NCBI GenBank assembly: GCA_026874595.1
Contig: CM049312.1
Coordinates: 68,354,929-68,418,928, forward strand
Length of the DNA stretch: 64,000 bases
Direction of reading: 5' to 3'
Source: Sipunculus nudus
Lineage: Eukaryota; Annelida; Sipuncula; Golfingiida; Sipunculidae
The stretch's first letter is position 1. Each line of letters begins with the position of its first letter. The notes below the pieces were generated by a model. It saw only the letters and a program-made list of their open reading frames with translations, did no database searches and had not been told where the DNA came from. This document shows positions 1 to 64,000 of this stretch, piece after piece. Both the position numbers and the translations under genes were made by a program.

Positions 1-119
1 ATTTTGATTTTTGTTCATTACAGGCTATTCAGCCATTTTCCGGTAAGAAAATTAGGTCGCGTTCTAATTTAATCCCTTACCAAAATATTTGTTCTGTTTT
101 TACTCTGATTAAAAATATC

Positions 120-262
120 ACTAGGAAACATAGTGGAACGGACTTTAGTTCTTACGAAGGTGTTAAATTAATATTGGCTTACGTACTCTGTGAAGCGTGT
201 TTTTTAGAGAACTTTCAGTTGTGTATTATTCGTGAAGGTTATATCTATGGCAACAACATGAC
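120..262 (-). promoter_or_regulatory. Decayed copy of a lectin-gene 5' flank
   Basis: Read on the minus strand, this block aligns with the flank upstream of the signal-peptide exon at 21696-21756. Shared blocks in the same order are a 'TTGCCATAGATATAACC'-like box, then GTAAGCCAATATT (GTCAGCTAATATT in the other copy), then AACACCT. No signal-peptide exon follows at lower coordinates, so either the first exon is lost or the copy is only a promoter relic. It suggests that the lectin array extends past the left edge. The homology was judged by eye. Confidence 0.35.
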
Positions 263-613
263 ATTGAACTAACGCCTTCATAAAATACAGCAACTAAACA
301 CAATGGTGGCAACAAAACTGTGGTTCTTCTACAGGAGAAATCCGTACCTAACACAGATTGTACCCACAGGAGATGTTTTCTATTAGTGTGTAAATTTAAA
401 TGGTACCTGATTTAATTTTTATCACCACCCTCACGTTATTGCTGATATGAGAGAAAAACGCATCCATATTCAGCATAAACGTTTCAGTCAGTTCAGCCTG
501 GGTTGAAAATTTAACCTTTGTTTGATATACTTTTTTCAAAATGTCTGGAGAATAAGGCTGGCATATTTAATCCTTAAATCTAGTATCTGTAAATAAAGCA
601 AATACACCATCTT

Positions 614-619
<6 letters not shown>

Positions 620-692
<73 letters not shown>
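620..692. repeat. (TA)n microsatellite
   Basis: About 36 uninterrupted TA dinucleotides. The Ile/Tyr-rich reading frame through it is an artefact. Confidence 0.98.
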
Positions 693-695
<3 letters not shown>

Positions 696-1094
696 ACCCG
701 GATCAATATATTTCTGGTCAACGTATTTGTATTATATTGTTTCGTACCCTATTTTGCATTTGAATGATTTTCGAAAATCATATCCCGGATAAGAAATTCA
801 ATCAGTTCCAGGGCTTGGAAGGGGTTAACCACATAGCCATTATCACCAGAATCATTATATTCTAATCTGATACATTTATTTGAGTTTTTTTTTAACAGAG
901 ATGTATTACAGGGTAAAATTAAAGATGACCCATTTTTTTCATGACGCTCACTTGAATTTGTCAGAAAGAGGATGAATGTATTTATTAGTGATATTATGAT
1001 CTGGTTCTTCGGGTGCTTCTAGTGTAATTAAAATCATGTTTCCCCAAAGTTCTTAGAAAATAGGCAAGAGCGACCTTATTTGCCGAGGATCTGA

Positions 1095-1290
1095 ATGGAT
1101 TTACAGTAATATGTTTCTAGGTCTAACGGGGTTTTTTTTTGCACCCTGTTTACGCCCGAACAGCTTACTTTGCAGGTTGCAAAAATAAAGAAAAAATGCA
1201 TAGAAAATAGAACAAAAATACAGCCAGAGCCAGCAGTCTCCAGGAACTGGTGAAGCACTCCATGATCAATATGCAGGGAAAGAACCATGT
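1095..1290 (-). repeat. Solitary copy of the 335-bp Helitron-associated unit
   Basis: The reverse complement aligns with the 3' half of the tandem unit at 19435-21107: the TTGATCATGGAGTG block, a 'CAGTTCCTG-AGACTG' block, the GTATTTTT block, an AAGCTGT block and a GTTTACAGGGTGCA end. Together with the hairpin at 1476-1516 it may be a decayed minus-strand copy of the same element. Confidence 0.6.
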
Positions 1291-1475
1291 CCATCAGTCC
1301 ATTAGTTGTTCAGATACTGGAGCTTTTGTATCAATTTTTTTATAGGGGGGGGGGAGTACCTAGGAGCCGTATAGCTCAGAGGATTAGATCACAAGGAACA
1401 ATTTCATTTTTAGGCTATTTTATATGGACCTCTATGGGTGTTCAGTTAAAAGTATGTAGGTTTCTAGTGAACGGT

Positions 1476-1516
1476 TTAGCTCAGACGACTTTTAGTCAGC
1501 TGAGCTATAAAAAAAC
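1476..1516. repeat. Short hairpin, Helitron-like element head
   Basis: The arms TTAGCTCAG and CTGAGCTA flank ACGACTTTTAGTCAG, giving a near-palindrome. The same TTAGCTCA...CTTTCAGTC head opens the element at 19361. It lies on the expected upstream side of the minus-strand unit at 1095-1290. Confidence 0.45.
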
Positions 1517-1519
1517 TTT

Positions 1520-3770
1520 GTATTCTATCAATGATAATGATTTAGCGCAACTGGAGGAAACAAAGTTCCTTTGTGGAAGAACGGTGTCCTTATACTTTGT
1601 ACTTGGAAGTAATAAACATGCAAGGCATGATGTAATTGGATCCATTTTTATCTTTTTTTAACTTATTAACTTCAGTTTTAATTGAACTTATTTGAGTTGT
1701 GGAGTTATTCCGACTCGGTAAACGTCTCTGATATTTTTACCGTCTTTAGTCTTTGCCCTGTAAAAAAGTTTGATTATTTGCCATGCACCATAATCAGTTA
1801 TAATCGTTGTGACAAAAATAAATGCCCACAAAAATCGATAAAACAATGTATTTGCTTTACTAAGATTAGAATATACTGATCTTATGCTCAGTATCATGGC
1901 CATGAAAATTTGTCGTTATTCTTAGTACGTCACAAAGCAAGTTTTTACTAAAACATTTTTTGTGTGCCGACAAAATTAATGAAATGGGATTTGAACTTAT
2001 TTTTTTTATTGAATCATGTGCAACTGGAAAAGATTCGGAGAAGACTTAATCGTATTCATTTGCCTCCTACGTGAAATTGATTCTGGATCTCATTTATATT
2101 GCCTATCGACAATCGTTCCACAGAGTGTCAAACAAATTCATTTAACCTCTTTAGTCATTTTGATATGGAAAACATGCAAACAAAGGCAAATTTAATCGAC
2201 CTGCTCCTCAAGAATACATCAGTTCTTCCGTTTATAGTCCATCCTTGTCAGTCCTGTATAGTTGTTAAGATCTGAAAGCTCTGAAATGTGTGAGCACAGA
2301 ACAAATAGAGAAGAAAAGGGACAATTTACAAATTTCGCCTCATGATTTACCTTATGTTACATCCTTCAAAACAAACTTTTTAGCAGAGCATCTGGATGGA
2401 TTACCATTTATCCGATACGTTGTGTGCAGCACTTGTATAGCCGTTGCAGATGCTTAACACATTAATGCAATTAAGGCTGTACATTAAGTGTAGTGGCGCT
2501 ATAGTTTTGGGGTAAGAATAAGGTTTAACCGCAGGTAAATAGACATATTCAATCCCTTGTGTGATCACAGAAGTTGTTAAAATAAAGCAAAATATCTCTA
2601 GACGGACATCTATAAACACGACGTGCGTGTTTAAAGAATGCGACACATAAAAACATGGCACCTTACAATTGCTAGTAAAAATACAAAAAAATAAGCTGGA
2701 CATGGGTAGACATGTGGTTATTCGAAATCCGCGAAATACCAAAGCCGTTCGCTTATATAACATTGAATGTATTCGGTCATTCCGACTAATTCACCAATTT
2801 TGTGATTATTTTGGATTTGTAGACCAATATAATCGTAAAACGTAGGCAGAAATCATAATATATTATGGCGATAACAATATACAACATGTATAACCATCAA
2901 ATATGTTATATGAATAGGACCCTTTAACGTCTCAGTGATTTATAAAAAAAAATGACTTTCCATTTCTCTACATTCAAGTGAAACAATTACCTGGTATAAC
3001 ATCCATGCGACTCTTTGATAACAGTGAAAGAAGATGTGATCCTATGTTATAATCAAGCACAACCAACTTATAAAAAGCCAAAACAAAAGTAACTATCAAT
3101 AGAATCGTGTACGTCAAGCCCGTCTCGTGATTACCACTACGCTGGGTATATAACATCAGCTATCATACTCTCATGCTTTTTGTATGAAATCATAACATGA
3201 CATATTGGGAAATTTTCAAGTTTTATTGTGCATTTTCACCTAACAAGTTGTCTACAATCCAGATACAACCTGTAAAAGCTACTTAGAGACAACACAAGGA
3301 AGCTACAAAATGGTCCATAATGTGTGAAGTTGATGTCTTAAAAGATGCCGGGGACCCAAACGACATCCAACAACATCAACGTATTAACATTTCAAGCGTC
3401 ACTAACAATCAATACGTCTGTTAAGATGTATTTGTATGTGCGTAACTCTGCGCAACACTGCTTTTGAGTGTGCGTAAATTTGCCAAATGATTTACGTTCT
3501 TGAGTGCCAAACTTTAAATGGAAAAACGACCAAAACGTCAAATCCCCTTGCTGCATCTTACATGGCCCCTGTGCAAACATAAAATGCGTACAGGGTTTGT
3601 TACGGTCTATTCATTCTGTCCTTTGTGCACGTTATGCGTCATCAATAAACAAAATGTTTGGGAACCACGAGACAGTACGATATCCTAGTTTCGATAACGG
3701 AGTCTGTTAACGTATGTTAACGAGCCATAGTGGCTGTGTTAAATAAAATCATTGGTACAACTTCAAGGAC
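1520..3770. other. Non-coding interval, no gene recognised
   Basis: AT-rich intergenic or 3'-flanking sequence beyond the last exon of lectin unit 1. A 2986-3156 minus frame with one hydrophobic stretch and a GT donor is too weak to call an exon. I see no repeat family that I can name. Confidence 0.4.
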
Positions 3771-3777
3771 GAAAACG

Positions 3778-4041
3778 TCAGGGATTCACCTTTTTCCAAA
3801 GCCCCCAACTTGATTGTTCAACAGATCTGAAATGCAAAGGCTGATGGAACTGCCTTCTCACTACAAAACCATAACTCACATCTGTTCCCGCCAAATTACA
3901 CTGGAGTCGATATGAAACCCTGACATCCGAGTGTTCTGGCACACTGTGCGCCGCACCTGAAGACCTCCCTAGAGTTACCAAGGGTTTCTTTGTTCTTAAC
4001 AACCCGACAGAAGCGGAACCCTTCAAATCTGTTGCTAATAA
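3778..4041 (-). pseudogene. PAN/Apple-like domain exon of lectin unit 1, in-frame stop
   Basis: The exon opens after a good acceptor (TATTATTTTCAG) in phase 1. It encodes a PAN/Apple-like core: RFCRV, then CGAQC, then GCQGF, the Cys-x3-Cys-x5-Cys spacing typical of these small extracellular adhesion or ligand-binding folds. A TAA at 3896-3898 cuts the frame. The same frame continues after it as FGGNRCELW, supplying the expected later Cys-x-Leu, so the stop looks like a lesion rather than a natural end. It lies about 1.1 kb downstream of the SUEL exon of the same unit, and both use phase 1. The paralogous exon at 37606-37826 has no such stop. If the transcript is still made, it would give a truncated PAN domain. 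Confidence 0.7.
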
Positions 4042-5122
4042 CTGAAAATAATAATATACAGAGGAAACGTATATTTACCAATGGGCTCCGTATGTGATCT
4101 GCGTAACACCGAATGCTCTATTTTATATATGCTAGCAGGCTATGAGCATCGTTGTAGAGATTATAACCTGGTCCAGGATACACTGGTGACAAACTTACAA
4201 GTGTCTTAGTTGATGTAAAAGATTCTTTATTTTAACTATAAAGGAGAGGGTATGCAGAGCCCCTGTTTAGGGCTTGGCCCCAAGTTTGTAACAGAATGAA
4301 AGTGCAATTAGACTGAATAGAGTTGCCATGTAATCAAGGCTAAGCAATTACAGTCATTATGCAAATCAGTAGCAAATCAGCTCTGACATTTGAATACACA
4401 AAGTCCAAATTAACTTAAACACCTGCAACTTACATAATATATAACAATGATGAAATACAGAGAGTGAGAATTGTAGTAATAGACTGGCCTTAGTACATTA
4501 CATCGTGACCACTTATTTTATTTTTTAGTTTGGAAAATTGTCAAAATATATTATATGCCAAAATTCAGTATAAAACAACATAATAAGGTTAACAACTAAG
4601 AAATTAAAAAAAAATATTTATTAAGTGAGGTAGATTTGTGTATATTGGCTATAAGCCGGTTTTATGGGTTTTTTTTTTATTATTTATAATAAGTATTTGC
4701 TACGTTATCTTGAATATAATTGTTTACAATCTGTCTGTTGACTCCCCTAATATACCAAAAGCATCCGTTATCCTAACGCACTTCCACTCAGGCGACTAAG
4801 TATAATTACGGGTAAATTGTCTTAACGGGGGGGGGGGGGGGGGGTTCCCGGAGCTTAACGGACCTCTGGGCCGAGTGTTTTATGACAGACGGCCCGGGGG
4901 CCGAGGGGCCGACTGGCTCTGGGGACGAGTGTCTCTGGGGCCGAAAGTTCCTGTTACCGATATATTTTATATACCAATTTTTTTTTTTATATTTCCATTT
5001 TTATATACTCGGTTCCAGTTGCCTACGTTTCATTACTAGTGTATTCCTTGAGAAACTATACTAGAATTTACCAGCTTAAGCAAGTAGGATCTATACATCT
5101 ATACATATCGGTATCTACTCAC
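4042..5122. other. Intron of lectin unit 1 with low-complexity block
   Basis: Intron between the SUEL and PAN exons on the minus strand. It contains a run of about 18 G at 4827-4844, followed by a degenerate GGCCGAG minisatellite to about 4950. The equivalent interval of unit 2 (24.3-24.6 kb) is only about 240 bp, so most of this stretch is either inserted here or deleted there. Confidence 0.5.
4827..4955. repeat. Poly-G tract plus GGCCGAG minisatellite
   Basis: Runs CTGGGCCGAG, GGGGCCGAGG and CTGGGGCCGAA recur over about 100 bp after an 18-base G run. This is a GC-rich island inside AT-rich DNA, possibly a transposon end. I cannot assign a family. Confidence 0.6.
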
Positions 5123-5415
5123 CTTCTGCTCGTTCACAGATGTAGTTAACCTTCAGGTATTTAAATATTCCCTCACACGGGTCTCCGAAATTAAGTGTTG
5201 ATGCGATCGTTGAGCAATCGCTCTTACCATCACAATGCTGCTGGAAAAATGCAATGACGTTTGACCCTGAACAGTGCTGAAGCGCGGATGGATCATCATG
5301 GGGATAGAGAACCATTCGTGTCCGTCCGAACACAGCATACCTTACGAGAATAGTGCTATTCCACGGGCATGACAGGTTTACTGATCTGTTTCTTCACAAG
5401 TCACAGAACATATAT
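5123..5415 (-). pseudogene. SUEL-type lectin domain exon of unit 1, 1-bp frameshift
   Basis: This is a D-galactoside/L-rhamnose-binding SUEL lectin domain exon. The acceptor CTCTATACAG is followed by a start reading ICSVTCEET. A one-base loss near 5375 then shifts the frame into SVNLSCPWNS, a YGR-type box reading VFGRT, CDGKSDC, and the C-terminal signature FGDPCEG...KYLKVNYIC. The donor AAG/GTGAGT is in phase 1. Exon length is 293 nt; 294 would keep the frame, matching a single-base deletion. The domain normally binds rhamnose or galactose on microbial or egg-coat glycans outside the cell. Upstream signal-peptide exons at 6159-6213 and 8802-8865 both end in phase 1; the PAN exon follows at 4041. 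The frameshift makes this copy probably non-functional unless it is an assembly error. Confidence 0.8.
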
Positions 5416-6158
5416 CTGTATAGAGACGACAAGAGTAGACATACAACTCTTATTATGATAAATACAATTATCAAAATATTTATTAAAACTTACCCAAACC
5501 CTTCGGATACAGTGTTCAAGGCATAATTTTTTGTTCGGACATGTAAAGATAATGTACACTATGTCAGGTATACTAAATCTTTCTAAAGTCTGACGAATAA
5601 AATGAACAATTGATATTAAAAATAATATTGTTCCTTTTTTTTTTAGGTTATTTTAAATCGGAAGAATCGAGGTTAATATGACGACGGCCTGCCATTTAGT
5701 TTCCCGAAGGATCCAAAGGCTTTATTTCTTTTAATATATGGGTAATATTTTTTTATATTGGTATATGCAAATGCATTATATTAGATGGTTTTTGCTGAAG
5801 CAGGAGATCGGTATTTTCCCCGAAATCATATAGGTATGGTTCAGATTTTACAAAAAAAAGCAACATAAACAAAACTAAACGCAACGGCTGATTGGAATTA
5901 AAAAAATAGTGTAATATGGAAAGAATGAAAATTAATAGAAATTAAAAGGGTAAAACCAATGTACACGTAAAGGATACTTTTATTAATATATCAAGCGCTG
6001 GTGCACTATAAACCATATCTTTGCAGGAGCTCAAAACCTTCTAGAAGCTCTAAGTAAAAGGTTTCCAATAGGGAAATATGTACACACAAGTAAAAGTTTT
6101 CTTTCTTATTGATTCAAGTTTTGCTATACTAAAATACCTGAAAGGTTTTTACATGTAC

Positions 6159-6213
6159 CTGCCTGTGTACTCTTTGTTAACAAGGCATTAAGGAGAACGA
6201 GGAGAGACGGCAT
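6159..6213 (-). CDS. Signal-peptide first exon of lectin unit 1
   Basis: The 55-nt exon opens with ATG and encodes MPSLLVLLNALLTKSTQA, a short hydrophobic secretion signal, then splits a codon in phase 1 at CAG/GTACAT. It joins in phase with the SUEL exon at 5415. The exon and its upstream 0.6 kb recur, decayed, at 28763-28816, 29477-29526 and 32615-32680, which supports its being a real duplicated first exon. It lies below the length usually scanned for ORFs, and the call rests on start, hydrophobic core, donor, phase and paralogy. Its downstream SUEL exon is broken, so a functional product is uncertain. Confidence 0.6.
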
Positions 6214-6800
6214 GTTCACCTTCTGTATTAACCTCAATAGGCAGTGACTCAATAGGCTATGGCGAATGAGTAAATAATACTTGCGTCAACGTTTGTATAC
6301 GACACAGTAGTTTAGTGCAGAGCAAATACAACAGACTCATCCTTTTGCAAGACAATAATTTATTTATGTGTTTGCATTCATGTTGGACCTGGCTTTTATA
6401 TTTATTACCAGTAAGTTTTGTGAACGTACTATATTTCCATTAGCATTAATAGGCGGACGTCGAAGCCCTACGTTTCAAAGCGTTATCCCTGGGGAAGACT
6501 TTATGTGCTGTGCTTAATGTTTAGGATATCAATTGATCCAGGTGGACCACATCATCTTTATGTATGCTTTATAACTCATATAACCCTTCATGAATGCATT
6601 TTCACATTACTAGTTAATTTTTTCCCTTGATCAATCCTTCAACCAAATATTGATTCTGGAGTAATATTGTACGCGGAAGCTAACTTTTTGTATAAATCAA
6701 TATCTGCGGAAACCTATCCATTTTGAAATTACTACGAAGTTAACAAAACACTCTTATGGTGCACACAAACGATAAAAAAAAAACATTACATGTAGAATAA
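6214..6800 (-). promoter_or_regulatory. 5' module (promoter region) copy 1 of the lectin array
   Basis: This is the upstream flank of the exon at 6159-6213. It contains a GGCTATGGCGAA box near 6256 (an X-box-half-like TATGGCAA motif also seen in other copies), a GTTTGTATACGACAC block and, further up, ATTGATTCTGGAGTAATATT and GGAAGCTAAC...TATAAAT blocks. The same order is found upstream of the copies at 28.8, 29.5 and 32.7 kb. Promoter function is inferred from position. Confidence 0.5.
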
Positions 6801-6923
6801 GACACGGTTTGTTGATTTGGAACAAGTGAGCAAATTGAAAGGCTGGCGCAACTTTCAAGGTACACCTATAGCTTTTGAATTTTTCTCTTTATCCCCTGCT
6901 TAAGATCAACTCGCTTTTTTATC

Positions 6924-7140
6924 GGCTTCGTTGGCTCAGTACTCAGGTGGAGAGCACAGGACTCAAAGCCGGGAGTTTTGAGAGTTCGAATTTGGGTCTT
7001 GGAGGTGAGATTTTACACGGTCGAGCCCGACACAGGGCCGTGCCCATCGGCCGTGATTCACTCTCTCACTCGGTAATATGACCCTGCTTTGCGGACGATT
7101 ATAAACCCAGGGCCCGCAGTTGCAGTTGTTACACTAAAAA
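6924..7140 (+). mobile_element. tRNA-derived SINE-like element
   Basis: TGGCTCAGTACTCAGGTGG resembles a pol III A box. GAGTTCGAATTT about 45 bases later resembles a B box. The sequence does not fold as a full tRNA and continues into a non-tRNA body, so a SINE head is more likely than a tRNA gene. Confidence 0.45.
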
Positions 7141-8800
7141 ATAACAAGAGAGAAAGCTTATGATGCTGCCCTGTCACCTAGACCGAAACCCCGAAACCGG
7201 ATTGGAATTTTGCAGATGTACATTAATATTTGGTTAAGCTGGCATAAAAAATTGAGGCAGTTAATTCCGACAAAAATATTTTAATAGTTTTAAGAAATAA
7301 CTTGTTTTTTAGTGTGAAACTTCTCCGCTTAGCAATCTGCATGTGATTAAATAGTAAGCATGAGAAACTTTGACCTGCATAGTTCTCCACCATTTATGTA
7401 ACAATACCAAAGCAATTTAATGTGACCAGCCAGTTTACCAATGTGTGGTGCGGGCTGTCAAACCTGAATTACCAAGCTTTATCTTACCTGAACCTTTAAT
7501 TTTGAAAATACCTGACCAGCCTGCTAGCACAGGACCAGGGATGTAACAAGACAAACGAGAATTCTGTATCCTGTTTTGCATCCGATTCCAAATTAGGAAC
7601 TAGGCGTCCACAATCTTATGATAGATATGAAAATTGGCCCCTGGGCACATTACAGAAACTTTAGATCATGCACGGAAATAATTGTCTCCTAACACATCCT
7701 CTAGGCCGAATAAAACATGTACTGCAAAGCAGACCATATTTATTATATGGTTACATTCAAGGAGATCGTGCAGTTTTAGATTAAAAAAGCACCGTTTCTC
7801 TTTGATTTCTGAAGAAGATGTGCTTAAGAATCGCTTAGGAATGTTTTTACCTTCGAGTCTAGATTTCTGATAGAAAGAATTAACTATAATGTTTCAAGCA
7901 GCCAAACAATAAAATGCATGATGCTTGCTCTGCAAATATACATACAGTGAAATACATGGCTTGAAAGAATATAAAAATTAGACTTGCGGCCCTACATCAC
8001 ATTCATACAAAGTAAACTTGCATTAAAATGTATATGTATAAATATGTTTGTTTATGGACCAAAATTATTTGGGATGCTAATGATCCATATATTTACCTCA
8101 CAACAAAGACACTGCCTCGTCAGGGTAACAACTTTTTTTATATCTTATTTAGGGCATCTTGTTTATGATACATTGTTCATGTGTAATAAATATATTGATT
8201 ATTATATGCTAGCAATTAAAATAAGTCATAAAATATAACTAATCTGTGCTAAATAATTTGTCAAAACAAGGAAGTCTACTTTCTCCCTAAAACAATGGAG
8301 ACAGGAAACACTTGCGCTTTGTTAATAGGCAAAGGTCACATGCTCCCAGTTTGATGGTGTCGAATCTATCTTTTGTAAAAATATTTTCAAAAATATATGT
8401 TTTAGTGTTTTATATAACGATTGTAATTCTTCATGGAGTTGAATGAAGAACAACCAAATTGTTACATTGGAAATAAACAGGAAATAAAACGATAGAGTTA
8501 AAATTGATTTGACCTCCTCCCCTAAAATGGAAATGTGATGTTTATTCCATTTAAAATTCTCTTAAACGTTTTAGTAGTAAAAGTTTTTTTTTTTTTCCAA
8601 ATGGATTTCAAAACTAATAGGTCTTTAATGCCACAAGATGGATCCGTGTTGTTTTTTTTTGCATTTAAATGCGGGCCATGTCCTCATATTAGCATTTTTT
8701 ATATATTTCATAAACAAAATGCTTCCAACAAGGAAGAGCGAACAGGCAAAATTAATGAGTTATTTCCATAATTGACATAAAAATAATTTAGCAAAACTTG
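7140..8800. other. Interval without recognised genes
   Basis: Holds one arm of a direct repeat (7345-7555). Otherwise AT-rich sequence with no supported coding frame. Confidence 0.4.
7345..7555 (+). repeat. Direct repeat, copy 1 (partner 8955-9135)
   Basis: Shares with 8955-9135, in the same order, AGTAAGCATG, GTAACAAT, TTTAATGTGAC, GAGCTGTCAAA/GGGCTGTCAAA, ACCAAG, TTACTGAGCCTTTAA/TTACCTGAACCTTTAA and the GGCTGCTAGTACAGGACC box (GCCTGCTAGCACAGGACC here). The duplication is old and local. Confidence 0.6.
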
Positions 8801-8801
8801 C

Positions 8802-8865
8802 CTGCGTATCCCCTTGGCAACAAGGCCACGCCAAAAATCACCAAATACAAGTAGTTCATCTTCAT
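8802..8865 (-). CDS. Second possible signal-peptide first exon (GC donor)
   Basis: The 64-nt exon encodes MKMNYLYLVIFGVALLPRGY followed by Ala and a phase-1 G, a clean signal-peptide profile (polar start, hydrophobic core, small residue at the end). The 5' splice site is CAG/GCAAGT, the consensus for the rare GC-AG intron class. Phase fits the SUEL exon at 5415. It could be an alternative first exon for unit 1 or the remnant of another lectin unit. It shows no sequence homology that I can see with the 6159 exon, so alternative-promoter use is inference. Confidence 0.5.
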
Positions 8866-8954
8866 GATGTGACTGTTTTCTTCCTACAGGTCAGCCTTTG
8901 GAGGATCTTGCAACGTTATGCGTAATCAGACTTGCGTTTGTTTGCGGCTACCAC

Positions 8955-9135
8955 AGTAAGCATGTAAACATTGTGCTGTATTATTATCTCCCTTTTAAGT
9001 AACAATGACAACGCCCTTGAAATATTTAATGTGACAAGCCGATGTGGTACGAGCTGTCAAATAGGATTCACCAAGTTTTTTTTTTCTTACTGAGCCTTTA
9101 AATCAATAAATACCCAACCAGGCTGCTAGTACAGG
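8955..9135 (+). repeat. Direct repeat, copy 2 (partner 7345-7555)
   Basis: See the block order given for 7345-7555. It lies just upstream of the possible first exon at 8802-8865. Confidence 0.6.
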
Positions 9136-9169
9136 ACCTCCGTCCCGCTGATATTTTGGTCTCTTGTGA

Positions 9170-10310
9170 TGTTCGGCGAGTAAAAAAGTTTGGTGTTGGG
9201 TTGAGAGTGCTTGCCTGAAAAATGTTAAAAAAGTGTCCCTTTGTAAATTAGACGTGATTGCCCTGCAAAATTTAGGCTAATATCCTGTGAACAGTTGGTG
9301 ATAAATTTGGCTATGGTTGACAAAGGTTCTCCGAATAATCCCCTGATCATGCCCTTCAATATTCGGCTATGTTCGGCGAAGATGGGCGATAGTTCGGGAA
9401 ATGTTTGCCAATGCATCGGTCATGTTTGCCGATTGTTTGCACGAGACTCAGACACCTCTCTCTCTCTCTCTCTCTGGCAGGTGTAGGTTAAACATCTACA
9501 CAAAAGGCAAAAAAAAAAAAAATGAAACAAAATACACCTGCAAGCATTCTGAAACAATTAGAACAACCGCAGATTTCTGCCGGTACGCCGAAAAAAACCA
9601 AATCGCCGAAACTTTGCAGATACTAAGGCATCTATTCGCAGACACAACGCAGATGCTTTGAAACATAAAACCTGCCCGGAATGCAAGGCCGGGGGGAGGG
9701 GGGGGGGGGGGGGGCTGGGAATTAATTTTCTTAGTTTCAGCGAGGTTCGCTGATATAACGCCGCTATTTTTTGCGACAAAACTTCGGACCAAATTTCTTT
9801 AAAACTTATGACGATCTGGCGGAGCCTTTGCGGGGCATTCTCCGTGCTTTCAATAACTTGTGATGCTCGGCGAAGTTAGTTGATTTGTTGGTAACTTTTT
9901 TGGAGAGGTCTTGAGTAATTATTTTTTTTCCATCGCGAATATATCGTCAGTCGTCGGGAGTGTCAGTTGGACTGAGGCATACTGGCGATTTTTGCTGCGA
10001 CGCGATGCGATGCGACTGGTATCGCAAGGGATTGCGACTGGTCGCCGATTAAAATTGCATTTGAATCGCTGGTGAACGATACTTAGGAGTTTCGACTTGC
10101 GCTGAAAAAGGGGTCCCACCAGCTCCAACCACTACTTTGCCAATGTTTTTCAGTTACAGTTATAAAGAATGCGACCAGATGACAAGAATTTTGAAAGGAT
10201 GGGGTTAATTTGCCAATTGCTGTAATTTTGTTAATGCCAAGCCAAGCCACGCGTGCCCCAAAAGCCAATCACAGTCGGAGCCTGTCGCACAAGAGCCCGA
10301 ATGTAATATT
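9170..10310. other. GC-shifted block with reiterated TCGGCGA and GCGAC motifs
   Basis: GTTCGGCGAG, GTTCGGCGAA and GCTCGGCGAA recur, and a cluster of GCGACTGG and GATGCGA words follows at 9985-10080. A (CT)n run at 9457-9474 and a G run at 9691-9714 lie inside. The composition differs from the surroundings. I suspect a non-autonomous transposon but found no clear termini. Confidence 0.35.
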
Positions 10311-11490
10311 TGTAAAATAAAATTTTTTTTGGACGTTTGTTTCTTGGGGATCTAAGGGTCCGTTCGGACGCGATTATTTAGCTTCTGATCGCAGGTTATT
10401 GTGCTCAATTACTGACCACGGCAGACTACCTCTAACCAGTGAGTTGTGTAAACACTTTGCTCGAAAGTGACCGTAATGTTAAGTTATAACAAAATGATCA
10501 CATATTGACACCATATCTAATTATGATAATTATATGAAAATGACAAAATATTGTTGTAAAATTTATTTAGTTTTGCATAACATATATACACAGATCACCA
10601 CACACAGAGAGGCTACGAAATTCATTCCAGTCTATTTATTTCCAACTGAAAGCCCTGATTAAAACAGTACTGTTAGGGCTGTTATTGAGATAGATACGTA
10701 GAAATGAAAGACTTGTTTATTAATTACAAGGCTTTTAGTATCTCCTTTTAAGCCCGAGACTGTATTTGAGCTAGACTGCTTTGTATTTGATGCCAAAGGA
10801 TATCAGTTCTCCTTTTTCTACATTTATTCACAATGAACAAATAATTAAAAAAAATTAGAGTATGTTATGTGATTCCGATATTTTTAGCAGTCAAACAAAT
10901 GAGTATTTATTCAATTTGCTTTGCTATTTTCTGTCGTCTGTTAATAATGACATAAGTATCTTTGAAACATATAAAGAATATATTCTTTGCTGCGTCTGAG
11001 TACCATAATACGTTCTAGTAATTTTGTTTCAAGAATGTTGCAGAAGTATGTTAATGCACATCATTACAAAGGCTCATTATTATTTCTTGGACATCTTCTC
11101 AATTCAAGAAGGAATAGGAACAAGTTAGGATTATACATATTATAACCTGCACACCAGTTGTAGTGTAAAGGAAATGTCTTATTTTACATGGTAATACTAT
11201 CCACAAATAACAAGAATAATGTATAAAATAATGGGTCATAATCTCCGGTAAATAAATTATACAATATCATCAGTTAGTCCTTGATACACCTAGAGTACTT
11301 TCAGCGAAATTTGGATATCCCTGTCATAGGATAAGAGATGCCTCTTAATCATCAGGAACTCTTTCTTTTTATCTAGACCAAACCCTTTTCTGTGCGATGC
11401 TCTCGTTGTTCAAGGATGTAATGAGACACCATTTATTCATGCAGATACATAAAACTGTAACTCATTAGGAAAATCCAAGGAAAAATAATT
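10310..11490. other. Interval without recognised features
   Basis: AT-rich sequence with no supported coding frame, RNA or repeat. Confidence 0.4.
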
Positions 11491-11499
11491 ATAATTGTT

Positions 11500-12202
11500 G
11501 TGAGCTTCTGAAGCAGTCGACAACTTGGAGTGATGTCCCCTAATCGGATCTCTCCTTGTGGTTTGGGCGCCTTCCCGGTCTTTGGTCGTCTTTTTGTCCA
11601 CTACTAATAACGCACAAACAAGCTTGCGATGGATCAAAAGGACCCCACACGGAAACAATACACTCACACCCATACAAAACTCGCCAAGGAACTTTTACCG
11701 CTCTGCATTTCGATATAAAAAGGGATGACACGCGACACATGGGGAGGACTGTCTTCCAACTCAGGATCCCGGAGGCTGTTGCCTACGTTAGGTTCCCACC
11801 CACAGCTATATTGCGGGCTTCATAGTGTTATTTATTTTCGCCAGCTGACCTGCCGTTGACTGTTGTTAAACCGCTGTGAACTTTCGTTATCTACTTTCAT
11901 TTACATCCGGGGATTCACTGGTCTTTCGTTGTGTATTGAGATATAGTGAACATGTGAAAATGATGTGATTGTCTGGACTTTAGTTAAGTATTTCTTTCAT
12001 TTTCGATATTTATGGCACCTTGTTTAGTTTTCTCATGCATTAATTTCACAATTGTGTTTGTTGTTGTACATATTGTGTAGAATATGATGATTAAAAGAGT
12101 ACCTTTATAAGACCTATACTGTCTTTGTGTTTACCTGAGGATACGTGTCTGAAATTATGTGTTGCGGTCCGATGTGCCATGTGAGTGAGGACCGTAACAT
12201 AG
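11500..12202 (+). mobile_element. Possible solo LTR (low confidence)
   Basis: The block has the layout of an LTR: it starts near TGTGAGC, has a TATA-like GATATAAAAAGGG at 11719-11731, an ATTAAA poly(A) signal near 12092, and ends GGACCGTAACA near 12202. No second copy occurs in the window and no target duplication is clear, so it could equally be unrelated promoter-bearing sequence. Confidence 0.25.
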
Positions 12203-12424
12203 TACAGACTCCAAACAGTATCCGCATGCAAGTCGTAACCTTATTTAGGTTCCTTTATTATCTCATGCAGTTACAGTTTCTCATAAAAACTTATGAATCT
12301 TCCCACATACAATGTCGGCAAGTTGCCGTTTCAAGTAACCCCAGGAAATATTTCTGTTTCATACATCCGACTGACACCAGAGAAATGTGACTTTGTATAA
12401 TTAGGTATGGGGAGCATGACCAGA

Positions 12425-12490
12425 TAATTGTTTTTCAAGTTTTATTAATTTTATTAATAATTGTTTTTCAAGTTTAATTAATTTTATAAA
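12425..12490 (+). repeat. Two-unit tandem repeat (~37 bp)
   Basis: AATTGTTTTTCAAGTTT...ATTAATTTTAT occurs twice in tandem. Confidence 0.7.
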
Positions 12491-12791
12491 GTGTAATGTT
12501 TAGCCATCAACGTGAAAACCACAGTTTTGATGAACACGTGTTTCATTTAATTTAAATTTCAAAGCAGTTAAGTAATCAGTCGGTGCCACCTTCATCCTTT
12601 GATGTTCTTTTCTATGTAGCATAGGCTCGTGAGAACCGATTTTGTTTCACGGTCTCAACAATAACTGTGTTTGGTATTCGACGTCTTGTCTGCGAATTTG
12701 TTTGGTCTAGTTTTTCCACGAAATCATCCCTGGGGGCGTGTCGGCGTTTTGTTTGATGTGTAGTAACAACGGATATCGTAGTTGGAAGTGC

Positions 12792-12870
12792 TGATTGGCG
12801 GAGAAGTCTAGCGGGGGTTGTGACGTCAGGAGTCCTATATAAGGCGTTAATCTCCAGTAATCTGGAGAAG
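12792..12870 (+). promoter_or_regulatory. Promoter-like block: inverted CCAAT, CRE, TATA box
   Basis: An inverted CCAAT (ATTGG, 12794-12798) precedes a perfect CRE palindrome TGACGTCA (12821-12828), then TATATAAGG (12836-12844), at spacing typical of a metazoan pol II core promoter. Transcription would start near 12866-12872 on the plus strand. The following 250 bp are GC-richer than their surroundings, but hold only tiny frames (MGNRVSFY and a 12-codon frame), so the transcript may be non-coding, have a 5' UTR exon, or belong to a mobile element. Confidence 0.45.
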
Positions 12871-13600
12871 AGCCGGAGCGCTTCGTGAGTGTAGCGTCAC
12901 CTGAGCGTGCTTCAGCAGTCGGCTGGTCTGCTTTTTTCTGTGTGTCCAGATGGGCAATCGTGTCAGTTTTTATTGACAGTCTACGCCTGAGGGAGGCCAC
13001 CTTGTTGATACTCGATCTGTAAAATACTTCGGAGACAATGATATTGTCTGCCAAAGGAAAGGCATTCTACTGATGGTGCGCGCTCACAAGACTTTGTCTT
13101 TCAGCGAAACTGTGATGGTGCTCTGATAAATGTAAAGAGGATATGTGTGTATGTAATAATGGTTGAATGCGTAAGGGAACAATCGAAAACAAACCGCTAT
13201 GCTTTGGAATTAACCCGAGATATATTAAGATGCACTCTACTAGATGGCGCTTTAGAGAATATGAATCCCTATAATTCAGGTGACCTGACGTATCTGAAGA
13301 ATACGGATTTCTTCAGCTCCCCTCTCTTGTTCCAAAGATTAATTGTTTCATTTGTTATCCATCGAAGCTAACATAAGCTAACGAAAAGTTATCTTGGAAA
13401 TTATGCTTCACATGGTTTTTTTGGTTGCTTAGTGTTTATATTCCCAATTTAAACCTAAATTTTAACTTTGTAGGTAAATATAAACTGTTGGGTTGGGCAT
13501 ATGAAATGCTGGCAGGAAACTACACTTGTCACCGCATGAAGGTGGTTGATTCAATGAAAAGACCATAGATTCAGGTGCCCCTACACACGTCTTCTGCACT
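12870..13600. other. Sequence downstream of the promoter-like block
   Basis: No convincing coding exon. The 13147-13371 plus frame has no family features. Part may be a 5' UTR or non-coding transcript. Confidence 0.3.
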
Positions 13601-13607
13601 TAGAGCG

Positions 13608-13815
13608 TAGTGGAGCGTGGTCGGGTAATCGTCAATGCTCTAACCTCGTGACCGCAAGGTTGTAGGCTCGCGTCCCGGTTCAACCAGTTTTAGCCAAAGT
13701 CTTAACCACAACTGTGCGCTCTCTTCGCCCATTAGTGAATGGGTACTAGGCATACGTGGGCGGCATACAAATCTATAACGAATAATCTTCTAGCACCCAA
13801 AATGGCTTTTTATGT
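13608..13815 (+). mobile_element. tRNA-derived SINE
   Basis: A pol III A-box-like TGGTCGGGTAATCG is followed about 45 bases later by a B-box-like GGCTCGCGTCCCGG. The body then has CGCCCATTAGTGAATGGGTAC, a style common in invertebrate SINEs, and an AT-rich tail. The tRNA-like region lacks a proper acceptor stem, so it is not a tRNA gene. Confidence 0.55.
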
Positions 13816-13869
13816 TGTATGCATCCCAGGGATCTGAGGAAAGCTATAAAAATGAGTAGGCCGGAAAGA

Positions 13870-16390
13870 CGATGAAGCAAAGTGTGAAGGTCGACTGAGA
13901 CTGACATTGCCGATGATATCAGACTATAAATCCCACCTGTACATCCAGGTGCCCTTAGGCATTATATTCCGCACTGAGTGACCGTTGGATTATTTCCACG
14001 CGTTTGATTGCTTTTGTCCATACGAAAGTGGCGATTTTCACCAGATCTGGGATCTGTAAGAGCATTAGTAATTAGAAAAAAGATACATAAGAGTATACTT
14101 TATATTATTATTTAATACCAAAGTCACACATGAAGGTTAATTGCTTTTTCGCAATGAGATTCTAATTCATCAGGTCCTTGGGTAAAAAAAAAATTGTTGG
14201 TACCTTTAGCCAAAGCTAGTCAATGTTGAACTTATTCGCTTCGAAACGACAATGTGTTTTTTTAATATTTTTATCATTGCCTCCGCCAAGACAATATATA
14301 ATACATAATCAAAAGAAAATTTTCTATTTATAAGATCATTTTCAGGTGTATTATGTAACACATCGTCCAAATATAACCTTCACACGATGTCACATCGTAG
14401 TTCATTGCAAACATACGTTAATTTTTTTCTACCTTTGATATTACTGTAACAATATCGATGAAATGATTTTGACAACAAAAACATATACATACACATCAAA
14501 TTCAGACATGGCATTAATTTTTAAAACAATGCATGCTTTGCCCTTTTCCTTTGCAAAATGCCGTCTATGTGTGCAGATGCAAATTGGATCGAAAGATAAA
14601 ATAATTGTGTATATGATACTAAATTCCCCATCCAAAACTAACGTTGCCACTACATTGATCAGTAATTTTGTTTTATCCTCATACACCGACATGTGTCTCT
14701 AAATATTATATTTCGCGTGTATATATCCTTGGAATATCATACATACAAAATGTTATTTTGTATCTTAATCAGTTCTCATCGATATCCCCTAAAAGTACCA
14801 TCTATTTTTTTAACATTAAGGCAGGCTCTATGTTTACCTAATTCAACATTATGAAATAACTCATAAATATATATGTTACTGGATCAGAACTGTAAAACTA
14901 CTATTAAAGGGATTGCATTCATGGGTTCACATTGCATTTATTATGGATAGCTTAAACATCATTTAAATTGTGATAAAGCTTCCATTGGACATTGAGTTTC
15001 TGAAAACATGAATAATTCGTATATTAGATTAAAGTGGTGTCAAAGAACGTTGACATACGGCAAAAATAAATCCAACGCAATCAAGACTCAAGTTATTTTT
15101 ATAATCGTTTGAAAATGGCAACACCTGAAAACCCTGTAAACGTTTATTTTCATATTCTTCCCAATGTGCACCATTTGCATATATTAAAGCTGCTAATTCA
15201 CCTACCTTTGTAAAAGAATTCATGTGATTTCTGTCTTCTTCTGTGTATAAATAAATGATCCAGGGATTAAAGGGCTTCGTGAAGGATGTATGAACTTATT
15301 TATCATCAACTTGTTTGTAAACACAGCAATGTTGACAAATAGGAAAACATGAAACCTACTGTGGTAGGTTCCATTTATGCAAAGGTGAAAAGGTCACATC
15401 TTGCAAAACGCAATTTGCAAAGCTCTGGCTTATCGGACTTGCTGCCAGATGCCCTTGTTGAATTTGTTTTTATTATTCTGGCACGCCTCAACATATTATA
15501 AACACGTCGATTTAATCAAAACAGGCAGTCTGTGAGCGGTGATATCCACGTTTTCTGGCCCATTTAAATAAAAGTCCCAAGGGAGTACCTTTAGTTTATA
15601 AAAGTCAGATAGGTGATCGGGCAAGTAATCTACGACGCCGTTATCATGGAGCTCTAGGGGCGACGTTCAGAATGGTGATCCTCATCTGAACAGTTTTGCT
15701 TTGCCGCAGAAACTGTGTCGGTGCCTCATCTGAGCGTTTTACCAGTCCCCCTTTTCCTAAAATATTAATGATGTACATCTGTTTACTTTCAGGAATATTT
15801 CACAGATAGTTTTACTCTATTAATATAAATTTTATCATGTTGCATGTTTTTTTTTCTTACACAAGGAATAAAACTTCTAATATTAAATTTCTAAATTATT
15901 TAATTTGACAAGCCAACTGGATAAAAAAGTTTATCAAAAAAGGAACAAAATGTATCTCTAATTTTTTCTTTGAATTCTAGATGAACATCGTTATATCAAG
16001 TGCAAATGTCATTCAGGTTTAATTAATAACGTTATGGTTTAGGTACTTCTCAGTTTAATTTAAGTATACCTAAACTGTCTTGATATGATTCATTGCAATC
16101 AAACAAAATACCATCTTCTCAACATGAACTGAAAATTTCTTGAGAATCAGTGTTCTCGTGACACATTTTTAAAACATAGTACTATTCTGGTAGTATGAAG
16201 GGATAGAAATCCATTTAGTCTATTTGGTGTGCTTTAAGATATTCTATTAAAACCCAATGTTAAATTATGGGTTGGAGTTTATGATTAAAATGAGTTTCAG
16301 GACTTAAAGACCTGTACAAAAAGACCTGTTCTTAATTCATAGTCGCCCTTGATGGCTTACACCTGCACTGTGCCATATTAATAGCTATAT
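13870..16390. other. Interval downstream of lectin unit A SUEL exon
   Basis: Expected to hold the following exon(s) of unit A on the minus strand, but I find no PAN-like cysteine pattern. A 15029-15223 minus frame looks protein-like but matches nothing I recognise. Confidence 0.35.
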
Positions 16391-16395
16391 CATAC

Positions 16396-16674
16396 CTGTA
16401 CAGTCATAATTAACTTCTAGGTATTTTCTGACTCCATAGCAAGGGTCACCTAATAGACTAGCGGGTTTTCCTTCTGAACAGCTGTTTTTGTCGTCACAAA
16501 GCTTTTGTAACTTCGTCAAAGTGCTGTTGGCTGAACAATCAGTTCTTTCTTTACCAAGACCCTCACAAAAGTTCTTCCCATTCCGTCCATAGAAAGCGGA
16601 TTGAATTTGAACGACGGAGGATGATGGGCACGCAAGCCTGAGATCTTCTTCATCACAAAACACAGCAGCTTTAA
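16396..16674 (-). CDS. SUEL lectin domain exon of unit A (intact)
   Basis: The 279-nt exon runs from acceptor CCTCTCACAG to donor ACAG/GTATGA, phase 1 on both sides, and is fully open. It encodes a complete SUEL (rhamnose/galactose-binding) lectin domain of about 92 residues: FCDEEDLRLACP at the start, AFYGRNG (the YGR sugar-site motif), CDDKNSC in the middle, and GDPCYGVRKYLEVNYDC at the end, the classic DPC...KYL motif. Eight cysteines are present, the usual number. It joins in frame to the signal-peptide exon at 21696-21756, giving a secreted lectin whose mature part begins near VKAAVF. The intron is about 5 kb and contains a Helitron-like element. A following exon is implied by the donor but was not found. 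This is the best-preserved lectin copy here. Confidence 0.85.
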
Positions 16675-16679
16675 CTGTG

Positions 16680-18415
16680 AGAGGATAATAAGAACAAGCA
16701 AAATGAAAACAATATAATTGTCTTGCAACGGATTAAACAAGTATATCTTACCTTATCTTACAGTTACCCTTTCATTTACTTAAAATAAAAAGAACGAGAT
16801 TTGTTACACGAATAAAGGCAAGTACGCGGCTTTAAAACATATTTTTTTAACTTTCCTTTTTAAATATTTTTATTATGTTTATATGTAAAATTCACAATAT
16901 CTTTTATTGGCCGTGATGAGTGGTGACAACGTGCTGTAGGCTGATCCGACAATAATAGGATGTTGTGACAAATACTTGTTGCATAGAAATAAGTTAGTGC
17001 AAGAACAATCAGGGGGCTTTACAAAAGCAAGCAGGGGCTTTACAAAAAATATAATATGCAAAGCCCAAATCTGGAGAAGAGTCAAAACATATTAAAACTT
17101 TCAAAGGACGCAATCATACAGCAAATGAAGATTGGTGAGCAGGTGTGTTATATACACAGGAAAAAAAGCGAGTGAATAAGGGTTCTCGCTGTTTAGTTTG
17201 CCAAATTGCAAACAAAACATTATACACAGATATACTTGGAAACTAGATGCTACATTTGGTGAGTATTGGCTGAAGACTAACAAAACGACCAAAAAAGGAT
17301 AAATATTCAGAAAAAAACTTTACAGTTAAATTAGTAAAAGTTAAGGAACTGTTTATTCCTCATTAAAAAAGGGATTTTCTAAGAGAATGTTAGTGAATTA
17401 ATTGCATAAAATAAGGCGATAAAAGGGAATAATAAGTTTTAAAAAAATAGGATTAGAGAGCTTTGCGAAAGACCTAGAGATTTCAATATAAAATGCTTCA
17501 AATTCCTAATATGAGCGAAATTTTCAACATAAAAATCCCTAGACGAGACCGGTCTACAGATCATAGGGCATATGTTTACATAGCAAACAAATACAAAGGG
17601 GAAATGTAGAGAAAGTAAAGCTTTATAGCAAGGACCTATTAATTTTGACTTGGGTATTACTAATGCCAACAAACTTAACTAGTCTGCAAACTTAATGGAT
17701 GTGATGAAGGTCCCATCCTAAATGGGTTCTGTTGGGTATGTATTTAAAGGAGAAAATAATTTATATAAAGTGTATACTTGTGTTCAGTTGTTAAGATTTG
17801 TTATTATATTATGTTCCAGTGACCTACCATCGCTTATGGCTGCACTTTTATTTGCTCAATGACATAGACATTATTCGGCGACTGGAGGTGTACGATGAAC
17901 AGTTTACTTCTGGGTTAGGAGAATAGGACGAAGCGTTTGTATTATTTAGTACCAATTAGCAAGTGCTGGTACTACAGTTAAGCTCATTCCAGGCTGACTT
18001 ACTGCGGCCACGCCACGCCTGTCAATCAACCCTTTACCTAACACCGCAAGTGCTTGGATAGCCAATAAGCAATTGATACGCTGCTAGCTCTGGCCGAGCC
18101 GACAGGCGGTCCTGTTTGCACCCCAAGTCAGGTGACATCTGAATTAAAATGTTAGTTTTTCCATTTGATACAATTTAAGACCAGTTACCTTTTCTAAAAG
18201 ATAGATATAACAAACAACTATAAGGTCACGGTTTGTCACAAAAATGCCAATTTTATGATTTTTACGATTATTAGACCATAAACAAAGCTGTTGCCTCCGT
18301 CGCAAGTATGCGTTGTTGGTTGTACTCTTCGCGTAAAGGCTACCACCCATTTTATTTCAAGGGTCAAGTTCCATCAGTTTCTAGTATTAACCTCTTCCTC
18401 CGAATTGACAGTTAG
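16680..18415. other. Intron of lectin unit A, no features recognised
   Basis: AT-rich intron sequence on the minus strand. The frames present have no family features. Confidence 0.4.
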
Positions 18416-18419
18416 TCGC

Positions 18420-18988
18420 ACATTTCAAGGACCCAATCACACTGGGGACCAGTTACGGCTTGTTAGGACCCGTAATCGTTGGAAGTCGGGGACAACTGTA
18501 CGACAAGTCACCAGTGGACTTTGGTGGTGACAAACGAAAAGGGGACATATCGGTCGTAAGCAGGATTTTCATCCTGCACAAAATCGCACTACAACAGGTG
18601 TGGTCGTGACTGGTCGTGACCATCGTAAGTTGTCTTTTAAGAAGCGGTTGCAGACTATCTTGCGACTGTCTTTTGATGGGCATACCCAGGAGCAACCAAC
18701 AATATGCTTATGCCACAACCAATCGTTCAAAAGATGGATCTCATTACAGTCGTAAGATTGTTTCAAGATTATCATGGATGGTCTTACGCTGGCCGTACTA
18801 CAAGTCGCAACAGGTCATACAGGTAGTCACTGGTTGACGTGCGATGATCGTGCGATAGTCTTTTCCTAACGTGACCGTAGCTGTTTTTATGCCAAATAAT
18901 GGGAGCCAGTCGCCAAGACCGCATGTTTCCTCCGACTAGTTGCGAATGCAGCTGTTCTCAGCTCAGGTGATTGGACCCTTCGAAAACT
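18420..18988. mobile_element. MITE-like element with imperfect terminal inverted repeats
   Basis: Left end TTTCAAGGACCCAATCAC; the reverse complement of the right end is TTTCGAAGGGTCCAATCAC, about 17 bp imperfect. The body is GC-richer and full of GTCGTGAC, TCGTAAG, GCGACTG and GTGCGAT words on both strands. No transposase is visible and the target duplication is unclear. Confidence 0.4.
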
Positions 18989-19360
18989 AAGTTACCATCT
19001 TGAAGTACATGAGGCCTTTTCAAAATATCTCAGAGTAGTTTGTATGTAGGGCGTTTAGATCATCCAAGAAACGGTAATTATTACTTAGAGTTCAATTTTT
19101 CTAAATATCTGGTTTTGTAATTTTGAGTTGTAATAAACTGTGAAATCTAGATATGGAGCTATCAGGTCTTCTCAGTTTATTCTGACTTGGCATGGGCTCG
19201 GCTTTAAACCCAAAGGATCACTTATAAACGGAAGGAAGCGTAATTTTCTGTTATCAGCGATACCAACTCCCCCACCTCGATCTGATTGAATCAGGTTGTA
19301 GAGTAGCGCAAATCTTTACCTGGGGTCAGCTTAGTTTCATATATTAAAAAAATAGTATTT

Positions 19361-21237
19361 TTAGCTCAGATGACTTTCAGTCGATAGCGATCACTCTTCG
19401 CCCGGCGTCTGTCTGTCCGGCTGTCCGGTCGTTAACAGGGCACAAATCGTAACCGCTGGACCTAGAATCTTTTAACTTGTCTTCCAGGGAGGACCATAAA
19501 AATCTCTTTGGAAACCTGAAATTAGGTCTCTGATACCCATATTGTCCGAGCTATGGGTCTCAAAAGTACCCCCCCAGAATAATAAAAAAATTGACACAAA
19601 AGCTCAAGTATCTGAATAACCACTGCATTGATCACCATGATTCTTTTCATGAATATTGATTATGGAGGGTTCCATCAGTTCCTGCAAACTGATGGCGCCG
19701 TCTGTATTTTTCTAATTTTAACGATTTTTTTTTCTTAATGTTTTATATTTTCAAAGAAGCTGTCATCTGTTTACAGGGCACAAGTCAATACCGCTGGATC
19801 TTAAATCTTTTTATTTGACATCCAGGGAGGTCCATGAAAAGTCTCTGTGAACACTTGAAATTAGGTCTCTGTTACCCATATCATCTGAGCTATGGGTCTC
19901 GAAAGTAACCCCAGAATAATAAAAAAAATTGACACAAAAGTTTCAGTATCTGAATAACTTCCACAATTCACCATGATTCTTTGCATTAATAATGATCATG
20001 GAGGGTTCCATCAATTCCTGCAGACTGTTGGCGCCAACAGTATTTTTTCTATATTTTACGAATTTTTTTCTTCATTTTTGATATTTTCAAAGAAGCTGTC
20101 ATCTTTTTACAGGGCACAAAGCATAACCGCTGGACCTGGAATCTTCTAACTTGACATCAAGGGAGGTCCATGAAAAATCTCCTTGGAAACCTGAAATTAA
20201 TTTCCTGTTACCCATATTTCGTGAGCTTCTGGGCTCATAAATACCCCTCAGATTAATTAAAAATTTGACACAAAAGCTTGAGTATCTGAATAACTACTCC
20301 ATTGATCACCATGATTCATTGCATGAATACTGTTCATGGAGTGTTCCATCAGTTCTTGCGGACATGTTGGGTCACCTGTAATTTTTCTAATTTTTTACAT
20401 TTTTTTTCTCTGTTTTTGATACTCTCAAAGCTTTCATCTCTTAACAGTGAACAAATCATAACTGCTCGACATGGAATCGTCTAACTTGACATAAAGGGAG
20501 GTCCATGAAAAGTTTCCTTGGAAACCTGAAATAAGGTCTCTGTTACCTATATCCTCTGAGCTTTTGGCTTATAAGCACCCCTCAGAATAATTAAAAATTT
20601 GAAACAAAAACTTGAGTATCTGAATAACTACTGCATTGATCACCGTGATTCTTTGCATGTACATTGGTCATGAAGTGTTGGATTAGTTCCTGCAAACATG
20701 TGGCGCCACCTGTATTTTTTTATATTTACGAATTTTTTATATGTTCAAAGAAGCTGTCATCTGTTAACAAGGCACAAAATGTAACTGCTGCACCTGGAAT
20801 CTTCTAACTTGACATCAAGGGAGGTCAGTAAAAAGTCTCTGTAGAAACTTGAAATTAGGTCTCTGTTACCCATATCCTCTGAGCTTTTGGGGCTCATATG
20901 TACCCCTCAGAATAATAAAAAAATTGATACAAAAGCTCAAGTATCTGAATAACTACTGCATTGATCACCATGATTCTTTGGATATATATTGGTCATGGAG
21001 TGTTTCATTAGTTCCTGCAGACTGATGGTACTATTCTACCAGTATTTTTCAAATCTATATGCATTTTTCTTCTATTTATGAGACCTTCAAATGCAGTGGT
21101 CATCTGTCGAAAAGCCCACTGAAACCCATTTGTTAGGACTCACAAAATTCATGATTGTTTGGCATTCTGGCAGTCATTTTGCTCATTGTTCATCATTACT
21201 TTAATTCAGTTGAGCGTCAAGGCCCATGGGCCACTAG
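19361..21237 (+). mobile_element. Helitron-like non-autonomous element with five tandem units
   Basis: The element opens with a TTAGCTCAGATGACTTTCAG hairpin-type head and a CGCCCGGCGTCTGTCTGTCC run. Five direct units follow, starting near 19435, 19773, 20109, 20444 and 20766, each about 322-341 bp. It closes with the perfect palindrome GGCCCATGGGCC (21221-21232) followed by A and CTAG with T after it: a 3' hairpin plus CTRR end, as in Helitrons. Tandem-repeat cores between such ends are known for bivalve 'pearl'-type and other non-autonomous Helitron elements. No Rep/helicase is encoded. It lies in intron 1 of lectin unit A, in the opposite orientation to the gene. Confidence 0.65.
19435..21107 (+). 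repeat. Five-unit ~335-bp tandem repeat
   Basis: Each unit contains ACAGGGCAC-like start, ACCGCTGGACCT, GGGAGGTCCATGAAAA, GAAATTAGGTCTCTGTTACC, AATAATAAAAAAATTGACAC, TATCTGAATAAC, ATTGATCACCATGATTC, CATGGAGTGTT and AAGAAGCTGTCATCTG blocks. Units differ by several percent and a few indels, so the expansion is not recent. Confidence 0.85.
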
Positions 21238-21690
21238 TTTTTATTATTTTGAACATAACAGAAATACAAGATTATATGCATTTACGCCGTTAATGGTGAA
21301 ATGTACAACATCGAAAGTGCAGGCCATATTTCTAATTTTTACAGGGTGCCTTTAAGGGAAAATTATGCTTTAAATTAATTCATTGAAGTGCGGATTTGAT
21401 GGTATCCTTTTCGAACTCTGCCAAAGTTTCAAGGGCCAAACATGCGACACATCATCAGACTCTAATAGGTCTTGTTAAATGTCTTCACGAAGAGTTCTTG
21501 ATTAAACCCTTGTCGAATGAAGACTACACCTGAACTCCGGAACTGTTAATAATTTATATTTCTTTATCGTCTTCCTTATTAATATTCTGCCACAAACTAG
21601 CATGTACATGTTGTTTGTGAAAATACATGCACACACTACGGATTAAGGTGTATTAAAATAATTGTTTTTATAAAACTGAAATGAGCTAAA
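21238..21690. other. Intron 1 of unit A, donor-proximal part
   Basis: Nothing recognised between the Helitron-like end and the splice donor of the first exon. Confidence 0.4.
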
Positions 21691-21695
21691 CTTAC

Positions 21696-21756
21696 CCGAG
21701 ACCACTGCGACTGAGAACGAAGCCGTAAAAACAAGTAAAGTCAACAGGTTCAGCAT
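21696..21756 (-). CDS. Signal-peptide first exon of lectin unit A
   Basis: The 61-nt exon encodes MLNLLTLLVFTASFSVAVVS, a strong signal peptide, then a phase-1 G at donor CGG/GTAAGT. With the TT that opens the exon at 16674 it restores a Val codon and an open frame into the SUEL domain. The first residues match the paralogous exon at 41336-41395 (ML-LL--LVFT). Too short for routine ORF calling; supported by start, hydrophobicity, donor, phase match and paralogy. Confidence 0.75.
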
Positions 21757-21910
21757 CTTTTTAATACCTCGTCCTCACATAGGTGTTCACGGAATATTAG
21801 CTGACGTATTTTGTCAAGCCGTTGTCGCAGAATAATACTGGTAACTGTTCTGAATAATATATTCTTTGTAAAGGTTATATTCACGGCAACTGCACGGCAG
21901 CTAAACTTGA
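21757..21910 (-). promoter_or_regulatory. 5' flank / promoter region of lectin unit A
   Basis: On the minus strand a TTGCCGTGAATATAACC box lies about 120 bp before the start codon, with ACGTCAGCTAATATT and AACACCTATGTGAGG between. Related boxes flank the unit C first exon (TTGCTATAGATACC near 41530) and the left-edge copy (near 240). The box resembles half an RFX X-box, but regulation is inference. Confidence 0.4.
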
Positions 21911-22237
21911 TGGTATTAACGGTGATATAATTCTTTTTAAACAAAATAACTGACATACAACTCACTTTGTAACCAGGGGAAGGTTTACTATGGTGTTATT
22001 TGTTATTGGGAGTTTCAATGAGTTTGGCCTTGGCGGGAAAGCCCAGGAGACTCTTAAAAGTCACATAGTCGTTTTGGGGTTTCCCATTGAATGAATGAAA
22101 GCTGATAGCACCAACGAATGCGCTTGATTTCCTTTGAATACGGAATGACACACGTTTTTGCTGCGACGGGATAAGCTTATTGATTAACGCCACATGGTAG
22201 AGCTCTCCTTACAAAAAATCATTTATATCATTCTGTT

Positions 22238-22645
22238 GTTTATCTTTCCAGGTTTTTGAAGGTTCTGAAAGTTACACATATTCTGAATTTGGTCAATGTT
22301 GAGAACGGGCGGCGTAATGTTATAGCTAAAATCGCGTATCTTAAAGGGCTGTTTAATGGTATGAAACAAATAAAAGGCAACGACAACAGTAGGAAGCTAC
22401 CAATCACGCCTGGTATTATGCGTAACATTAGAAATCAATAAACCTGGAAAAAGTCGTGATCTACGTTCTGGACAGCATGCCTTCTCGCATTTTTCGTATG
22501 CTGAGGAAGGCGACTCTTTTTTCAAAGGGGTAGTAATTCTTCACAATTCATTACATTACAGGACTGTGTGGTTCACGAATGGGGGTTGTGTCTAAAGACA
22601 ATCGAAAACAAACCAGTTTCGTGAACGTTTTTCATATGTGTCGTT
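22238..22645 (+). pseudogene. Tyrosine recombinase (Crypton/DIRS-type) fragment
   Basis: The plus-strand frame has the layout of eukaryotic transposon tyrosine recombinases: a helical N-terminal segment (AKIAYLKGLFNGMKQ), then KLPITPGIM, the well-known PIT-x-x-I/L box, a stop, then FWTACLLAFFVC and, after a one-base shift, LRKATLFSKG, matching the W-x-A...AFF-x-x-LRK core; later SKTNQFRER in another frame matches the conserved SKT-x-QF segment. At least one stop and two or more frameshifts break it, and the C-terminal catalytic R-H-R-Y part is not seen. No reverse transcriptase lies near, so a Crypton or a truncated DIRS/Ngaro-type element are both possible. Confidence 0.6.
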
Positions 22646-22649
22646 GCCT

Positions 22650-24160
22650 TGGATGAATTATGGATGAAATATTATGCGCAGCATAGCACATCGTCATGTG
22701 CGTAGCTAGGATTCCGGAATGTAGACACACTTCTTTCTTATTTATGTACGAGGATAACACCTCAGGTTTATCAGGTTTCATCAATGCTGTAAGATATACA
22801 AGATATACTCAAAATGGGTCTTCCTGTGCTATATGATATAGTGGCTATTCTTTTCGTAGAGGATATGCGACATTGTCTCTTAAGGGCGGTGTACCCGTTG
22901 AGGCAATAAAGGCAAAGGGTGATTGGAAATCCTTGTAATACTTATATTATTTGGACACATCAGATAAAAGGGGTCGGGCTTAATTTATAGAGCTTTAATC
23001 ATTGAATAGTATTTGAACGAGGGAACTTCTTGGGTGGTTTTCTAGGTGTTATTTATGTTTATTGCCTCGCATAGCACTGATTCGCAAAAGCAGGGTAACC
23101 CAAGGTTCATTCGTTTTTTTTATTATTTAAGTAAAACAATAACGCAGGAACATTTTACCTTTATTGTAATTTAAATACCTCAAACGAAAGCTACAAGGTA
23201 CATCCGAACCGCTAAGAATTTTATTGCAAAAGGAAGGCAAATTCATTTTAAAAGTGTTGTAACATATTTGTACGAAAGGTCCAGGGGCCTCAGCGGAAAA
23301 TGCAGTGTAGCACGACTTGCAATGTTTCAGCCAGCAGAACATGACTTACATTTTTTACACTGTTTTTAACCTGCGTGTAGAGGAAGCCAACTGTTTTAGG
23401 GCAATATCTGGACAGGTAATAATTTATTTCAAAGAAAAAATGCCATTTTTCGTGTAATTTCAACATGCTTAATAGGTGATAAGGCCCTTTTAACACAGGT
23501 CCCTTGTGGAAATATGGTGTACCTAGCACGGATCAGGTAGATTAATGTATGCAAGTTACAATGTAGGTGAATCCTATAATGGTACAGTTCGACGTATCTC
23601 CTCCAGCTTTTATTAAATTAAACATTTATGAGCTGTGTGGTTATGCAGGCTACCATTGCCATTACAAACATTCTGAAACTTATCCTTGAAATAATGAAAC
23701 GAGTTACCAGGATTACGAATGAAAACATGACTTCGATAAAGTGGTTGTATTTCTAGGTGGTTTTCTGAAAGAATTTTTGGTTGTACGATTTAACAAAATT
23801 GTGTATGGAAGTATGTTGTTGACAATAATTGCTCTGCAACCAGTCATTAACTTTGGAATAAGTGAAACTTTAAATATTTCACCTACTTTTACATAATAAA
23901 ATAAAACAATTTCTAATTCTAACATGGAATCAGTTGCTTTATTCACTGATGGGCAGTCGCCTTGAACATATTTAAATATATGAAATTAACCACCGCCAGT
24001 GGGTGTGGTTGTATCAATATATGAAGAATGTTGTTAAAATGTTCAATCATTAAATGATACAACTTTCCGATATACCACGTAAACTTTAGTCACTTATGGA
24101 AGCAACGTTTAGAACATTACATTGCAGAGAAAGGAGAAGTTTTCCCTATACCACAATGAT
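22650..24160. other. Interval without recognised genes
   Basis: AT-rich sequence between the recombinase fragment and lectin unit 2. No supported coding frame. Confidence 0.4.
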
Positions 24161-24264
24161 TCAATTCAAATATGAATGATGTTCTCAATGGTTACGAACA
24201 CAAGCCACATTTTCAGATGCCTAATGAAGCAACAAATGCGTCTATGTACGATAAAAAGAGAACA

Positions 24265-24342
24265 CTTTTCTTTCGGCCAACTGATAATCTCTTGATTGTT
24301 CTCAAGGGTTTTTGTTCTTAGCAACCCCACAGTTGCTAATAA
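24265..24342 (-). pseudogene. PAN-like exon remnant of lectin unit 2
   Basis: The acceptor ATTATTTTCAG/TTATTAGCAAC is nearly identical to that of the unit 1 PAN exon at 4041. A short in-frame deletion removes the RFC core and an early TGA follows. The flank above it (24343-24450) matches 4042-4150 block for block (CACCGAATGCTCT, GCAGGCT). Confidence 0.7.
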
Positions 24343-24582
24343 CTGAAAATAATTAAGATATAGAGGGAATTTATATGTGCGAATGGGCTTGGTACGTGAT
24401 CTTTGTGACACCGAATGCTCTGTTTTAAATATGAAAGCAGGCTTTAAGCATAATGACCAAAAACACATAGTTGTACTTTTTTTGTTACTTTTACCGTCGT
24501 GCGCAGGTAATGTTTAAATATCTTGTCATATCACTTCGACTCACCGTTTATGTGTTCACTTTTGTGTGTTGCCTGGTAACTT

Positions 24583-24860
24583 TCATGTATTTATATATTC
24601 CCCTACACGGGTCTCCCATAATGTGGTTTGATACGATGGTTAAGCAATTGGTCCTACCATCACAAAACTGCTGGAAATATGCCAGAACGTTTAGTTCTGG
24701 TCAGTACTGGATTTGGATGGATCATGATGACGACAATTCGTCCATTCGCCTCATCCATATGCAGAAGACTTAACAAGGAGTCCACTATTGGAAGGATATG
24801 ACAGATTACTGCTCTACCAAAACAGATCACAGTAGATTCATCTGTAAAGAGCAGACCCAC
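24583..24860 (-). pseudogene. SUEL exon remnant of lectin unit 2
   Basis: Aligns base for base with 5150-5420: GTATTTA-ATATTCCC, ACGGGTCTCC, GATGGTTAAGCAAT, ACCATCACAA, CTGCTGGAAA, GGATGGATCATGATG, ATATGACAG. Many substitutions and small indels destroy the cysteines and the reading frame. The plus-strand reading frame through it (24471-24773) is a shadow. Confidence 0.8.
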
Positions 24861-24869
24861 ACCATATAT

Positions 24870-25582
24870 AACAATAAATGTGATTATGAGACGTTATTAG
24901 AAAAAAATAACCTTACCAAACACTCGGTCATATAATATTTGTACGGACATTAGGGGAATGTAAATAAGATAAAGGACATAATATCAGCTATAGGAAATAT
25001 GACGTTGCAGCTTCTCGATTTAAAATAGCTATCCCTTTTGTGTATAGGGTATTTTTAATCGGACAGTTATTTGTTAATAAGACGTTATTAATAAGACAGC
25101 CTGACACGTGGCTACTTAAAGGACCCAAAGGCCTTATTTCTTTATATATATTTCTAATATATATTTACACATTGTTATGTTAAATACATTACATCAGATT
25201 ATTTTCCCAAAGCAGGAGGTAAGTATTTTCCCTAGCTCCTAGGAAACATTGTATGGTCAAGAGTTTACACAAAATGTGCCATTAACAGCAAACAGAGAGC
25301 ATCGGCTTATAACAGTTAATAAATAGTGTAATATACCAAGAATAAACATTTCTTGAACATAAAAAGTAAACACCGGAGAGTACTGAGAGAATAATACCTC
25401 AGTTAACTCATACAAAAATGTTTGCATAAATCCAGCCGTGGTATGATATGAACTATTTCTTTGCAGGTGCTCCTAACCGACAAGTCCTAGTCATAATGTT
25501 TCCAATCAGGAACTTTCACTTCACCAGACGAAATTACGGACAGACAAGTATAATTTGACTCATTGATTCGAGTCTTTGGTCC
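24870..25582. repeat. Duplicated intron of unit 2 (copy of about 5.45-6.14 kb)
   Basis: Matches the unit 1 intron: ATTTTTAATCGG, GACCCAAAGGCCTTATTTC, GTATTTTCCC, a TTTGCAGGTGCTC block, GTTTCCAATCAGGAA and TTGATTCGAGT, in the same order as 5650-6135. Confidence 0.75.
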
Positions 25583-25819
25583 TTAAAGTACATGACCAGA
25601 GATATATACCCCATTTGTGTAGAGTGCATCTTACCCCTATTAAGGTGACATACTGCTGGTGACCTGTGCCGACTGAGCTTGATTAATGAGCAATTAGGCA
25701 GATATGTGGCTACTCGCAACAGGGTCAGTGCTACAGAGCCGCACAAAAGCAGGCACAGGCTGTGACGTCGGCTCGGGAACTGCAGGCTTACTATGGCAGT
25801 CATCCTGTGTATATACAAT

Positions 25820-25978
25820 GGCCACTGGTCTTTTTGACGACGATGTCCTGTCTGAAAGTTTTGAGTCCAACACGGATATAACGGTGGATTTTAACTCCCC
25901 AAGCTACGACAACTTTAGTGATCATGCAGATAAAGATGCAATGATACCAGGGAGCGGGGAGTTCAACCTACATGTTTG
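25820..25978 (+). CDS. Short acidic ORF inside the TTAA transposon
   Basis: From a possible start at ATGGCCACTGG the frame encodes about 53 residues, MATGLFDDDVLSESFESNTD first, rich in Asp, Glu and Ser. It ends at a stop followed by the partial palindrome CCCTCAGGGCGG. Acidic N-termini occur in some transposases, but nothing after the stop continues the frame. It runs opposite to the THAP fragment. It may be chance or a second, nested element. Confidence 0.25.
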
Positions 25979-26617
25979 AGCCGACCCTCAGGGCGGATGA
26001 TGACACCTCGTGCGACGAGTAATATATAATCACCGTCACAAATCGGGAACATAGAATGGTTATTTTACAAGGATTTTTTATTCCAAATTTACATGTAAAA
26101 TAGGTGAACGTTATGTCAATTAATTGCACGATATCATGTGATAAATGAACAGCAATTTTTAATACAAGACATGTCAGCTCGGAATGACAAAATCTCCACG
26201 TTAATATCGTCCCTCGTTAAAGAAGGTGTGCAAGTCCTCTAAACTTATGCGAATGACTAACAGGCGGATATCTGTATCTATTTAATATAATGCTTGACAA
26301 TTTACATTTGCATAAAATGCAATACATTTAACCAGGTCCGGGCTGACCGCAGTTTTAAGACGTCCTTCACTTTAGGTACGTATACTTAAAAGGAAGGACG
26401 TTCGTCCTTTAATCGAAGTACGAAACCCACAGCCCTCGTCTTCCCAACTTTTGATTATTTATCCTTATTTTCTCCATATTAAGGCCATGTTTATTGGTCA
26501 GATTTTGCACAGAGCTCCTGTCAATGAATCGAGCAACCTGATAGGATGCCAGTTGACAAGAAAGCATACTGCACATAGTAGCCGACATTAGACGATCTTA
26601 ACGAGTTTCTTTGCACA

Positions 26618-26718
26618 GAACGTTAAAATCGAACTATTGTGAGCGTATTATCATAAGGGCAACATCAACTTTACGTTAGAATGAATAAATAATTAACATT
26701 CGAACGGAATTCGGATAG
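26618..26718 (+). repeat. Internal inverted repeat, left arm (partner 28153-28255)
   Basis: The reverse complement matches the right arm over about 100 bp: AACTATCCGAATT, a TTCATTCTAAC block, AAAGTTGATGTTGCC, ATAATACGCTCACAAT and CGATTTTAACG. Both arms lie inside the TTAA transposon. Confidence 0.8.
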
Positions 26719-28152
26719 TTGATTAAGATTCTATAGCCGAGCATAATTTTAAGCTTGTCTTTCTACAGAATTGTATACACCGAAATTCAACAATGATATA
26801 AATTGATGATCATCTTTTTAACGCTCCCCATCTCTCTGGCATGCAAACACACATATGAATATATTTATATACTTTTTTTTATTTGTAATGGGTTATACTT
26901 ACCCTACAGGAACAGATGATAACGGCTATGCATCTTCACAGGTGTGGCCCGACAGCAAAACTTGGTGCGCAATTTTTGCATGTCTCCGGCCTTCCAATGA
27001 ACTCCAACACTTCAGATTTTTTAAACCACGGTCATTCATCACACATTAAATCCATTTGTGTCGGGGTTTTTCATATTTTTTTTATCTTTCTGATAATGAA
27101 ATAACACATCATTGTGTAGAGGTTCAATTGATTTTTATTCAACATTTCAGGTGTTTACATATCACATGACTGAAAAATTAAACAAGATGTGTCATCATCT
27201 GGCTTTATTTGTTCTGGAATAATATCTGCAAACAAAGAGACATATATGAAAAATATTTTTTATGTATGTATTTCTATAATTTTAGGTCTTTTATGAATAA
27301 ACATTGCAAAAACAAATGTTGCCTAGTTTAATCATGTTTTCATTCATAACACAGAAGTCTAGTAAATTATCGTATTTTAAAATATATTATACATAAAAAT
27401 CGCTCTAAGAAAGAATTTCAGAAAACCTTTTTCCAGTTTAATCTGCCGTGGAGCCTTTGTGCATCACATGATGTTCTTAGTTTGCTGTTAAAGTTTAATT
27501 CTTAAGTCAAATTCTTCAGCGGACCTGAAAATAAATACTGTGAACTAATCCTATTATTCATGCAGAATAGTCCACATGACACGTTTTGTTAAAAAAATTC
27601 TTTGTCAATTCTCGGTAAAGTCATACTTGCATTATTCTATAGGCGCACTTCAAAATGTATATCCAGATATTTATTCGTTTAATTATGACACGAATGATTT
27701 CCATATGAAATCTATATGTAAATATGACAGCCTGGGGATTTCCTTACACTATTTCATGGAAGGAAGGCATACTTATTGGAAGTTTTATAGAGGCGTACTT
27801 CGATTTTAGTACGCGACTATATACAACTTACAAGCAATGGAAAAAAAGTGGATCGCTTAAAATCGGCTAAAAACACTATGTACATCACCGTTAGGCCTAC
27901 ATATCAAAGCTAAATATTTATAATATTATTAGATTTATTAAATACACAAAATAATAATAATGCCCATAATATATCAGGCAGCCAGATCTTTATATATATT
28001 TTGCATAATTTGTACCAGGGGGTTCAATTTTTTTAAGGCAAGCTTGCAAGATGAAATAGATGCATTTTGTGTGTTAAGTACTCGACTAAATACAACTAAC
28101 AAGCAATTAAAAACAGTGGATTGCTTTAAAATTGGCAATATAATTATCATTA

Positions 28153-28255
28153 ACTATCCGAATTTCGTTAAGATAGTTATTAAGTTCATTCTAACATAAA
28201 GTTGATGTTGCCTGTGTGATAATACGCTCACAATGGCTCGATTTTAACGTACTGT
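28153..28255 (-). repeat. Internal inverted repeat, right arm
   Basis: Partner of 26618-26718. It begins exactly where the THAP reading frame loses its consensus, at a TTTACAG that resembles a splice acceptor. Confidence 0.8.
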
Positions 28256-28430
28256 AAAGGATGCGCACAAAACGGAATGAGCTAATGGCCCCTCCCAGTT
28301 TACTCGCTTCACGCGAACAAAGTTAACCCATTTCTTCAAACGTTCTCGCTGGCTCAAAGGAAACCTGTGTAAACTCATACCATCACGGTTTGTGTTACTG
28401 CAGCCACCCGCTACACAACCATTTGACAAT
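28256..28430 (-). pseudogene. THAP zinc-finger fragment
   Basis: The minus-strand frame reads NGCVAGGCSNTNRDG, SLHRFP, KKWVNFVRVKR and HSVLCASF: the first Cys-x4-Cys pair, the HRFP box and the VLC of the C2CH THAP DNA-binding module. The expected Cys-x2-His (CSEHF type) is degraded to CASF, so one zinc ligand is missing. The conserved AVPTIF-type end and any downstream transposase are absent. THAP domains bind DNA in P-element and Kolobok-type transposases and in host factors derived from them; its place inside a TTAA-flanked element favours the transposon origin. Confidence 0.7.
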
Positions 28431-28762
28431 ATTTTAACTATTAACGATCGAACGCAATATAGAAAACGGTACACCTATTGTCATGAGTTCACACATGTGG
28501 CTTTGTTATGACTGACTGCCGTTCCTGAGCTGGCGTCATTCCGAATATTCATGTGGCACGGAACCGATCATAGCCGACCGCGGGCAGGGTGAAACCAAGC
28601 ATCTTAGCGCTCTGATTAGACGCGGTTTTAATTAATTTAGAGCGGTAATAACGACTGCACACAGGGTCAGCAGTTTCAAAAACAATTAATTTACGGTATA
28701 ATATGGTCAAATTGCAGTTTTATTTACGCTGTTCATGTACTTTAATGGTTTTACATGCACTT

Positions 28763-28816
28763 GCCTGTGTACTCACACATGACCAAAGCAATATGAAAAG
28801 CGAGGAATGACGGCAT
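28763..28816 (-). pseudogene. Signal-peptide exon copy of lectin unit 2
   Basis: Homologous to 6159-6213: ATGCCGTC, TTCCTCG, GAGTACACAGGCA and the following donor region align. A one-base insertion changes the phase (ends in GGCAA/GTGCAT, phase 2), so it cannot join the SUEL remnant in frame. Confidence 0.65.
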
Positions 28817-29470
28817 TTTTATCTTGTGTACTTAGTGTAGCATTTCCCTCCACACGGTGAAAAAGTGACACTGTTTGAAATTTCCATTTGCCATTATTTT
28901 GTTAGAGTGAAATATACAACACCTGTATAAATTAATATCCGGTAGAGCTTCTATAGCTATTTGCGTCCATATTTGTAAAAGCACACTAGTTTTAGCAAAG
29001 CCTCCACAAGATAATTGTTGTTTCTTAGATAATTATTTATATATAAATATGTGTTTGTATTCATGTCGGAAGTGGATAATATATAATATCTGTCAGGTAT
29101 GGCGTACCTTTCCTCTAGGATGAACAAGCGGGTGCTGAACTAATACTAATACTTTTTCACGGAGAAAGATTTATGTTCTATATTTATTCCTTGGAATGAC
29201 AATTGAACCATATAGTCCAACTAATCACGATGTTTGGTTTAGAACCCTTTATCTCTGTATGAATAAATTTCCACTCTGCTAGTAAAGATGTTGAAGAATC
29301 CAAATCCTTCTGTACAACGGAAATTCTCTGACGTTTGTTCTTAATTAATTCCTTTAGCAATTTTCAAAACAAATATTAACTCTGGACTAATATTTTACTT
29401 TGAAGCTTTTTCTAATACCAATATCTGCGATTCACGTTCATCTTTCTTAGGAATTCAGACAGGTAGATGT
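28817..29470 (-). repeat. 5' module copy 2 (promoter region of unit 2)
   Basis: Aligns with 6214-6800: TTATTTAT-TA...ATGTGTTTG-ATTCATGT, TAGCAATTTTCAAAACAAATATT and ACTCTGGACTAATATT near the far end. Related also to 29527-30205 and 32681-33350. Confidence 0.55.
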
Positions 29471-29476
29471 ACTTAC

Positions 29477-29526
29477 CTAGGCACTCCTCGTTGTCAAGAC
29501 AACCTTGAGAATGGCCAAAACGGCAT
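29477..29526 (-). pseudogene. Third signal-peptide exon copy (decayed)
   Basis: The minus strand reads ATGCCG, then CATTCTCAAGG and a clear donor CTAG/GTAAGT, aligning with the 6159 exon. A deletion brings TGA in frame after ten residues. No SUEL exon follows before unit 2, so only the 5' module was duplicated. Confidence 0.55.
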
Positions 29527-30205
29527 ATTAAACTTCTATATATATATCAGCGATAGACTGATAGTGATCAATGGTACAACTTTGTGATTTATTTGTGTAA
29601 AGGTATGAGACATTTACAAACCTTACGAAACAGTGTTTCCATAGCTATGGCAAATATATTGTTGTGGCCAACGTTTGTATATTACACCGTAATTCAATCC
29701 TACAATAGGGTACGATGCTTGTTGCAATCAATGTTTCATTTATTTTTTTTTTCTGTCTATATCGATTTTTTATCGTGATCTAATATTTCTCAGTTGTAAA
29801 GTTAGCATACGAAACAGCATTTCCCCTGGGATTGATCAGCAAATGGCAAGCCTACATAATAAAAAACGTCCTCCAAAAGGATAGAATTTACGTGTTGTGT
29901 TCAACGCAAAGGCTGACAATTACACCCGAGGAACCATTTCATTTTTAATATATCTCTATTGTACGTAACCTCCATATCAATGCATATCAGCACTGCCAAT
30001 TCAGGTTATAGACTCATTTTGCAACAGGGTAATTCTCTGATATGCTTGTTTGAATCGATTTATGGAGCAGTCATCTAAATGAATATCTGTTCTTGAATAA
30101 TATTTAGTATGGAAGCCAACTTTTTGTATAAATTTGTATCAATCAATGTCTGCGAAAATATTACTAATTCCAGCATACCCGGGAGTAAGCTTTATACTTC
30201 CATTG
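29527..30205 (-). repeat. 5' module copy 3
   Basis: Shares with 32681-33350 long ordered matches: AATAGCTATGGCAAATAT (CATAGCTATGGCAAATAT here), GTACGAAACAG/ATACGAAACAG, GCGAGCCTACAT/GCAAGCCTACAT, CTCTGACACGCTTGTTT/CTCTGATATGCTTGTTT, TGGAAGCCAAC and TATAAATTTG. This is the best-conserved module pair. Confidence 0.7.
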
Positions 30206-30209
30206 CACG

Positions 30210-31027
30210 CACGCGCGCTTAAACATAGGTATATATTTATATGTGTGGATGAACATATGCATGTGAGTGACTAACCGAGCCTCTGTTCATGAGTGGTAAA
30301 TTAATTGTTTTCAAAATAGAACTTAGTTTTATTTTCATAAACGTTATCATATAAAAGCACGCACTAGTCCTATCTCCCTACTGGTATCACCGTCACGTCT
30401 ATGTCTATGTATTAATCACGTTACAAATCAGGAGTCACATATATGATATGGTACAGCAGTAACGGTATTCGCAGTGTATTTTTGGCTGACGTGTTTTAAC
30501 GATGGATAGTTTTTTTAGAAAGAAAATTACAACCTATTATTACAATGAGTCACCAGTGCCTTCAAATTAATTCCTGCACAACCTCTCCTATACTGCTTCT
30601 TTGATTAACTGATAAACTTCAAAACCTAAGAGTGAACATGAACATTAATAGCAGTAATCACTGAAGGAAGGGAATCGTGTATTTACAACCGTTTCTATAC
30701 AAGAAGAATATCAGTTCCCGCATGTCGATAATTTACATTTGTCTGTAACATATGACCATTTTAATAATGGACAAAGATCAAAGGTGTTGACAGACAGCGA
30801 TTGAAAGGAAATAAAGCATGACTTGGATTGCCTTGCTTAGTTCAGATTACATGAGACATTGGCCATGAACCTGCTAGAACCAGGTAACGGACAAGCGAAG
30901 TATTACCCTAAAAAAATGGGCCCCAAGACAGCTTAATTAAGCCCGTTGGGCCCTCTGATAAAAAGGTGCATATATGTAAGTTAATAAAGCAGCAAAAAGA
31001 AAATTTCCTCATTTTCAAGTATTTTCT

Positions 31028-31087
<60 letters not shown>

Positions 31088-31525
31088 AATTCTTAACAGT
31101 TTTGGCCCTTCCTATCACTCCCAGTTAGAAACTGAATGTTTGAGAAAGACAACATATTTGAAGTATTTTCTTGTGCCTTGTTGGATTAGTTTGAACTAAA
31201 TTTAAAACAAAATGAGATTTTCGAATATTTTTTTCGGCCTTATCGGTAAATCTGGTCTGGTCCGCGTCCCTTTCGGTTCATCCAAGCACTCCCGATTTAA
31301 AACTCTTTATGTACGCTTCGCACATGTTAAACAAGACTTCCGCATACTGAACATTTTCTCCTGCCCTTTAGGACACGCGGCCTACCCGGGACCCTCTACT
31401 TACTAAATTTATGAAAGCTAAAATAAAAACTAAATAAGACTTAAATAGGAAACTCCTATTCGGTACCGGCCGTCTGGGGCCCTTCGGGGCCCGGTTTGAT
31501 GTACCGGATGACCCCGTCTCTCCTA
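30210..31525. other. Interval without recognised genes
   Basis: Holds a (TA)n run and two GC-rich hairpins (GGGCCCCAA/TTGGGCCC at about 30919-30951; GGGGCCCTTCGGGGCCC at about 31476). The 31212-31406 plus frame is unrecognised. Confidence 0.4.
31030..31088. repeat. (TA)n microsatellite
   Basis: TA dinucleotides with one interruption. Confidence 0.95.
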
Positions 31526-31534
31526 GTGCATGGT

Positions 31535-31700
31535 CACAACTATTATTTAGATTATGGTCCTGGATTATGGATGGATTAGGATGAAGACAAACATTTATTT
31601 GCCTCTGTTCGAAAACGAATTCTCCATCGATCGGACATGACAGGCTTACTGATTTTTCTCTTACTGTTCATCAAATTTGTTCTATAAATGAGTAATGGTA
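31535..31700 (-). pseudogene. SUEL exon remnant of lectin unit 3
   Basis: GGATTATGGATGGATTAGGATGA, TTCGAAAACGAATTCT and GGACATGACAGGCTTACTGAT align with the N-terminal part of the unit 1 SUEL exon (5270-5400). The rest of the domain is missing. Its own 5' module follows at 32.6-33.35 kb. Confidence 0.55.
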
Positions 31701-32600
31701 AACAAGGCTTCACCTACAATATAAAAAAATCTTATTTCTTAAATTATTACATGCGGTTAACACAATGATCATCCAAAAAAGAAACTTCTGTCGCCAGCAC
31801 TAGATTTGTTCGACCACAAGGGGATATGTATATTATATAATTTATATCAAATCAGATACACGTAATGTCACTTAACAACATAAACCTAACTACTATAACG
31901 AAAACATACTGTCCGAAATTTGTACAGGCGCATAATGAATCCAACAAATATTTCTTCATTGGACGTCTTTTAGAGATCCGGTTACTTGAAGGATAAAATG
32001 AATATTCCTTAGACTATATACGATTATATTATATAATGTTACATTATATTATCGTGTATTATATATTTGCGATTCATGTTTTCACAATTTGGTGGACCTA
32101 GGATCAGTCCCAGAGGCCAAATCCAAGCAGAGATCAAGGACCATACAACATGACAAATCCACACGCACGCTGATCTAGCAGTATAATTCTCCTCATAAAT
32201 GCTGAAAATCCTGGTGGCTTAACAATTATGGACAGTTTATCGAATTATCGGTTAATATAAATTGATATTACACTTATTTCTAATAAATATATATATATAT
32301 ATTTATAAAATGATATAATTAATTTGTCCGGCATCAAATTGTGAAAAAAAGATTTGTGTCTAATCTGCTGTGAACTGATATTCAATATCATGACATTAAA
32401 GAGCAAATCATAAATGGGAAACCTCAGTTTAAACCTAATAAAGTTTTGACTTATAAAGTTGCCTTAAGTATCCTATAAATTATTATATGAAGCAGCTGCT
32501 AGACATTTCCAGTCAAAAGGTTTCAACTAGTAATGTTCATCCAACATAGGAGGAAAGCGGGCACGTACATATCATGTATCCTCAATATCGATTCACTTTC
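31700..32600. other. Intron-like interval of lectin unit 3
   Basis: AT-rich sequence between the SUEL remnant and the first-exon copy. Contains a short (TA)n at about 32286-32302. Confidence 0.35.
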
Positions 32601-32614
32601 TTCCATCTGTAATC

Positions 32615-32680
32615 AGACTTACCTACTCACTTGCTCCTTGTCAAGGAAATCGTGAGAATGGCCGAAGAAGTTAAAACCAT
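32615..32680 (-). pseudogene. Fourth signal-peptide exon copy
   Basis: The minus strand opens ATG and encodes MVLTSSAILTISLTRSK before a stop. Two donors (GCAA/GTGAGT and GTAG/GTAAGT) lie at the end. The first would give phase 2, the second passes a stop, so neither keeps the family's phase 1. Aligned to the 29477 copy through GGCCATTCTCA and CCTTGACAA. Confidence 0.5.
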
Positions 32681-33350
32681 CTTCTGTATATATATTGCTT
32701 CTCTCGATTCTTCGAAAATGATACTGATCACGACTGCCACTTGTAATTATTTGTAAATGTAAAAAAAAATATAGGCAGTGTTTCAATAGCTATGGCAAAT
32801 ATTTTGTGTGTATGTTACCATGTGTTTACGACACTGTATTTCAACACCAAGAAATAAGGAAACAACAGGCTTGATGCTTGTCGCAAGATAATGTTTCATT
32901 TTCTATTCATGATCTTATATTTCCCGTGATCATAATATAATATTTCTCCATTATTAAGTTAGTGTACGAAACAGTATTCCCATGGGATAAATCAACTGAA
33001 GGCGAGCCTACATGATTTTCATGCTATGTTCAACACATTGGTTAACAATCACAGCCACGGGACCATTTTAATTTTTGTCTATGTCTATATACCTGTATCT
33101 TCATATCATTGCATATCCGCTCCGGTAATTTAGGTGATGATGACTGAAAATCATTTAGTAACACAGTTAATCTCTGACACGCTTGTTTTAATCAAACCTG
33201 GAGCAATCAACAAAAATATATCGACTCTGGAATAATTTTTCACTTGGAAGCCAACATATAGTATAAATTTGAACAAGTCAATGTATGCGGATTCAGCAAA
33301 ATTAACATCACATGGAGGCAAAAAAACTTTAGAGGTTCCCTTGTCTTAGA
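32681..33350 (-). repeat. 5' module copy 4
   Basis: Ordered matches to 29527-30205 as listed there, including the AATAGCTATGGCAAATAT box and GTACGAAACAG. Confidence 0.7.
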
Positions 33351-33534
33351 CTTTTCGTCAAGAAATAGTATTAAATTTATGTTCAAGTTGTCATACATAT
33401 GTTATGCCCCATGTCAAGTAGTCCCAAATCGAAATGGAGTGCTGCAGATGTATATCTATATATTAAGAACTGGAAAAGACAGCATAAAAAATTTAAGTGG
33501 TTACCTCCACCAAAAATATTTAAAAAATGTATGA

Positions 33535-33962
33535 ATGACAAACAGAGCCTTAAACAAAGTACTTAAACGTAGAATTTATTATAGCAAACATCAACTAAAG
33601 GCCTGCACTGATCCTATCTCAAGACTGGTTTCAGCTTCACTTAGGTCCTTTACCTCACAGTTTTTAGTCACACCAGTATGTAGGACTGTGACTTATAGTG
33701 ATAAGTGTTTTAGTTGTTACGCCCCGAAACTCTGGAACAGTTTACCTGTCAGCATCAGGAATGCTGGCCCTATTCCCACTTTTAAGAAACAACATACAAA
33801 ATTCTTTTTTTTTAACAGGCTTTTAATCTGTAATGTAGCGTTATTTTTAGGCTCCTTTCTTTTTAACCATGTGTGCTGTCAACTTTTAAATGTTTTTCAT
33901 ATATTTTATGTGAAGCGCTCTAGGGCTAATTACATTAGATAAGTGCGCTATACAAATGTTGC

Positions 33963-33993
<31 letters not shown>
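33535..33993 (+). mobile_element. 3' end of an L2/CR1-like LINE
   Basis: The open frame 33535-33942 encodes the C-terminus of a non-LTR reverse-transcriptase polyprotein. The diagnostic stretch is YAPKLWNSLPVSIRNAG followed by PTFKK. A short 3' end with AAGCGCTCTAGGGCTAATT and GTGCGCTATACAAAT and a tail of (AAT)n follow, as in L2/CR1-type elements. The element is 5'-truncated: no palm domain or endonuclease is upstream. The frame is open to the stop. Confidence 0.8.
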
Positions 33994-33994
<1 letters not shown>

Positions 33995-33999
33995 CCCTA

Positions 34000-34500
34000 T
34001 GTCCATGTATTAATAATATCACTGGCCAAAAATACCATATGTTATTTAATACAGCTGTACCGACATTACATGGATTGTATCCAAACTGTTTGAGTTGTTA
34101 TTTCGATAGATACGGTAAATTAGAAATTAAATGACGTTCAGCTGTTATATTGTGCCTTAAACTAATTTTCATCAGCAGCTTAGATTTTTTTTTTATTTTT
34201 TTACAGATGGTATAAATTCGTTTTGTACTTTCGACATTTCTTACATATACCTTGGCTTGGACAAATTTCATTGCTAACATCAACGTAACAAATGCAGCTT
34301 CTCAAACTTGAATAGTAGGTTTGAACGTATTGTATGAACTACTACAATAAAGACGTGTCTTGTACAACATATACCATTTTACGATAAAAACAGCCATCAT
34401 TGACACTTTGGATTATACCTGAAGTAGAGAACTCCCTGTATTAAATAGATTAAATATGTCTAAATCAAGAAACCCGCCTGAGTTTCTTTAGATGGATTTG
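34000..34500. other. Short interval without recognised features
   Basis: Nothing beyond AT-rich sequence between the LINE tail and the TA array. Confidence 0.4.
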
Positions 34501-34512
34501 CCTATCAAGGAG

Positions 34513-34562
<50 letters not shown>
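34513..34562. repeat. (TA)n, left half of a split array
   Basis: Abuts the solo LTR directly. The matching right half is 35442-35491. Confidence 0.95.
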
Positions 34563-34566
<4 letters not shown>

Positions 34567-35437
34567 ACGGAACCTAATATCAACAGACCACGTAGTCGTG
34601 ACGAGTATAAATTTGGTTATGGAGATTAAAAAAATCAGATTCTGTAACACAAGGCAGCGTGAAATATCGAGGGAAAAGAATAAATATGTCAGTGTTTTTT
34701 CTTACAAATAATTATAATTTATTCTTAAAACAATCCTAACATTACAATACACTAAATCAATACATTTACACAGTATAACAACAGTACAACAGTAAATCAA
34801 TACAAGTATATAAATAAAGTGTAAAGTACCTGGATACCACCATTGTCACAGCGACAAAAAGTCTTTTAAAGCATATAATCCAGATGAACAGTTCACATAA
34901 ATCTTCTCAGAGAATCACAGTCCAGTTCATTTACAAAATCGATGTGTTGTAATCCAAAAGTGAAGTTCTGATAGTGATCCCAAAGGCAAATTGAAGATCA
35001 AGTAAAATCTGTTACAAATTCGAAGAAAAGCTATAACTGTCGCAATTTTAGGAAAAGGTCCACAAACTGAATTACACTCTTTTGTGTCCGCTGGAATATA
35101 TCTCTCCTCTCTCTCTCCGCTCTAAAACACAGCCCCTTATTTATAACTTTTCACCTCAAGCCGAGAAATTTCCATTTCCCGAACAATCTAATGAACCCAT
35201 AATACACACGTTACAGGAAACATCGAGAACAACGAACGCTTTATTTCAACATATCAAGGTTCACACGTGGGCCGGCCCGGCCCGGCTCGGCCAGGCGAGA
35301 AAGCCCTTGACGAGCATGACTGCTGTGTTTACACGTCAGACCCAACCGTGGGCCGGGCTATGCCGCCATACAACGGACAACGCTAGCGCCGCACACACAC
35401 ATGTAAGACTGCTGCATACAATAAAAGAGACATATCT

Positions 35438-35441
<4 letters not shown>
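34563..35441 (-). mobile_element. Solo LTR of the 54-kb retrotransposon family
   Basis: The minus strand runs TGTTAG... to ...CCGTAACA, about 879 bp, with TG/CA ends. Its 3' half aligns closely with the LTRs at 54123 and 59153: GGTTCCGTAACA end, TGTTTATATTAGG/TGTTGATATTAGG, GTGTTACAGAATCTG, ATATTTCACGCTGC, AAGAATAAATTATA (poly(A) signal). The 5' half is more diverged and GC-richer. No internal coding region is present, as expected after LTR-LTR recombination. It sits inside a TA array that continues on both sides. Confidence 0.8.

Positions 35442-35505
<64 letters not shown>
35442..35505. repeat. (TA)n then (TG)n, right half of the split array
   Basis: About 25 TA followed by seven TG dinucleotides. 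Confidence 0.95.
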
Positions 35506-35559
35506 ATGAGGGGCTTTCAATATGAAGAAATTTAAAGAGTCCGGGACGCTCAGGCAAAA

Positions 35560-37600
35560 ATTTGGTCCCATCCGAGTTCAGAGGGGAGATGTGTCCATTT
35601 TTGAAGGGTGTTTTAAAAGTTGAATCCTTTTCATATTTTATATCATATCATTTTATGATTTAACCTCGTGTCATTTAATGAATATATGCTCATAGCAACA
35701 TGTGAGCCTCAGCTATCAGCGCGGTGTTCGTTAATGCGTCCGGTTATGGTCATTGATTCTACAAGGTCCCCATTATCCTCAAAGCCCTGTATACTGTGGA
35801 TTCATAACTGTTCGCTGGGTTTTTATCTTCGTGGAATTCGTGGGTGACTTTTATCAACGAAATTAAAATCCCAACGATCATAAAGTTTAAAAGTCAATTT
35901 TTTTTAAAGTCCGTCGTCCCTGTGTGCACATTGAGATATGACATCGTGATTGCCCGCTGTTACCTTCCATGCTATCAGTGGTATTGGTCAATAAAAACGC
36001 ACAGAAAGCGATATGTTGCCTATAAATAAAAAAACTGAATTAATATTATTTTGTTCGGAAAGATATTTAGTTCTTACTCGGGTTGAGTAAAAAAAAATCA
36101 AGATTCTAGTTGTGTCGGACTTACAAGTTGTACTAGTGACGGTTTGAAAGTGCGTCTGCACTACCTTATACTGGTTGGTGTGGACTTGCGCTCTCTCTCT
36201 CTCTCTCACACACATTATCTCGCTAAAAGTCGTTGTTAAAGGTCATTTTGCACTGCTCGTCGTATTTAATGGTTTGTTAGAGTAATGTCACTTTTTAATT
36301 GAATAAACATCTGTAGACACTGATCCTTTAATTATTCATATTAGATGCCGGCAATGACAGGCTAAGCCGACTCGCCGCTGATGTGGCCGCGTGACGGAGT
36401 AACGGCCTCTGCGTGGTTTCTGGCGCAAGTACCGAATGATGTTGGGAACAAACAGATAACTGCACCCTGTAAACAAGGCAACACCACCATTTACATGTAG
36501 CTGTATCCGGTTAATTACCGGCCAAACGGTAACGAAATCAGTTACATTTTCCAAGCAAAGAAATGAAAACAAGGTGATTCCTTGAAATGTAGTCCCTGCC
36601 GCCCTACAGTGCCCAAACAGCAGCGTTTCGGAAAGTGAGTTTGTGTACATATGGAATCATGTTTTCCTGCCGCTTCTATGATGGATGGGTGTTTCTCATG
36701 CATAGCTCTGTTGTCATATGTAGCTAATATTTAATTGACTGTAAGGATATTAATGATATCAGCATAATCATAAAATATGAAAGAAAACTACTTAGTCTAT
36801 TAAAAAATGAAGAGTTTAACAGTAAAAATATTGACACGTTTTAATATAAACTTTCATTCAAATATTTAAAACTATGTCTAAACGTTTACATACATAGGTG
36901 TATCACATACATATCGTGTATGCAGCTCCATGTGCCTGTGGTAATGTTCGCAGATTGCTCAAATGAAATACACCAGATAATCAGTCAATATTTAATAGTG
37001 TCAAAAGTAAAACCATCCACCTAGGCATCAAGCCCAAATACAACAGCTTGAAAAGTGAATGGTAATACAGCGATAAAAAGATGCCATACGTATGTATATG
37101 ATACATATACAGCAAACCGTTTGTACTGGTTCTGGGGCAGATCAGTCACCTTTCAGGGGAATACCCCATCACTGACGTACACATGGGGAATTTCCATGTC
37201 TGTTGCGATGGCTATCCTCGATATACAAAACAAACAAGCAAATGCATGCAATTGAACGGTAAATTAATCTGCGTATTACTTATAATATTAAAGATGACCA
37301 TGACTTATAATACTCCAATATGTTGTTTTAAATAAAAAGGTAGCCCAACGTTGTGATCACCTGAGATACCATTACATCCCATTGATTGGTTAACCAATGG
37401 GAAACTATGACTCTACACACGTGTATGGGTTTAAACGACTGACATATAAGAAATAATTGATCTCGCTACCCAGAATACGCTGTGCCTGAGAATCAAAACT
37501 TTTATTTTTTTTCTTTTTGGCCTTTCAAAATTGCCTCTTTAATAGATTGTTGACAAATCTTTTATGCTAACAATGAGAGATCCATAACTTAAAACCTCAA
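35560..37600. other. Interval without recognised genes
   Basis: Contains a short (CT)n at about 36191-36207. The 36336-36650 minus frame and 37055-37255 plus frame carry no family features. Confidence 0.4.
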
Positions 37601-37605
37601 CATTG

Positions 37606-37826
37606 TTAGAATTTGTATTGTACAGGACGCGGAATCTCGCAGGGAGAATTTAGATTATATTTGATCCCGTCAGATGGCACTAGAGTCAACGTAAATCCAC
37701 GACATCCAGGCATTCTGGTACATTGTGTACCGCACTTGATGATCTCCCGATAATTATTCAATGGTTCTTCATGCTGGTCCACACGGCAAAAGCGGTTATT
37801 TCCAAATGCCTCGCTCATTTTTGAAA
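37606..37826 (-). CDS. PAN/Apple-like domain exon of lectin unit C
   Basis: The open frame encodes a PAN-like module: NNRFCRVDQHEEPLNNYRE, KCGTQC, GCRGFTLT and PCEI, then a natural stop at 37606. It is collinear with the unit 1 PAN exon (RFCRV, CGAQC, GCQGF) without the in-frame stop. At the position where unit 1 has the acceptor TTTTCAG, this copy reads TTTCAAA; the nearest AG (AAATGAG) would start in phase 2 rather than phase 1. Either another acceptor is used or splicing is impaired. It probably ends a secreted SUEL-PAN protein with the exon at 38834-39121. Confidence 0.6.
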
Positions 37827-37829
37827 GCA

Positions 37830-38527
37830 AGTTCATTCAATAAATAAATGGATGTTTTAAAATCTGAGAAATATATAAGGCGAGTTTTAAATTAAAACCC
37901 ACCTTTTTATCACCTTCCGCTTAAGATTAATACCTGAACCATAGAATCACAGACATTCCCGTAAGGTATATAGGTGCCTGCCAGGTTCCTTTCACATTAC
38001 TGAGTCCGCCAGGAGGGTATGCGTTCATTCCCGTTTGTGTTTTTGTGTGGTTTTTGTATTTGTTCACAACATAACTGAAGAAATCATTAACCGATCCCAT
38101 GGAATTTTCAGACCATTTTGGGCATGGGTCAATGAAGAATCGATTAGATTTGGATGTTTGTCCGGCTCGTAATCAGAATCCAGGACGGACTTCCAAGAAT
38201 TTACAAATTTGTAGTCACATATGCCAGATTGAACATGACAATATGGGCCGAATAAGTGAATGCAAAAACTAGATCGGGAATATATATGCACCAATGAACA
38301 CTGGAACATGGGCCAATAAGTAAATGAAAACACGGGTACCCCACGTTAAGAACCCGCCCTCAGGGCGGAGCCTGCATACGTGAGAATATCGCTTTCTAGT
38401 TTCATTAATGTTTCATCCATGTGCACATATTCCCTTTTCTCATTCTGGTAAAGCTTTATACTCATACAGATATTGATATATGTCTGCTCTTATAATAATA
38501 ACAGTATTATCAATACTAATGATTATA

Positions 38528-38560
<33 letters not shown>

Positions 38561-38830
38561 ATGTTTTATCGCAGACTCTTTCACGCATGAAATTAACATA
38601 CATGAGAGAAAATATACTAATTATGGTAAGTTTATAATCATAATAAGCTAATTGTGTCCATATGATAACCACATTTTTTCTGTAACAACTACATTTATTG
38701 TAGCTGATAAAGTTTATTTCTCACATATTTCACCACTCAATTGTTTTGTGAGCCCAATAATGAATATGATAATATTACAAGACCCTTAGCACTTGGAGAG
38801 ACCTTACGCCTTCCAATATTCTTATTTACT
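37830..38830. other. Intron of lectin unit C
   Basis: Between the SUEL and PAN exons. Contains the palindrome CCGCCCTCAGGGCGG near 38350 and an (AAT)n at about 38534-38557. A protein-like minus frame at 38064-38333 is not recognised. Confidence 0.4.
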
Positions 38831-38833
38831 AAC

Positions 38834-39121
38834 CTTTTGTTCCTTCACAGGTAAAGTTAACTTCTAAGTATTTCTTCTCTCCGTAATACGGATCGCCGGC
38901 TAGGCTGTTTGGTGCTTTTGCGGAGCAACTACTCTTGTCATCACACAGCTGTTGGAAATATGTTAAAACATTGACCGCTCCAAAGTCTGAATATTGACCA
39001 CCAGCCCGAAGGCATGGGACCATGCTTTTCAGGCCATAGCGAGCAGACCTCACACGAAGTTTACAGTCGAACGGGCATTCAAGCATCGCGGTTGTATCCT
39101 CAATGGTCACAACAGTTTGTT
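38834..39121 (-). CDS. SUEL lectin domain exon of unit C
   Basis: The 288-nt exon runs from acceptor CATCTCTCCAG to donor AAAG/GTTAGT, phase 1 at both ends, and is open. It encodes TVVTIEDTTAMLECPF, then SARYGLKS (YGL in place of the YGR sugar-site motif), CDDKSSC, and GDPYYGEKKYLEVNFTC, where the usual GDPC cysteine is Tyr. DPY-type variants are known among rhamnose-binding lectins, but the changes together suggest altered or lost sugar specificity. The frame stays open for another 50 codons upstream, which looks like intron read-through. The signal-peptide exon at 41336-41395 lies 2.2 kb upstream. Confidence 0.75.
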
Positions 39122-39124
39122 CTG

Positions 39125-41330
39125 GAGAGATGTCATTGGGTATAAGACATATGAAAATAGTAAAAACGCATATACTGAAAATATAAATATCCAGGGTAGG
39201 GAAGTGTTTACTATTTAACTGCGGTACGCAAACCCTGCGAGGAAGATATCTGAAGATGTTTACCAGAAAAATCATCCTGGGTTTTGTGATATTGATACCC
39301 TAGATTATACACACATTCGCATTCATGACAATGCGGAACGTCCATGAAAGTTTGAGGGAAGTATTTCCAGGCCCTATATATTATCAGATAAGGTCACGTG
39401 TCTGAGGCATCAGCAAAAAGTTTTCCTTCGACTGCTTGGCATGGGATACATCAAACGCAAGCTGAAAACCTTTAATTTTATTTTGTTCCAGGAAAATAGG
39501 AGGATGTGTATGTCATTTTACCGAATATGGTAGCCTCTAAAACTCGCCACCCACGTGGTCACCTGTCAAGCATGTTCACAGAAACACAGAAACACAAAAC
39601 TTTCAATCCCCTCCAACACACACAATCCTGCTTTTTATTTTATTTATTCAAAATTCTACTGTCACCTACCTACTATAAATAGTGTATGTAGTCTTAAATA
39701 TTTTTTTGTATTGAAATTTTCTGCTGCCCTGTACTATTCATTACCCTATTCACTGCCTTATACAGGAATGACCTCGCCTGACCCGGAATAGATCACTCTA
39801 TCAAACAGTTAGCCCCATCTTTCTAGGAAACATTTGGTGGCGTGACTTCATAGTCCCTGTGTCGTCACGATTCAGACTCCACAGACAGGCTCTCCGTTAC
39901 ATGTTAGAGTTGTCAACAGTGCTGTCCGTCCCCATAAACCTCTCATCGCAGGGCCATAAACGCTTGGATATTCACAAATGTTTAATCACTTGGAGTGTTC
40001 ACACTTAAGACAAATTTCAATCAAAGCTACAAAAGCTCTCTACAGATATACTATGGACACTCAAACACTTGATCGACTGAAAACAATATCTTTCATTTTG
40101 CACCGGGCTTAATATGAATTTGCAGAACTTACTAGAATTACATCGACCAATGCCTGGATTTTAATGTTTGCCATGTTACTATTTCCTAAACCAGTTGTAT
40201 CTATGATAAATCATTGAAACATGTACTGTTACTTCTGTCCGGCGGGACTAACCAAGGAAGCACAGAAGCTTTGACAGGTGCCAAGAATAACTCATATACA
40301 GAACCATGATAACTTATACTCGGAGATCATAAGTCCGTGCGCCGAGAGAGTTTTGCTCAGACACTTTTGTATAAAGAAAAATGGAATAATAGCGTGTGAT
40401 AAAACATGTACTATTGTAAATGAAGGTGTACCTTAATTGTTTCTAAACCATACACCATTAATTGAATGAGAGAAAAATAATGCTGGTTTCTGTAGTGGGT
40501 CAGCCATTTTGAGTATTAATTTTTCTTCAAGAAAGTGTATCTAACTTTATAGCAAGATACACTTTGATGGAAGAGGAAAATATTTAAAAATTCTATTTTA
40601 AAACTTAATGATACATGTTTAACTCACGCTGTGAGAGCCAAAAATCAGACAAGCGAGAGCGGGTGTCTAAGTCTAATCAGTCCAATGAGAGCGGGTGTCG
40701 CATGTTTGAAATTTAGCTGGATGTAAAATGTAATGCCACGCTCTCAATGCTCTAATTACAAACCTGGTGGTCAAACCAAGATAATCTCGCGATACAAAGC
40801 AGCGGGTAATAGCAAGGGAGTTCCGCTGTGTGAGGAGCGTATTTTAAGTTGTTAATTATCTTATTATCTGTTCTATTTATATTTTTCACATGTCCTCGTT
40901 GTGGTACTCGAAGTAGGGAGTAGAGGGCGCTACCGTTTCCACAATATAAATATACCAAAAATAATTAAAACTAATAATTTTTTTCTGACTATCAGACTTT
41001 ATTATATAGGATGAAAGGCACATTATTGTGTCTGAGCACTCAAATTATTCTTTTAAATAAAGCAAATAAAATTTTGTGAAAATTCAAAAGTATAGAATAT
41101 GCTACATTATCCCTTTTGTTACTATAATGCTCTCATAATGACAGGTTGTTTTACTTCCCCCCCCCCAACAAAAGTGTACCTATCGAAGATGCCTATATCA
41201 ACAGTGATGTGTTGCTTCCCCGGTCACACGCCCTCTCATTTTCTTATCTGGTGGAATCTTAGATCTGCCCCCCCCCCCCCCGCCCCCCTATGAATTCCAT
41301 CCTACATCCCTGGCTAGGCAATGACAAAAA
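39125..41330. other. Intron 1 of unit C or intergenic
   Basis: No coding frame supported. The 39555-39791 plus frame has no family features. Confidence 0.35.
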
Positions 41331-41335
41331 CTTAC

Positions 41336-41395
41336 CTGAGCACACATTGACAAGAGCGCAAAAGTAAATACAAGATATTTCAACAAGTGCAGCAT
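41336..41395 (-). CDS. Signal-peptide first exon of lectin unit C
   Basis: The exon encodes MLHLLKYLVFTFALLSMCAQ, a clear signal peptide like the unit A exon, and ends at a perfect donor CAG/GTAAGT. Its length is 60 nt, one less than the unit A exon, so it ends in phase 0, whereas the SUEL exon at 39121 needs phase 1. Either one base was lost here, an unseen exon lies between, or this exon serves another downstream exon. An A-run precedes the start codon. Confidence 0.55.
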
Positions 41396-41560
41396 TTTTT
41401 TTTTTTGCTTGCGGTAGAGGTGTCCTAGATCGGAAAAACGGTTAATGTGCCTTCCTACGTGCGTTTCCTGGTACTAGGCCGATGACTTGTGTCACGTGAT
41501 ACATTTTCGTGTCAAGTTGGTATCTATAGCAACAACTATGTGAACTTTACAAACAGTGCC
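41396..41560 (-). promoter_or_regulatory. 5' flank / promoter region of lectin unit C
   Basis: GTTGTTGCTATAGATACC lies about 130 bp upstream of the start codon on the minus strand, the counterpart of the boxes near 240 and 21880. Also GTATCACGTGACAC (an E-box palindrome CACGTG) closer in. Confidence 0.35.
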
Positions 41561-43600
41561 ATTATTTTTGTCATGTACATGTTCCAAAGTGACCCCTTCT
41601 GCACCAAGCTGTTATTTTACTGTAAACAACTGACAACTGGTACGATGTAGTATATTTTTATATGTTTAAAATGCTATTGGGCCCTTTTGATATTCATACG
41701 AGGCAGTTTTTAATTACCCCTCTGTGGATACAGAGTTAAGGTTTCCCCCTATGATTAGCCCATTGGGACATGAAGACCTTAACTTATTGCCGTGTTAATG
41801 TTCCCCTTTATTGAACTTTATTTTTGTTATTAACGGTTAAATGTTTATATTTCTAAGCGGCATGTAGTAGCAAAAAATAAAAAAAAATCTAGAAGTTTAA
41901 ATGCCTAATATTTGGTTTATATGGTAGGTTGAATGACACTTTCACTCATTGTGGTGAAATAAATACTGCTTTTCAAGTTGGCATTAAAATCTGTTATATG
42001 AGGACTGAATGGTCAGAGTTTGACACTGAGATACATTTTCGCTGTTACCGCAACTGGTAATGAAAACATTTTCAAGATTTAACTTAGTTTGATATTGAAA
42101 ACTGTTTCATATATTTTTTTCCCACTGTTTATCGTATTTTTCAAATGTGTAAATCAGTTGATGCTTCGTAAATATTTAATTATGATAAACCCATTGGGAC
42201 ATAAAGACATTTATTTAAAATAATCCTTTGAAAGCATTTTTTTTTCCATTCAGGGCTGACGTTTAAATGTTGTGTTGTTAATTGATAAGTCGACCTTTAT
42301 TTGATGTTAATGTCGCCTTCGTCTTTATGTAGTTTTTTACTATATAATAGATAAGTTGTGCTTGTGAATATTATAATACCTCAGTTCGCTATCATTAAAT
42401 ATGTGCTAAATAATTTTGTTTGCGTGTTGTAGAGGAAAGGAAAACAGCAAAGAACCATGTATTCGATTTTCGAGGTCACCCGTACCACCAACATGTTTTG
42501 TTTTATCCTAAACCTTCTTTGCGTTGTTTATGCGGCCTTTTCTTTTTCTGCGGCCAAGAGCCTTTGCTAGAGTCGTGTAACCAAAAATGAAACTGGTGAA
42601 CCTTGACTCACGTTTCTTCCTGCTCTTTATGCGAAAAGCAAATCGTTATTATTATATCACACTGTGCTGAATTAGTATGAAAGTGACCAAGAGTTTTATG
42701 TGAATTATACGTCACTGCATGTCAACCAGAAGTCGGTTGCAAATAATCGGTTTTCATCTTTCCGTCCAATGAACAAATTATTTGGCTGTTACATCAGGGG
42801 ATTATCTTGAGTAAACAGACGTCAGATATCGGAATATTCCCCTATAAACGTAAATACGAGATGTTTGATGTACATGTATTTATAATGCAGTCGGGTGATT
42901 CAGCTGATTAAGAAACAAGTGTTCATTGACCTGTCCATGAACTCGATGTGACCTTAATAACATCATGAATAATGTTCACTCATGAATAATTATAAGCATT
43001 GGACTTACGAGTAACCAATCACATGACCGTCCGCAATGTAAACCGTCAATCATCTGACAAGCACGAAATTAATATAATTTGGCAGAGCACTGCCAAACAA
43101 CACGTTTGATAGTACTACAACGGTTTTCTTTTTTTTCTGGCTTATTGTATTTTATTCAACCTTTTGGTGCCACAAAGGCTTATTGAAACTTTATTTTTCA
43201 TGTTAACGTTCCGGTGAGATTTGTTAAATTCCGTCAAATTCTTGTAGAGCTAAATGGAACTATTCCAAGATTTTTATTTTTTTAAATGTTTTAAATGTTT
43301 CATTTTAAACAGACATTATTCATGTGCTACTGCTCGTTAAGTGAAAACATGGTACCGATTTTTAATTCCTACGTAATTATATAGAAAAAGGACTATAGTT
43401 TTAAATATTTATGATAGCTGTTAACCGAAGTGGCGAAAAAAATATTAATTTATCTGAGCAACTTAAAACACTACACGACAAAACAAAAATGTCATTATAT
43501 TCGGTAGCTTGTAGAAAGCTGTTGAATGAGAAATTTTTAACTGATATGTTTTTCACAAAGAAGGGTTTGATATGTAAAATCAAACAAAACTAAAGATTAA
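41560..43600. other. Intergenic interval, nothing recognised
   Basis: AT-rich sequence without supported frames or repeats I can name. Confidence 0.4.
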
Positions 43601-43602
43601 TA

Positions 43603-43618
43603 AAACAACTTGTTTCCG

Positions 43619-43659
<41 letters not shown>

Positions 43660-43671
43660 CGGAAACAAGTT

Positions 43672-43722
<51 letters not shown>
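43603..43722. repeat. Perfect 18-bp inverted repeat embedded in (TA)n
   Basis: AAACAACTTGTTTCCGTT (43603-43620) and its exact complement (43658-43675) flank 37 bp of TA dinucleotides; a second TA run follows to 43722. The unit could extrude as a long cruciform. Confidence 0.95.
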
Positions 43723-43727
<5 letters not shown>

Positions 43728-43729
43728 CA

Positions 43730-46700
43730 AGTTTGGTACCATTGAGGAACTAAACCGCTCAGATTATTATGAATTAAAGTTTGCGACCGTTGAGGGACTA
43801 TATCGCTCAAGATTACTATGAATTCAGGCTATTATCATATGCATGTAGTGTTTCAACTTTAGTTAGATCTCATAATAATTCGTCAATCGGCTTTTCGCGT
43901 AATCAGTTCTAGATACCCACCTCAAGGATCTATATGTCAAGTTTTGTTAACATTAATAAACAAAACTGTTCTCACTGTGAATAAATGTTTTACTTTCAAG
44001 TCAAGTCTTCAAACCAATCCTCATAAAATGAGTGCTTTGACCCTTAGAACACACTGTATAGATAATCGATTATATTTGTTGCTGTTTGTCGCCTTCTCTA
44101 GAGTGTTCTTAAAGAGACCAAAGCCTACAGCAGCGACCATAAAGGAAGACAGACATTTGAAAGAACAACACAAAAGACATTATTGATGAATCAGGTCAAG
44201 ACGCTGTAAGGTGTCCCGCGCTAACACTAGGTGACCGAGGGTCTTTAGACGGGCACATAGTTTAATTGATCCAGCCATTGAAATACAGAGCTCTTACTAA
44301 CAATTACACGCAAAAAAATCAATAAAATCGACTTTCTTATTCTATCACTGTGCCCTTGATCCCTTATTCAATATTGAACGTGCATCCACGGGTATCTGTA
44401 TAACAGTTGATATAGATAAACTAACTTTGATGACAGGCTAAACATGAGGTCCAGTACAGAGCAGAATTAATTGAATATCATACCACACAGGTGCTGGTAT
44501 CGTTATAACTCTTATATCCCTTGTATGTATCTGAAACACATGGCATTATACTGACTTTCAGTATTTCAAAGCAATGAAAACTTACGATTCTTAAGTGGGT
44601 GATTTCACCTAGCAGCTATCGAATGAAGGGACTGGAACATTATAATGACGGTTAACCATCTTACCAATCTAATGGGCGATGACTGTGTAACATTAGTAAC
44701 AACGGATTACCTTCTGAGCAGCTTTATCAACAGGATACCATAGATTGGATTATATAAAGAATCCTCAAACTTTTTTTTATAAATCAACAAAATTTTATTG
44801 TTGTATATTTCATTTTTTTCACTGGTAAATAAAATGTAAACGTGTTTGACTTAGGTTTATTTTACTCTAAGTTACATTAGAATATATGTTTTTTTGTCAA
44901 GTTACATTAGATTAAGATTTAAAGATATAACACTTCATATTTGTTGCAAATGTAAAATATATTTACTTTATACTCTATTTTGTATTAAATATTCAATGGT
45001 CTATTTTATATTTTATTTGGTTTATACAAATCTTATTAAATAGGTACTATCATATATGATTTCCTCCTTAGGGCTAAATAGTTAATCATAAATGTAAATG
45101 TTGGACTGTTGTTTCTTTCAGTAAGAGGTTCACGCTTCCGCGAGTTCAACACATTTAAGGAATGGGTTCCTATCTTACAGCCGTTTTTACAAGCAGCGTG
45201 TATATGCTTTTGGTGTCGAGTAAGTACCGTTTCTTCACCTAAAAAGAATGCCATAAGAGCAATTATGACTCTTCAAATGCTACTTTAATAACTTTGCGGT
45301 TAATGGAAATACGGTGATTTTTTTTTCTTTAAGGTCAAAAATAAAGTCTTGTGTCCGTACGTGTACAGATAACGGTTTGTCTATTGGCCCCTTGTCTGGC
45401 TATCATTATTAAGTGTCTTTTAACTTTATGAAACAAAGCACTTTATTAATATGCATCAAAGAAAATCATCGATAAGTTCTTTTGAGAAACACAGTAGCGC
45501 AAGGGAGCAATTTTCTGGAATTTCTGCGGATCCATGTACGCCTGGTTCATCCAGGAAAAGATCTGGCCTTGTGTCACTGTCTCATCATCTCAACGTTTTA
45601 TTGTCTCAGTAAAAGATGCTTAATTAAGATTCGTTCAGGTGCTCTTTATTCTGATCTTGCATTCGACCTTGCTTATAGTGTAAGTCGTGTAAGATCCAAA
45701 ATAGGAAGAATTGTAAAAGAACCTTCCACGGCCATTTCCGCTAATGTCGGTAGGGAGAGTAACTTCAGTGATTCGGTCCGATCAAAAACGGGAAACTTAC
45801 GCAAATTAACAGGAATTATTGGTGCAAAATGATTCAAAACACCAGATAGATAGTGGTTCACTCATAGCTGACCATGACGTCACACAGAGATAGACCAAGT
45901 ACGTCCTGCTGGGCTGTAAGCAAGAGCCGGCTGAGTGTCTATATTTCCGTGCATACTAAACATTAAGTTACAATGTATAACCAAATGAGTCAACTCACCT
46001 GTATTATGAGTACTATGTAGGGTATATTGCAAGTTCTTATGCTTCACGCCAAATATCATGATCTGAACAACTTTGGCTAGATCTGACCAAACGTCTCTGG
46101 GTAAACGCTCCACCAAAATGCCGTTGAGGCTACAAGTAATATTAAAATTAATGTGCTTTAGAGGCCTGTATAGCTACCGCCATAGTTGCGTCTGAGGTTG
46201 CGTGGTAGGGTGTATTGCGTATGGTTTTATAAACTAAAGCAGGACCTTTTAATATCGATAATTGTCAAATGATCGTTTGTCTTCTTCAACAATGGTTATC
46301 AAGTGGCTCTGGTATTAGAGTCATCTGTATAAATATATATATGTGTGTGTGAGTGTGAGAATGGTGTAAGCAATGACCTCAACGATAAATTATGCGATAA
46401 GATAAGTGACATGCCCTAATGTTCTGCATAGAATCCTGAAACCTCATCAGCTGTAAGAAATGGCCCATTTTTCTTTAAATTTGCATTACAAAACGAATTA
46501 TAACAATAAGCTATCAATATAATTAATACGGAGTTGGGTTTTTTCTAGACCACGGTTTACCTGCTTCCGTTCTGATTTGACTCGCCAAATTCGGCAGACG
46601 TATCGGTGGTGTGCTCTTCTAGGACAAGTTTGATTAAAGATTAATAATTAATAATTTTAATATTTCCCCATTAGGTGACCCTATTTCTTTTGTGCTGCAA
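43730..46700. other. Interval without recognised genes
   Basis: The 45482-45832 plus frame (116 codons) is the longest but has no recognisable domain. Otherwise AT-rich. Confidence 0.4.
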
Positions 46701-46710
46701 GGTCCTCCAC

Positions 46711-48060
46711 GCCTGTGACGCTTTTTCAGGAGGCGCCTCGGGGATTTTCACTGTCCTGTTAAGACCGTGGCCAGAGAGCATGTCCTGCCAAAAAGACAAT
46801 TCCGTGCAATACGCGGTCACGCGGGTCCACTATAATCCCCTTTGATCCCCCATATCCATTGTAACGCTTCTAAAGGAATTTTTGTTCTCAAAAGGAAGTA
46901 AAGGTTTTTAATCCAAAGACCACATGGTTCCGTTTTCAATACGAGGGCTTTTCAGTTTGGTCAACCATAGGCACTGAGTCCAGTGATGTGACCAACGTTA
47001 GACAATTTTTTTATGGGGTTAAGGTATGATGATTTTTATTCATTCAAAATATCGTTCCATGATAACCATGGTTTCAAAAGTTCGGCCAAGTCATGTGTGT
47101 TATAGAGTTTTTTTTCAAAAAAAGAAGCCCGAAAACTTAATTATCATTCGGGTTGGATGCGGGTAGGGTCTGGGGATTGGGGGGGGGGGGGGGGGTCACA
47201 TATATTTTTTAAGATCCGTTGTCTGTAGGGACGGTGATATATGAAAAATATAGGTACATAGGGGTCAGGGGTACATACATCCATCAGAATCTCCTTTAAT
47301 ATCAGTCATGTGTTCACGTGTATGCGTTTCATTTGAGAACACTATCATGCTTCAGTAACCCGAGTTCACCTTGCGAGTGGCAGAACACATTAATACAAAA
47401 CGGTAGCTTCCACATGGGGACAAATGAATAGTCCTTTGTCATAATGGTTTCTGAGAAAATATATATTGGTGTGATTCTTATTACCTCCAAAATGAAATGG
47501 ACAATTTACATGTCTTTACCCTAACCCTCTACAAATGTTCGGGATTACATTTTTCGCCTGTCACGCTTTTTCAGTAGGCGACCTGTAATCCCCACTGAAC
47601 CACAATTCCATTATATCGCCTGTTAAGGAATTTTCTCTGTCAAAAGGAAGTATATATTTTAAATATAAGCGCACATGTCCACATGAATCTCTTAATCTTT
47701 CCATGATGACCATGGTTTTAATAGTTCGGCCGATTCTAAAAAAAAGTGTTTTTTTTCAAAAGGAACCCCGGAGGGGGGGGGGATTGCACACACTTCTAAG
47801 GGTCCTCGACCTCTTAGGGACTTTAATACCCCCGCACCAATCTACTAATCAGTCATTGGTTCATACGTGCACGTTTCATGTAAAACATTGTCATGGTCAG
47901 AAACACGGCTTCACCAGGCGAGTGGCAGAACATAGCCCCTTATAATTATTCCTTTGTATAATTGTGATTATGGCACTTAAGAAAATAATATATTATGGTG
48001 ATACCGATTACATCCAAAAATGTAATGGATTACGGGTGCAGTTTTACTCTTCCCCCCTAA
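46711..48060 (+). repeat. Two-copy tandem duplication (~845-bp offset)
   Basis: GCCTGTGACGCTTTTTCAGGAGGCG at 46711 recurs as GCCTGTCACGCTTTTTCAGTAGGCG at 47556 (quoted blocks differ at two bases). Further ordered matches are AAGGAATTTT-TCTCAAAAGGAAGTA, CATGAT-ACCATGGTTT, AGTTCGGCC, a G run, CGAGTGGCAGAACA, CCTTTGT and a TATATTATGGTG block. Copy 2 has lost about 340 bp. Confidence 0.75.
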
Positions 48061-48589
48061 AATTTTCAGTAAAATCTGTATATTACATTTTGCATAATTT
48101 GCTGAAAGACAATGCAACGAACCAAGGCTGAGGTGGTTCTTTGCTAAATGCTTTCATCGAAATATATCAACCTGCTTTCTTTTTATCTGGGAGAGTTGTC
48201 AATTTTGCATCAGACCTGCTTATTCCATGACAATTTACATTATTTAAACCAAATATTTAATACTGTTGAAATACATTTTTCTGGGCCTATTTTTTCACAT
48301 TGGCACCTATACGTTTCGCGTACAATAGACTTCAACGACATAATTATGCATGTGTATACAAATAACGCATGTGTCTGTTAACATGCCTTAGACTAATCCC
48401 TCAGCTGACTACACTGAATAAACATCGTGTTTTACGATGTCACCTGAGCTTCAACTAATACAAAGCATTTTTTTATATTATTTCCCGGTAAATGCTTTTG
48501 TATCCAATTGTTATATATACGATATTTACTAAGCAATGTAGCTGTCGGACCTATGTTGTTTACCGGGAAAAAAACTTCTTACTTTAAAA

Positions 48590-48843
48590 TTTTTCTGGAA
48601 TAGAATAATTTTTTCCTATGTTAATACTTAAGGGGAGGGTGTTTCTGGAGCATTCTAGCAGAAGTAATCTTTATATCATATAAGTGAATAGAATAATTTA
48701 TCTTTCTATGTTGATATTTCGGGGGAGGATGTTCCTGGAGAATTCTATCATATGTGAATAGAAAAATTTTTCTTTCTATGTTGATATATTGGGGTAGGGT
48801 GTTCCTGGAGAATTCTAGCAGAAGTAATCTTTATATCATATAA
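48590..48843 (+). repeat. Three-unit tandem repeat (70-94 bp)
   Basis: TGAATAGAATAATTT, TCTATGTTGATAT, GGGGAGGGTGTTCCTGGAG and AATTCTAGCAGAAGTAATC recur at about 48590, 48684 and 48754. The middle unit lacks the AGAAGTAATC end. Confidence 0.85.
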
Positions 48844-48849
48844 GGGAAA

Positions 48850-49590
48850 AACATGACAAAAGTTCCTGCAAAAACCTCAGGATAAAAATATGCGTCGTTT
48901 GGTTCCTATCAGCCCATTACAAAAACTTGCATCAGATAGAGCCGTGGATTTTCCACGGAAACAGCTAGTATTTGATTAATAATGATATGTTGTTTCAACA
49001 TTTTTCTGGAACTGAGTTGACAAATTGATAGGTACATTTATTTAACGCTCGTATTGCATTAAATTATTAAGTCAGAATTGAATTTCCACCTAGGTTGCAA
49101 GGCAATATATATTTAAGCGAGCACACAGCTCATAAATAGACTTCTAAATTTAAACCGTGCCCTTGACCTTCACACTTAGAGAACCAAGGTCTGCAGTCAA
49201 TAGGTTTTTTTATTGGCCAATCAGAAACCAAGCTTGTATGTTTGCTGGTTATAAATATGGCCACTATTCGTGGAGCAGTCATTGCTAATTGCAGCCTCAC
49301 TGTCTGATAATCAGAATTCCACCTGCTACCCCCCCCCCCACCCCACCCCACCCCCATTTATCATATGTTCATTTCTTTATGGTTTCAATATAGTTTAAAT
49401 GTGATATAATTAATATGATATATAATATGATATGGCGATTTGGGCCCCATCCTCTTTCAGAGCATTTATTATGCCCTTCATGTAAAGTAACCATTAATAA
49501 ATTTCCAATATTGTCATTACGCCCTTGTCTTCAAACATATGTTTTTATTCCTTACTTGTATGTTTGAATGTGTGATTCTCTCTCTTGCAG
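48850..49590. other. Upstream flank / intron of the plus-strand PAN gene
   Basis: No upstream signal-peptide exon found on the plus strand. A C-rich run lies at about 49329-49353, and a TATATTTAAGC near 49109 could be a TATA box. Confidence 0.35.
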
Positions 49591-50088
49591 CGAAATCTCT
49601 TGCTGTCCTCTTGTCATTTGGATCCGATGCGATTGTCAGACCTCGTCTGGATACATGGAGTAACCTCGTTTTCATCCCAGCTCCATACAATCACATAACC
49701 CTTGGAGCTACCCTGTCTGTCAGTCATTTCAGGTTTTACGCTAAACGTACCGGCACTGTACAGTTTCAAATATGGCGTCCAGCCAGTGGTGCAAGATCTT
49801 TCCAACTGGTTTATAACACTGATCCCTTCACGGCGTTGACTACTGGTGCCCATAACGTCACGCCAAGTACACCCATGTTTGTGCAAGACGGCGATGTTAT
49901 CGGGTTGCACACTTTAAGTATAGGTGTCATACCTTATGAAGGCGACTCATGTACAGACAGAAGGTCATATTTCATGGTGAAGACACAACTAACAACAGGT
50001 GCGATTGAAACATTTCAGGAGGGTGGTAATTCTCCTTGTCGTAATTACTCGATGCAAGTAGTTCTGCAGGTGACACCCTTTGGCCAAG
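49591..50088 (+). CDS. Unrecognised secreted beta-rich domain, penultimate exon
   Basis: The exon runs from acceptor TTCTCTCTCTTGCAG to donor CCAAG/GTAAAA and encodes 166 residues in one open frame: KSLAVLLSFGSDAIVRP, GTVQFQIWRP, FVQDGDVIGLHT near the middle, two cysteines (DSCTD, SPCRN) and MQVVLQVTPFGQ at the end. Alternating hydrophobic strands and the Q-x-GDVIG turn suggest a beta-sandwich seen in invertebrate extracellular proteins, but I cannot name the family. Phase 1 at the acceptor matches the array's signal-peptide exons, so a separate first exon is likely. An upstream ATG at 49539 could start translation with a hydrophobic leader, but it reads through the acceptor tract. The next exon at 50892 joins in frame. 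Confidence 0.75.
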
Positions 50089-50891
50089 GTAAAACTTTTT
50101 TTCTTTCAACGTAATGTCTACATGAAAATATACCTGTGAATGCAAATTTCACCTCTTTTCTGCTCCAAGGCTTTTAAAGCGTATTGTAATCTTTCTACGT
50201 ACTTATAAATGAGCCATACAGTTATAACTAAAACTCTGTTGATCTCACCAAACTGGACACTGAGCTCTAGCGCAATTTGGGAAATATAATCTCTCCTAAT
50301 AATGTGCTGTTCCCCCGCATTCATGACATAATGAATTCTTGACAGGATAGTGTTTACTTTGATACACAATATGATAGTTCCAAGAGTCTTATGTTTACGA
50401 GTAGCTAATATAGAGTTATATCCATAACTTCTTTTAATATACATAGAGAGAGGGAGAGAGAGAGAAAGGGAGGGAGAAAAAACCTGTGTAATCAGTCCAC
50501 TCTGCCGCTAGATTGGTCTTAATTCACAAGTGGTCTTACTATACATGTATGCTAGAAACAATATGAACTAGGTTCATTTTAGGAGAGTGTTTATAGCTTT
50601 ATAGACAGGTTGTCTTATTAGATAAGTGGTCTCTCAGACATGTTCCATATATGTGTGTTTGAGGGTGTGTTGTGTGAGGGTGTGTGTGTGTAAGTGTGCA
50701 GAGATACATTTAGTTTACGAATATGAGCCAGTTGGTGAAATATCAGTTCAAACAATTTCTTTTATTAGAAGTATAAACCTTTTTAAATTCTTTAGATTTT
50801 TAAATTCTTTAAATACTCAGCATGAATTTCCTGACCATCTATGTCGGGGTTTAACAGCTGTGAAATTGCTGTTGTGTATTTTACTTCCTAG

Positions 50892-51148
50892 GGAGAAACA
50901 GAACCTACAGTTCCAATATGTATTGGGTCCTTATATTGGAAGGACGTCTGGTGTATCAACATGATTCTATCATTATAAAGACAGACAACCTGGAAGTATG
51001 TGCTGTTGCTTGTCAGGAACTCCTGACGTGTCAGAGTTTCACGTTCTCCGCAAATAGCGACAGCTGTTGGCTGAACCAAGGAACATTACGAAGTCTTTAT
51101 TACCTGTACGCAGCTGAAGTAAACGCTGAGCATTATGTACCTGGATAA
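50892..51148 (+). CDS. PAN/Apple-like terminal exon of the plus-strand gene
   Basis: The acceptor TTTTACTTCCTAG is followed in phase 1 by RNRTYSSNMYWVL, then VYQHDS, CAVACQ, LTCQSFTFS, DSCWLNQG and a stop at 51146-51148 after VPG. The cysteine order C-x3-C-x5-C then C-W-L is the PAN core; the fold usually mediates binding to proteins or glycans outside the cell. Joined with the previous exon it gives a secreted two-domain protein. An AATAAA signal lies 323 bp downstream. Related in plan, but not close in sequence, to the PAN exons of the lectin array on the other strand. Confidence 0.8.
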
Positions 51149-51470
51149 AGGATGCTCCCTGGTTTTATTTTTCCACTGTCGGAAGAAAATGTACTGTATC
51201 ACTTACATGTCATGGCTGAACAATTTTTCAGATTAAAAAAATTAATGACTTTAAAAAAATTGTTTATTAGCGTGAATTGTTTCGAATTGCCTTCAGCCAA
51301 ATGAATAATTTCATTTGTAGTATGTAACATAACTAGATACTCTGTTCTACCACCCCTGTTCACTTAATATTTCACGATATTTCTTTCAAATCTATTTTGT
51401 TTACTACTGCTAATAAGATTTTAACAAAGGAGGTTATGTGGAGATTTATGAGGATATTGTATAACCTGTA

Positions 51471-51476
51471 AATAAA
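51471..51476 (+). terminator. Poly(A) signal of the plus-strand PAN gene
   Basis: AATAAA, the first canonical signal after the stop at 51148. Confidence 0.5.
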
Positions 51477-51718
51477 TATATCTACTCTCCGACGCCAGGA
51501 CGTTGTCAGAATGCTTAGAAACGGGTGCAAACAGATGGCGTGAGTTCAAATGGATCTGTCTATTCATGTAACGTAGGAGAGACATGTGTGACGATTAAAA
51601 ACCACTGTGACGTCATCATCACGAATCGCCAGATCGTCAGCTTAGGTCTTCACAAATACTATGTCGCAAGACCGTACTTCTGTTAAATTGATCATTTGGA
51701 ATCGGTTCATAGGACAGT

Positions 51719-51925
51719 CAGGAACGGATCCAGGATTTAGGAAAAGGGGGGACCTAACCCAGGAGGACTAAAGAAAATCCTAAAAAAAGGGTCACCAGGT
51801 TCAGAAAAGGGGGGTGTCCAGGCTGCAAAATTTCGTCTAAAACCCCTTAAAAAGGGTTGCTTCGAGTGAAAAAGGGGGTGGGGGTCCGGACCCCCTGGAC
51901 CCCCCCCCCCCCGGATCCGCTTCTG
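51719..51925. mobile_element. hAT-like MITE
   Basis: The ends are inverted: CAGGAACGGATCC on the left and, reversed, CAGAAGCGGATCC on the right. The body of about 207 bp is GC-rich with G and C runs. CAG-start termini with GGATCC occur in many invertebrate hAT-type elements. The flanking 8-mers (AGGACAGT and AGAGTATT) match poorly, so the target duplication is decayed. Confidence 0.5.
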
Positions 51926-51929
51926 AGAG

Positions 51930-54120
51930 TATTATGATGCTGTTAGATAATCGCCACATTTATCTGACTCACCTTTGAGGAAAATAAAGGTAAGTTTGTG
52001 AGCCACTATATAAAAACATCAAGAAAAAAATTAATTAAAATGTGTTGTTGAATAGAATATAGCTGAGACCCTTAATTCCTACATGCGGCTTGCGTTATCC
52101 AGGTTTTAGTTTGTACAAAACATAGAAGCACGGCTTTTGAAAAAAAAAAACTTGCGAAGAATAAAAAAGGCAGGGTTTGATTAGAGCATTGAAATACAAC
52201 ATGACAATACTCCGAAAACAGTCCAAAGTCAAAAACGTATGTGTGACCCCACCAAATCGGTGAATTATAGTAGATTAAAACAAAGTTGCGGCAAACATTT
52301 GTATCTGTTGATGGAAATTCCTAGAATCTGGGACTAGCTTTTCACCTTGTAATATGTTGTATGATCTCTTCTTAAAAAAAGTAATAATAAACCCTAAGCA
52401 GGGGTCGAAATTATAAGGGGCCCGCGGGCCCGATGCCCGTGTTTTCACGCTCAGGCCCGACATTTCTGGTACACGCAGGCCCGAGTGGACTGCAGAATGT
52501 CCGCCCCCGCATTCAAAGGTACACCGGACCGGCAAGGATAAACATTTACCGCTGTATAGCTCTCGATCTCTATATGTTGAAATGCAGGTACACACGGGTT
52601 CTATAGCTGCTAAATGCAAACTTAACCATGCCTGGACAAAATATGCAAACGATCTGTTGTTCTACGCAAGCTTTCCTCAAATGAAATTTTAGTTTCGTTC
52701 GCGCAAACCAGATGACATTTTTATTGAATGTATTAATAAATATACAAGTTTGATCGAGTCCCTGCGGACCAATCCCCTCTTATAAATTTTGTATCACTTT
52801 CATCCTAAAATGGACTATTGAAACCGTGTCCGATATAGAGATTATGGTCTTCAATTATTATCACTCGGTAAAAGTCCGTCGACGTGGTACTGTTTTTTCC
52901 CTTGGGCTATAACATCTTTCATTGACTGATGATAGATGGCGCTGCAAAAGGGGATTTCCACACCACAAGTCGGACCGTCCAAAAAATTCGCTCATATTTC
53001 AGACTTCTCGTACAATAAGGCTTAACTAAATTTGTGTTTTTTTTTATTTAACGCTAAAATAGACCATATGAATTCTGAATGTAGGCTAGGATTCCGTCCC
53101 GCAGTTCGGCAGTGATAAATATGCCGTAACCAGGTCACACGGGTGTATAATTGCATACGTGATCTCTCGGTCAATACTCGAAGAAATGTTAATGCAATCA
53201 TCGGCACATGGCGGTTTCAGTCGAAGATTACCGAATCTTATTTCAGGACGACATGTGCAAAATTAAATATCCTGATGCTGGTAGTGAGGAAAATTGACTG
53301 GTATAAAATTAGTTTAGGGATATGATTCATGCTTTGTAATGCGATTTTATTTAATATTCTCTGGATATTAAAAATTTCCTTTTATCTAAACTATAAAAAG
53401 CAAGTTAAATTAAAAAAAAGCGATTTCCAGACAGAATATTTTCTTAATGACGTCCTCAGATGTTTATTATTTTATTGGAGCCAGTACACGGCGCCAAAGT
53501 TAGTTCGAAGTGGCATGATGTTAAAACAAAAAGAAAATTTTGACCCCTGAGGGGTATACTTCTGAATATTAAAAGTGTATTTATTGTTGCTTTATTCTTT
53601 TTTGTCACATACCTATCTCAATTTCTTTAATATAAAGAAATAAAAAAAACACAAGCAAAAGGTTTACAGTAGTGAATTTATTCATTAGTGAATATATATA
53701 TATATATATAGGTAGGCTTAAGCTTCACATTTTTAAGATAGGAAAATAATTACATGGGTATCAAAAAAGTGGTGCGAGCCTGGGCCTGTAAATTTTATAA
53801 CTAATTTCTACCCTAGAATATACAAAAATTGTCGCGTTAACAACAAAATATTCTTATCTCTAAGAGAGGCATCATATAAAAACAATATAATATTTAATGT
53901 TATTTAATCTATCTACAGATGCGGATTTAAAGGGGGCGCAGAGCGCGCGCTCCATCTTTTTAAGATATCAGGGAAACGGAATAACATACACTTATACCGA
54001 AAAATCAAGCAGACGCCCTTAAAATCGAGTAACGCATAATGCCGCTCTTGAACCATGTGTTCCTCTGAACCTATGACGGATGTTACAGGTGCTCTTTTTA
54101 TTGTGTGACACGGGCGTAGC
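51930..54120. other. Interval without recognised genes
   Basis: A (TA)n at about 53693-53711. A CAGATGCGGATTTAAAGGGGG stretch near 53918 resembles a DNA-transposon end with no partner, perhaps cut by the LTR element next to it. Confidence 0.4.
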
Positions 54121-54122
54121 AT

Positions 54123-54864
54123 TGTTGTTGCATTTTGTGTTTGGTCCGTGCTGGTTGTACTCTCGTTGTCAGGTGAGCCTTGAGCTTTCACGCTTGGTCG
54201 TGGGTCACGTGATGAGCCTAGTATGTGTAGATACACAGCGATGTCTTTCTAGAAAATTCCTGAAACGCGTGTTTACTGTTGAGTAGGGTCCTTATAGACT
54301 GTTCGGGAAGTGGAAAATTCCCGGCTTAGGGTGAAAGATATAAAAAGGGGCTTTTTTTAGAACCAGAGGAAAGACAGCAGAGCAGATACCAGCGGACGCA
54401 GAAGCGTGTGTCATATTCTAAGACCTTATCCGACGAATGCGGCAATTATACATTTTCAAAGATTTTCTCCTGGATTTTATACATTTGGACTTCAGTTTAC
54501 TTTCTGTGTTGTTGCAAGAACTTTCCACTGGACTGTCATTCTCCGAGAGTTTACATTCATAGGACTTATCTTGGTGACGGTGTTGGTATCGAGGTACTAT
54601 ACCATTATCTTTCTGTGTGATTATATTGACTTGTTGCTATAACGCTGTTTTACTGTATAATTGTATTGATTTAAGGTATTGTATTTTTAGGGTTGTTTTA
54701 AGAATAAATTATAGTTATTTGTTAACAAAAAACCACTGACTTCCTTATTCATTTCCCTAGATATTTCACGCTGCTTAGTGTTACAGAATCTGTTTTTTTT
54801 ATCTCTATTACAAAATTTGTGTTCATCACGCATACGTGATCTGTTTATATTAGGTTCCATAACA
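54123..54864 (+). repeat. 5' LTR
   Basis: Runs TGTTGTTGC to CCATAACA. Contains a TATA-like GATATAAAAAGGGG at about 54338 and AATAAA at about 54705. Confidence 0.8.
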
Positions 54865-54870
54865 TAAAAT

Positions 54871-54890
54871 TTGGGGCTCTGGTCGGGATG
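54871..54890 (+). promoter_or_regulatory. Candidate primer-binding site
   Basis: Lies seven bases after the LTR. TTGGGGCTCTGGTCGGGAT resembles a tRNA-Pro-type primer site with an indel and mismatches. Confidence 0.4.
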
Positions 54891-55034
54891 CTTAATAGTT
54901 TTCAAATTTATTAGGCCTTGACCTGGACATTTTTTTTCATACCTTGTTAAGAAGATTACATATTGTTTACAGTACATTGTTTACAGGATTTATCTCAGTG
55001 TTTTTTTTTTTTGTTATTGTTTTAACATCTTAAC

Positions 55035-56355
55035 ATGGCAGATTTCAAACCTGAGACATTTGTTGACGATCCGGACACTTATCAACTTAAACAGTTGTCC
55101 AAAGACCAGTTGTTGCGTTTGGGACAACACTTGAGACTTAGTGTGAAAAAAAAAGCTTTGAGAAAGCCTGATATCATTGCTAAAATCATACAAGATCTTA
55201 TTAGCAAAGGTTTAATTGAAGAAACTGAAGTTGAAACATAAAAAAATGACAGCCTTGCTATGCAATTAGAATTGAAAAAGTTGGAAATGCAACATGAGCT
55301 AGCATTAATAGGGAGGGAAGAACGGTTAGAAAGAGAAAGACTAGAAAAAGAAATAGAAAGAGACAGACTAGAAAAAGAAAAAGAAATTGAGTTAAAACGA
55401 CTGGAGTTAGAAAGACTTAAACTAGAACATACTCACAGTTTTGAGTTACTAAACACATTAGACTTGTCCCACCTTTTCAAGAAAAAGAGGTTGATAAATA
55501 TTTTTTACACTTTGAGAATGTAGCTGAAAATTTAAAATGGCCTAAGAAAAATTGGACTACGCTGTTACAAAGTGTATTGACTGGCAAGGCCAGAGAAATT
55601 TATACAGAGCTTTCAGTAGAAGCTGCTGCTGACTATGACCTGGTAAAACGGTTAATCCTGAAAGGTTATAAAAGTTAGTTCCAGAGGCTTACCGCCAGAA
55701 ATTCAGAAATTGGGAAAAGCGCAAAGAACAGACCTACGTAGAATTTGATAGGACAAAAGAGCAGTTGTTTGATCGCTGGTGTAGTTCTAAAAATGTAATG
55801 AAAGATTATGACAATTTGCGCCAGTTGATTTTGCTTGAAGAATTTAAGCGCTGCATTAACGCAGATGTTAAAACTTTTCTCGATGAGAAAAGTCCTGAAA
55901 CACTTGACATTGCTGCACAATTAGCTGAAGATTATTCATTGACACACAAAATGTCCTTTACTAGCAAATCAAACCAGTCATTCACGGATAAGAATGTAAA
56001 ACAGTATGGTCAAAAGAAGTTTACAGCGCAGTCTCCCAGTACTAGTAGTCCTGATAGTTCAGCAAAGCCCATAGCTACACCTCAGTCCACGTCCACTGTG
56101 TCTAAGTCCAACAAAGACCAGTCATTTTCAAAGAAAATCTGTAATTACTGCAATAAGGAAGGTCATCTAATATCTGACTGCTGGAAACTTGCGAATAAAC
56201 AAAATAGCAAACCTTCTGGTTTTGTTTCAAAATCTATGCATAGCATAGTACAAGAGCCAGGCTCTTTTCATGTAAATAAGGGGTGCAACTCCTTTGTTGA
56301 CTCAAATAAAGATTTTGATGCTACGGAGGCCCAAGTGCCGTCTAAATCCAAATAA
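55035..56355 (+). pseudogene. gag: gag: coiled coil, capsid-like region, CCHC knuckle
   Basis: The gag start MADFKPETFVDDPD is well placed after the leader. A short N-terminal part is followed by a Lys/Glu/Arg/Leu coiled coil (55260-55430), then a capsid-like helical region beginning VDKYFLHFENVAE and WTTLLQSVLTGKAREIY, and LDIAAQLAEDYSLTHK later. The nucleocapsid knuckle is CNYCNKEGHLISDC (C-x2-C-x4-H-x4-C) near 56140-56181. Stops at 55241 and 55520 and a frameshift near 55672 break it. The product would form the virus-like core. A stop at 56355 separates it from pol. Confidence 0.8.
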
Positions 56356-57560
56356 GAATCCGTAGATTGCGGGGTAAAAACCACAGTTGATTCCTGCGAG
56401 GAATTAAATAAGGATAGGTCCTTCAAGACTCGTAAATGGCGACCACCTGATGTATGCGCTGATGATGAGTGGGCCATCAAACATCAAATAGTAATGCCCA
56501 AAAGCTTTCGCAGTGAAGTTCTAAGCATGGCACATGAGGCTCCTTTGTCTGGCCATTTAGGTATAAATAAAACTTTTCAGAAAGTTAGTACACTCTTCTA
56601 TTGGCCTAACCTCAGGAAAGATGTTGTACAATATTGTAAATCATGCCATACATGCCAGATGGTAGGCAAACCCCATCAGAATCCTCCTAAGCCCCCACTT
56701 AGGCTTATTCCTGCTTTCGAGGAACCATTCAGTAGGATTCTTGTTGATTGTGTTGGACCACTGCCCAAAACAAAATCTAGACATGAATACTTCCTGATGA
56801 TAATGTGCGCATCTACCAGGTTCCCTGGGGCAATACCATTGCGCAAAATTAATGCCAAAAGTATTGTCAAAGCTCTGACCAAGTTTTTTACAACGTTTGG
56901 ATTACCAAAATCCGTCCAGTCTGACCAAGGGTCTAATTTTATGTCTGGCTTATTCCAACAAGTTATGCTTGAGCTAGGTATTAAACAGTACAGCTCTTCG
57001 CCATACCATTCTGAAAGTCAGGGCGCCCTCGAGCGTTTTCACCAGACATTAAAAACATGATCAGAACTTATGCTATGACACACAGAAGGACTGGGATGAA
57101 GGAATCCACCTATTGTTGTTTGCTGTCAGAGAATCCTTTCAAGAGTCCTCGGGTTTCAGTCCCTTTGAACTAGTTTTTGGACACTTCGTTCGAGGTCCAT
57201 TGAAACTGCTTAAGGAAAAACTCGTGTGAAAATCCTGATTATCTTAGTTTACTGCAGTATGTCTCAGACATTCGCACAAAACTACACAATGCTTGTGAGA
57301 TTGCAAAGTCAAATCTGCACAGTAAAATGAAAACAAAGAATGACAAGCACACTGTAAGTAGGACCTTTGAGCCTGGTGAAAAGGTCCTTGCTTTACTTCC
57401 CATCCCTGGCAGATCTCTGCAAGCTAGGTATTTTGGTCCTTACATTGTTGACATTGAAGTCGGTGATTTAAATTACATACTGTTGACACCAGATAGACGT
57501 AAGAAGAAACAACTGTGCCATGTTAACATGATAAAACCATATTATGACAGAAATGGCACA
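56356..57560 (+). pseudogene. pol: Integrase (encoded upstream of RT)
   Basis: The zinc-binding HHCC module reads HEAPLSGHLG ... CKSCHTC. The DDE core has ILVDCVGPLP, QSDQGSNF and SQGALERFH, giving the three acidic residues. The C-terminal part reads FQESSGFSPFELVFGH and PLKLLKEKL, then in another frame FEPGEKVLALLPIPG and ARYFGPY, a GPY/F-type module. A frameshift near 57058 and a stop near 57228 break it. The integrase would insert the cDNA. It sits directly before RT, with no recognisable aspartic protease between the knuckle and HHCC. Confidence 0.85.
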
Positions 57561-58520
57561 TCAGATGTTGTACAAAATGTTACTGCTGTTAATTGGGTAA
57601 AAACTGACCCTGACCCAGTTAAAGTAGATACTGATTGTAAGTGTGATGTAGACATTCAGTGTGGTACAGTACCATTAAAAAACTCAGACACACTGTCACA
57701 CTTTACCGCACAACGACAAAAAGAACTCAAGAACCTGCTGCGGAATAATAAACATTTGTTTAGTGACATTCCAACGCGAACTAACATGTTGTGCCATGAC
57801 GTCGATGTTGGCGAGGCAAGCGCAGTCAAGCAACATCCATATAAACTGAATCCAGAAAATTCAATATTTGCTGGACAATAATTTTGTTGAACCTAGTAAC
57901 AGTAACTGAAGTTCACCATGTATTCTTGTGCCAAAGCCTGATGGAAGTTACCGTATGTGCACAGATTATCGAAAACTGAACTCTGTCACGAAGACTGAAA
58001 CGTTCCCGATTCCGAGGATCGATGATTGTATTGATAGAGTCGGTAGCTCCAGGTGTGTTGCCAAGTTTGACTTGCTAAAAGGATTCTGGAAAGTCCCGCT
58101 GACAGATCGAGCGAAAGAAGTGTCCGCATTTGTGACGCCGCAAGGACTGTACCAGTATAAAGTTATGCCGTTTGGCAAGTAGAACTTGCCAGCCACGTTC
58201 CAGCGCCTCATCAATATGGTTGTCAAGGACATTCAGGGCTGCGACGCATATATTGATGACCTTATCGTGTATAGCGACACCTGGGAGAAACATCTGCAAA
58301 TTCTTCGCGACCTCTTCGAAAGACTCAGTGAAGCACGTCTAACCGTCAACTTAGTAAAATCTAAGTTTTTTCATGCACAAGTAACATTTTTAGGTCATAT
58401 TGTAGGGCAGGGTCAGGTAAAACCTGTTGATGCTAAAATAAGTGCTATTTCTGCATTTCCTAGACCAGAAAACAAAAAGCAAATAATGCGTTTTCGTGGT
58501 ATGGTTGGATACTAAAGGAA
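57561..58520 (+). pseudogene. pol: Reverse transcriptase
   Basis: Starts in the integrase frame with LFSDIPTRTN and VKQHPYKLNP, then a frame change near 57860-57910. LVPKPDGSYRMCTDYRKLN, FPIPRIDDC, KFDLLKGFW, VMPFGK and CDAYIDDLIVYSD follow; YIDD holds the catalytic aspartates, and FLGHIVGQGQ is the connection. A stop replaces the residue after FGK at 58180-58182, and another lies near 58513 in GMVGY. The start of the palm is degraded around 57880-57920. Confidence 0.85.
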
Positions 58521-59065
58521 GTTTTGTCCAGATTTTTCTGCTTAGCTGAACCTTTGAATAATTTGTTAAAGAAGAAACAAAGGTGTGTATGGAATGTTCA
58601 GTGTGAAAATGCATTGCAGAATTTGAAAGCAATTCTGCAAAGTTCACCAGTTTTAACAGCTCCAGACTTTTCAGTACCTTTTAAGTTAGCTGTAGATGTT
58701 TCTTTAGTGATAATGCTGCTGGTGCTGTGTTGTTACAAGAAGGCAATGATGGCATAGATCATCAAATTTGTTATTTCTCAAGAAAGTTTAATGCAAACCA
58801 GAAAAAAAAATACTCCACTATTGAAAAAGAATGTTAGGCTTTGATTTTGGCGTTGCAACATTTTGAAGTTTATGTTACTTCATCAGTCAGGCCTATTATT
58901 GTCTTCAGTGATAACAATCCTCCCCTCACGTTCATGAACAAGTTGAAGTGTAAAAATCAAAGATTGTTGAGATAGAGTTTGTTCTTACAGGATTACAATC
59001 TTGATATCGTGCACATTAAAGGAAAAGACAATGTACTTGCTGATTGCTTATCGAGATGTATATGA
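58521..59065 (+). pseudogene. pol: RNase H
   Basis: LLKKKQRCVWNVQCENALQ and SSPVLTAPDF lead into KLAVDVS (first catalytic Asp), CYFSRKFN, STIEKEC then a stop and ALILALQHFEVYV (catalytic Glu), IVFSDNNPPLTF (Asp), and YNLDIVHIKGKDN...ADCLSRC at the end. At least one frameshift and two stops are present. This is the standard tethered domain of gypsy-type pol, here at the C-terminus. Confidence 0.8.
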
Positions 59066-59152
59066 AATGTTGTAAACAAGATCTTTATGTAATGTTGTAA
59101 ATAAGATGTTTTTTAAGATGTTGTAAAAATTTAGTGATTAACTATTAATTAG

Positions 59153-59903
59153 TGTTGTTGTTGCATTTTGTGTTTGGTCCGTGCTGGTTGAACTCTCGTT
59201 GTCAGGTGAGCCTTGAGCTTTCACGCTTGGTCGTGGGTCACGTGATGAGCCTGGTTTGTGTAGATACACAGCGATGTCTTTCTAGAGAATTCCTGAAACG
59301 CATGTTTACTGTTGAATAGGGTTCTTATAGATTGTTCAGGAGGTTGAAAATATTCCCGGCTTGGGGTTTGAAGGTATATAAAGGGGCTGTTTTTTTAGAA
59401 CCAGAGGAAATACAGCAGAGCAGATACCAGCGGACGCAGAAGAGTGTGACAGATTCTAAGACCTTATCCGACGAATGCGGTAATTATACATTTTCAAAGA
59501 GTTTCTCCTGGATTTTATACATTTGGACTTCAGTTTACTTTCTGTGTTGTTGCAAGAACTTTCCACTGGACTGTCATTCTCCGAGAGTTTACATTCAAAG
59601 GACTTATCGTGGTGACGGTGTTGGTATCAAGGTACTGTACTATTATCTTTCTGTGTGATTATATTGACTTGTTGCTATAACGCTGGTTTACTGTATAATT
59701 GTATTGATTTAGTGTATCGTATTGTAAGGGTTGTTTTAAGAATAAATTATAGTTATTTGTTAACAAAAAAAACACTGACTTCTTTATTCATTCCCCAAGA
59801 CATTTCACGCTGCTTAGTGTTACAGAATCTGATTTTTTTATCTCCATTACAAAATTTGTGTTCATCACGCATACGTGATCTGTTTATATTAGGTTCCGTA
59901 ATA
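59153..59903 (+). repeat. 3' LTR
   Basis: Pairs with 54123-54864 nearly end to end; ends GGTTCCGTAATA where the 5' copy has GGTTCCATAACA. Confidence 0.8.
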
Positions 59904-61800
59904 CGGGTCATTCCCTAGATTTATTGAAATAACCCATTTGAGAGAGAAGAGGATACCTTAATTAGCTTTCTGCACTATTTTATCGGCCGATTGCAAGAGT
60001 CGGGTGATTATGTAACTTCCTGGTAACAAAACCCTGTTGTGTGATACCCAAAACGTCTCGATTTTTTCGGCGTTGAGGTATACAAAACCGAAGTCATCAA
60101 GGAGAGAGTCTTCACATATCAAAGAAAAATCGACCTATTTTATCAGGAGAATAGTGAAATCGTGTAATGAACTCACTAAGCGACAGTTGAACCATTGTTT
60201 CATGTACACATAGGTTAAAGCAACTTTTTTTTAATAGGAATAGCAAAAGAAAGCAAGTCTTGGTAATAGTTATATAAATGTTTATATCAATATAAGTAAT
60301 TGTACGTATTCTAGGATCGCAGTAGTCTTGTAAGATCATGATGTCATGTAAGATCATAATGTGCCGTAATTTTGAATAAGACAAGGGTCGCAGCAGTTAA
60401 AACAAGTAGATACAAGAGGTTTATTATCCTGTTAGAATGTGCTTGCTGCAGAGACGAACTCTTCATTTTTCAAAATGGCGGATACACTCCTCAGTTGCGG
60501 GTTTCCCCAAAACGAGACTCAAATATATACTGTCACCGGTATAGCTTTGTTAAGGTGATATCTGTTTAGCAGCCATATGAATTTTACAAAATATCACTAT
60601 TTGTTACGGTCATCATGTCAACAAGTACTTGTGTACTATGGCACTTATAAATGTGGTAAGAAAAAAAACGCGGCCCTATAGTTGTTCGATCTGAGCAGTG
60701 TTTCGGCAACTGTGACAATAGCATGCCTGAAACAATTGCTATTTATTTAATATTGATCCATTTATACAATATTTTCCCAGGGGAGAAAAATTAGGAACAA
60801 AAATTACAGTTCTCTACGAGTTAACAAAAGTGTCTCGTAACCTTTATATGATGTATTCAATTTCGTTGAACACTTTGTTCACGGCTTTACCCGGCGATCT
60901 GTCGTTTCAGGACGTAAGACCAGCAGTAAGGCAGACACCAACTCAGGAAACTTAGTTCATGAGTCTGTCAATAGATGACGCTAGATACCATATGGCCATT
61001 TCACCTTAACTTTTTGTTCATACCACTTTGGATTCCGTAACAGTTGTTTTCCATGATACCAATGCAAGCAATTTATAATATATGAGACAGGTGTCTGTAA
61101 TATATTAATTCTAATATACCTGCATACACCTTTTTCATCTTCATATATTGTGATTTGTTCTTTATACTGTTACGACATAAGGTCACATTATTTGCATAAT
61201 TCAACATTTGCGCTAATATTTTCTATTCCTACGGTATAAGCGTGTTATTATTGCTGTCATATATACTCAGTCTATCAGAGATATCATTTACCTTTTTAAC
61301 TAGTAAATTAAGTTGTTCTGCCGTATTTTGTGGTATATGACTGTCCCTTATCGGTCTTAGGTCACCCACTTAACCGAACGATTATATGACTGATCTTCAG
61401 AACTATACTCTCGTATGATTTTAGCTTATATATATATTATACTAACATTGACCGTAACCGTAAAGTGTATTTGTTAAATATTTGATTTGTCATGTTGAGC
61501 GCCGTCAATACAGGAAGAGATTAAGATATATGCGCCCACCCCCCACCCCCCACACACACACACACACGCATACACACACGCACACTTTTAGCAAGGGGAG
61601 ATGGTCAGTGTAATCATCCCCCTGCTATTCAGAGAATAACATTCTTATATTGGAAATGAAAAATATTAATAGTTAAATTATTGACTTTTCCATTTCTGAG
61701 TTTACTATGAAATATTATATATCTAAACCTTATACTTAATTATCATACATTTTAAACGTGTTACACAGACATGAAATTTTATATATCATATGTCGGGCTC
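59904..61800. other. Interval without recognised genes
   Basis: AT-rich. A CA-rich stretch lies at about 61546-61585. Confidence 0.4.
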
Positions 61801-61803
61801 AAC

Positions 61804-61807
<4 letters not shown>

Positions 61808-61852
<45 letters not shown>
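61808..61852. repeat. (TA)n microsatellite
   Basis: About 22 TA dinucleotides. Confidence 0.95.
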
Positions 61853-61856
<4 letters not shown>

Positions 61857-62107
61857 GCCTGCGAGTCATCCCCACCCCTGAAGATAAATTGACGCCACCG
61901 GTCATTATACAAGTCATAATATTTGCAATAATATTTGCTCTAGCACAGGAATCTACTTATCTCGGACCGCCGATCTAATATCGACCTCCCTGGAGAATTA
62001 GGCATTAATCTTATTAAGTAAAGTGTTTGAAAACTAGAAAGGACTCAGGGCACAAATCCCTGCTAATAATTTAGACTGCAAGTTATTTATTGCCTCGGAT
62101 TTTGATT

Positions 62108-62165
62108 TTAGCTCAGGTGACTGCACGTCTGGGATATAGAGAAAGGCCTTTGTCCGGCTGTTCGT
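62108..62165 (+). repeat. Possible Helitron-like head remnant
   Basis: TTTTAGCTCAGGTGACTG and TTTGTCCGGCTGTTCG resemble the head of the element at 19361. No tandem units or 3' hairpin follow. Confidence 0.3.
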
Positions 62166-62169
62166 TCCC

Positions 62170-64000
62170 AGGTAAGTTGGAAACCACTGGACACACTATA
62201 CTGAAATTCAACATAAACTTAGATGCGAAGCTCTCCTACCAAATATGTGTGATAACTTGCTTCTCTATTGTTTAAATATATATCAGGATGTATATCATTA
62301 ATCTGCTATTTTAAATGCCATATCATCCCACGGCTCTTATTTAAACAGCTAGTGTTAGCCATGCCATTGAATGCAGAGATTCGTGTTAATCCGTTGTCAA
62401 CTACTGTGTACATTGATTGGACCCTGTTTAAATACAAATTGCATGTTCACATGTTGTGTTTGGGTGTTTGATAACCTATACATCTCAATAGACGTTCTCT
62501 GACTCTTATTGTTATCTTTGTTTAAACAGATAAATCATATCTCTGAGCCGAGAACACAGGGTCTATTAAGACCCATTCACACCTAAGCAACGATCATCTG
62601 ATAAAGATATTTCGTCGTATTTTAAAGGCAGCTATTCGGCCTCATATGTAGAATGTATGAGATTTCTGGCTAGCTCTGGGTACATTTGCATGAACTGTGG
62701 GTAATTCCACACTAATTAAGGCCACAGTGATGCACGTATATTCTTGTTCATCTACAAGCTGGCGATAACACGTTACATGCGCCCATGTTGACAAACAAAA
62801 AGATATGTAATTGAAGTTTTTTTTTTGTTGTTCATGTGCCAAAGTTGAAAGGTCACTAGTCACAAGACGCCATTTTTTGTGTTTCTCGGCGCAAGATATC
62901 CTTCTTTAATGTGCTCGGATTATTATAACATGGTCCTAACATGTTATAAAAAAAGTTTATAAAAACAAAACAAAATGAACCGCGAGTTTTCTGGCTATTT
63001 TCTATAAAAGGTGTGATTATAATATACGTCAGATATACGGATATACCCCTTTAAAAAGAAAAACTGCAGTCATATATTATGATTTGTTTTGACGCCACTT
63101 ATATGTACAAACAAATTACGTACTGTACGTAAACAGTGGCAGTCCCGACAAATCATAACAGTATTCCACCATATGTTGCTGGTTGTAACAAACGATCGTA
63201 ATCGTAACAAAATTGGTTACAAGGCAGATGTTCGATCTTGCACAAATACTCCATATATCCTTGCCTTGGTTGAGGGTAGTCATTGATATTCGTGATCTTT
63301 CTTATATCGGCGGCGTATGACCTCAGCAACCAATAACATGTTTTTGCAAACTGTCATATACAGAGGCGCATATTTCTTCTGCAAGGTTGGGTTGAGAGGA
63401 CTTCGAATCTCCCCCACCCCCCTAAACATACAAGCATCTGTAATGGGGTATACCATATTTACCTCCCCTCTCCATTTTCTCAATATTATATAATAATAGT
63501 AATATTATCAGTGTTGGACCCAAAACCCAGTTCGGGGGGTGGGGGGTGGGGGTGGGGGGGGGGGCCTAACCGTCTAGGTTGTATATCAGCTAAGGGGTTG
63601 GGCTCGGGAGGTATGACCCCTTTAGCAATGTGATTTTTTTTTTCAGAATATAAGCAATATTTAAGCGATTTCAGTATGAAAAATATGCAATATAGAGTAT
63701 TGCTTCATAAACCGACAAGGAGCAAAACACTTGCTCTAACATGCTTATCTATAAAACCTGCATATACGTTTTAATTTGATTTAATTTTAATTTAAATGGC
63801 TGGATACCACAGTGTCGTGGAAACGGGTAATTCATGTCATATTATTTCTAAGTATTTTATGCATTTTATTTTATTGTATCTCAGAGACTGCAGTTCATTG
63901 ATATTTATGGAATATTGAGACACATCCTTGTAAATAACTGACTTTTTACGGATTTTAAATAGAGCCTATTTTTAAACACAATATGGTGTTCTTTTAATTT
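62170..64000. other. Right flank, no gene recognised
   Basis: AT-rich with a G-rich run at about 63534-63563. No supported coding frame. Confidence 0.4.

Follow-up and report, generated by a model that had tools for sequence, protein, structure and literature searches.

Is a row of lectin-like genes on one strand of a 64,000-nucleotide stretch of Sipunculus nudus DNA (the window) a working cluster or the remains of one? A first-pass annotation had described a minus-strand tandem array, and this description is borne out: SUEL-profile matches and collinear homology identify five diverged SUEL-bearing copies (units A–E) between 3.8 and 41.4 kb. A sixth copy, C2, which that annotation did not contain, consists of a promoter and first exon only. 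The units share a plan of a short signal exon followed by one SUEL exon, with a short cysteine-rich third exon in A, B, C and E. Splicing and secretion are predicted throughout, the signal exons being called from hydrophobicity and donor alone. The individual features are as follows.

3818-4041, minus strand: unit A PAN/apple-like third exon, internal TAA at 3898-3896
5123-5415, minus strand: unit A SUEL exon, 293 bases, with a frame break in the Cys1-Cys2 interval
6159-6213, minus strand: unit A putative signal-peptide exon, MPSLLVLLNALLTKSTQA, weak phase-1 donor (GTACAT)
13902-14053, minus strand: remnant of the unit B PAN/apple-like exon, lacking the first Cys and interrupted by an in-frame TAA (13964-13962)
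16396-16674, minus strand: unit B open SUEL exon of 279 bases, phase 1-1
21696-21756, minus strand: unit B putative signal-peptide exon, MLNLLTLLVFTASFSVAVVS, strong phase-1 donor (CGG|GTAAGT)
24279-24342, minus strand: unit C third-exon remnant, partly deleted
24545-24841, minus strand: unit C SUEL exon, frame changes and an in-frame stop
28723-29429, minus strand: unit C promoter/first-exon copy, aligned donor GCAAGT, with an inner phase-1 GT donor also listed
29464-30259, minus strand: unit C2 promoter/first-exon copy, the frame from the ATG at 29526 being closed by a stop after 10 codons
31542-31670, minus strand: unit D SUEL exon, first half only, second half absent
32617-33401, minus strand: unit D promoter/first-exon copy whose frame stops after 17 codons, ahead of the aligned donor
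37597-37820, minus strand: unit E PAN/apple-like third exon, one Cys changed, TAA two codons before the presumed ancestral TGA
38834-39121, minus strand: unit E open SUEL exon of 288 bases, phase 1-1
41336-41395, minus strand: unit E putative signal-peptide exon, MLHLLKYLVFTFALLSMCAQ, homologue of that of B but shorter by one base, so that the donor is phase 0

The copies are related along much of their length. Units A and C are collinear over 1087 columns (E 1e-74), with the first exon and the start of the third exon also aligning; the promoter/first-exon block is homologous in four copies, and the third exons of A and E align with E 2e-13. The first exon splits the copies into two subgroups, B/E and A/C/C2/D. 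When the unit B first exon was compared with 1254 ATG starts on the minus strand and 1286 on the plus strand, unit E was the sole good match, scoring 35 vs -18 or less elsewhere. Intron phases had been annotated as mostly 1, which is correct for the B junctions and the first donor of A but not for the phase-0 first donor of E. As the first exon of E is homologous to that of B, its phase is read as a one-base difference, and an odd phase by design was rejected.

Outside 3.8-41.4 kb, neither strand of the window holds a convincing further SUEL- or PAN-like copy, save one plus-strand PAN exon. A search of viral contigs for relatives returned 15 pattern matches, none confirmed, and an NCBIfam search with six stretches found no match. 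Nine of ten other open frames lacked a convincing Pfam match; the tenth is a retroelement integrase tail (Pfam E 5.1e-06, just under the cut-off).

What does the middle exon encode? Against the curated Pfam PF02140 cut-off of 31.4 bits, unit B scores 72.9, the open part of A 60.9, E 38.6 and a 42-residue open piece of C, narrowly, 32.3 bits; D lies below, without a Pfam match. A protein profile built from A, B and E recovers C at 45.7 bits and gives D 2.0 bits, within the range of 20 first-order (dinucleotide) random windows (best 7.4). A DNA profile built from the other four units detects D at 13.9 bits (E 3e-4; random best 3.3). Among solved structures, the SUEL matches are sea-urchin SUL-I, CSL3, CSL2 and latrophilins.

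Sugar binding by this fold involves a Glu after Cys1, the Tyr of YGR, and the Gly and Lys of the DPCxGxxKYL loop, a rule taken from PMC2430599. None of A, B and E has this full residue set together with Cys1. Unit E keeps all four positions but has lost Cys1, while in unit A the Tyr has become Phe and the Glu falls outside the SUEL frame. Unit B retains three positions and has Asp for Glu, as placed by alignments to its PDB matches. Latrophilin-1 needs Glu at this position for sugar binding (PMC2430599), so the label "lectin" is doubtful for unit B. Its SUEL domain has all eight conserved cysteines (four disulphides). The set is incomplete in A, which is without Cys3 and, in the SUEL frame, Cys1, and in E, where Cys1, Cys4 and Cys7 are changed; Cys4-Cys7 is a bonded pair in known RBLs, although cysteine variation is seen in working RBLs too (both PMC3269628).

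When the exons of A, B and E are joined, and C and D are judged by their lesions, none of the five units has an open frame spanning signal, SUEL and third exon. Unit A, previously taken to be intact, is ruled out as an intact reference by its SUEL frame break and third-exon stop: joining at the main acceptor gives a stop after 12 residues, the 293-base SUEL exon is not a multiple of 3, and the third exon holds a TAA. An inner AG would allow an in-frame join from 5380 and a short open SUEL (60.3 bits), at the cost of Cys1 and its Glu. The unit A TGA at 3820-3818 aligns with the TGA of unit E and is presumably the ancestral stop. In unit E the first exon does not join the second in frame, and the third-exon acceptor reads AA in place of the AG of unit A; a later AG might serve instead. 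In unit D an alternative phase-2 donor sits just upstream of the first-exon stop, and for C2 no SUEL exon was found. The alternative donors of C and D, the inner acceptor of A and the later AG of E may soften these breaks.

Only unit B reads through signal peptide and SUEL, giving 143 residues (SUEL 71.6 bits) before the stop in the third exon; its first intron is 5 kb long and contains a 336-bp satellite array. Because this stop falls in a possible last exon, the gene could be alive: judged from its reading frame, a truncated 143-residue SUEL protein may still be made, probably without normal sugar binding. As every copy that we read is broken somewhere, the locus looks less like a working cluster than like a lectin family that died out after its expansion. 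The annotation of a decaying secreted SUEL array therefore holds, with decay more advanced than had been supposed and no complete copy in the window.

The third exon is harder to name. A DNA profile of the A and E third exons finds those of B (18.7 bits) and C (15.2 bits; random best 3.4) and none in unit D. Pfam PAN models (PF00024, PF14295) do not match the third exons of A, B or E at E up to 5. We call the exon PAN/apple-like since it is common to the copies yet unmatched by Pfam PAN. Of the earlier PAN label, the shared cysteine-rich exon stands, but a PAN assignment is not significant by Pfam or by structures; the Pfam comparison suggested at that stage thus recovers SUEL and not PAN. On the plus strand, a neighbouring exon does match Pfam PAN_1 (38.7 bits), and a gene at 49.6-51.1 kb has a Pfam-unknown middle domain between phase-1 introns followed by a PAN last exon.

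Could the third exon be some other small cysteine-rich module? The missing Pfam match would fit, as would the best structure match of a three-row third-exon profile, the unrelated NSD2 (E 0.16). Such a module is nevertheless unlikely. The second of that profile's two structure matches is MIC4 (0.58), and the unit E exon matches six structures (E 0.82-8.9), each of them a chain of kallikrein or factor XI; MIC4, kallikrein and factor XI are all apple-domain proteins. The exon carries a C-x3-C-x5-C-x-G-F pattern, and profile comparison with the plus-strand Pfam-PAN exon gives P 0.0018 over 22 columns (one SUEL control, 0.47). A combination of SUEL with PAN is, moreover, already listed (PMC3269628).

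Have the copies drifted freely? For A and C, identity is 203/293 (69.3%) in the SUEL exon, taken here as 5119-5416, and 447/647 (69.1%) in the intron preceding it; exon against all intron columns pooled (480/698) gives a Fisher p of 0.94. Such equal divergence in exon and intron indicates that A and C have both drifted, and all seven gaps in the exon alignment have lengths not divisible by 3. A degree of constraint may have persisted, given fewer gaps per base in the exon (7 events in 293, vs 31 in 647 in the intron) and a dN/dS of 0.51. For other pairs dN/dS over open codons is 0.29 (B-E), 0.36 (A-E) and 0.86 (A-D), with dS large for older pairs. Their exon-intron comparison was set aside, because these introns give weak alignments whose identity is inflated by permissive gapping, making the flank values unreliable: A-E, exon 0.632, flanks 0.621 and 0.616; B-E, exon 0.561, flanks 0.643 and 0.623; A-D, exon 0.675, flank 0.605; C-D, exon 0.664, flank 0.609. 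In simulations at A-C rates the SUEL exon was still open in 1/4000 runs for B and 4/4000 for E. With substitutions alone these fractions rise to 11% and 12%, and with one-eighth of the drift, gaps included, to about 35% for both; the low counts thus depend on the intron gap rate.

Taken together, we consider a mostly dead birth-and-death SUEL cluster, with unit B as a possible truncated survivor, the likely explanation. Birth-and-death, already proposed for this array, best accounts for the staggered lesions. Of the mix of live and dead tandem copies that it implies, same-strand tandem copies and dead members are seen, and B is a candidate for the live one. Overlapping with it is the more tentative idea that B, perhaps with A through its inner acceptor, is a living short secreted SUEL gene without a working tail, the rest being pseudogenes. 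Its strong signal exon and donor, fitting phases, open SUEL with a full cysteine set, stop in the presumed last exon and rarity of an open exon in the drift runs all speak for this, and single-domain RBLs acting as homodimers are known (type V, PMC3269628); the Asp where Glu is needed, the third exon with a stop and without its first Cys, and the long satellite-bearing intron speak against it. A still more speculative and rather improbable proposal is a module-swapping locus, in which exchangeable recognition domains would sit between a signal exon of phase 1 and an unvarying PAN-like last exon. SUEL would be the middle module on the minus strand, the Pfam-unknown domain its counterpart in the plus-strand gene at 49.6-51.1 kb, and B a live remnant whose SUEL was repurposed from sugar binding.

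An active immune or gamete-recognition cluster, diversifying under selection, is very unlikely. Parallels exist in the duplicated modular RBL genes of Hydractinia, the rhamnospondins, thought to act in immune recognition (PMC3269628), and in a galactose-binding-lectin orthogroup in a bivalve gene-family table (PMC8382680). But every finite dN/dS estimate lies below 1, no member is complete, sugar-binding positions are changed, and nothing at the locus speaks for the recognition role first suggested for it. Intact genes, with breaks introduced only by sequencing or assembly, are hardly credible: several lesions are indeed small length differences, but errors fit poorly with the in-frame stop that A and B each have in the third exon, the altered acceptor of E, the altered donor and part deletion of C, the half exon of D, a Cys1-Cys2 frame class common to A and C (29 and 26 bases vs 27 in B), and the open adjacent plus-strand exons of 498 and 257 bases.

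If the cluster is mostly dead, its ancestor would have been a gene for a small secreted protein, with a signal exon, one SUEL/RBL domain, a PAN/apple-like third exon and phase-1 introns. The product most likely bound surface galactosides or rhamnosides, as other secreted SUEL proteins do, and its disulphide-rich tail may have added a protein- or glycan-binding contact. Several tandem copyings, probably via unequal crossing over, would have produced the two first-exon subgroups, after which copies died successively. A and C would have been freed from constraint long ago, as would C2 and D, judging by how wrecked they are; B and E seem to have held an open SUEL exon longer, but E no longer keeps frame from its first to its second exon and B stops in its third. 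The array would then record the copy-by-copy expansion and decay of a secreted SUEL family, with intron versus exon divergence as an internal clock. It also carries a warning: a gene count based on profile matches would take the members of such a cluster for lectin genes, though most are broken.

How does the array compare with known systems? The fusion of SUEL and PAN had been taken for an unrecognised plan. This claim of an unreported plan is ruled out, since a 2011 review lists a PAN module among RBL-associated domains (PMC3269628). The PAN-bearing proteins of the RBL superfamily, listed in its Figure 5 text, likewise unite the SUEL/RBL and PAN modules within a single chain; the array differs in that its PAN-like exon fails Pfam and all its copies are broken. 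Secreted RBLs such as SUL-I (5h4s), CSL3 (2zx0) and CSL2 (9vwi) share the signal peptide and, by sequence, the SUEL fold: unit B matches SUL-I with E 1.3e-44 over the three SUEL domains of that protein together and with 4.2e-16 for the best of them alone. Most secreted RBLs, according to PMC8350385 and PMC3269628, have two or three tandem SUEL domains, whereas the array has one SUEL with a PAN-like tail, broken in every copy. The latrophilin RBL domain (2jx9) is, as in the array, a single SUEL domain fused to other domains, and the Glu-to-Asp change of unit B is described as common in receptor RBLs (PMC2430599). Latrophilins, however, are large membrane receptors, and nothing comparable was seen downstream of the array's SUEL exons. 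Like the array, the Hydractinia rhamnospondins are secreted modular RBL proteins diversified through gene duplication, as described in PMC3269628, but their partners are thrombospondin repeats and their genes are expressed. Fusions of C1q with galactose-binding lectin in Crassostrea virginica are likewise lectin-domain fusions in an expanded family; there, by the account in PMC8678459, the partner is C1q rather than PAN and at least one is expressed.

The tandem array of putatively secreted, lectin-like genes on the minus strand, which the first-pass annotation had correctly spotted, is real: it has Pfam SUEL matches and shared same-strand blocks, and its scores exceed those of random windows. 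The SUEL exons of units A, B and E reach 60.9, 72.9 and 38.6 bits, all above the Pfam cut-off of 31.4 bits, and a 42-residue open piece of unit C reaches 32.3 bits, barely above it. Only the first half of the SUEL exon is present in unit D, which is recognised solely by DNA profile; with the SUEL protein profile it scores 2.0 bits, not above the best of 20 first-order random windows (7.4). Unit C scores 45.7 by this protein profile, and copies left out of profile building score 13.9 to 18.7 by DNA profiles, for which the random windows reach at best 3.3 and 3.4. Units A and C share a DNA block of 1087 columns comprising intron and SUEL exon (E 1e-74) and a second one immediately upstream of the third exon and into it (82% over 122 columns). 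Unit A's third exon matches that of E as DNA (E 2e-13), and DNA comparison and profile give a promoter/first-exon block common to A, C, D and C2, a sixth copy. Among solved structures, unit B matches sea-urchin SUL-I across three domains (E 1.3e-44), as well as salmon CSL3, CSL2 and latrophilins.

The pieces of unit B join unaltered, from a signal exon (21756-21696) with a phase-1 donor through a SUEL exon (16674-16396), again phase 1 at its end, to a third exon from 14053. Both B (279 bases) and E (288) have a phase 1-1 SUEL exon with a length divisible by three. Because the aligned TGT-TGA end shared by the third exons of A and E is taken as the ancestral stop, the ancestral protein would have had about 20 + 95 + 75 residues.

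Lesions were found unit by unit, and therefore none of the five SUEL units is complete as read. Unit A had been called intact, an over-reading: its SUEL exon (293 bases) is frame-broken between Cys1 and Cys2, the first two conserved cysteines, which lie 29 bases apart versus 27 in B, and its third exon has a stop at 3898-3896. An inner AG acceptor would yield an open SUEL domain of 60.3 bits, but without Cys1 and its Glu. The third exon of B has lost its first Cys and has a stop at 13964-13962. In unit C the aligned first-exon donor is GC (an inner GT donor is also listed), the SUEL exon has frame shifts and a stop, and the third exon is partly deleted. The first exon of C2 stops after 10 codons, and no SUEL exon belonging to it was found in the window; that of D stops after 17 codons, with an alternative phase-2 donor upstream of the stop. 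Unit E has the first exon of B minus one base (score against B 35, versus at most -18 for every ATG start except B's own), and because of this missing base its join is out of frame. Its SUEL exon is open with three cysteines changed, two of which form a bonded pair in known rhamnose-binding lectins (RBLs), according to an excerpt of PMC3269628. Its third exon has AA where A's acceptor has AG, and a stop ahead of the presumed ancestral one.

Cysteines in the third exon follow an apple-like pattern, and from its sequence this exon may be termed PAN/apple-like. All six weak matches of unit E's third exon to solved structures are kallikrein or factor XI. The firmer PAN label given earlier goes too far, since Pfam returned no PAN match for the third exons of A, B and E and a three-row profile of them found as its best structural match the unrelated NSD2 (E 0.16). 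Compared with an adjacent Pfam-confirmed PAN exon, the third-exon profile gives P 0.0018 over 22 columns; the control, a single SUEL comparison, gives P 0.47.

The window has a GC content of 36.6%, with intron-like gene structure, microsatellites and one LTR retroelement, which together point to eukaryotic and most likely animal DNA. Features neighbouring or lying within the array are:

49591-50088, plus strand: open exon, middle domain, entered in phase 1
50892-51148, plus strand: open last exon, PAN_1 (Pfam 38.7 bits), entered in phase 1
54122-59901, plus strand: LTR retroelement, LTRs 93.7% identical
34563-34849, further pieces to 35269, minus strand: diverged partial copy of this element's LTR (80% over 292 columns)
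19431-21028, in intron 1 of unit B: tandem repeat with a 336-bp unit, 4.8 copies
33535-33939, plus strand: open frame of 135 residues

The two plus-strand exons have the array's layout with a different middle domain, which finds nothing convincing in Pfam and nothing among solved structures; a simple scan found no first exon for this gene (49591-51148). Open pieces of the retroelement encode, in order, a SCAN-type gag, integrase and reverse transcriptase; integrase ahead of reverse transcriptase, together with SCAN, is reminiscent of Gmr1-like elements. SCAN is present in more than half of frog Gmr elements, as excerpted from PMC4131045. The partial LTR copy sits within the lectin array, between D and E. 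The 336-bp repeat has a diverged inverted copy at 1160-1461, and DNA comparison gives further local duplications at 46830-48071 and at 7351-7536 and 8953-9138. The 135-residue frame, without a Pfam match, resembles a LINE reverse transcriptase tail.

How long were the units under constraint? A and C, about 0.40 substitutions per site apart, are identical at 203/293 exon and 447/647 preceding-intron positions (Fisher p 0.94 when 51 further intron columns, downstream of the exon, are included). Equally diverged in exon and intron, they show no sign of protection by identity. Gap events are nonetheless fewer in the exon (7 in 293 versus 31 in 647), and over open codons the A-C pair has a dN/dS of 0.51. 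In simulations at A-C rates, the SUEL exon stayed open in 1 of 4000 runs for B and in 4 of 4000 for E; leaving out gaps raised these figures to 11% and 12%. Provided that B and E date as far back as the A-C split, they were therefore probably under constraint for longer. The dN/dS values of B-E (0.29) and A-E (0.36) agree with longer constraint but rest on large dS, and none of the unit pairs for which the estimate is finite lies above 1.

Rhamnose and galactose binding by mouse latrophilin-1 depends on the loop-2 Lys and on the Glu that follows the first Cys, and even replacing this Glu by Asp abolishes binding or lowers it dramatically (excerpt of PMC2430599); unit B has Asp aligned at this Glu position. 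The immune or gamete-recognition role proposed for the cluster is unsupported.

Most RBLs that are secreted contain two or three SUEL domains, but homodimers with a single domain (type V) are also known, and rhamnospondins are duplicated modular RBL genes, all according to portions of PMC3269628. Short single-SUEL proteins are described for rotifers (excerpt of PMC8878817) and galactose-binding-lectin domains fused to C1q for oyster (excerpt of PMC8678459). Excerpts of other papers, found by searching for SUEL together with PAN or apple, yielded no described SUEL-PAN gene; the portion of PMC3269628 names the PAN module among domains accompanying RBL domains. For the most part the array consists of clustered pseudogenes from a known domain family, and its SUEL-with-PAN domain plan is already on record.
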